Shown piece by piece: positions 1-30,692 of a stretch of 30,692 nucleotides of DNA. Source of the stretch: a virus; the IMG/VR virus record IMGVR_UViG_3300020411_002295, positions 1 to 30,692 of that record; one strand, written 5' to 3'. The notes below the pieces were generated by a model, which was not told the origin of the DNA, did not search any database, and saw nothing but the letters and a program-made list of their open reading frames with translations. Made by a program: the position numbers and the translations under genes. Position 1 is the stretch's first letter. The number at the start of each line of letters is the position of its first letter.

Positions 1-398
1 TTTATATAATAACTTTGCCAATATATTGGATCATTCATAAATTTTTCATAAATGTATTTACATGATTTTGGATAATATTTTTGAAACCCACCATTCATTG
101 TGTAATTTGGATTGTCTGTATCTCCCCACCAAGAATGAATAGATACAAATTCATCTTCTTTAATAGGATAGTCTATCAATTTCATATAATCATTGATTAG
201 TAATATATCAATGTCTATGACAACAATTGGTTCATCTATCTCAAGATTCATTAAAAATAATTTATTCCATTGAAATAGTACATTATCACTATATGGTTCA
301 TGAATCCATGTTATGTTATCCAATTTAGAATTTAGATAATCTTCATATTCAATACCATATCTATTTCCTATTCTGAGAGCAAATATTTTTGTGTCCAT
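1..398 (-). CDS. Putative GT-A-type glycosyltransferase, C-terminus cut by window edge
   Basis: An open frame runs from an ATG at 398 down to the left edge, giving 132 codons with no stop, so the C-terminus is missing. It has a hydrophobic strand followed by an acidic DxD site, VVIDIDILL, with D62 and D64. In GT-A glycosyltransferases this site binds the metal and nucleotide-sugar. A Trp-rich segment follows (SIHSWWGD), then MNGGF, which resembles the acceptor-side loop of GT8-like enzymes. The start overlaps the last 31 bases of the upstream gene (368-922), as is usual in this leftward operon. The same DxD layout recurs in the genes at 368-922, 2188-2931 and 25314-25952. The sugar donor and acceptor cannot be read from the sequence. 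The fold assignment is fairly safe; the activity is inferred. Confidence 0.6.
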   Translation of the reverse strand, partial: MDTKIFALRIGNRYGIEYEDYLNSKLDNITWIHEPYSDNVLFQWNKLFLMNLEIDEPIVVIDIDILLINDYMKLIDYPIKEDEFVSIHSWWGDTDNPNYTMNGGFQKYYPKSCKYIYEKFMNDPIYWQSYYI

Positions 399-922
399 TC
401 AATTTTTTTCATATCTTTACCATGATTAAAAAGGCATACGGGATAATCTAATTCCTTTGCATCATACGCACATGACCAGCAAACTTTTTCATATAATTGA
501 CAGTATGTTTCTTTGTAAATATATTCATCAATTCCTCTCCAATACTTTACTCTACTGTAATTTTCATCCTCATGGAAATCATAGTAGATATATGAATTGT
601 CACCAGACCATGACATAATTGATGAGTTGATTGGTGTATGTAATTCAGGTCGCCACCAAGCAAAAAGAGTTGTAAATTCTTTTCTTATTAAATGATTTAT
701 GTCACCTTTAATCACAACATCCAAATCAAAATAAAGATAATATCTTTCTTCTGTAAAATCTCTAAACATTTGGAGTTTATCATACACACTACCTTCACCT
801 TTTCTTATTATTTGTATTTCATCATAAATTAAATTACCATAATTTTTAATCATATGTATTATGTTGTTTACATACCATTCATCATATTTTGTTCCTGTAC
901 AAACTAATATGATAGTTACCAT
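368..922 (-). CDS. Small putative glycosyltransferase with DLD motif
   Basis: This 184-residue protein starts with a Rossmann-like strand (MVTIILVCTGTKYDEWYV). The acidic site YFDLDVV (D66, D68) matches a GT-A DxD motif. The downstream TPINSSIMSW segment is nearly the same as TPINSSFVAW in the protein at 2188-2931, so the two are paralogues, and both end in a xCLFNxxxx segment followed by a Trp. It is shorter than the 247-residue paralogue. The difference lies mainly before the DxD, so this may be a minimal version. Its ATG overlaps the stop of the upstream gene (ATGGTAA, 922-916), which suggests translational coupling. The likely role is sugar transfer in the leftward cluster. Donor and acceptor are unknown. 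Confidence 0.6.
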   Translation of the reverse strand: MVTIILVCTGTKYDEWYVNNIIHMIKNYGNLIYDEIQIIRKGEGSVYDKLQMFRDFTEERYYLYFDLDVVIKGDINHLIRKEFTTLFAWWRPELHTPINSSIMSWSGDNSYIYYDFHEDENYSRVKYWRGIDEYIYKETYCQLYEKVCWSCAYDAKELDYPVCLFNHGKDMKKIEWTQKYLLSE

Positions 923-1686
923 TGACCTATTACCATGTATCTTGTATATTTTTCCAATTGTAATGCTTGTGCGTAATAACTTATGTTTATTTCATTTTTA
1001 CTTTTTAATTCATTTGAAGATTGTACACAATTGATATGATCATCAATTTCAGAATAATTATTTGATTGTAGAACTAAAAGGGGTTTATTTTTGTAGTACT
1101 TTTTCATTTTTGATATATCATCCATATGTTCACATGATGTGTTTATTACAATATCACGTCTTCTCAATTCTTCTCTCTCAAAATAATTTCCAAATTCAAC
1201 AATTTTAAAATCATATTCAAATCTGTTTCTATATTGGACTAAAACTTTTTTACAATCTTCATCAATTTCATAAAAGTCTATTTGTTTTATTTTTAAAAAA
1301 TCAAGCATTTCAATCAAAGGAAATCCAAACCATCCACCAATTATTTCTATATGTAATGGGTGTTGTGGTTGTTGTATATTTTTAAGAGCATTTCTCAACC
1401 ACATTTTTGATTTATATTGCCCATCTGAGATGGAATCATTGTAACTTTCTAGTAAATGTGGATGAAATTTGGTAATCCATTTTTTAATAAAATAATATGG
1501 ACTTTTTTTATAATTTCTAGATATTTTATTTTTTTCGTGAAGTAGTTTTCCTTTTTTATATTCTATTCTTCCTCTTTCCATTTCTAATTGACCAATTTTT
1601 TGATTTAATTGTCCTATTTCATAATTAAGATCTAAATCTTCTTTATCAATTTTTTCAATTTCTTTTATTGTGTTTATAAATTGCAT
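916..1686 (-). CDS. Coiled-coil plus SAM-methyltransferase-like protein
   Basis: The 256 residues form two parts. Residues 24-51 are four consecutive heptads of the form xGx(L/I)xxx (IGQLNQK, IGQLEME, RGRIEYK, KGKLLHE), a regular coiled coil that probably oligomerises the protein. From about residue 110 there is a Rossmann-like methyltransferase fold: the glycine-containing strand HIEIIGGWFG, an acidic strand end FYEIDED where SAM ribose would bind, and a later strand VINTSCEHM. The C-terminal part (LVLQSNNYSE, then HINCV, then YTRYMVIG) matches the pattern of a phage family usually labelled putative methyltransferase. The protein at 1674-2195 is a diverged relative. ATG 1686 overlaps the stop of that gene. 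The substrate is unknown, and methyltransferase activity is inferred from the fold only. Confidence 0.55.
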   Translation of the reverse strand: MQFINTIKEIEKIDKEDLDLNYEIGQLNQKIGQLEMERGRIEYKKGKLLHEKNKISRNYKKSPYYFIKKWITKFHPHLLESYNDSISDGQYKSKMWLRNALKNIQQPQHPLHIEIIGGWFGFPLIEMLDFLKIKQIDFYEIDEDCKKVLVQYRNRFEYDFKIVEFGNYFEREELRRRDIVINTSCEHMDDISKMKKYYKNKPLLVLQSNNYSEIDDHINCVQSSNELKSKNEINISYYAQALQLEKYTRYMVIGQW

Positions 1687-2195
1687 CCTGCCACCATGTA
1701 ATAGTTAAATAATCCTTTAAATGTTTTTGTAGAATAAATTTTGGTCAATTCATTTTGTTCTATTAATGTATCTATATTATGTATTTGATTTATACATGCT
1801 AAATGATCATTGTCTGATCCTATTAATACAAATTCACCTTTATAAATTTTTCCAATAGGATATGTGTCTTCACAAAATTTGTTTACATATAATCCTTCTT
1901 CAATTTTAACTTCATCAAAAATTACATCAACATTATAAATTTTATCAGTCAATCCTCTATTAGCTTTACATACATATTCATCAACATCATAATAATGACA
2001 ATCAAAACCCATCTTATCAAAATATTCATATTCTAATCCACAAAACCAACTACATAAAAAATTAATTCTTTCACCATTATAAAAATTTATTATTGTTTCA
2101 TATAAGTTTTTTGTTATTAATCTATTGTTATCATTGCATGACCAATCAATAAGATAATGTATTTCTTTTGGTGCATTATATTTTAATTCAAACAT
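1674..2195 (-). CDS. Diverged methyltransferase-like protein, paralogue of 916-1686
   Basis: Start chosen at ATG 2195 (MFELKYNAPKEIHY, 173 residues). It lies 3 bases after GGGAAAG and overlaps the stop of the upstream gene in TATGTTTGA. Longer in-frame starts up to 2255 would overlap that gene by 68 bases. The segment INFLCSWFCGLEYEYF then CHYYDVDEYVCK lines up with IEIIGGWFGFPLIEML then IDFYEIDEDCKK of the neighbour at 916-1686. The C-terminal FVLIGSDN, ACINQI and NYYMVAG blocks line up with LVLQSNN, HINCVQ and TRYMVIG. The glycine motif is weakened (CSWFCG rather than GGWFG), so it could be an inactive partner subunit. It lacks the neighbour's coiled coil. Function unknown beyond this relationship. 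Confidence 0.5.
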   Translation of the reverse strand: MFELKYNAPKEIHYLIDWSCNDNNRLITKNLYETIINFYNGERINFLCSWFCGLEYEYFDKMGFDCHYYDVDEYVCKANRGLTDKIYNVDVIFDEVKIEEGLYVNKFCEDTYPIGKIYKGEFVLIGSDNDHLACINQIHNIDTLIEQNELTKIYSTKTFKGLFNYYMVAGCNL

Positions 2196-2931
2196 AACTT
2201 TCCCAAATTTCTTTTGCCCAATCATTAGTTTCATGTAACTCAAAATGTGTTTCATTTGACCCAGCCCATGCTTTATGAGAAGTATTAAAAAGACATATTT
2301 TATAATCTTTCATATATTGTTTTGGGAATAGGTTGTGTGGATATTTTGCTCCTATATTGTAATTATAAACAATTCCTTCAGGCCAGAAACTTATTTTGTT
2401 TTTTCTATATGGTTGATAAAACAGGTATTTGTCAAATGATGGATAAGTGAAAAACGCTTTTTCTTTATTTTTTATTAGTTCTTCATATATATCTTGTCCA
2501 ATATCATCTTGCCATGCAACAAAAGATGAATTGATTGGTGTTGTTAAGAATCCATAATTTTTTATTGAAGCCCACGGATCTCTCCAATAATTCCATATAA
2601 ATTTTATTTTTTTGTGTTCTTGATTAATTAAATTTGTTATGTTATCATGTATAAGAATATCTAAATCAAACCATGCTTTTTTGCCAGATAAATATGCATA
2701 GTCATTGAAATAGCACATTTTTTCAGAAGTAAATATTTGTGTTCTTGGATATTCTGAAAATGTTTTGGGTATTGGTTTTATTTCAATATCTTTATTCAAT
2801 CCATCAGAATTATCTGTAAGGCAATGAAAATTAAAAGGATAGTTGTAATTAACTTTAAGTGAATTAAATAATCTATTTACATATGTTGGTGAATATTTTG
2901 TTCCCCATTTTAAACAGAAAAAATTTGTCAT
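2188..2931 (-). CDS. Putative GT-A-type glycosyltransferase
   Basis: I start this at ATG 2931 (MTNFFCLKWGTKYSPTYVN), a typical N-terminus for marine and phage proteins of this type. The in-frame upstream codon at 2949 would extend it into the divergent gene. The 247-residue product has a strand plus DxD site WFDLDILIH (D89, D91), a Trp-rich loop (WNYWRDPW) and TPINSSFVAW, shared with the protein at 368-922. This fits a nucleotide-sugar transferase of GT-A fold. It is the first gene of the leftward run. Its start codon shares the CATG at 2929-2932 with the rightward carbamoyltransferase, and no Shine-Dalgarno sequence is visible upstream. Donor and acceptor unknown. Confidence 0.6.
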   Translation of the reverse strand: MTNFFCLKWGTKYSPTYVNRLFNSLKVNYNYPFNFHCLTDNSDGLNKDIEIKPIPKTFSEYPRTQIFTSEKMCYFNDYAYLSGKKAWFDLDILIHDNITNLINQEHKKIKFIWNYWRDPWASIKNYGFLTTPINSSFVAWQDDIGQDIYEELIKNKEKAFFTYPSFDKYLFYQPYRKNKISFWPEGIVYNYNIGAKYPHNLFPKQYMKDYKICLFNTSHKAWAGSNETHFELHETNDWAKEIWESYV

Positions 2932-4267
2932 GAGAGTTTTTGGATTCAATGAAGGTTATCATGATGCTGGTGTTTGTATTTTAGATGACCATGAAATTAT
3001 TTATGCTTCCCATAGTGAGAGATATTCTGGTGTAAAGAATGACAAAACTTTACATGATAGTCAAATATCTAAATCTGGCAATTGTGACACAATTGCTTTT
3101 TATGAAAATTATTTTCTAAAAAATACAAGAAGATTATACTCAGGTCAAGGATGGACTAGAAAAAGGACTTCTATTCCATATGATGTTTCTTTTACTCACC
3201 ATGAAAGTCATGCGGCAGCAGGATATTACACTTCAATTTTTGATGAATGTAATGTTTTAGTTATTGATGCGATAGGTGAATGGGATACAATATCTATCTG
3301 GTATTGTAAAAATTTAAAAATGAAAAAAATTAAATCTTTTAAATATCCATATTCACTAGGTCTTTTATATTCAGCAATTACTCATAGAATAGGTTTAAAA
3401 CCAAATGAGGATGAATATATCACAATGGGGATGTCTGCTTTTGGAGAACCGAAATATGATATGGAGTTTTTACTTGAGAAAAATAATCACAAAGGAGTTG
3501 GTCACATTTTTCCAGAAGCAAAGTTTGAAGATCTTGCTGCATCTGTCCAAAATTTATATGAAAAAGAATTATTAAAATTAATTGAAAAATATTGTCATCA
3601 TGAAAATTTAATATTGATGGGCGGGTGTGCATTGAATTGTGTTGCTAACAGTAAAATAAAAAATAAAAATATTTGGATTATGCCAAATCCAGGTGATTGT
3701 GGTTCTTCTTTGGGTGCTGCCGCATTAGTTAATAAGAAAAAATTAAATTGGAAAAATCCATATTTGGGTTATAACTTATTGAGATCAAATCCAAAAAAAG
3801 TTGTGGATGAATTATTAAAAAATAAAGTTTGTGGTGTTGCATCTGAAAAGGCAGAGTTTGGTCCTAGAGCATTAGGAAATAGAAGTTTACTTGGTGATTG
3901 TAGATATCCAATTAAAGATACAGTCAATAATATAAAACGTAGACAAAAATTTAGACCATTTGCGCCCGCTATTTTGGAAGAATATGCAAATGATTATTTT
4001 GATGGACCTATGAATGAATATATGCAATTTGTATCTAAAGCAAAACATGATTATGATTCTGTAACTCATGTTGATGGTACAGCAAGAGTACAAGTGGTTA
4101 AAAAAAGTTGTTCATCCGTTATAAGAGAAATACTAGAATTGTGGTATGATAAAACTGGAATTCCAATGTTATTAAATACATCTTTAAACATAAAAGGAAT
4201 GCCAATAGTAAATGATGAAAGGGATATTAAAATTTTTATGGAAAAATACAATGTTAAAGTATTCTGA
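2930..4267 (+). CDS. NodU/CmcH-family O-carbamoyltransferase
   Basis: This 445-residue protein has the two-domain signature of the family that moves a carbamoyl group from carbamoyl phosphate, through carbamoyl-adenylate, onto a hydroxyl. At the N-terminus are the HSERYSGVKND segment (family EERFSRxKxD) and the HHESHAA metal and active-site motif (H90, H91, H94). Next come DAIGEWDT, EDEYITMGMSAFGEP and the GGCALNCVAN strand. The C-terminal YrdC-like half contains EFGPRALGNRS (E309-S319), FRPFAP and LNTSLN. It is shorter than the 550-600 residues usual for NodU or CmcH. Carbamoyltransferases are known in T4-like cyanophages. It opens the rightward run and probably decorates a sugar or another hydroxyl made by the neighbours. 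Confidence 0.9.
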   Translation: MRVFGFNEGYHDAGVCILDDHEIIYASHSERYSGVKNDKTLHDSQISKSGNCDTIAFYENYFLKNTRRLYSGQGWTRKRTSIPYDVSFTHHESHAAAGYYTSIFDECNVLVIDAIGEWDTISIWYCKNLKMKKIKSFKYPYSLGLLYSAITHRIGLKPNEDEYITMGMSAFGEPKYDMEFLLEKNNHKGVGHIFPEAKFEDLAASVQNLYEKELLKLIEKYCHHENLILMGGCALNCVANSKIKNKNIWIMPNPGDCGSSLGAAALVNKKKLNWKNPYLGYNLLRSNPKKVVDELLKNKVCGVASEKAEFGPRALGNRSLLGDCRYPIKDTVNNIKRRQKFRPFAPAILEEYANDYFDGPMNEYMQFVSKAKHDYDSVTHVDGTARVQVVKKSCSSVIREILELWYDKTGIPMLLNTSLNIKGMPIVNDERDIKIFMEKYNVKVF

Positions 4268-5324
4268 AATTAAAAGTGTTCATATTGAACCAACTCAAAA
4301 ATGTCAAGCGGCTTGTCTTCAATGTGATAGAAATATTAATGGTGGTGAAGATAATCCTTATCTTACAGGAGCGGAGTTAACTACATTAGACTATTATATA
4401 ATTTTTAAAAAGAAATTTATTAAACAATTGGATCATATGTATATGTGTGGAAATCTTGGTGATCCTTGTATTTCATCTGATAGTTTGAATGGATTTGAAT
4501 ATTTTAGAATTGAAAATAATAATATACACCTTTCAATGAATACAAATGGTGGGGCACAAGATGTCGAATGGTGGAAAGAGTTGGCAATTATCATGGGAAG
4601 AAAAGGTCATGTAACTTTTTCTTTTGATGGATTAAAAGACACAAATCATTTATACAGACAAGGCGTTAATTGGGAAAATTGTATGAAAAATTCTGCTGCA
4701 TTTATTTCTAAAGGTGGTAGAGCACGTTGGGAATTTATTATATTTGATCACAATCAGCATCAAATAGAGGAAGCAAGAAAGTTGGCAAAAAAGATGATGT
4801 TTGATGATTTTAGAATAAAGAAAACAGGAAGATTTTTTTCTACTCTTAAACACAAAGGAAAAGAATCTCATCAGGGAGTGAATAGAAAGGGACAAGAAAC
4901 ACAGAAATTGGAAAAACCAAAAGAGGAATATGTTAATAGTGCGTTAAAGCAAGAAAAGGATCTTGTCAATAAATATGGAAGTATGGATCATTATTATGAT
5001 GTAACTGATATTAATTGTAAAGCTATAGAAAAATCAGAAATATTTGTCACTGCTGAAGGTCATGTATTTCCTTGTTGTTGGTTGGGTGGACAACAATACA
5101 AATGGTATTGGAAACCAAAAGAGGCACCAATATGGAATATGATCAAAGATCCAAATAATATTAACGCCATATATAATAATTTAGAAGATATTATAAGTGG
5201 AGAATTTTTTAATATGATAGAAAAATCTTGGTCATGTTCTAGTGTAAAAGAAGGTAAACTAAAAGTTTGTGCTAACAAATGTGGCACAGGGTTTGATGCA
5301 TATAAATCACAATGGGAAGAATGA
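4251..5324 (+). CDS. Radical SAM enzyme, subfamily B, with C-terminal auxiliary-cluster domain
   Basis: Start chosen at ATG 4251, because this places the CxxxCxxC cysteines at 18, 22 and 25, exactly as in the related proteins at 11757 and 17904. An upstream in-frame start at 4212 is less likely. The motif KCQAACLQC binds the 4Fe-4S cluster that cleaves SAM. Instead of GGEP it has MCGNLGDP. Further subfamily marks are MNTNGG, FSFDG and WEFIIFDHN. The C-terminus has DINCKAIEKSE, then VFPCCW, then a late pair of cysteines (KVCANKCGTG), a SPASM or twitch-like auxiliary Fe-S site. A Lys/Glu-rich segment in between (roughly residues 200-235) looks like a flexible linker. Substrate unknown. Confidence 0.82.
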   Translation: MLKYSEIKSVHIEPTQKCQAACLQCDRNINGGEDNPYLTGAELTTLDYYIIFKKKFIKQLDHMYMCGNLGDPCISSDSLNGFEYFRIENNNIHLSMNTNGGAQDVEWWKELAIIMGRKGHVTFSFDGLKDTNHLYRQGVNWENCMKNSAAFISKGGRARWEFIIFDHNQHQIEEARKLAKKMMFDDFRIKKTGRFFSTLKHKGKESHQGVNRKGQETQKLEKPKEEYVNSALKQEKDLVNKYGSMDHYYDVTDINCKAIEKSEIFVTAEGHVFPCCWLGGQQYKWYWKPKEAPIWNMIKDPNNINAIYNNLEDIISGEFFNMIEKSWSCSSVKEGKLKVCANKCGTGFDAYKSQWEE

Positions 5325-5325
5325 T

Positions 5326-6186
5326 ATGAAATTAGCCATTTATGGTGATAGTTTTGCAGATGCATTATTTACACAAGATAGTCATAGATATTTCCAATGG
5401 CCAAATATACTTGCGGACAAATTAAATGTTTACGATTATTCCAATTATGCTTTAGGAGGAACTTCATTAAATTTTTCTTACATGAAATTTTTAGAATCTC
5501 ATGAAAAATATGATAAAATAATATTTGTCGTGACAGATTCAAATAGATCAAGTATTATACAAGAATTTCCGGCTTATAATTTTCAATATCATTTTTCTTT
5601 TTTTGCAGAAAGGCCTTTTGATTTTAATCTAAAAATAAATCAACATATTGACAATCAACAATCTATTAGAGCTGAAAGTGATGAAGGAATTGAATCCACT
5701 GATAAGCTTAAAGAGAAGCATATGGATAAAAAGGTACTTGAAAATGAAATGTATAAGGATAAAATTTATCGAGGTTCATATAATTTAACTTATTATGCTA
5801 TGATAGATAGTATAATGTATAGGCGGCATGATGCTATTTTAATTCATGCTTTTCCAAATCCGCGTGATCCTCATTTTAAAAAGATGAAAAAGAAAAATTT
5901 TAGTTATTATACGTCACCATGTATGAACAATATACAAATGATTCAATATCATAATGACTCCCATTTTGATCAAGTTTTATGGCCTGAAATAGAAAATAGC
6001 TATTTAAAAACTGTTAATCAAAAATATTGTCATATGTCAATACCTCAAAATGAGTGTTTCGCTGAATATGTTTATAAGCATATAACTGAAGATGATTTTG
6101 ATTTAAATTACACCTTACGTATAGAAAATATTAATGAATTTTATCCATTTTCACCTGTAGAAGAAGATCCATTTATTTATGAATAA
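5326..6186 (+). CDS. SGNH/GDSL-family hydrolase-like protein
   Basis: Start at ATG 5326, seven bases after GGAAG and directly following the previous stop; in-frame starts upstream would overlap the radical SAM gene. The block I motif YGDSFAD (G7, D8, S9) is at the N-terminus and supplies the nucleophile. GGTSLN fits block II with the oxyanion Gly. IIFVVTDSNR fits the block III region. The C-terminal HMSIPQNE may give the catalytic His, but the usual Asp three residues before it is not evident (YCH). The family hydrolyses esters, such as acyl or acetyl groups on glycans or lipids. Residues about 105-145 are a charged insert rich in Lys and Glu. It is the most diverged of the three SGNH proteins here. 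Its end (TATGAATAA) overlaps the start of the small ORF at 6179. Confidence 0.65.
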   Translation: MKLAIYGDSFADALFTQDSHRYFQWPNILADKLNVYDYSNYALGGTSLNFSYMKFLESHEKYDKIIFVVTDSNRSSIIQEFPAYNFQYHFSFFAERPFDFNLKINQHIDNQQSIRAESDEGIESTDKLKEKHMDKKVLENEMYKDKIYRGSYNLTYYAMIDSIMYRRHDAILIHAFPNPRDPHFKKMKKKNFSYYTSPCMNNIQMIQYHNDSHFDQVLWPEIENSYLKTVNQKYCHMSIPQNECFAEYVYKHITEDDFDLNYTLRIENINEFYPFSPVEEDPFIYE

Positions 6187-6304
6187 AAAATTTAAAAAAT
6201 TATTTCTGAAATTAAAAATTAGATATAAAATTTTTATTTTTAAAATCAAAAATATAAAAAAGAAAAAATATAAACAAAAAGATCAGATATTTATATATGA
6301 CTAA
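6179..6304 (+). CDS. Hypothetical 41-residue Lys-rich protein
   Basis: ATG 6179 to TAA 6302-6304 encodes 41 residues, 15 of them Lys, alternating with Ile, Phe and Leu (for example KLFLKLKIRYKIFIFKIK). It overlaps the stop of the upstream gene by 8 bases and the start of the next gene by 8, which is the same spacing style as the certain genes nearby. Without it, 6187-6296 would be the longest non-coding gap in the island. No Shine-Dalgarno sequence is seen, and AT-rich DNA can produce such a frame by chance. If real it would be a basic, amphipathic or beta-prone peptide. No family recognised. Confidence 0.35.
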   Translation: MNKKFKKLFLKLKIRYKIFIFKIKNIKKKKYKQKDQIFIYD

Positions 6305-7163
6305 AACAATACTTGTAGCTGGTGATAGTTATTCTTCTCGATGGTGGAAAACGTGGACTCATAAAATGGACAATATGGTTATCCCCAATATTGATAATCT
6401 ATGGCCTGAAATTATTCTCGATACATTACAACCAACTGGTGAGTTTGCAGCTACAGATGATTATTTAATTTTAGAACAAAAGTGCAGAGGTGGTGTTAGT
6501 AATGATTGGATTGTTGATAAAATAGTTCCATATATTATAGACAATCATGATAAAATTAAATATGTCTTAATATTGTGGACAGATTTTTTTAGATTTTCCA
6601 CACATAACTCTAGAATTCAACACGTATTTTGTTCATGTAGAGCGGGAGAAATAAAAGAAAATCTTTTAAATAACGGTGTTTCTGAATTTATATCAGAAGT
6701 GATTATGGACAGAGTGCGTTTTGCAGATTTTATGAAACAACAATTTTCTTTAGAATTTCATAAATATGATCCAGATGTTGTTGATCAAGTGGTGAAAAGA
6801 GCAGTATTACATCAATTTAAACTGGTAGAAATGGTATGTAAAAACTATAATATAGAATATTATTTTATGCAAGGAGTTACTCCTGTTGCTCCTCTTTGTG
6901 ATAGTGATCGTCCAGAATATAATCCAGAAGATTGTTTATTAAAATTAACAGAAGAAAAGGTATATAAAAGTTTAATCAAATATGAAAAATATATAGACAC
7001 TAGTAGATTTATAGGCTGGCCTCTTTATCATAAATGTGGAGGATTTTCATTTGATCATTTGACACATGAAAAATTAGAATATCATGTTAGTGAAAATGAC
7101 AGACATCCTAACCAATTGGGACATGAATTAATTGCTGATAAATTTTTAGATAAACTTAGATGA
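6297..7163 (+). CDS. SGNH/GDSL-family hydrolase
   Basis: This 288-residue protein carries the full SGNH set. Block I is VAGDSYSS (D10, nucleophile S11). Block II is RGGVSND, with the oxyanion Gly and Asn. The block III-like strand is YVLILWTDFFRF. Block V is DRHPNQLGHELIA, with D268 and H270. This is a strong family call: a serine esterase or acylhydrolase, often acting on O-acyl groups of sugars. It is a close paralogue of the next protein (7160-8023): both share ILWTxxxRF, YNIEYYFM and IGWPxY. The end overlaps that gene's start (ATGA at 7160-7163), so the pair is probably translationally coupled. No signal peptide is visible, so it probably acts in the cytoplasm. Confidence 0.8.
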   Translation: MTKTILVAGDSYSSRWWKTWTHKMDNMVIPNIDNLWPEIILDTLQPTGEFAATDDYLILEQKCRGGVSNDWIVDKIVPYIIDNHDKIKYVLILWTDFFRFSTHNSRIQHVFCSCRAGEIKENLLNNGVSEFISEVIMDRVRFADFMKQQFSLEFHKYDPDVVDQVVKRAVLHQFKLVEMVCKNYNIEYYFMQGVTPVAPLCDSDRPEYNPEDCLLKLTEEKVYKSLIKYEKYIDTSRFIGWPLYHKCGGFSFDHLTHEKLEYHVSENDRHPNQLGHELIADKFLDKLR

Positions 7164-8023
7164 AACAAAAAATTTTATTAGCTGATGGGTGTAGTTATAC
7201 ATCTTCTTCAGGATTTCCTTACAAAGAAAAAGAATGGCCGTTTTTATTATCTGAAAAATTAAATTTAAAATGTAAATCTTTAGGAGGTCCAGGATCGAGT
7301 AATGATAAAATTACATCTCGTGTTATTGAATATATAATAAAAAATCATGAAAAAATAAAAATAGTTTGTATATTATGGACTGAATGGTTGAGATTTGATA
7401 TATTAAAAACAATAGATGTACAATTTAAATGTTTTTGTTCTAAACAAGGTCATAATTATGAGGATAGAAAAAGTACATTTTTACCTTATTTGGAAAAAAG
7501 ACTTTCTCGTTTTTCTAAAATGGATAAAGAAAATCGTGATAGAGTTTATAATCATGATATGAAATGTTTTGATTTAAGAAATGATTTATTTAAATTGTAT
7601 GAAAAATATGTTGAAAATGAAAATCCAATGTATAAAAAGGATATTGTAAAAAATATTATTAGACATTTTGTTACAAATAATATTATAGCATTGCAAAATA
7701 TTTGTAGAATATATAATATAGAATATTATTTTATGAATGGTATGGATCCTGATATTCCTTTATTTCCTGATGAAAGTTGTTTAATTCAAGGTAGTGAACA
7801 TAAAGTTTATGAATCAATATATGAATATCAATCATTGTTTGATACAAGTAAATACATAGGGTGGCCAGTATATTCTGAATTTGATGGATATTCTTTTGAT
7901 TCTCTTACAAATGATCAAGAAAAATATCATATAAGTAGTTTTGATAAACATCCTAATAAAGATGGACACAAATTAATTAGTAACACTTTTTATGAAAAAA
8001 TAAAAAATGAAAATGCCAAGTGA
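7160..8023 (+). CDS. SGNH-family hydrolase, paralogue with GCS block I
   Basis: This 287-residue paralogue of the preceding protein has block I changed from GDS to DGCSYT (G10, C11, S12). The nucleophile Ser is kept. Block II is GGPGSSND. The strand CILWTEWLRF, the segment YNIEYYFMNG, the segment YIGWPVY and block V DKHPNKDGH (D262, H264) are all present, so the catalytic triad is complete. GCS variants are common in phage SGNH proteins and do not by themselves mean inactivity. Tandem duplication followed by divergence is the simplest origin. The end overlaps the following radical SAM gene by 17 bases. Confidence 0.75.
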   Translation: MKQKILLADGCSYTSSSGFPYKEKEWPFLLSEKLNLKCKSLGGPGSSNDKITSRVIEYIIKNHEKIKIVCILWTEWLRFDILKTIDVQFKCFCSKQGHNYEDRKSTFLPYLEKRLSRFSKMDKENRDRVYNHDMKCFDLRNDLFKLYEKYVENENPMYKKDIVKNIIRHFVTNNIIALQNICRIYNIEYYFMNGMDPDIPLFPDESCLIQGSEHKVYESIYEYQSLFDTSKYIGWPVYSEFDGYSFDSLTNDQEKYHISSFDKHPNKDGHKLISNTFYEKIKNENAK

Positions 8024-9398
8024 AACATTTTGTGCATTGCCTTGGATGCATTTAAGTACAAGGCCTGATGGAGCGATGAGAGTATGTTGTACTGCAAATG
8101 CTTCTTCTGTTGGAAAAACTGATTTTAAAGTTCACGGTGGAAAATTGGGAGAATTAAGAACAGAAGATGGTAAGCCTGCTAATTTAAATGTAGTTGGATT
8201 GAATGAATCTTGGAATAACTCTTACATGAAAAATGTTAGAAAACAAATGTTGGCGGGAGAAAAACCTGCTAGTTGTATGAAATGTTTTAAAGAGGAAGAA
8301 GCGGGACATAGAAGTAAAAGACAATGGGAAACTGCATATTGGTTAGAAAGATTTAGTTTAGATGATATAATAGGTGAGACTAAAGAAGATGGTGAAATAC
8401 CACCAAAAATAAGATATATTGATTTGCGTTTAGGTTCTAAATGTAATTTAAAATGTATTATGTGCAGCCCACATGACTCATCAGCATGGATACCAGATTG
8501 GAAAGAATATTATCCACAAGTAAAAAGTGAGTCACTTAAATATACTTCACAATGGCATGGTGGTGGTGCTGACCAACACGGAGCAACATATAATTGGTAT
8601 AAAAACAATCCTAAGTTTTGGGATGATTTATACAGTCAGATACCTAACATTTATCAATTATACTTTGCTGGTGGTGAAAGTACTATAATAGAAGAACATT
8701 ATACTTTACTTGAAAAAGTAATAGAAATGGGATATGCTGAACAAATTGAATTGAGATACAATAGTAATGGTGTTGAAATGCCAGATAGATTATTTAAATT
8801 GTGGGACAAATTTAAACGTGTAAGATTTCATTACAGTATAGATTCAGTTGGCATTATGAATGATTATATAAGATATCCTAGCAAGTGGAATCATCAAGTA
8901 AATCAAATGCACTTACTTGATAATACAGATGATAATGTTGAGGTTACTCTTGCATGTGCAGTACAAGCATTAAATATATATTATATACCAGACTTCATTA
9001 AATGGAAATTAAATGAAGGATTTAAAAAAATTAATATGTGGCCTTTTGGTGCGGGAGGTGTAAATTATCATTTTGTATATCATCCACCACAATTGAATGT
9101 TAAAATTTTACCAAAATGGTTTAAAGATGAGTGTCATTTAAAATATGTTGATTTTTATGGATGGTGGAAGAATAATTGGGAAAAAGGTATTCCATCTTGG
9201 CACAAAGGAAAAGTAACATATGAAGAATGGCAAGATGCAAATTATGGAATAAAAAGACTTAAAGGATTGATTTCATTTATGAAATCAGAAGATTGGTCAA
9301 ATAGAATGGTCGAATTTAAAGAATACATAACAATTATGGATAGGGTTCGAAAAACTAATTTTAAAAAAACTTTTCCAGAAATGGCAGAGTTATTATGA
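8007..9398 (+). CDS. Radical SAM enzyme, subfamily A, N-terminal twitch-like domain
   Basis: The 463 residues start with a small cysteine domain: FCALPWMH (C9), CC at 27-28 and SCMKCF (C90, C93). This is the pattern of radical SAM proteins whose auxiliary-cluster (twitch-type) domain sits at the N-terminus. The radical SAM core has SKCNLKCIMC (C146, C150, C153), AGGES (GGE at 222-224) and HYSIDSVG, followed by YIRYPSKWN, which marks this subfamily. The C-terminus ends in MDRVRKTNF then FPEM, also shared. Family members carry out 5'-deoxyadenosyl radical chemistry; the substrate here is unknown. BtrN is a characterised twitch enzyme that oxidises an aminocyclitol, so a sugar-like substrate is possible. 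ATG 8013 is an alternative start. Confidence 0.85.
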   Translation: MKMPSETFCALPWMHLSTRPDGAMRVCCTANASSVGKTDFKVHGGKLGELRTEDGKPANLNVVGLNESWNNSYMKNVRKQMLAGEKPASCMKCFKEEEAGHRSKRQWETAYWLERFSLDDIIGETKEDGEIPPKIRYIDLRLGSKCNLKCIMCSPHDSSAWIPDWKEYYPQVKSESLKYTSQWHGGGADQHGATYNWYKNNPKFWDDLYSQIPNIYQLYFAGGESTIIEEHYTLLEKVIEMGYAEQIELRYNSNGVEMPDRLFKLWDKFKRVRFHYSIDSVGIMNDYIRYPSKWNHQVNQMHLLDNTDDNVEVTLACAVQALNIYYIPDFIKWKLNEGFKKINMWPFGAGGVNYHFVYHPPQLNVKILPKWFKDECHLKYVDFYGWWKNNWEKGIPSWHKGKVTYEEWQDANYGIKRLKGLISFMKSEDWSNRMVEFKEYITIMDRVRKTNFKKTFPEMAELL

Positions 9399-9754
9399 GA
9401 GTAATGGTTGATATGTCTGCAACAATATTACACCACGGACATATTAGATTGTTAAAAAAAGCAAAAGAAGTAGGTGATGTTATTATTGCACTGGCAACAG
9501 ATGACGAAATAAAAATACATAAAAAATTTGTTCCTTTATTAAATTATAAAAATAGAGAAGAAATTTTAAAATCAATAAAATACGTAGATGACGTAGTACC
9601 ATCTCCGATGATAATAGATGATAATTTTTTAAAAAAACATAATTGTAAATTTTTAATACACGGTGATGATAATCAAAATTTAGTAAGTAAAAGCAAATTA
9701 ATTATTTTTCCTAGAACTAAAGATATTAGTAGTTCAAATTTAAGAAATGAATAA
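9395..9754 (+). CDS. TagD-like cytidylyltransferase
   Basis: This 119-residue protein is the usual size for glycerol-3-phosphate or ethanolamine-phosphate cytidylyltransferase-type enzymes. It has the HxGH nucleotide-transfer motif in ILHHGHIRLL (H13, G15, H16) and the C-terminal signature RTKDISSSN (R107-N115). ALATDDE and NYKNREEILKSIKYVD match strand and helix positions of the family. The predicted reaction is CTP plus an alcohol phosphate giving a CDP-alcohol and pyrophosphate. It therefore can supply an activated polyol or amino alcohol for glycan or lipid building. It overlaps the preceding radical SAM gene by 4 bases. The exact substrate (glycerol, ethanolamine, a sugar phosphate) cannot be told. 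Confidence 0.82.
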   Translation: MRVMVDMSATILHHGHIRLLKKAKEVGDVIIALATDDEIKIHKKFVPLLNYKNREEILKSIKYVDDVVPSPMIIDDNFLKKHNCKFLIHGDDNQNLVSKSKLIIFPRTKDISSSNLRNE

Positions 9755-9784
9755 ATCAAATTCAAAATTAACGCAAAGGAACAT

Positions 9785-10432
9785 ATGTTTGAATTAATAG
9801 ATTATTCTAAAAGCGCAAGTCATTGTCAAAGAAATTGGGATTATACACAAAAAATACCAAAAAAAGACATTGACATAATAGTAAGCACTGCAATAAATAT
9901 GCCAACAAAACAAAATTTAAAGACATATAAATTGTTAGTTAGTGATGATTTAGATTTTAATCATCAGTTATATGAATTAGCTACTGATCCTTTAAATCCA
10001 AAATCATTTGACCGTCCACTTCCTCACAGAAATATACAAGTATATGCTCCTCTTTTATTAATGTTTTTAAGAATACCTTTGGATCTTGATAAAATTGATC
10101 CTAATATACTAGAAAGATCTCATTTTAATCGAATGTCTCAAGGAGAAAGTTCTACCCATTATTCTATGTCAGTAGGTATTGCTTCAGGAGCAGCAGCGCT
10201 AGCTGCAAATCAAATGGGATATTCAACAGGGTTTTGTCAATGTTTTGATCATAAAAATCTTTCTTTGTTTTTTAAAGAAAAAAATATTCAATATTTTAAT
10301 TATCACAATTTAATAACACTTGGCATTGGAAAACCTCTTGAAAAATATAATTGGAATGATTTAGTATATAATGATATTCATTCAGGCACAGTGCCAATTT
10401 ACCATAAACAAATTGATGTACAACATATCTAA
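9785..10432 (+). CDS. Nitroreductase-family flavoprotein
   Basis: This 215-residue protein has the layout of FMN-dependent nitroreductases. An N-terminal helical segment (IVSTAINMPTKQN) corresponds to the family ARxAPSxxN phosphate-binding region. The core helix SVGIASGAAALAANQMGYSTGFCQCF is the usual dimer and FMN region, and the C-terminal LGIGKP strand also fits. The 30-base gap before it (9755-9784) holds only a clear Shine-Dalgarno, AAAGGA, five to six bases before ATG 9785, so this gene has its own strong translation start. It abuts a radical SAM gene (stop and start overlap at 10432). A second nitroreductase lies at 22407. A redox step on an enzyme product, or electron supply, are both possible. 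Confidence 0.8.
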   Translation: MFELIDYSKSASHCQRNWDYTQKIPKKDIDIIVSTAINMPTKQNLKTYKLLVSDDLDFNHQLYELATDPLNPKSFDRPLPHRNIQVYAPLLLMFLRIPLDLDKIDPNILERSHFNRMSQGESSTHYSMSVGIASGAAALAANQMGYSTGFCQCFDHKNLSLFFKEKNIQYFNYHNLITLGIGKPLEKYNWNDLVYNDIHSGTVPIYHKQIDVQHI

Positions 10433-11778
10433 TGAGAAAAACAAAACCACCATTTGATGATGAAAGATCACAATTTATTTTAGACAAATATGGAAAAGAT
10501 TTTTGTGCTGCTCCATGGACAAGTTTACATGAAGGGCCAGGCGGTTTAGTTAGTACATGCTGTAAATCAAGAGATCCTATTGGTTGGAGCCATGAACAAT
10601 CATTTGAAGAAATGTATAATAGTTCATTTATTAAAGAAGTTAGAACACAAATCTTGAACGGAGAAAAACCAAAACAATGTGCGGGATGTTATAATCATGA
10701 AATAGATAGTGTTCCAACTGGTAATAGAAGAAATTCAAACGTTAAATCCTATGATACAATTGATGAGTTAATAAAAATTACAGAGGATGATGGGACTTTG
10801 CCATATCAAAAACCTACTTGGTTAGATTTGTTATGGAGTAACAAATGTAATTTTGCCTGCCTTGGGTGTTCACCTTCATTAAGTTCAACTATAGAAAAAA
10901 ATTATAGTGACATATTTCAAAATTTGCATTTTCATAAAGAAATTAAGGGAGGACAATCTAAAAAAGTTTTTATGGGAGGTGATTGGCATAATACAAATCA
11001 AAGAAAAATAGAATACATTTTGAAACACAAAGATACATTAAATTTACTTCATTTGAATGGTGGTGAACCATTTTTACAAGAAGGGGTCTATGAATTACTA
11101 GATGTTTTGATCAAAGAAAATTTAACTAAAAAAATAGGCATTTGGAGTCATACTAATGGATCTATAAATCGTTTTAAAGGAAAAGATTTAGTGGAAGATT
11201 ATTTATCACATTGGGGTGATAATTGTAGGATAACAATGAGTCTTGATCATTATGGTAAGAGGGGAGAATTTATTAGATATGGATATAAAGAAAATAAATG
11301 GTGGCAAACATTTAAAAAATTGAGAAAAATTAATATTGATGTAACTGTTCAAATTTGTTATAATATTTTTAATTGTTTAACATTTTATGATTTTGTAAAA
11401 AATTTAATTGATACAATTGGAGAAGACCTTTCAGTTATTCCTCATATTGGAATAAAATTAAAATTTGGAATTTGGCATCATCCCAGACCTTTTGCGGCAG
11501 GGATGACTTCATTAGATAAAAATTTAAATCAAAAAGCCAAAGAAGAATTAGAAAAAGTTTTTGAAATAAAAACTTTAAATCATGAAGCAAAAAGACAAGT
11601 ATATGCTAATCTATATCATACTTTGGAAAGTGAGATGCCTTTATGGAAAGCACAAGAAGTAGGTCAAGTATTTGTTGATACTGTTGATAGATTGGACGAA
11701 AGAAGAAATGTAAAATTTCATGATACATTTCCTGAATTACATCATCTTTATGAAAAATGCAAAACCTTGAACAAATAA
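10432..11778 (+). CDS. Radical SAM enzyme, subfamily A, N-terminal twitch-like domain
   Basis: The 448 residues repeat the subfamily A plan. The N-terminal domain has FCAAPWTSLH (C25), TCCKS (C43, C44) and QCAGCYNHE (C83, C86). The core has NKCNFACLGC (C139, C143, C146), HLNGGEPFL and TMSLDHYG. It is the most diverged of the five in the IRYP region, reading FIRYGYKENKWW. A conserved C-terminal tail follows (VDRLDERRNVKF, FPEL). An insert between the core motif and GGEP contains KGGQSKKVFMGGDW. The substrate is unknown. The gene starts on the last base of the nitroreductase stop codon, so the two are likely coupled and may act on one substrate. Confidence 0.85.
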   Translation: MRKTKPPFDDERSQFILDKYGKDFCAAPWTSLHEGPGGLVSTCCKSRDPIGWSHEQSFEEMYNSSFIKEVRTQILNGEKPKQCAGCYNHEIDSVPTGNRRNSNVKSYDTIDELIKITEDDGTLPYQKPTWLDLLWSNKCNFACLGCSPSLSSTIEKNYSDIFQNLHFHKEIKGGQSKKVFMGGDWHNTNQRKIEYILKHKDTLNLLHLNGGEPFLQEGVYELLDVLIKENLTKKIGIWSHTNGSINRFKGKDLVEDYLSHWGDNCRITMSLDHYGKRGEFIRYGYKENKWWQTFKKLRKINIDVTVQICYNIFNCLTFYDFVKNLIDTIGEDLSVIPHIGIKLKFGIWHHPRPFAAGMTSLDKNLNQKAKEELEKVFEIKTLNHEAKRQVYANLYHTLESEMPLWKAQEVGQVFVDTVDRLDERRNVKFHDTFPELHHLYEKCKTLNK

Positions 11779-12815
11779 AAATTGTCGAACTTGAAATAAG
11801 TTCTTATTGCAATGCTGCATGTCCAGGGTGTGCAAGAACTCAAAAACCTGGAATGTTTGATTTGAAACATATTACTTTATCTGATATCAAAAGAATTTTT
11901 CCAAGTAAAAAACATATTAGTGAAAAAAGATTTAAATTGTGTGGGGTTCTTGGAGATCCAATTATGAATCCAGAAGCTCTTGAAATAACTGAATATTTAG
12001 TAGAAAATGATGCAATGATGGTAACATTTAGTACTAATGGGGGAATTCAGACAGAAGATTTTTGGGCAGAATTAGGTTCATTAAGTAAATCCACAGGAAA
12101 GGTTTGGGTAAATTTTTGTGTTGATGGACATAAAGAAACAAATCATGTTTATAGAGTAAATACAGATTTTAATAAAATAATGAAAAACATGAAATCTTAT
12201 TCATTAGGTGGTTTGGGAAAAGCTTTAGGTCAATGGGTTTATATTGTATTTGATCACAATGAATACGAGATAGATTTAGCAAGACAGGATGCAAAAATGC
12301 TTGGACTTACTTTTGTCATCAGAACTGGTATGAGAAATAGTTTGGATTGGGATTGGCCAGCATTGCGTGAATGGACATCTGTTACAAAACAATCAGGTAA
12401 GAAAAAAATTACAGTAAGTAAAAATATTGAACATAGTAAAGTAGATAAAGTTAAAACTTTAAGATCCGCAGTTGAAAATAAAAAAATTGATGAAAATATT
12501 GTTAAAAGTGTAGTTTGTAAACATATACATGAGGATGAAATATTTATTAGTAGTAATTTAAAATTATGGCCTTGTTGTTTTTTATGGGACAATTATTTTA
12601 AAGATAAAGAGAATTGCAGAGAAATATTAACATTTGATGATCCTCAATGGAATGATTTATCTGTAAAGTCAATTGATGAAATTTTAGAACATGATTGGTA
12701 TCAAACTGCATTAGAATTAAGTTGGAATCCTAATCACAATAGACATTTAAATCGTTGTATTGTAATGTGTGGTTTTAATAAAGCATATCATAATGAGTGG
12801 AAACGTGAAACCTAA
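11757..12815 (+). CDS. Radical SAM enzyme, subfamily B, with C-terminal auxiliary-cluster domain
   Basis: This 352-residue protein has SYCNAACPGC at C18, C22 and C25, LCGVLGDPIMNP in place of GGEP, FSTNGGI, NFCVDG and WVYIVFDHN. All of these are shared with 4251-5324 and with the split gene at 17904-18835. The C-terminal domain has VVCKHIHEDE, then LWPCCFLW, then the pair RCIVMCG, giving five or more cysteines for an auxiliary Fe-S cluster. The Lys-rich stretch before it (KKKITVSKNIEHSKVDKVK) is a probable linker, as in the 4251 protein. It overlaps the upstream gene by 22 bases and the next by 23. Radical chemistry is certain at family level; substrate unknown. Confidence 0.83.
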   Translation: MQNLEQIKIVELEISSYCNAACPGCARTQKPGMFDLKHITLSDIKRIFPSKKHISEKRFKLCGVLGDPIMNPEALEITEYLVENDAMMVTFSTNGGIQTEDFWAELGSLSKSTGKVWVNFCVDGHKETNHVYRVNTDFNKIMKNMKSYSLGGLGKALGQWVYIVFDHNEYEIDLARQDAKMLGLTFVIRTGMRNSLDWDWPALREWTSVTKQSGKKKITVSKNIEHSKVDKVKTLRSAVENKKIDENIVKSVVCKHIHEDEIFISSNLKLWPCCFLWDNYFKDKENCREILTFDDPQWNDLSVKSIDEILEHDWYQTALELSWNPNHNRHLNRCIVMCGFNKAYHNEWKRET

Positions 12816-13902
12816 ATGCTATGCTCCTAAAATTGGAATTTTTTATAATACTGTATTAGATAAAATATCTCCTTGTTGTCAATTTAAAAATAAATATACA
12901 CTTTCTGAATATGATTCAAATGAAGTGGAGAGGTTGGTGGACTTAAAAAATCTAGATAGTCCTTGTAGTATTTGCATAAACAGAGAATCTTATGGTAAAA
13001 CTAGTTTAAGAAATAGTTTTCAAAATTACTATAATGATTATTATAATAATGAAGAATATCCAATATATGCAGATATAAGAACAAGTAATTTTTGCAACTT
13101 TCAATGCAATATGTGTACTACTATTGATAGTAGTAAAATTGAAAATTATGTAAAAAAATATCCTCATATGGGAAAATTTTTTAAATATGTATCAGACTCA
13201 CCTAAAAATTCAATAATCAACTTAAATGAAAAACTTCTAAAAAATCTTAAAATCATAAAAGTAGCTGGTGGTGAACCTACAATTGATGAATCATGTTATA
13301 ACTTTTTAAATAATTTATTAAAAATCAATAAAAGAAAAGATAAAGAATTGTGGTTGACAACAAATGGTTCTAATTTAAATAATTTTTTGGAATCATATGC
13401 TGAGTCTTTTAAAAAAATTAGTGTGACTATAAGCATTGATGCTATAGAAGATTTATATGAATATATAAGATATCCTGGAAAATGGAATAAAACTGAAAAA
13501 GAATTACAAAACTGTATTGCAAAATTTCATAATGTGAGTTTTAATATAAATTGTGTTATACAATGTTTTAATTTGATTTATGTTTCTTCATGGATTCCTT
13601 GGTTCAGTAAATTTAAAAATCTCAATCCATCTTGTAAAATTGTTTGGTTAGAATGTACTTCTCCTTCACATTTTGGTTTAAATTCATTATCATCAAAAAG
13701 TAAATCATTTATCATAAAAGAAATTGATAAATTAAAAAAATATAATAATATCAATGATAAATTAGAAGAATTATTAATTATGATTAAAAAATCTTCTTAT
13801 AATAAAAATGACAACAATATGTTACATAATTACATTGAAGAAACAAATAAAATAAGAAAAACAAATGCCTATGATCAATTTTTAAATTTTTTAAAAATAT
13901 GA
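12793..13902 (+). CDS. Radical SAM enzyme, subfamily A, N-terminal twitch-like domain
   Basis: Start chosen at ATG 12793 (MSGNVKPKCYAPK, 369 residues). A GTG at 12769 would add eight residues and lengthen the overlap with the upstream gene. The N-terminal domain has C9, CC at 28-29 and SPCSIC (C58, C61); the usual CxxPW is changed to CYAPK. The core has NFCNFQCNMC (C101, C105, C108), VAGGEPTI, LTTNGS and ISIDAIE with YIRYPGKWN. The C-terminus is shortened to NKIRKTNAY, ending near the core. This is the smallest of the five subfamily A proteins. Codon use is strongly AT-biased, like its neighbours. Substrate unknown. Confidence 0.84.
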   Translation: MSGNVKPKCYAPKIGIFYNTVLDKISPCCQFKNKYTLSEYDSNEVERLVDLKNLDSPCSICINRESYGKTSLRNSFQNYYNDYYNNEEYPIYADIRTSNFCNFQCNMCTTIDSSKIENYVKKYPHMGKFFKYVSDSPKNSIINLNEKLLKNLKIIKVAGGEPTIDESCYNFLNNLLKINKRKDKELWLTTNGSNLNNFLESYAESFKKISVTISIDAIEDLYEYIRYPGKWNKTEKELQNCIAKFHNVSFNINCVIQCFNLIYVSSWIPWFSKFKNLNPSCKIVWLECTSPSHFGLNSLSSKSKSFIIKEIDKLKKYNNINDKLEELLIMIKKSSYNKNDNNMLHNYIEETNKIRKTNAYDQFLNFLKI

Positions 13903-14639
13903 AGAATATTGTTGCATTACAAACTGCTAGATCAGGATCAAAAAGTGTTCCTAAAAAAAATTTATTAGAAGTAGATATGCACCCATTGTTTGCGCATAGT
14001 ATACTTGCGGCAATAAGTTGTGAATTAATTAGTAGTGTTTGGTGTAGTACAGATGATGATGTAATAAAAAGTTATAGTAATTTTTATAATTTTAAAGTTA
14101 TTGATAGGCCTGTTGAATTGAGCGGAGATACAGACAGTCATTTAGAAGTTATACGTCATGGCGTACTTGAGATTGAAAAACAAATTGGTTTACAAGATAT
14201 TGTTGTCATGTTATGGGGTAATGTTGTGGGTATTAATGGAGATAATCTTTCTGAAGCAATCAGTATGTTAGAAGATTATGACAGTGTTGTGAGTGTTAGT
14301 AAATTTAATATGTTTAATCCATTTCGTGCAATGCAAATACAAAATGATGAGTTAGTGACCTTTGTACCACAACAAGAAATAATAAATGATATTCCTACAA
14401 ATATGATATCAGATTGGCCTGCTGATAAAAATAGTGCAGGAAATATATATTATTGTAATGGTAATTTTTGGATAAGTAAAAGAAATGTCATTTTTCAAAA
14501 TGATAATAATTTACCATTTCAATGGTTAGGTAAGCGTATTAGACCATATGTTCAAGATGTATTTTTAGAGTTAGATGCTCCATGGCAAAAACAATATGTC
14601 CAATCCAGTGCAAAATATAACAAAATGAGGATTGAATGA
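13899..14639 (+). CDS. NeuA/KdsB-like CMP-sugar synthetase
   Basis: This 246-residue protein begins with the nucleotide-binding signature ARSGSKSVPKKNL (residues 10-22) of acylneuraminate cytidylyltransferases. WCSTDDDVI follows, then RPVELSGDT, which matches the RPxxLxxD motif, and DSVVSVSKFNMFNPFRAM in the sugar-binding region. The family makes a CMP-activated nine- or eight-carbon acidic sugar (sialic, legionaminic, pseudaminic acid or Kdo) from CTP. The C-terminal half, with NGNFWISKRN and VFLELDAPWQKQY, fits the family dimer and end region. It overlaps the radical SAM gene before it by 4 bases and the unknown gene after it by 4. No sialic-acid synthase (NeuB-like) is visible here, so the sugar must come from the host or from outside the window. 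Confidence 0.82.
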   Translation: MKNIVALQTARSGSKSVPKKNLLEVDMHPLFAHSILAAISCELISSVWCSTDDDVIKSYSNFYNFKVIDRPVELSGDTDSHLEVIRHGVLEIEKQIGLQDIVVMLWGNVVGINGDNLSEAISMLEDYDSVVSVSKFNMFNPFRAMQIQNDELVTFVPQQEIINDIPTNMISDWPADKNSAGNIYYCNGNFWISKRNVIFQNDNNLPFQWLGKRIRPYVQDVFLELDAPWQKQYVQSSAKYNKMRIE

Positions 14640-15427
14640 TTTCTAATTACTTTGAAAAAAATCATTTATTTTATGTGACAATAAATCCTGATCAACATAA
14701 AAATATTCGAATATTATCTCACCTTAATAATCCAGATATTAAGAGGTATAATTCTTATGTGAAGTATCATAATTACACTCGTCCAATTGAAGAATTTTAT
14801 CAAAGTGCTGAAAAAATATTCAAAGTGATACAATATTGTGATACTAGAATAGTTGATTTTCAAGGAGACTTACTGTTCAAATCTAAAGAGTGGGGGCAAT
14901 TGTGTAGTATTGTTAAAGAAGTATATCAAAATGGAAATAAAAATATTCCTATATTAAGAAAAACTTCTAATGGTTTCAACGCACATCCCGGAAATCATTT
15001 AGCTTTTGCTATGTTGTTTTTAGGAATACCTATGCGTTGTTTTTTTACTATAACAAATGCTTGGAAACATCATGTAACTAAAATTAGTACAATACATGAA
15101 ACAATATGGAACCTAACACAGATAAAAAAAATATTAAAAACTAGAGATATAGAGTTTTGGATTACAGATTTGGATGGGCAATTGGTTCCAAACATTTTTC
15201 CAAAAATACAAGGAAAATCTAGTTGGAAAAGTTATCAAAATGGTGATTGTGATTGGCCATGGGAAGAAGTTGAACAATATAATCAAGATCCTGTAAAAGA
15301 ATTTGATTTAGATAGCGTAGTACCAAAGCGTAAATTTATAAATGAAACTATAATGAAAAATAATAAGTTTGCATTTTTACTTACTGGAAAATCTGAAGAT
15401 GATAATTTTTTTAAACAGTCAGCATAA
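14636..15427 (+). CDS. Hypothetical protein with HPG motif
   Basis: I do not recognise a characterised family for these 263 residues. A central block NGFNAHPGNHLAFAML, then GIPMRCFFTITN, resembles ILHPGGSRRKVLGI then KPVYFVITDF in the unknown protein at 21590-22399. The two are therefore probably distant relatives. A conserved HPG followed by basic residues and a strand recalls ParB-like nuclease or kinase folds, but this is not enough for a call. There is no signal peptide or membrane segment. The gene starts inside the stop of the CMP-sugar synthetase (ATGA, 14636-14639). Its last 17 bases overlap, tail to tail, the minus-strand radical SAM gene. Confidence 0.7.
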   Translation: MISNYFEKNHLFYVTINPDQHKNIRILSHLNNPDIKRYNSYVKYHNYTRPIEEFYQSAEKIFKVIQYCDTRIVDFQGDLLFKSKEWGQLCSIVKEVYQNGNKNIPILRKTSNGFNAHPGNHLAFAMLFLGIPMRCFFTITNAWKHHVTKISTIHETIWNLTQIKKILKTRDIEFWITDLDGQLVPNIFPKIQGKSSWKSYQNGDCDWPWEEVEQYNQDPVKEFDLDSVVPKRKFINETIMKNNKFAFLLTGKSEDDNFFKQSA

Positions 15428-16613
15428 AATTAGTAATTTTTGGATCTAAATAATTTTCAAATTTTTGATTTCTTACAGTATCAAATGTCTTTGTATCTTG
15501 TAAAAATTGTTGTTGTTTGATTTTCTTATTTTCAATATTTACATTAATACAATAATCAATATATTTTTTAATTTTGTTTATTGCGGATTCACTACCTTCT
15601 AAATCAACATTTGCATAATTTTCTTTTAAATTTTGTAATATGTTTTTTGGTAAAAATTTTATATCCAATACACTATTTTCTGGTCCTGGATCTGGTATAA
15701 TTTTCCATTTGATATTTTTATCTAATGTACCAATAAGATCAATTAGTTGTATTAAGTTGTAACAATTATAGATTGTTAAAACAGAGCAAATGTGAATAGA
15801 AACATTATCATTTGTATTATTAATAATCTTTACTAAATTATTGTGGAGTTTATTCCATTTATAAGGATATCTAATGTATTCATAAATTTTTTCAGTTCCA
15901 TCAATACTGATAGTAATTGTACTCTTTCTAAATGAATTAAAAGTTTGAATTACTTTTTTATTAACTATGGTTCCATTAGTTGTTACATTTAAATCAATAT
16001 TTTCATTTTTAATATTTTCACATATGTTCCAAAAATTTGTATTAATTAATGGTTCACCACCAGTAAATTTTATACTGTCTAATTGTGGAGAAATGTCTAT
16101 GATATTTTTGATAATTGTTTCTGATATATCAAAAAAGCTTTTTACACCAAACATATCTTGATTAGCATGATCTTGTCCCATGTTTAAATATTGGGGAATG
16201 GGTAAATTTAATTTTTTTATTTCATTATAATCTATTCTCAATTTATTGCTATTTTTCATATTGCACATTCTACATCTTAAATTACATTGTTCTCCAAGTG
16301 TAATATCAATATTTTTTAATATAGGGTCTATTAATATTTTACCATCTTCAATAGCTGTAAGTCTGGGACTATAAATATTATTATCTTCAAGATTATGACA
16401 ATAATTACACATTGTATTTTTTTTATTATTTTTTATATCATGAATTAAATCACCAAATGTTTCTGAAAAATTATGAATAGTGTTCGATGTGATATCAACT
16501 TCTTTCCTGTTTATTGGTTTTACGTTACAACAAGGTGCTACAAGCATTTTTTGAGGATTACTGTTACTACTTTTTATTGCTAAAGTATTGAATGGATATG
16601 GACAATAGGACAT
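15411..16613 (-). CDS. Radical SAM enzyme, subfamily A, on the opposite strand
   Basis: The 400 residues follow the subfamily A plan: SYCPYPFN (C4), PCC (C28, C29), MCNYCH, core EQCNLRCRMC (C110, C114, C117), FTGGEPLI, VTTNGT and ISIDGTEKIYEYIRYPYKW. The C-terminal tail is KTFDTVRNQKF. It is the only minus-strand gene between 2932 and 26459. It overlaps its right-reading neighbour at 15427 by 17 bases, and its start codon is separated from the next rightward start by one base. No Shine-Dalgarno sequence is seen upstream of ATG 16613. It is closest in motif details to the proteins at 12793 and 16615. Expression would need its own promoter, which must lie inside the gene at 16615. Confidence 0.84.
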   Translation of the reverse strand: MSYCPYPFNTLAIKSSNSNPQKMLVAPCCNVKPINRKEVDITSNTIHNFSETFGDLIHDIKNNKKNTMCNYCHNLEDNNIYSPRLTAIEDGKILIDPILKNIDITLGEQCNLRCRMCNMKNSNKLRIDYNEIKKLNLPIPQYLNMGQDHANQDMFGVKSFFDISETIIKNIIDISPQLDSIKFTGGEPLINTNFWNICENIKNENIDLNVTTNGTIVNKKVIQTFNSFRKSTITISIDGTEKIYEYIRYPYKWNKLHNNLVKIINNTNDNVSIHICSVLTIYNCYNLIQLIDLIGTLDKNIKWKIIPDPGPENSVLDIKFLPKNILQNLKENYANVDLEGSESAINKIKKYIDYCINVNIENKKIKQQQFLQDTKTFDTVRNQKFENYLDPKITNFMLTV

Positions 16614-16614
16614 A

Positions 16615-17904
16615 ATGAATGAATTAAATTTTTGTGTATTACCGTTTATACATTTTGCAACACAAACAGATGGAACATCTAGACTATGTTGTAAAGTACC
16701 AAGAGAGTTTCCAATAACGGATTCTGAACAAATACCTTATAATTTAAATAAAGATAATATTTCAGAGATATTTTATAGTATATATATGAAAAATCTCAGA
16801 AAAAAATTTTTAGAAGATGATTCATTTCGACCTCAGCAATGTGAAGTTTGTTATAAAGAGGAAGCATGTGGAATTGAAAGTAAAAGGCAAAGAGAAAATA
16901 AAAAATGGAAAAATGAAATTAATCATGTAAAAAATGATCCAAAAATATTATATTTTGATTTGAGACTTGGTAATTTATGTAATTTAAAATGTAGGATGTG
17001 CTGGCCACATTTTAGTAGTCAAATCTATAAAGAGCAAATATATTTCAATAATAAAAATAAAAAAGTTTGGTATAATTCTTTAGAAGAAATTTTACCATGG
17101 TGGGAAAATAAAAACTTCTGGAAAAATTTTCAAGAATTATTAATAGATAATATTGAATTAAATTTTGTTGGTGGTGAACCATCATTACATGAAAATATGT
17201 ATGACATTTTAGAATACTTATGTGAAAATAATTTTTCTAAAACAGTTTCATTAAAAATAACAACAAACTTGACTAACATTCAAGAAAGATTTCTCAAGCT
17301 TTTGCCCCATTTTAAAAATGTGAATATTGATGTCAGTATTGATGGAATTGATAAAACACAAGAGTATATTAGATATCCATCAAAATGGTCTATCATAGAG
17401 AATAATTTATTAAGATTGACAAAAATTAAAAATGAAAAAATACATTTTACAATTAGTACTTGTGTACAATTATATAATATTTTTACATTAATTGATTTGA
17501 TGAAATGGTATGTGAATTTTACTTTTAAGCCACCACACATCTTACAAATGGGACTGATGTTAAATCTTGTATATGATCCATCAAGATTAAATATAAAAAA
17601 TTTAAATGATGAAGGCAAAGAAATAGCAGAAAATTATTTAAGAGAATGTTTAATATACATAAGAAAAAATGCTATTGATAATATTGATATAGTCAAACCA
17701 GAAATAATTAAAAATGACAAATGGAAGTGGCATCAATACAGAGACTTGAGAGAGAGAATAAAAGGCATAATAAATTATATGAACAGTAATGATAGAAATG
17801 AAAAGGAATCAAAGGATTTCATTGATTATACAGAACAACTAGATATTCATAGAGAACAAAATTTTAATGAAATAGTTCCAAACTATAGAAAGTATGTAAC
17901 ATAA
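16615..17904 (+). CDS. Radical SAM enzyme, subfamily A, N-terminal twitch-like domain
   Basis: This 429-residue protein has FCVLPFIHFATQTDG (C7), LCCK (C25, C26), QCEVCYKEE, core NLCNLKCRMCWPHFSS (C122, C126, C129), FVGGEPSL, VSIDGIDKTQEYIRYPSKW and tail LDIHREQNFNE. Of the others, it is most like 8007-9398, sharing FDLRLGNLCNLKC versus IDLRLGSKCNLKC, and the KRQ and MKNLRK segments of the N-domain. A Shine-Dalgarno AGGA at 16607-16610 lies four bases before ATG 16615. It is encoded within codons 2-3 of the divergent gene on the other strand. The gene ends on the start codon of the split radical SAM gene at 17904. Substrate unknown. Confidence 0.85.
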   Translation: MNELNFCVLPFIHFATQTDGTSRLCCKVPREFPITDSEQIPYNLNKDNISEIFYSIYMKNLRKKFLEDDSFRPQQCEVCYKEEACGIESKRQRENKKWKNEINHVKNDPKILYFDLRLGNLCNLKCRMCWPHFSSQIYKEQIYFNNKNKKVWYNSLEEILPWWENKNFWKNFQELLIDNIELNFVGGEPSLHENMYDILEYLCENNFSKTVSLKITTNLTNIQERFLKLLPHFKNVNIDVSIDGIDKTQEYIRYPSKWSIIENNLLRLTKIKNEKIHFTISTCVQLYNIFTLIDLMKWYVNFTFKPPHILQMGLMLNLVYDPSRLNIKNLNDEGKEIAENYLRECLIYIRKNAIDNIDIVKPEIIKNDKWKWHQYRDLRERIKGIINYMNSNDRNEKESKDFIDYTEQLDIHREQNFNEIVPNYRKYVT

Positions 17905-18521
17905 TGTGGACAAGGGATAGTATAGAATGGTTGGATATAGAACTTACAAGTTTTTGTAATATAAAATGTCCTGGTTGTTTAAGACAAGAAAGTTTTGAGA
18001 GGGTAGAATCTATATTAAACAAAAGTTATATAAAACTTGAAGATTTAAAAAAATGGATTCCTACTCCTGAGTACTTACCAAATTTAAAATATATTAATTT
18101 TTGTGGTTCTGTTGATGAACCTACAACACATCCTGAAATTTTAGAAATTGTGGATTATTTTGGTTCAATAGTCAATGGTAAATCAGAAAATGCAGGAGTA
18201 AATATTGCTACAAATGGTTCAACAAGAACACCAGAGTTTTGGAAAGAGTTGGGTAAAAAAAGATGTTCAGCTTTTTTTGGAATAGATGGTATAGACCAAG
18301 AATCATTACAAAAATATAGAGTTGGATCTAATTTTAAAAAGGTTCAAGAAAATTGGCGAGCATTTATTAAAGCCGGTGGTCATGCTCAGTGGCAATTTAT
18401 AGTATTTGAACATAATGAACATCTTTTGGAAAAAGCAAAACAAATGTCAATTGATGAAGGATTTGAAAGAATTAGAGTCATATATTCACATAGAAATAAA
18501 AGTGGAGAAGTTAAAAAATGA
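17904..18521 (+). CDS. Radical SAM core, subfamily B, 5' half of a split gene
   Basis: The 205 residues contain a complete subfamily B radical SAM core: SFCNIKCPGC at C18, C22 and C25, FCGSVDEPTTHP in place of GGEP, IATNGS, FFGIDG and WQFIVFEHN. The frame ends at TGA 18519-18521 after GTT AAA AAA. Full-length relatives at 4251 and 11757 continue into a PCC auxiliary-cluster domain. Here that domain is encoded in the next gene, in the -1 frame, starting at the overlapping ATGA. A run of six A's stands just before the stop; one more A would fuse the two frames. This may be a two-subunit enzyme, a -1 frameshifted product, a recent mutation or a sequence error. Confidence 0.8.
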   Translation: MWTRDSIEWLDIELTSFCNIKCPGCLRQESFERVESILNKSYIKLEDLKKWIPTPEYLPNLKYINFCGSVDEPTTHPEILEIVDYFGSIVNGKSENAGVNIATNGSTRTPEFWKELGKKRCSAFFGIDGIDQESLQKYRVGSNFKKVQENWRAFIKAGGHAQWQFIVFEHNEHLLEKAKQMSIDEGFERIRVIYSHRNKSGEVKK

Positions 18522-18835
18522 TAGAATGTAGATATGGAAAACTGAATAGATTATTCATAAATCATTTAGGTGAACTTATACCATGTTGTTATTTAAATTC
18601 CGAATCTTTGAATATGGCAGCGGGCAATTTACCAAAAACATTGTTTGGTGAATTTAATGAAAAATATGATAATAGTTTATATAATAAAAGTATTGAAGAA
18701 ATTATAAATGGTCCTATGTTTAATGGTATTATGACATCTTGGGAAACATCACAACCAGTAAAAAAATGTAAAGAAAAATGTGAGTTTAAAGATAGAGATA
18801 AGTTTATTGATAATTTTCATGAAAAGGAAAAGTGA
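18518..18835 (+). CDS. Auxiliary Fe-S cluster domain, subfamily B, 3' half of a split gene
   Basis: This 105-residue frame starts at ATG 18518, inside the stop of the preceding gene. It lines up with the C-terminal domain of the full-length relatives: IECRYGKLNRLFIN, then ELIPCCYL, then KKCKEKCEF, matching INCKAIEKSEIFVT, VFPCCWL and KVCANKCGT of the 4251 protein. All five cysteines expected for the auxiliary cluster are kept, which argues that the domain is still in use rather than decaying. A free protein of this kind would be unusual. It may be translated by reinitiation or joined to the core by frameshifting. The end overlaps the next gene (TGATG). Confidence 0.75.
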   Translation: MIECRYGKLNRLFINHLGELIPCCYLNSESLNMAAGNLPKTLFGEFNEKYDNSLYNKSIEEIINGPMFNGIMTSWETSQPVKKCKEKCEFKDRDKFIDNFHEKEK

Positions 18836-20025
18836 TGAAATTTGATTTTTCTGCTATTAATTTATTAGATAGTCAACAATTAACAACAACGTGGGATGTT
18901 GGAAGAAGGTGTAATTATGATTGTACATATTGTCCACCACATAGACATGATGGATTTTCACCTTATGCAGATTTAGATACTTTGATTAAAACAGGTAAAT
19001 TTGTTTTAGAGTATGCAGATTTATTAATGAGATATAAAAAATTTCAAAAATTAAATATAAATTTTACAGGAGGTGAACCAACTTTAAATCCTCACTTTAT
19101 TGAATTTGGAAGTTGGATGAGAAAAGAACATAATCAATATTGGGATGATAATGGTAAACCACAAAAATATAGACTTAATTTAACTATCACTTCAAATGGT
19201 CATTTTGGTCCAAAGATGAGAGAAAACATTTTAAAAAATTATGGATTTATTACTATCAGCTATCATTGTGAACAAATTGATGCGGTGAAAGAAAATGTAG
19301 TTAAAAATATAAAATATCTTCATGATAATAATTTTGCATTAAAAGTTAATGTGATGTTTCATGTTAAATATTTTGAAGAATGTAAAGAATTGTGTAAAAA
19401 ATTACATGAGTGGGGTGTAACATATGTTCCTAGAATGATAGGAGAACATGAGAACCCAAGATATGCTCATAAGTATTCTGAAGAACAATTGGATTGGATG
19501 AAAAATTATTGGAAAAACATTAATAATAATTTGAATAATAAAACAAATACATCAAAACAATGTGATAAAGTTGCAGAAACAAAACCAAAAGAGAAAAAAT
19601 TTGCAAGACAATTAGGAAGACCTTGTTGTGGAAATAGAGTCATAGAGACATTAAATAATGATGGTAATTGGGAAAAAACAAAATTTATTCAACAGACAAA
19701 ATTTAAAGATTGGTATTGTTCAGTAAATTGGTTTTTTCTACATATTGAGCAACAAACAGATAAAATATTTCATCATCAAACCTGTCAAGCTAAGTTTAAT
19801 GGAACAAGAGGACATATTGGCACAATATCTAATTCTGATGAAATTTTAAATAAATTATATCAAGATATATCATCTAATAGAATGCCAATAATAAAATGTC
19901 CTTTGGGTCCTGGTGATTATTGTGGTTGTGGATTGTGTACTCCAAAAACACAAGATTTGGATGTGTTTAAAAATTTAATGACTAGTCATGTGAAAGACAC
20001 AAATATTTTTAATAATTCTTTTTAA
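18835..20025 (+). CDS. Radical SAM enzyme, subfamily C, with Cys-rich C-terminus
   Basis: Start at ATG 18835 in TGATG, nine bases after AAGG; a GTG at 18832 is in frame but less likely. The 396-residue protein has TWDVGRRCNYDCTYC (C26, C30, C33), FTGGEPTL and ITSNGH. The C-terminal part is Cys-rich: RPCCGN, DWYCSV, HQTCQAKFNGTRGHIG and CPLGPGDYCGCGLCTP. There are enough cysteines for at least one auxiliary Fe-S cluster. The protein at 20563-21603 shares the WxxGRxCNYxCxYCxP core and a weakened form of the tail (LPLWPGDKTYG), so the two are paralogues with different auxiliary-site content. A Lys-rich stretch near residues 238-260 is a likely linker. Substrate unknown. Confidence 0.84.
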   Translation: MKFDFSAINLLDSQQLTTTWDVGRRCNYDCTYCPPHRHDGFSPYADLDTLIKTGKFVLEYADLLMRYKKFQKLNINFTGGEPTLNPHFIEFGSWMRKEHNQYWDDNGKPQKYRLNLTITSNGHFGPKMRENILKNYGFITISYHCEQIDAVKENVVKNIKYLHDNNFALKVNVMFHVKYFEECKELCKKLHEWGVTYVPRMIGEHENPRYAHKYSEEQLDWMKNYWKNINNNLNNKTNTSKQCDKVAETKPKEKKFARQLGRPCCGNRVIETLNNDGNWEKTKFIQQTKFKDWYCSVNWFFLHIEQQTDKIFHHQTCQAKFNGTRGHIGTISNSDEILNKLYQDISSNRMPIIKCPLGPGDYCGCGLCTPKTQDLDVFKNLMTSHVKDTNIFNNSF

Positions 20026-20029
20026 TACA

Positions 20030-20566
20030 ATGGATTTAATATATAAAAAATTGAATATTGAAATTTATGATGATGGTAAATGGATTATTAAAAAATTTTT
20101 AAAATCTTGGAATTCTGATAATGCAGAGTACAATAAAAAACAATTACATGGCATAAATCATAAATTTTGTATAGAAGATTATAAATTATTTCAAAGTAAA
20201 AATCCAGATTTTGTAGAGATAGTTTCTTTTGAAAGTAATAATGATTGTGATATTGTTATTATGCCAAAAATCAAAGGAAAAGAATGGAACCAAGTAAAAG
20301 AAGATCTTCCTAAAGATGTTATCTATAATTTTTGTATTGTTAATAGTTTTAAGTGGATAAGAGCATTTCTTGATTTTTCTTTGGGGAATGATAGGGTATT
20401 TTATCATGGAGATTTGAGGCCTGCAAATGTTTTTATAGATAATAATTATAATCCTTGTGTTATAGATCCAGATTCTATGGAATGGATTTCGAGAGAAAAT
20501 TTTTTATTAAATATTCAAAAACAACAAGCGGACTTTTTTACTGAATTTTATAGGTTTTATAAATGA
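20030..20566 (+). CDS. Small protein-kinase-fold or phosphotransferase-like protein
   Basis: The 178 residues carry the catalytic core of the kinase/APH fold: YHGDLRPANVFIDNN (H126, D128 as catalytic base, N133), then CVIDPDSMEW, where D146 or D148 would bind metal in place of DFG. VIMPKIKGKEW looks like the hinge strand. The N-lobe is short, with WIIKKF as a candidate beta-3 Lys strand and no clear glycine-rich loop. It is much smaller than the 260-300 residues usual for these enzymes. It sits between two subfamily C radical SAM genes, four bases after one and overlapping the other by 4. It could phosphorylate a small molecule or lipid-linked sugar, or be a binding protein only. Confidence 0.6.
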   Translation: MDLIYKKLNIEIYDDGKWIIKKFLKSWNSDNAEYNKKQLHGINHKFCIEDYKLFQSKNPDFVEIVSFESNNDCDIVIMPKIKGKEWNQVKEDLPKDVIYNFCIVNSFKWIRAFLDFSLGNDRVFYHGDLRPANVFIDNNYNPCVIDPDSMEWISRENFLLNIQKQQADFFTEFYRFYK

Positions 20567-21603
20567 ATTTAGATTTTACTAAAATACCTTTTGATGATAT
20601 AGAACTTGTAGGAACAAAAACTATGCTTTATCATGATACATTCACTGTGTCATGGTTACTTGGTAGATTCTGTAATTACAAATGTTCATACTGCTGGCCA
20701 TATGCTAGATCAGACAAAAAAGATCATAGACCTACAGAATTATGTTTATCTACCATAGATGAAATAAAACGTCAAGCAAGAAACAATGGATTTAATAGTT
20801 TTAATTGGTCTTTGTCTGGTGGAGAACCTACCTTTCATCCTGGGTATTTAAATATTTTACAACATTTGGCTGATGATAATATTAATTGTAAAAGACAAAG
20901 AATTCACATGACATCAAACTGCTCACGTAAAATGAGTTGGTTTGAAACATATGTGAAATATGCAAAACAATTTGATAGAGCATCCATTACCGCATCTGCA
21001 CATTTTGAACATTTAAATACAGAAAAGAAAATAGAAGAATTTGCTGACAAATTAGTTTTCTGTCAAGACAATGGTATTCGCATTACAATAAATATGGTAA
21101 TGGTTCCTGAGAGATTTTTTAAGTTGTGTGATCATGTTTTATATTTTAAAGAAAGAGGAATACATACAACATTAAAACCACAATCAAATCCAACTGCTAC
21201 AAAGGTAGTAGAAGGATACACAGATGGTCAATTAGATATATTATATAATGAATCAAAAACTACAACTATGGAAATAGAATTAATTGATTCAAAAGGTGAA
21301 GTTTATGAAATGGATCAAGCAGAAAGATTCAATGCGTTTAATTTTAATAATTTCAGGGGGTGGGATTGTTCGTCTGGCCATCGCAGTATCATTATCCGCG
21401 AGCCTGATGGGAGCATTAAGCGGTCTTATTCTTGCAGAGATTTACCTTTAGGCAACATAGAAACAGGGTTTAAATTGTTTGATAGTCCACAACCTTGTTT
21501 ATCAGATGCTTGTGTAAGTTCTGCGGATAGTAAAATACCTAAACGCAAACCTGGAGTCAAGTTACCATTATGGCCAGGAGATAAGACATATGGACTCCAT
21601 TAA
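20563..21603 (+). CDS. Radical SAM enzyme, subfamily C
   Basis: This 346-residue protein has SWLLGRFCNYKCSYCWPY (C37, C41, C44), LSGGEPTF and MTSNCSRK. The C-terminal part has GWDCSSG, SYSCRDLPLGN and PCLSDACVSS, giving four cysteines for a probable auxiliary cluster, and LPLWPGDKTYG at the end. It is a paralogue of 18835-20025 with a shorter tail and fewer cysteines. A stretch of about 87 bases (21354-21440), coding the first part of the auxiliary region, has about 53% GC. It uses CGC and CGG arginine codons, unlike the AGA-rich surroundings, which suggests a patch exchanged with another genome. The start overlaps the kinase-like gene by 4 bases and the end overlaps the next gene by 14. Confidence 0.84.
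   Translation: MNLDFTKIPFDDIELVGTKTMLYHDTFTVSWLLGRFCNYKCSYCWPYARSDKKDHRPTELCLSTIDEIKRQARNNGFNSFNWSLSGGEPTFHPGYLNILQHLADDNINCKRQRIHMTSNCSRKMSWFETYVKYAKQFDRASITASAHFEHLNTEKKIEEFADKLVFCQDNGIRITINMVMVPERFFKLCDHVLYFKERGIHTTLKPQSNPTATKVVEGYTDGQLDILYNESKTTTMEIELIDSKGEVYEMDQAERFNAFNFNNFRGWDCSSGHRSIIIREPDGSIKRSYSCRDLPLGNIETGFKLFDSPQPCLSDACVSSADSKIPKRKPGVKLPLWPGDKTYGLH
21354..21440. other. GC-rich patch inside a radical SAM gene
   Basis: By direct count 46 of 87 bases are G or C (53%), against an estimated 28% around it. The change is sharp at both ends and lies wholly inside the reading frame of 20563-21603, which it does not disturb. Three of the arginines it encodes use CGC or CGG, whereas arginine elsewhere in the window is nearly always AGA. 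This is consistent with a short recombination tract from a higher-GC relative. Confidence 0.6.
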
Positions 21604-22399
21604 AGAAATAATAAATCTTCCTTATCTTTTGAGGAAGAATTGCGAAGAGAAAATAATTATACAAGATTATGATCATTTTATACGACTTGCTCATGAATTT
21701 GACTCTTTACTTAGTACTAAAACATATATTATACATGCTCCAATATATGATGTATTGTATGCATTTAACTTAATAGATAGAAATAATATAGGATTAGATG
21801 AAAGATATTCATTCCAAGATTCAATTGTAATGGATGAAGATTTCAAATTATTATTTGAAGATAGTAATAAAATCTCTTGGCCGAGAAATCTTAATAAAAT
21901 TTCTTGGAAATCACAAGAAACAACAAAACAGAAACTTATGCAACATTATATTCGAATTTCTGTATTAGTAACAGATATAAAACAAAATAAACCATTGCAT
22001 TATTCAATGGGTTTGCATCATATGAATCATAAAACTATTTTACATCCTGGAGGTAGTAGAAGAAAAGTATTAGGAATATATAAAAAACCAGTTTATTTTG
22101 TGATAACTGATTTTACTAAAAAAATTTGTCAAGATTATCCTAGATTTAAATTTTATAATCCAGAAGATGTGAGTTTTCCAGTAGATAATTGTTATATTAG
22201 AATTAGAATTTTAAGTTCTGATCAAGTGGGAGAAGAAAAATATAGAGATATTATTTTAAAAGAAGTTGATGAAGATTCTTATGAGTTTAAAAATATAAAA
22301 GATCCAAATGAAATTATGTTGAAAGATGATAAGTTTTATTATAACAATGATTGCATCTTTATCAAACAAAAAGACAATAGATGGAAAATCAATATATGA
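21590..22399 (+). CDS. Hypothetical protein with HPG motif
   Basis: These 269 residues match no characterised family that I recognise. The centre has SMGLHHMNHKTILHPGGSRR, then KKPVYFVITDF. This pairs with the HPG block of the unknown protein at 14636-15427, and the HPG-basic-strand pattern is likely the conserved core. The N-terminal half contains a mixed alpha/beta segment (TYIIHAPIYDVLYAF), and the C-terminal 60 residues are highly charged. There is no membrane segment. It overlaps the radical SAM gene before it by 14 bases. Both HPG proteins lie next to radical SAM genes and nucleotide-sugar or redox genes, so a role in the same pathway is likely, but no reaction can be named. Confidence 0.7.
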   Translation: MDSIKEIINLPYLLRKNCEEKIIIQDYDHFIRLAHEFDSLLSTKTYIIHAPIYDVLYAFNLIDRNNIGLDERYSFQDSIVMDEDFKLLFEDSNKISWPRNLNKISWKSQETTKQKLMQHYIRISVLVTDIKQNKPLHYSMGLHHMNHKTILHPGGSRRKVLGIYKKPVYFVITDFTKKICQDYPRFKFYNPEDVSFPVDNCYIRIRILSSDQVGEEKYRDIILKEVDEDSYEFKNIKDPNEIMLKDDKFYYNNDCIFIKQKDNRWKINI

Positions 22400-22406
22400 A
22401 TAAGCA

Positions 22407-23081
22407 ATGATTTTAAAAAAATTATTAGAAACCCGCATCACTACAAAATGGTGGTTAGACAAAGATATTTCCAATAATGATTTAAATTATATTTTAGAAT
22501 GTGCTAGACTTGCTCCTTCGATTCATGGCAAATTTAGTACATCTATTTTTGTGTCAAGAGATAAAACTTATAAAAATTTTTTATATGAAGATAATACATA
22601 TTGTTATGGAATACCAGGCAAAGAAACTATGCAGAGAGGAGTTCCACATCCAGAAGACTACAATCCAAAATATAAAAGATATAATGGTCAGGTAAACGCT
22701 CCTGTAGTTCTTACATGGTTATATACTGGTCATAAAAACCCATCAGTTAAAGGCGATCATTTTCATGATGATGCAGAGAGAGATGTATTAGTTAGTGCTT
22801 CATATGCTTCAATTGCTGCACTTGAAAAACAAATAGATTTTGGTTTTTGTCAGTGTATAGGAGGTAAAGAAATAAGTGATTTTTTAGGAATTGGTTCTCA
22901 TGCAATTCTTGTTATGGGATTAGGATACAAAGATGAATATCAAGGTCAACTAAAAAGACAAGTATATAAAGATGGGAAGCATATTGGTTGGGATATTGAT
23001 AATATTCCTTTTGATTTGAGAGAACATCATAGAAAATATAGACCTAAAATGGGAGATTATATTATATGGGACCAAACTTAG
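22407..23081 (+). CDS. Nitroreductase-family flavoprotein
   Basis: This 224-residue protein has the N-terminal RITTKWWLD segment (family R-S-x-R-x-F/W, FMN phosphate contact), the helix ILECARLAPSIHG (family ARxAPSxxN), VVLTWLYTG, the core helix SASYASIAALEKQIDFGFCQCIG, and a C-terminal LVMGLGYKDE strand. It is a second nitroreductase in the island. FGFCQC matches TGFCQC in the one at 9785-10432, so they probably share origin, but this one keeps the N-terminal Arg segment better. The family reduces or oxidises small molecules with FMN; some members modify cofactors or peptides. Its last 16 bases overlap the next gene. Confidence 0.83.
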   Translation: MILKKLLETRITTKWWLDKDISNNDLNYILECARLAPSIHGKFSTSIFVSRDKTYKNFLYEDNTYCYGIPGKETMQRGVPHPEDYNPKYKRYNGQVNAPVVLTWLYTGHKNPSVKGDHFHDDAERDVLVSASYASIAALEKQIDFGFCQCIGGKEISDFLGIGSHAILVMGLGYKDEYQGQLKRQVYKDGKHIGWDIDNIPFDLREHHRKYRPKMGDYIIWDQT

Positions 23082-24082
23082 AATATGTACCATACATTCC
23101 TCTTTTAATAGATTTTGACAGAAAAAAATTTTTGGATGAAGTTCAAACTCTTCCAATGTATGACTATCGTAAATGGCATTCTTGTACATTATATGGATTA
23201 AGTCCAGAAAAAAATCAATCTAATAAACATTATGGAATTGATGAAAATGTTCACAAACAATGGTTTTTTGAAGATCAATGTCCTACAATAATTAATTGGA
23301 TAAAGTCACAAAAATATTTTATTGCTGATAGAGTAAGAGTATGGAAAGTGCTACCAGGTGAAATAGGGCCGCCTCACATTGATGCATCATTACCTCATAC
23401 CAATAATGTTATTTTTCCTATAAATGATCCAATTGGATTCAAGTCAATTATAAATGGTTGTCGTGTTCCTATGGATAATCCAGTAGTTTATAATAACTTT
23501 TTAGAACATACATTTTCCAATAATTCTTCAGAAAATAGATGGTCTTTAATAATACGTGTTAAAGAATGGATTGATAGTGATAAGACATTATTAAAACAAA
23601 ACGTATTAAAAAAAATTGAAAAAAAAATTGGAGATATTAAAGAGAATAGTGTGAAAGAGATTAATTGGGAAACATTTGTAAAATTTTTATTTAGTAGATC
23701 TCACATAACATTAGATCATCTTCAACAAATGGGTGAATATTGTGGGTATCTAGGCATATTAAAATCAAAGAATAAATCACCTAAATATAACCATTATGGA
23801 CTATATGATGTTAATAAATTAATTGGTGTTACATCAATTCAAGAATTTTCTGATCATTTACATCTTCCTGATAATGCTGTAAGGTATAGATACTTATATA
23901 TTGATGAAGAATATAGAGGTAATGATCTAGCTTATAAAATGTTGAATTATTTAGTACCAACAAGACCTTTATTTGGTTATGCAAAAAACACACATATCTC
24001 ATGGTGTTTAAAACATGGTTTTAAACCTATTTTTGAAGTCGATGAAACTGGCCATCAATTTATGTTGAGGAATGAATGCTAA
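23066..24082 (+). CDS. Fusion of Fe(II)/2OG hydroxylase-like and GNAT acetyltransferase domains
   Basis: The 338 residues hold two domains. Residues about 1-170 resemble the aspartyl/asparaginyl beta-hydroxylase type of double-stranded beta-helix: PGEIGPPHIDAS gives H104 and D106, EHTFSN gives H148, and NRWSLIIRV gives R158 for 2-oxoglutarate. Residues about 225-338 look like a GNAT N-acetyltransferase: YLYIDEEYRGNDLAYKML (from residue 276) is motif A with the acetyl-CoA pyrophosphate loop RGNDLA, and SWCLKHGFKPIFE is the motif B end. The domains are joined by a Lys-rich helix. This predicts hydroxylation and acylation of the same or a related substrate. A second hydroxylase follows two genes later, at 24728. 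Confidence 0.7.
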   Translation: MGPNLEYVPYIPLLIDFDRKKFLDEVQTLPMYDYRKWHSCTLYGLSPEKNQSNKHYGIDENVHKQWFFEDQCPTIINWIKSQKYFIADRVRVWKVLPGEIGPPHIDASLPHTNNVIFPINDPIGFKSIINGCRVPMDNPVVYNNFLEHTFSNNSSENRWSLIIRVKEWIDSDKTLLKQNVLKKIEKKIGDIKENSVKEINWETFVKFLFSRSHITLDHLQQMGEYCGYLGILKSKNKSPKYNHYGLYDVNKLIGVTSIQEFSDHLHLPDNAVRYRYLYIDEEYRGNDLAYKMLNYLVPTRPLFGYAKNTHISWCLKHGFKPIFEVDETGHQFMLRNEC

Positions 24083-24765
24083 TATATTCATTACCTAGAT
24101 CCGGATCTTCAGCATTTCAAAATCAATTAGAAAAAAATCATGATTTGATTAATATAAGAGAATTTTTTAATTGGAATGCAACATGGAAGTGGTATCCAGG
24201 AGTTGGAATCAAAAAATATCCTGGTTTTTTAGATGGCAAATGTAATTTACCAAAAAACTTCGATGAGAGATTAACAATTTTAAAAACTGATCCGTTAATA
24301 AAATTAGAAGATATTGTAGTTAAACTTTTAACACATCATTTGAGCTGGACAGATAATTTTATTAAAACATTCAGAGATCAAAAAATTTATATATTGAATA
24401 GAAAAGATACATATAGACAGTTTCTTTCATGGATCGTTTCATTTGAAACAAAAATATATCATCAAACTATATTTGAGAATAATAAATCTTTGGATATGGA
24501 AAAAGAGTTTCCAGAAAAAATATTAGTGCCTCATGAAAAATTTACCATTTTCTATAAGTATTTCAAATGGTATGTTCAGGGTGTAAATATGTTTAAAATA
24601 TTTTTCAATAATGTTACAATCGTTCATTATGAAGACTTAGAGTTTGATGAAAACATAGAATATAAAAAATTTAATGTAGATTATGAAAAATGGTTTATCA
24701 ACACAAAAGAAATTAGAGAATTTACCAATGAAGTGGATCAATACAAATTTATGTTATTTGGGTGA
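24076..24765 (+). CDS. Sulfotransferase-like protein
   Basis: The 229 residues start directly with the PAPS-binding loop pattern LPRSGSSAF (P7-F14), corresponding to the 5'-phosphosulfate loop of the sulfotransferase/Stf0 P-loop fold. IYILNRKDTYRQFLSW matches the 3'-phosphate-binding region (Arg, then Ser). VTIVHYEDLEF matches the VxYEDL strand common in the family. The predicted reaction is transfer of sulfate from PAPS to a hydroxyl or amine, often on a glycan. Similar folds also occur in phage proteins with unproved activity. It overlaps the upstream fusion gene by 7 bases, and its last 38 bases overlap the next hydroxylase gene. Confidence 0.75.
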   Translation: MLIYSLPRSGSSAFQNQLEKNHDLINIREFFNWNATWKWYPGVGIKKYPGFLDGKCNLPKNFDERLTILKTDPLIKLEDIVVKLLTHHLSWTDNFIKTFRDQKIYILNRKDTYRQFLSWIVSFETKIYHQTIFENNKSLDMEKEFPEKILVPHEKFTIFYKYFKWYVQGVNMFKIFFNNVTIVHYEDLEFDENIEYKKFNVDYEKWFINTKEIREFTNEVDQYKFMLFG

Positions 24766-25357
24766 TATTGATAACTTTAAGTTATTAAAAGATGAATTTG
24801 ATAAAATATTGTCAGTTGAAAATATAGAATATAAAAATGATCAACTAGCATTACAAAAATCCAAAGATTGGGACGAAGAAAAATTTGGAAGAGAAGAATG
24901 GTGTTCTGTTGGTAAACCTTCTGATCTACCTGATAAGTATAAATCAAATGAGGAATTATTTAATGAAACAATTGATATTTTAAAAGGTACATATATTGAA
25001 CAATTAATAATTAAGTATAATATTTTTAAAACAAGATGTGCAATTTTGTCTCCCAAAAGTTGTTATACATGGCATTTTGATAATTGGCCTAGAATTCATT
25101 TTGTTATTGACTCGAACCCAAAATGTTTCTTTTTGTTTGGAGATCACAAAAAAGAAAATTTAGAACAAGGTAAGATTTATTTTACTGACACAACCGATCC
25201 TAACGGACATACTGCAATCAATGCGTCATGGTATCCTAGAATTCATATTTTTGGAAACATTAAAAGTTTTCAAGATAAAACATGGGAAATGACTGAAGAA
25301 AGAAAATTATTCAATGAAAAAGAAAAAGCTAAAGATATGCGGTTACTATACACCTAA
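24728..25357 (+). CDS. Aspartyl/asparaginyl beta-hydroxylase-like dioxygenase
   Basis: Start chosen at ATG 24728 (MKWINTNLCYLGD, 209 residues), which shortens the overlap with the sulfotransferase to 38 bases; ATG 24683 is in frame but would overlap by 83. Motifs of the Asp/Asn hydroxylase-type jelly roll are YTWHFDNWPRIHFVI (H116, D118, R122, H124), PKCFFLFGD, GKIYFTDTT and NGHTAINAS (H161), then PRIHIFG (R171). Metal (HxD...H) and 2-oxoglutarate (R) ligands are all present. The family hydroxylates carbons on peptides or small molecules with Fe(II), O2 and 2-oxoglutarate. Its substrate here is unknown. It overlaps the next gene by 44 bases. Confidence 0.75.
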   Translation: MKWINTNLCYLGDIDNFKLLKDEFDKILSVENIEYKNDQLALQKSKDWDEEKFGREEWCSVGKPSDLPDKYKSNEELFNETIDILKGTYIEQLIIKYNIFKTRCAILSPKSCYTWHFDNWPRIHFVIDSNPKCFFLFGDHKKENLEQGKIYFTDTTDPNGHTAINASWYPRIHIFGNIKSFQDKTWEMTEERKLFNEKEKAKDMRLLYT

Positions 25358-25952
25358 TTATGTTCAGTATCTAAAAACGTTTTTACAAACATATAAAGGC
25401 AAGGGTGATTTATGGTTACAACCAATTGAATCAATGACACGAGAATCTGCTACTTCTTCAAAGCCGTGGCAGTTCAAGAAATGTATCAATAAAGATGTAT
25501 ATGACTATTACATATTTTCAGATATTGATTTATTATTTCATCCAAATTTTTGTTTTACTGAATTGTGTAAAGAAGATTCTATTGGAGTAGTAATAAGAGA
25601 TCAATTTAATTATCCTCAAAGAAATGTAAATACTTCTATTATAACAGTTCCTCATTCTCTTTATTTTGACTTTATTGAACAATGGATAACTGAAGTTAAC
25701 AAAGAAGAAATAGATGGTATTTCAATCTTTGACGATGCTCCTACAGAAGTTAACAATCATTATTATTGGGATCAAGTATCCCTAAATCATGTATATAAAA
25801 AATTTAAATTTCATAATATACAAGAGAACATCTACTTGTCTCAGAAACTTACAGAAGATACTAAAATATTATCACCTCATGCTTATCGTTCAGAAATCAA
25901 ACAAAAGATGTATAAAGAATTATTAAATGAAATGTATAATCACTGGAAGTAA
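25314..25952 (+). CDS. Putative GT-A-type glycosyltransferase
   Basis: This 212-residue protein has an N-terminal strand (LKICGYYTPNYVQYLKTFL) and a DxD site in YYIFSDIDLLFHP (D70, D72). VVIRDQFNYPQRNVNTSII is an acceptor-side loop that resembles the TPINSS segment of the leftward glycosyltransferases. YYWDQVSLNHVY corresponds to the conserved D-Q-x-x-L/N helix seen in GT8-like enzymes, and LSPHAYRS contains a late His that may be the third metal ligand. It is more complete than the protein at 368-922. The reaction is inferred to be sugar transfer from a nucleotide-sugar. The overlap with the SDR gene is 26 bases. Confidence 0.62.
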   Translation: MKKKKLKICGYYTPNYVQYLKTFLQTYKGKGDLWLQPIESMTRESATSSKPWQFKKCINKDVYDYYIFSDIDLLFHPNFCFTELCKEDSIGVVIRDQFNYPQRNVNTSIITVPHSLYFDFIEQWITEVNKEEIDGISIFDDAPTEVNNHYYWDQVSLNHVYKKFKFHNIQENIYLSQKLTEDTKILSPHAYRSEIKQKMYKELLNEMYNHWK

Positions 25953-26436
25953 AGAAGGTATTGGAAAAGCAATCTTAGATACTTTATCTAATGATTATGA
26001 CGTTTATTGCCCTGATACAAGAATAGAAGATTTAAATTTAGATTTTTTATCTAATAATGACCTGTTTATTAATAATGCATTTAGTCATCAAAATCAATTT
26101 AGACAATGTGAATTAATATATGAGGCATATAATGTAGCTCCTTATCATCGTCAAATAGTTATAGGATCAATGACATCAGATTATACTAAACTTAAAGATA
26201 AAGAACCTCATATGTATTCAACAGCAAAATTGGCTGTAGAAGCTATGTCACATCAAATGTTTACAAAAGGAAAAAAATGTACATTAATAAAACCAGGATA
26301 TGTTAACACTAAAAGTGCAAAACATTCAAAAGAACCAAAGTTAGAAACAATTGATATAGCAGATATTATAAAGTATATTTTACATATTGATGATGAAATT
26401 ATAATAAAAGAAATATCACTAAAGAGGTTCAAATAA
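25927..26436 (+). CDS. Short-chain dehydrogenase/reductase, compact
   Basis: The 169 residues show the classical SDR marks: TGSKEGIG (residues 6-13, the NAD(P) glycine motif), INNAF near residue 50 (family NNAG), catalytic S81, YSTAK (Y97, K101) and IKPGYVNT. It is about 80 residues shorter than usual. The shortening falls in the helical loops between strands and at the C-terminus, while the catalytic residues are intact. The reaction would be NAD(P)-dependent oxidation or reduction of a hydroxyl or keto group, possibly on a sugar or polyol. This is the last gene of the long rightward run. It is followed after 23 bases by a convergent gene; no terminator hairpin is evident there. Confidence 0.8.
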   Translation: MKCIITGSKEGIGKAILDTLSNDYDVYCPDTRIEDLNLDFLSNNDLFINNAFSHQNQFRQCELIYEAYNVAPYHRQIVIGSMTSDYTKLKDKEPHMYSTAKLAVEAMSHQMFTKGKKCTLIKPGYVNTKSAKHSKEPKLETIDIADIIKYILHIDDEIIIKEISLKRFK

Positions 26437-26459
26437 AAAACTATAGAAATGGAGACTTA

Positions 26460-27128
26460 TTACCATCCCAATTCTTTTATTTTGGTTGGATCTGCACAAG
26501 TAATATCAGATTCACCTTCTACTTCTTTTATTTCCAACGATTTGTTGTATCCTATCTTTTTTAAAAATGCGGAGTTAGTAATTGGTGTTCCATGTCCTAT
26601 TTCATAAGTTTCTCCACCAACTCCCCTTTCAATCAGTATTTTAATTGCTCTACAAACATCATAAATGTGAGTAAAATCTCTTTTATGATCTGTTACATAT
26701 TTTAATTTATCATTCATAGCCATACCATATAACATATCACTCCTATAATTTTGTTCTCCCCATACAGTAAAAAATCTCATGATCACAACATTATCAGGAG
26801 CCATAAGTTCACAAGCATATTTTGACATTGAATATGGACTTTGTAATTGTTTTACTGATGAGGTTGATGCAAACAGTATTTTTGTATCTTTATAATGATC
26901 AAATATTCTTTTTGTTGCTTTTACATTATTGTCAAAATATGATTTTGGATGTTTATGTGATGCTCTTACACCAGTTGATGCTGCTAAATGTATTACACAA
27001 TCAACAGGTGGTAGAACACAAGTCATAATATTGTTGGGGTAATCTATACCATAGATATGATAATCTTTCAAATAGTTTACAAGGTTTGATCCTATAAAAC
27101 CTTTATCACCAGTAATTAATAATTCCAT
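26460..27128 (-). CDS. Compact NAD-dependent nucleotide-sugar epimerase/dehydratase
   Basis: This 222-residue extended-SDR protein has TGDKGFIGSNL (residues 6-16), CVIHLAAS, catalytic STSSV and YSMSK (Y99, K103), then MRFFTVWGE, RDFTHIYDVC and GETYEIGHG. This is the set of a UDP/dTDP-sugar epimerase or dehydratase. It is about 90 residues shorter than GalE-like enzymes, mainly between strand 2 and CVIHLAA and at the C-terminus, as often seen in phage versions. It would provide a modified nucleotide-sugar for the glycosyltransferases. Start ATG 27128 overlaps the stop of the upstream minus-strand gene (TGATG). Confidence 0.85.
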   Translation of the reverse strand: MELLITGDKGFIGSNLVNYLKDYHIYGIDYPNNIMTCVLPPVDCVIHLAASTGVRASHKHPKSYFDNNVKATKRIFDHYKDTKILFASTSSVKQLQSPYSMSKYACELMAPDNVVIMRFFTVWGEQNYRSDMLYGMAMNDKLKYVTDHKRDFTHIYDVCRAIKILIERGVGGETYEIGHGTPITNSAFLKKIGYNKSLEIKEVEGESDITCADPTKIKELGW

Positions 27129-27850
27129 CAGTAATTTTTAAAATGTTCATTAATCAAATCATAATTTATTTTTAAATTTTGTATTTTTTCCATATCAAAA
27201 ATATCTGAAATTTGTTTATACATTAATAAAGGATTTTTCCTATATGATGGATATCTATTAATATCATCATGATATTCTGGGCCTAATCCTTGGCCTGTAC
27301 ATAATATTGTTGTTAAATAATCTTTTCCAGGTTTTATTTTAAATAAAGCTACATTTATTTCAACTAAATATAAATTTGGATTTACTTTATCAAACTCAGT
27401 TACAGCAAGAGTATTTTCTAACTTTTGTTTTTCCAATCCAAATTTTTTAGATTCTTTAGTATCATTTACAATAAGGTATGTTTTTACATCTTCATTGTAA
27501 GTTCCGTACTTTTCTTCCAACATTTTTATTTTATGAATATAATTTTCATAATGAATATTATATAATTTAAATATTTTATTGAATTTATGTACTTCTTGTA
27601 AATAAAAATTATGCAAATGTATTTGTCTTATATGTTTATATTTTTCATCAAATGTATTTAAAGAATGCTCTAAAAGTTTCGCATTATCATTATGAGTTAA
27701 GGAATGCATTATTTGTAAAAAATTATCATCAACACACCAAAATGGATTCATAAAAATGCGTTGAACAAATTCCATAAAAGAACCATATTCTGGCCAAGAA
27801 AACAAAGAATAATCAATGTTTATCTTGTTTTCATCAATCTCAGTTGTCAT
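27128..27850 (-). CDS. Hypothetical protein
   Basis: Start at ATG 27850, five bases after AAGGA (27855-27859); a TTG just before it at 27853 is in frame but not needed. The 240 residues are alpha-helical in character, with many Lys, Glu, His and aromatic residues (MHSLTHNDN, IRQIHLHNFYLQEVHKF, YNIHYENYIHKIKMLEEKYG). The C-terminal half has LYLVEINVALFKIKPGKDY, then a Gly-rich GQGLGPEYHDDINRYP. No family is recognised, and there is no signal peptide or membrane helix. It is the first gene of a two-gene leftward operon with the epimerase, divergent from the neck genes. Confidence 0.7.
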   Translation of the reverse strand: MTTEIDENKINIDYSLFSWPEYGSFMEFVQRIFMNPFWCVDDNFLQIMHSLTHNDNAKLLEHSLNTFDEKYKHIRQIHLHNFYLQEVHKFNKIFKLYNIHYENYIHKIKMLEEKYGTYNEDVKTYLIVNDTKESKKFGLEKQKLENTLAVTEFDKVNPNLYLVEINVALFKIKPGKDYLTTILCTGQGLGPEYHDDINRYPSYRKNPLLMYKQISDIFDMEKIQNLKINYDLINEHFKNY

Positions 27851-27861
27851 CAATCCTTCCT

Positions 27862-27869
27862 TATAAATA
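27862..27869 (+). promoter_or_regulatory. T4-type late promoter (TATAAATA)
   Basis: TATAAATA is an exact match to the T4 late-promoter octamer recognised by the phage sigma factor gp55. It stands 41 bases before the ATG of the gp13 gene, in one of the few intergenic spaces of the window (27851-27910). It would start transcription of the rightward structural genes 13 and 14. The same spacer must also hold the promoter of the leftward gene at 27850. A TATAAT-like hexamer on the minus strand (27876-27871) is a weak candidate, but no -35 box accompanies it. Confidence 0.75.
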
Positions 27870-27910
27870 GATTATAGTATATATATTAACGCCTTAAAAT
27901 AGGATATTGT

Positions 27911-28657
27911 ATGTCAATGACACAACCCGCATCAAGAACAGAATTAAAAGAATATTGTTTGAGAGCATTGGGGAAACCAGTTATACAAATAAACGTTGAT
28001 GATGATCAACTTGAAGACAGAATAGAAGAAAGTCTTCAAATGTTTCAAGAGTTTCACGCAGATGCAACAATAAAAACATATCTAAAACATCAAATAACTC
28101 AAACAGACATAGACAATGAATATATCACAGTGTCAGAAGGTACAATTGGTATTATTAGAGTTTTTCCATTAGGTTCAGGCTCAGTCAAGAATATGTTTGA
28201 CGTTAGATATCAAATGTACTTAAATGATGTTTATGATTTAGCTAAAACGTCAGTAGTACCATATTATATGACTCAACAACATTTAGGTGTACTACAAGAA
28301 TTATTCAGTGGTAAACCAGGAATGAGATTTTCTAGACATCAAGATAGATTGTATGTTGATGTTGATTGGTCTAAAGAATTTGCAGTAGATGAATATCTAG
28401 TTGCTGAAGCTTTTCAATTAGTTGAACCAACAACATATACAGATGTTTATAATGATATGTGGTTAAAAAAATACACTACAGAGCTGTTTAGACAACAATG
28501 GGGATACAATTTAATCAAATATCAAGGAGTTCAATTACCTGGAGGAACAACACTTGATGGTAGAACTATACTTGATGAAGCAAAAACAAATCTTGAAGTT
28601 CTCAAAGATGAACTAGAAAACAAATATCAATATCCAGTTGATTTTGCAGTAGGATAA
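27911..28657 (+). CDS. gp13: T4 gp13-like neck protein
   Basis: The 248-residue protein begins MSMTQPASRTELKEYCLRAL, then GKPVIQINVDDDQLEDRIEE and FQEFHADAT. This N-terminal block is highly typical of gp13 neck proteins in marine T4-like phages. In T4, gp13 (309 residues) forms part of the neck complex that closes the filled head and joins it to the tail. It keeps YDVYDLAK-like and FQLVEPTTYTDVYNDMWLKKYTTELFRQQWGYNL segments of the family. Expression is likely late: a TATAAATA promoter lies 41 bases upstream and AGGA just before ATG 27911. It is followed after one base by gp14, the usual T4 order. Confidence 0.93.
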   Translation: MSMTQPASRTELKEYCLRALGKPVIQINVDDDQLEDRIEESLQMFQEFHADATIKTYLKHQITQTDIDNEYITVSEGTIGIIRVFPLGSGSVKNMFDVRYQMYLNDVYDLAKTSVVPYYMTQQHLGVLQELFSGKPGMRFSRHQDRLYVDVDWSKEFAVDEYLVAEAFQLVEPTTYTDVYNDMWLKKYTTELFRQQWGYNLIKYQGVQLPGGTTLDGRTILDEAKTNLEVLKDELENKYQYPVDFAVG

Positions 28658-28658
28658 T

Positions 28659-30692
28659 ATGGCAGTATCTACTTACTTTCAGCAAACAGATTCAATATTA
28701 GAACAAGAATTAGTTAATGATTTAGTTGAAGAATCTATTCAAATACATGGCATAGATGTTAGTTATATGCCCAGAACCTTAGTTGCAACAGATAATCTTT
28801 ATGCAGAAGATGTTGCATCAAAATTTACAAGTGCTCATTCTGTTGAGATGTATGTGGAATCGATTGATGGTTTTGGTGGTGAAGGAGATATAATAGGACA
28901 ATTTGGTGTTGAAATAAGAGATCAATTAATACTTACAGTATCACAAAGAAGATGGTCAGATTTAGATATTGAAGGTAGACAAAGACCATTTGAAGGTGAT
29001 TTAATTTATTTTCCATTGAATGATAGATTATTTGAAATTAGATTTGTTGAGCATGAAAAAGTATTTTATCAGTTAGGAAATTTACCACTATACACACTTA
29101 CTTGTGAATTGTTTGAATATAGTCATGAAGACATTGATACTGGTATCGCGGCAATTGATGATATAGAAAATGATTACGGATATGCGAAAGATATTGTATT
29201 TGTGAGGGGTAGTGGAAATTATCAAGTGGATGAGATAGTTACTAATAGTACAACTTCAGCAAAAGTTCTTTCATGGAATTATAGTACAAGAACACTTAGA
29301 ATTGGAAACATTACTGGACCAATTATTACTAATCAATTTTTTACGGGATCTTCAAGTGGTGCTTCATGGTCAATGGCAGAAGCTGATGTTGTCATACAAG
29401 ACCAAAATGTTTCTGACGGTATAAGTTTTGCGGGTGATTCTTCGACTTCACCAAGTACAGACGTTTATACAAAAATTGATGAAGGAACAACTTATAATCT
29501 ACCTTTTGATGATATGTATGTTAGATATGGTGATGGTGTTTTTGTTGCAGCAACACATGAAAAAATATGGTCATCAACTGATGGTAGTAGTTGGACATTA
29601 AGACAAACCTTAGAAGAAACAGTCACTGGATCTGCAGGATCACACGCTTTATCATCATATGTTTTAGGTTCAATTGGAGCAACAGATGAAAGATTGCATT
29701 ATGATGGAAGTGATTTTTATTTTGTAAATAGAAATCAAATTTTAAGATCTAATGATGGTATAGGATGGTCAGAAATTTTAGATTTAACAAATTTACAATA
29801 TACTGATGGAATTATTAGTAATGGTGGTGGTAAACTAATGGCATTTGGAATGTTAGGTACTATAAGATACTCAACTGATTATGGTCAAAATTGGACAGGT
29901 GGTATTTACAATATGGGAGGAAGTTATCTTAACAATGTTTTTAGAACAGGATTTTATTGGAACAATCAAGGTACTGATACTTGGGTATTAGTTTCTTATC
30001 AAATGTTAAGTTCACCTGGTACTCGTGGAACAAATATGATTCATGTTTCTACAGATCATGGATCAACATGGACACATTATTCTGATAAATTTGGTTCTGC
30101 AACAGATTATGTAATAATTAGATCAATAACATATACTGGTTCTAAATGGATAGCAGTAGGTTATGAAAATACTTCTACTGGTTTATATGATGATGCTATG
30201 AAAACTGGAAATCCATCTAGTACTGATAATCAAGGTGTAATATTTGTTAGTGATTCTCTTAATGGTACTTGGAATAAACAAACTTTACCAACTGGTGTAG
30301 ATGCAACAAGTCTATTTTATGATGTTAGACATTTCTCAGTAGAAAATTCAGTATACACATTTGTCTTAGGTACTGGATTGGTTCTCTTTACTAAAGACCA
30401 TGGTACTACATGGGCAGTTCTAGAAAATAATACAAACATTAGTGAGTCAGTAGCATTAAGAAGTATAGCATGGGATAAAGTAACTGGTGCAACAGGTAAA
30501 CTTATACTTGGTGGTAGTAATAATTATATTTCTTCTCCAATATTTACTCCCGCACATATTGTTCCTGGTAGTACAATATATGCAGCAATTCCACCAGCAC
30601 CAAATACGAATATTATTGTTACTGATACACAAGCAAATAATTTCACAATTCAAAGTGAAAGTGATTCTATATTTGATTTCTCAGATAGAGAT
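28659..30692 (+). CDS. gp14: T4 gp14-like neck protein with large Asp-box insert, C-terminus beyond window
   Basis: ATG 28659 (AGGA four to five bases before it) opens a frame of 678 codons with no stop to the window edge. Residues 1-175 are gp14-like: MAVSTYFQ, EESIQIHGIDVSYMPRT, EMYVES, FGVEIRDQLILTVSQRRW and YTLTCELFEYSHEDIDTGI. T4 gp14 is 256 residues, so this protein is at least 2.6 times longer. The extra part has a small Gly/Ser/Thr-rich beta module (about 179-240), then six Asp-box repeats (about 305-586) predicting a sialidase-like beta-propeller. The final residues (IQSESDSIFDFSDRD) look like the resumption of the gp14 C-terminal tail, so the propeller is an internal insertion. In T4 the gp13-gp14 complex forms the neck; here an added surface or carbohydrate-binding module is inferred. 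Confidence 0.88.
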   Translation, partial: MAVSTYFQQTDSILEQELVNDLVEESIQIHGIDVSYMPRTLVATDNLYAEDVASKFTSAHSVEMYVESIDGFGGEGDIIGQFGVEIRDQLILTVSQRRWSDLDIEGRQRPFEGDLIYFPLNDRLFEIRFVEHEKVFYQLGNLPLYTLTCELFEYSHEDIDTGIAAIDDIENDYGYAKDIVFVRGSGNYQVDEIVTNSTTSAKVLSWNYSTRTLRIGNITGPIITNQFFTGSSSGASWSMAEADVVIQDQNVSDGISFAGDSSTSPSTDVYTKIDEGTTYNLPFDDMYVRYGDGVFVAATHEKIWSSTDGSSWTLRQTLEETVTGSAGSHALSSYVLGSIGATDERLHYDGSDFYFVNRNQILRSNDGIGWSEILDLTNLQYTDGIISNGGGKLMAFGMLGTIRYSTDYGQNWTGGIYNMGGSYLNNVFRTGFYWNNQGTDTWVLVSYQMLSSPGTRGTNMIHVSTDHGSTWTHYSDKFGSATDYVIIRSITYTGSKWIAVGYENTSTGLYDDAMKTGNPSSTDNQGVIFVSDSLNGTWNKQTLPTGVDATSLFYDVRHFSVENSVYTFVLGTGLVLFTKDHGTTWAVLENNTNISESVALRSIAWDKVTGATGKLILGGSNNYISSPIFTPAHIVPGSTIYAAIPPAPNTNIIVTDTQANNFTIQSESDSIFDFSDRD
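29571..30416 (+). repeat. Six Asp-box (BNR) repeats inside gp14
   Basis: The translated frame contains STDGSSW (306-312), SNDGIGW (364-370), STDYGQNW (405-412), STDHGSTW (464-471), a degenerate SDSLNGTW (531-538) and TKDHGTTW (578-585). These match the SxDxGxxW consensus of the hairpin between blades in sialidases and related beta-propellers. The spacing of 41 to 67 residues suits one hairpin per blade. The repeats are clear only at protein level; the DNA copies are diverged, so the array is old. Confidence 0.75.

Follow-up and report, generated by a model that had tools for sequence, protein, structure and literature searches.

IMGVR_UViG_3300020411_002295 is a linear IMG/VR fragment of 30.7 kb, and its 30,692 nucleotides are referred to here as the window. 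The neck genes gp13 and gp14 were found by profile searches with PHROG and Pfam, and they mark the virus as a T4-like myovirus. The gp13-like head-tail adaptor (27911..28657, +; phrog_211, 2.9e-41) marks the end of a gene island. It is followed by a gp14-like neck protein that has a long additional stretch at its C-terminus (28659..30692, +; PF11649, 7.3e-37; phrog_460, 1.1e-76), whose closest cultured match is that of cyanophage P-RSM6 (51%).

Radical SAM genes of the island and their neighbors

Ten radical SAM (rSAM) enzymes had been predicted in 17 kb, all with a CxxxCxxC motif. This was borne out. Ten PF04055 domains were detected in the 17 kb, which lie beside gp13 and gp14 (E 6.9e-16 to 9.8e-6; 8/10 above the curated cut-off), and each contains the motif. 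The genes are g07, g11, g14, g15, g16, g19, g20, g21, g23, and g25, with g19 on the minus strand.

The three subfamilies of the original prediction were also recovered. Five enzymes exceed the NCBIfam cut-off for N-twitch rSAM proteins (NF033640; 170 bits, whole-protein score), a subfamily to which NCBIfam assigns no function: g11 (8007..9398, +; 423 bits; model pLDDT 84.9), g14 (10432..11778, +; 260 bits), g16 (12769..13902, +; 183 bits), g19 (15411..16613, -; 212 bits), and g20 (16615..17904, +; 337 bits). The other five were not above this cut-off. The second group, connected by blastp at 8e-22 to 3e-33 and possessing a C-terminal twitch-type cysteine set, consists of g07 (4251..5324, +; C31/35/38 and C269/288/289/353/357), g15 (11757..12815, +; C254, C273/274, C334, and C338), and g21. 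The longest open reading frame (ORF) of g07 begins at 4212; however, its homologues begin at the methionine at 4251, which is likely the ATG, as had been proposed. The third group (blastp, 6e-12) consists of g23 (18832..20025, +; PF04055, 5.5e-10), with eight C-terminal cysteines in the family alignment, and g25 (20563..21603, +). A PDB profile match of g25 to the ubiquitin ligase RMD5 (E 0.0037) was judged spurious.

A twitch-like cysteine set (C, CC or C, CxxC to CxxxxC) is present within nine of the rSAM ORFs, and the tenth enzyme, g21, has its set in g22; nine or ten had been expected. Conservation of the cluster cysteines in the family alignments is complete or at least 90%. The enzymes thus possess the auxiliary cysteine set of SPASM/twitch rSAM proteins, and cluster binding is predicted.

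As judged from its sequence, the tenth enzyme is split. g21 (17904..18521, +; PF04055, 8.3e-11; dN/dS 0.14) encodes the rSAM core domain only, and g22 (18518..18835, +; PF13186, 1.3e-6; dN/dS 0.14) encodes a stand-alone SPASM/twitch auxiliary-cluster domain. The two genes overlap by 4 nt, ATGA. In a related locus (L084), the g21 homologue is likewise split, and the g22 homologue (9047-9358) is separated from the core by another gene. A one-base frameshift artefact was rejected because the upstream frame is rich in stops and the two homologues likewise lie apart, with an intervening gene. A natural division of an rSAM enzyme into a core gene and an auxiliary-cluster gene would offer a direct way to test the role of auxiliary clusters.

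The proposed functions of the neighboring genes stood only in part. The CTP transferases g12 (cytidylyltransferase-like, 9395..9754, +; PF01467, 4.1e-14) and g17 (CMP-sugar type, 13899..14639, +; PF02348, 1.8e-11), the NodU-type carbamoyltransferase g06 (2930..4267, +; PF16861, 4.7e-45; PF02543, 1.7e-36; phrog_1601, 1.5e-82), and the nitroreductase g27 (22407..23081, +; PF00881, 3e-6) are well supported. In contrast, the nitroreductase-like g13 (9785..10432, +; PF00881, 0.0017) and the GNAT g28 fall below the cut-off. The three SGNH-hydrolase-like ORFs g08, g09, and g10 (5269..8023, +) show GDS-like motifs by eye and no Pfam, PHROG, or PDB match, and the sulfotransferase-like g29 (24076..24765, +) shows a PRSGSS motif by eye and no Pfam match. 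The glycosyltransferase assignments are also weak or made by eye: g05 (2188..2949, -) matches the phrog_1962 glycosyltransferase at E=0.0022, g02 (368..922, -) has no Pfam match and a putative DxD motif (DLD) aligned with g05 (33% identity) and g31, g31 (25314..25952, +) may be of the same DxD type from its alignment with g05 (28%), and g01 (3-398, -), cut by the record end, is similar to g02.

Two further genes are well supported, namely the NAD-dependent sugar epimerase type g33 (-; PF01370, 1e-21) and the Asp/Asn beta-hydroxylase-like 2OG oxygenase g30 (24683..25357, +; PF05118, 2.8e-8). The SDR g32 (+; PF00106, 7.9e-6), which shares the interval 25927..27128 with g33, is just below the cut-off, and the APH-like kinase g24 (20030..20566, +; PF01636, 2.8e-4) is just under it. 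g03 (916..1686, -) is methyltransferase-like and aligns with the cl29 family described below (23-48% identity). In PDB sequence searches, the cl24, cl29, g05, and g09 families and the N-terminal portion of a 1417-aa fusion had no matches or only marginal ones.

A core trio shared by viruses and Bdellovibrionota

The g25 and g07 families each matched more than 580 IMG/VR stretches, at least 593 in the case of g25, which is very conserved (mean column identity 70%). A search of 50,697 cultured-phage records found no member of the g25 family. Searches of cultured phages by tblastn with cl24 and c130, and single-sequence viral searches with g15 and g23, were unproductive.

In viruses, the homologues of g07, g11, and g25 lie in long same-strand series of rSAM genes, and in Bdellovibrionota they cluster within a few kb. 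The subfamilies thus co-occur as a block outside this phage, and the homologues are not single. Of 20 Bdellovibrionota-type loci, 16 have a g11-type gene no more than 3 kb from g25, 15 a g07-type gene, and 6 a cl24 gene. Loci collected with g07 as the only seed repeatedly show the order cl24 (DxD, GT-A-like) - cl29 (methyltransferase-like) - g07 - (g15-type) - g11; cl24 was found in 75/79, cl29 in 65/79, and a g11-type gene in 64/79, and the cl29 family precedes the g07-type genes in most relatives. Genes for a DxD transferase and a methyltransferase-like protein usually accompany the core, and most viral relatives also have a gene for a 74-aa protein (c130).

The PF11649 neck protein was found only in the two nearest long records among the relatives, and Terminase_6N was found in 11/23 relative virus records. 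Therefore, the core trio is not confined to classical T4-like phages.

In close pairs of g07, g11, g21, g22, and g25, dN/dS was 0.08-0.14 (g11, 0.08-0.10; g25, 0.08-0.11); the g07 range extends over 0.09-0.22. Together with the retained cluster cysteines, these values agree with the earlier view that the enzymes are functional rather than decaying, and they rule out chance or decay of the rSAM genes. Strong purifying selection acts on the g07-, g11-, and g25-type core, which many viruses and Bdellovibrionota have inherited as a block; lineage-specific rSAM paralogues and tailoring genes have been added to it.

Comparison with described phage systems

The original prediction knew of no described viral system with this density of rSAM genes. 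This did not hold. The T4-related Campylobacter phages CP220 and CPt10, with 11-12 rSAM genes (PMC2853527), and the uncultivated T4-like marine genome TARA_ERS488813_N000010, with 12 (PMC5332604), were described earlier. Other records are denser; as many as 24 rSAM domains occur in related virus records, and a close relative fits 13 into the length occupied by ten here.

CP220 and CPt10 possess an exchangeable module of approximately 10 kb with five rSAM genes (PMC2853527). However, their proteins share only 24-30% identity with the g07/g15-type proteins, over part of the length. They have no g25 family, and their rSAM genes are paired with an amidinotransferase, not with glycosyl, carbamoyl, or cytidylyl transferases. 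The genes of TARA_ERS488813_N000010, set beside the window by description only, were read as Fe-S metabolism, without family or clustering analysis (PMC5332604).

The hypervariable host recognition cluster of pelagimyophages extends from VrlC to gp14 and contains glycosyltransferases, tail fibres, and LPS-type genes; rSAM cassettes were added in one comparison (PMC7029224). The present island resembles it in ending at gp14, in belonging to a T4-like marine phage, and in its glycosyltransferase-like genes (PMC7029224). It differs in that rSAM genes dominate, and the pelagimyophage paper contains no family analysis, core set, or bacterial link (PMC7029224). The gp14 end lies inside our record, and the VrlC end and the tail fibres fall outside it. 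The window would be the 3' end of such a 'host recognition' island in an uncultivated marine T4-like myovirus, and a long rSAM-based biosynthetic pathway would sit in it.

Candidate products of the pathway

The rSAM set probably represents one conserved, still undeciphered biosynthetic pathway, as its core is found again in hundreds of uncultivated viruses and some predatory-type bacteria. The best reading is the tailoring of a surface glycan, which we hold tentatively, at somewhat less than an even chance. In this pathway, the cytidylyltransferases g12 and g17 with the epimerase g33 and SDR g32 would provide nucleotide-activated or carrier-bound sugars. The twitch-cluster rSAM enzymes would carry out BtrN- or BlsE-type chemistry at unreactive C-H positions of these sugars, whether oxidation, epimerisation, deoxygenation, or decarboxylation. 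The putative DxD-type glycosyltransferases g01, g02, g05, and g31 would then transfer the altered sugars, which may receive carbamoyl, acyl, acetyl, sulfo, and methyl caps. In the infected cell, the resulting product would alter the envelope of the host and so block super-infection or re-adsorption; decoration of the virion is the less likely option.

The conserved cl24-cl29-g07-g11 order favors glycan tailoring. In close relatives (L003-L010), g05 homologues come after the rSAM genes and share their strand, as do g04 and g03 homologues. In the bacterial loci, 12/87 neighbors match Glycos_transf_2, and epimerases occur; in one genome, 4/17 GT2 genes are located within about 12 kb of g25. The carbamoyltransferase, CMP-sugar-type cytidylyltransferase, and epimerase of the window, the purifying selection, and the location in a host recognition cluster (PMC7029224) point in the same direction. 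On the other side, the glycosyltransferase calls for cl24, g01, g02, g05, and g31 derive from DxD motifs and very weak matches. GT2 genes occurred near g25 in only one of four genomes tested. NeuB (PF03102), a marker of nonulosonic (sialic) acid, was found in 0/20 large virus records, and that route was set aside.

BtrN and BlsE, which act in aminoglycoside and nucleoside biosynthesis, are rSAM enzymes of the twitch type, with an rSAM core and a single auxiliary cluster; their likeness to the present enzymes is one of fold only. BlsE was at or near the top of the structure comparison (g25: Z 12.6, 4.9 A, 254 residues; g11: Z 11.0, 3.5 A, 217 residues), tied with peptide and cofactor enzymes at about 12-15% identity. 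BtrN and NeoN were not among the best 50 matches listed, which carries no weight either way. The rSAM folds match the peptide-acting SkfB, anSME, EpeE, and Mmp10, the nucleoside-acting BlsE and viperin, and cofactor enzymes about equally. The comparison does not separate sugar-acting from peptide-acting enzymes, and this equal matching weighs against a glycan product.

The majority of characterised SPASM/twitch enzymes act on peptides, and SuiB is, with SkfB, EpeE, and anSME, among the structure matches. The pathway could modify a ribosomal substrate, either a small precursor or carrier or a virion protein, with the 2OG Asp/Asn hydroxylases and GNATs as further protein modifiers. A candidate substrate is c130, a conserved cysteine-free 74-aa gene (72-83 aa in relatives) directly upstream of the g07-type genes in 54/79 loci; its presence there also counts against a glycan. 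Asp/Asn hydroxylases are, jointly with nitroreductases, the commonest Pfam neighbors among the island genes. However, neither the window nor the Bdellovibrionota loci in which the rSAM trio is retained contain c130. It is conserved over its whole length, whereas most precursor peptides have a variable core. No other small ORF family adjoins g25, no precursor peptide gene was detected beside g25 or elsewhere in the window, and the PqqD/RRE family (PF05402) had no match in 20 large virus records, so that a PqqD route was rejected. We regard a peptide or protein target as rather unlikely.

About equally unlikely is a non-glycan small molecule, derived from an amino acid or resembling a cofactor. 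Enzymes of the rSAM, PLP, PP-loop, and flavin types would make it, and the infected cell might export it or use it in its metabolism. L083-L085 contain a fusion of an N-twitch rSAM with a PLP aminotransferase-like domain, and genes of these two families are adjacent in the Bdellovibrionota loci L107 and L110. Islands also hold QueC-like PP-loop, AMP-binding, halogenase, P450, and TauD neighbors. The PLP, PP-loop, and AMP-binding genes point to amino-acid chemistry and count against a glycan, and the modules of CP220 and CPt10 pair rSAM with an amidinotransferase (PMC2853527). However, the most constant g07 neighbors are the glycosyltransferase-like and methyltransferase-like pair, the carbamoyl, epimerase, and CMP-sugar genes of the window suit glycans better, and rSAM-PLP fusions are compatible with amino-sugar synthesis as well.

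It is improbable that general Fe-S or anaerobic fitness genes were collected independently, with no common pathway. Host-metabolism or Fe-S roles were proposed by the CP220 and marine T4-like authors (PMC2853527, PMC5332604), and among the loci fetched, the paralogues g14, g16, and g19 are related to others only distantly. Against this, overlapping genes lie on the same strand, and g07, g11, and g25 have kept their order and been inherited as a block in viruses as well as in bacteria. Least probable of all is a modification of DNA or nucleotides, either as hypermodified phage DNA of the 7-deazaguanine type or as chain terminators like those of viperin. QueC-like genes accompanying rSAM and weak PHROG QueE and NCBIfam viperin matches might speak for it. 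However, Tgt/DpdA (PF01702) was found in 0/20 large virus records, the viperin scores of g20, g23, and g25 do not exceed about 40 bits (cut-off, 180), and neither chemistry needs ten diverged rSAM enzymes with auxiliary clusters.

The failure to find PqqD/RRE and TGT families in the 20 records is in accord with surface-glycan tailoring. The locus may, on balance a little short of evenly likely, represent a previously undescribed multi-rSAM pathway with a g07/g11/g25 core in several uncultivated marine virus groups and Bdellovibrionota, whose product would be a new class of modified surface glycan or be peptide-linked, and in which some rSAM enzymes would have the auxiliary-cluster domain as a separate subunit.

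rSAM enzymes are oxygen-sensitive and costly; nevertheless, strong purifying selection maintains long series of them in these ocean viruses. The core trio is a small testable unit of three genes within a few kb that also exists in bacterial genomes. Hundreds of uncultivated viruses carry its chemistry, and the cultured-phage records searched contained no instance of it. A surface glycan, if that is what the pathway makes, would be a candidate virus-made barrier against competing phages.

Ten radical SAM enzymes and a split gene pair

The window is an entire IMG/VR record, linear and 30,692 bases long. A Pfam search of it detected exactly ten Radical_SAM domains between positions 4284 and 21111, one in each of ten ORFs, and the CxxxCxxC motif was present in all of them. 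With a cut-off score of 170, g11, g14, g16, g19 and g20 were classified as N-twitch enzymes (scores 183-423); in these proteins, the auxiliary cysteines (C, CC, CxxC) precede the SAM domain. The second group, g07, g15 and g21, possesses a C-terminal cysteine set and a CGxxGDP-like motif instead of GGEP (CGSVDEP in g21). The third group consists of g23 and g25 (blastp 6e-12). The first reading's count of ten enzymes from three subfamilies at 4251-21603 was correct, and the functional names that it gave to neighboring genes were borne out in part.

The product of g28 (23066-24082) appears to combine an N-terminal half that resembles an oxygenase with a weakly matching GNAT acetyltransferase domain behind it. 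In the gp14 neck protein (28659-30692), the match spans residues 3-177 and about 500 further residues lie beyond it; by eye, this extension contains repeats resembling a beta-propeller. In the relative G006, the frame is 286 aa long.

The tenth enzyme is encoded by two genes, g21 and g22 (17904-18835), which overlap by ATGA. The 205-aa g21 is the SAM domain alone, and the 105-aa g22 carries the auxiliary cysteines and matches SPASM (1.3e-6). Since the frame upstream of g22 contains many stops, a single lost base was ruled out as the origin of the split. In locus L084, the homologues (7651-8247 and 9047-9358; 73% and 70% identity) are kept apart by a gene for a 283-aa SGNH-like protein. The dN/dS value was 0.14 for each gene, showing purifying selection on both halves. 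These sequence comparisons indicate that g21/g22 is a genuine, conserved gene fission.

A conserved core in viruses and Bdellovibrionota

At least 593 viral matches were obtained for the g25 family, with 60-87% identity among the 80 kept and a mean column identity of 70% in a 23-sequence alignment. The g07 family gave at least 587 viral matches when its alignment was used as the query. No match to g25 was found among 50,697 cultured-phage records; cultured phages gave only remote matches, for homologues of g11, g15 and g07. In the closest pairs, dN/dS was 0.08-0.11 for g11 and g25, and 0.09 for g07. The genes g14, g16, g19, g20 and g23 are more private paralogues with only distant relatives among the fetched loci, and their dN/dS estimates are limited by saturated dS.

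Fifty related records carry between 2 and 24 radical SAM domains each. The relative G008 (167 kb), in which T4 neck and terminase genes are present, packs 13 of them into a single stretch of 17.35 kb. At least five per 17.35 kb were counted in 90 of the 102 loci of 15 kb or longer. The window is accordingly a typical member of its group. The observation made in the first reading of the sequence is real, but its suggestion that no viral system of this density had been described is not supported: CP220 and CPt10 had already been published with 11 and 12 radical SAM enzymes and an exchangeable module of five (PMC2853527), and a T4-like marine genome with 12 (PMC5332604). Furthermore, two pelagimyophages differ by radical SAM cassettes in the host-recognition island (PMC7029224). 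In the literature searched, we found no description of the conserved core (g07, g11 and g25) or its spread over different virus groups, nor of the Bdellovibrionota link, the split enzyme or the fusions.

Among viral loci seeded on g25, 44 had sufficient flanking sequence, and in 39 of these the radical SAM genes are co-directional; in 24 g25-seeded loci the series ends with g25. The g07-seeded loci show the order cl24 - cl29 - (c130) - g07 - (g15-type) - g11, where cl24 is a DxD, GT-A-like family, cl29 a methyltransferase-like family and c130 a small protein. Among 79 such loci, cl24 was present in 75, cl29 in 65, a g11-type gene in 64 and c130 in 54. The window counterpart of cl29 is g03, and the DxD proteins g05, g02 and g01 perhaps occupy the place of cl24. 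In L003-L010, homologues of g05 and g03 lie downstream of the radical SAM genes on the same strand.

Co-occurrence of the subfamilies as a block outside this phage, a check proposed in the first reading, was found in cellular genomes. The bacterial g25 homologues come mainly from MAGs of Bdellovibrionota, where the contigs carrying them reach 936 kb, and a homologue was present in 17 of 291 sampled Bdellovibrionota genomes. Of 20 bacterial loci, 16 have a g11-type gene and 15 a g07-type gene no more than 3 kb from g25; cl24 or cl29 is often next in Bdellovibrionota. Repeats of about 24 residues each (FWLPNEVRKLxYKxGR), arranged in tandem, are encoded beside the cl29 gene at L105:4723-5562 and L106:10823-11275, both from Bdellovibrionota. 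L091, recorded as an Acidimicrobiaceae MAG contig, carries the L005-L010 block with most genes at up to 99% protein identity; a phage contig that was binned with a bacterial genome is thus the probable explanation.

Possible substrates of the pathway

The predicted models of g25 (pLDDT 76.5) and g11 (pLDDT 84.9) resemble radical SAM enzymes of every substrate class. For g25, the top rows were Mmp10 (Z 13.8, 3.5 Å, 196 residues), SkfB (13.3) and NifB (13.2), with BlsE at 12.6; for g11, a score of 11.0 was shared by BlsE, SkfB and the sactipeptide enzyme 5why. Since all classes match, no substrate for either enzyme can be read from these models.

Several observations point to a glycan. The island adjoins gp13/gp14, the same position as that of the pelagimyophage host-recognition cluster (PMC7029224). 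The window carries genes for a carbamoyltransferase, a CMP-sugar-type cytidylyltransferase and an epimerase. The DxD-type protein is constant, and one bacterial member weakly matches Glyco_tranf_2_2 (0.0026). Family-2 glycosyltransferases were matched in 12 of 87 bacterial neighbors; this support is uneven, such genes lying within about 12 kb of g25 in one of four genomes checked.

Other observations point to amino-acid chemistry. In an 813-aa protein (L083, L084 and L085; e.g., L084:15632-18073), an N-twitch radical SAM enzyme is fused to a domain resembling PLP aminotransferases, which occupies residues 509-813 and shows 46% identity to the aminotransferase-like family cl9. The cl9 family matches valine-pyruvate aminotransferase, and cl9 and its radical SAM partner are adjacent in Bdellovibrionota. 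In aminocyclitol synthesis (BtrN), radical SAM oxidation is followed by transamination, although the class I/II type of the aminotransferase is likewise compatible with amino acids. The same three loci encode a 1417-aa protein (e.g., L084:11389-15642), in which roughly 500 N-terminal residues precede two tandem N-twitch radical SAM modules.

A peptide substrate would fit c130 (72-83 aa, conserved over its full length, without cysteines), whose gene immediately precedes those of g07 type in many viruses (L116-L194 set; e.g., L140:7777-8001); however, c130 is missing from the window and from the Bdellovibrionota loci, and it was not found in cultured phages.

We conclude that such a pathway very probably exists, and that a surface-glycan role is the best, though unproven, reading of it.
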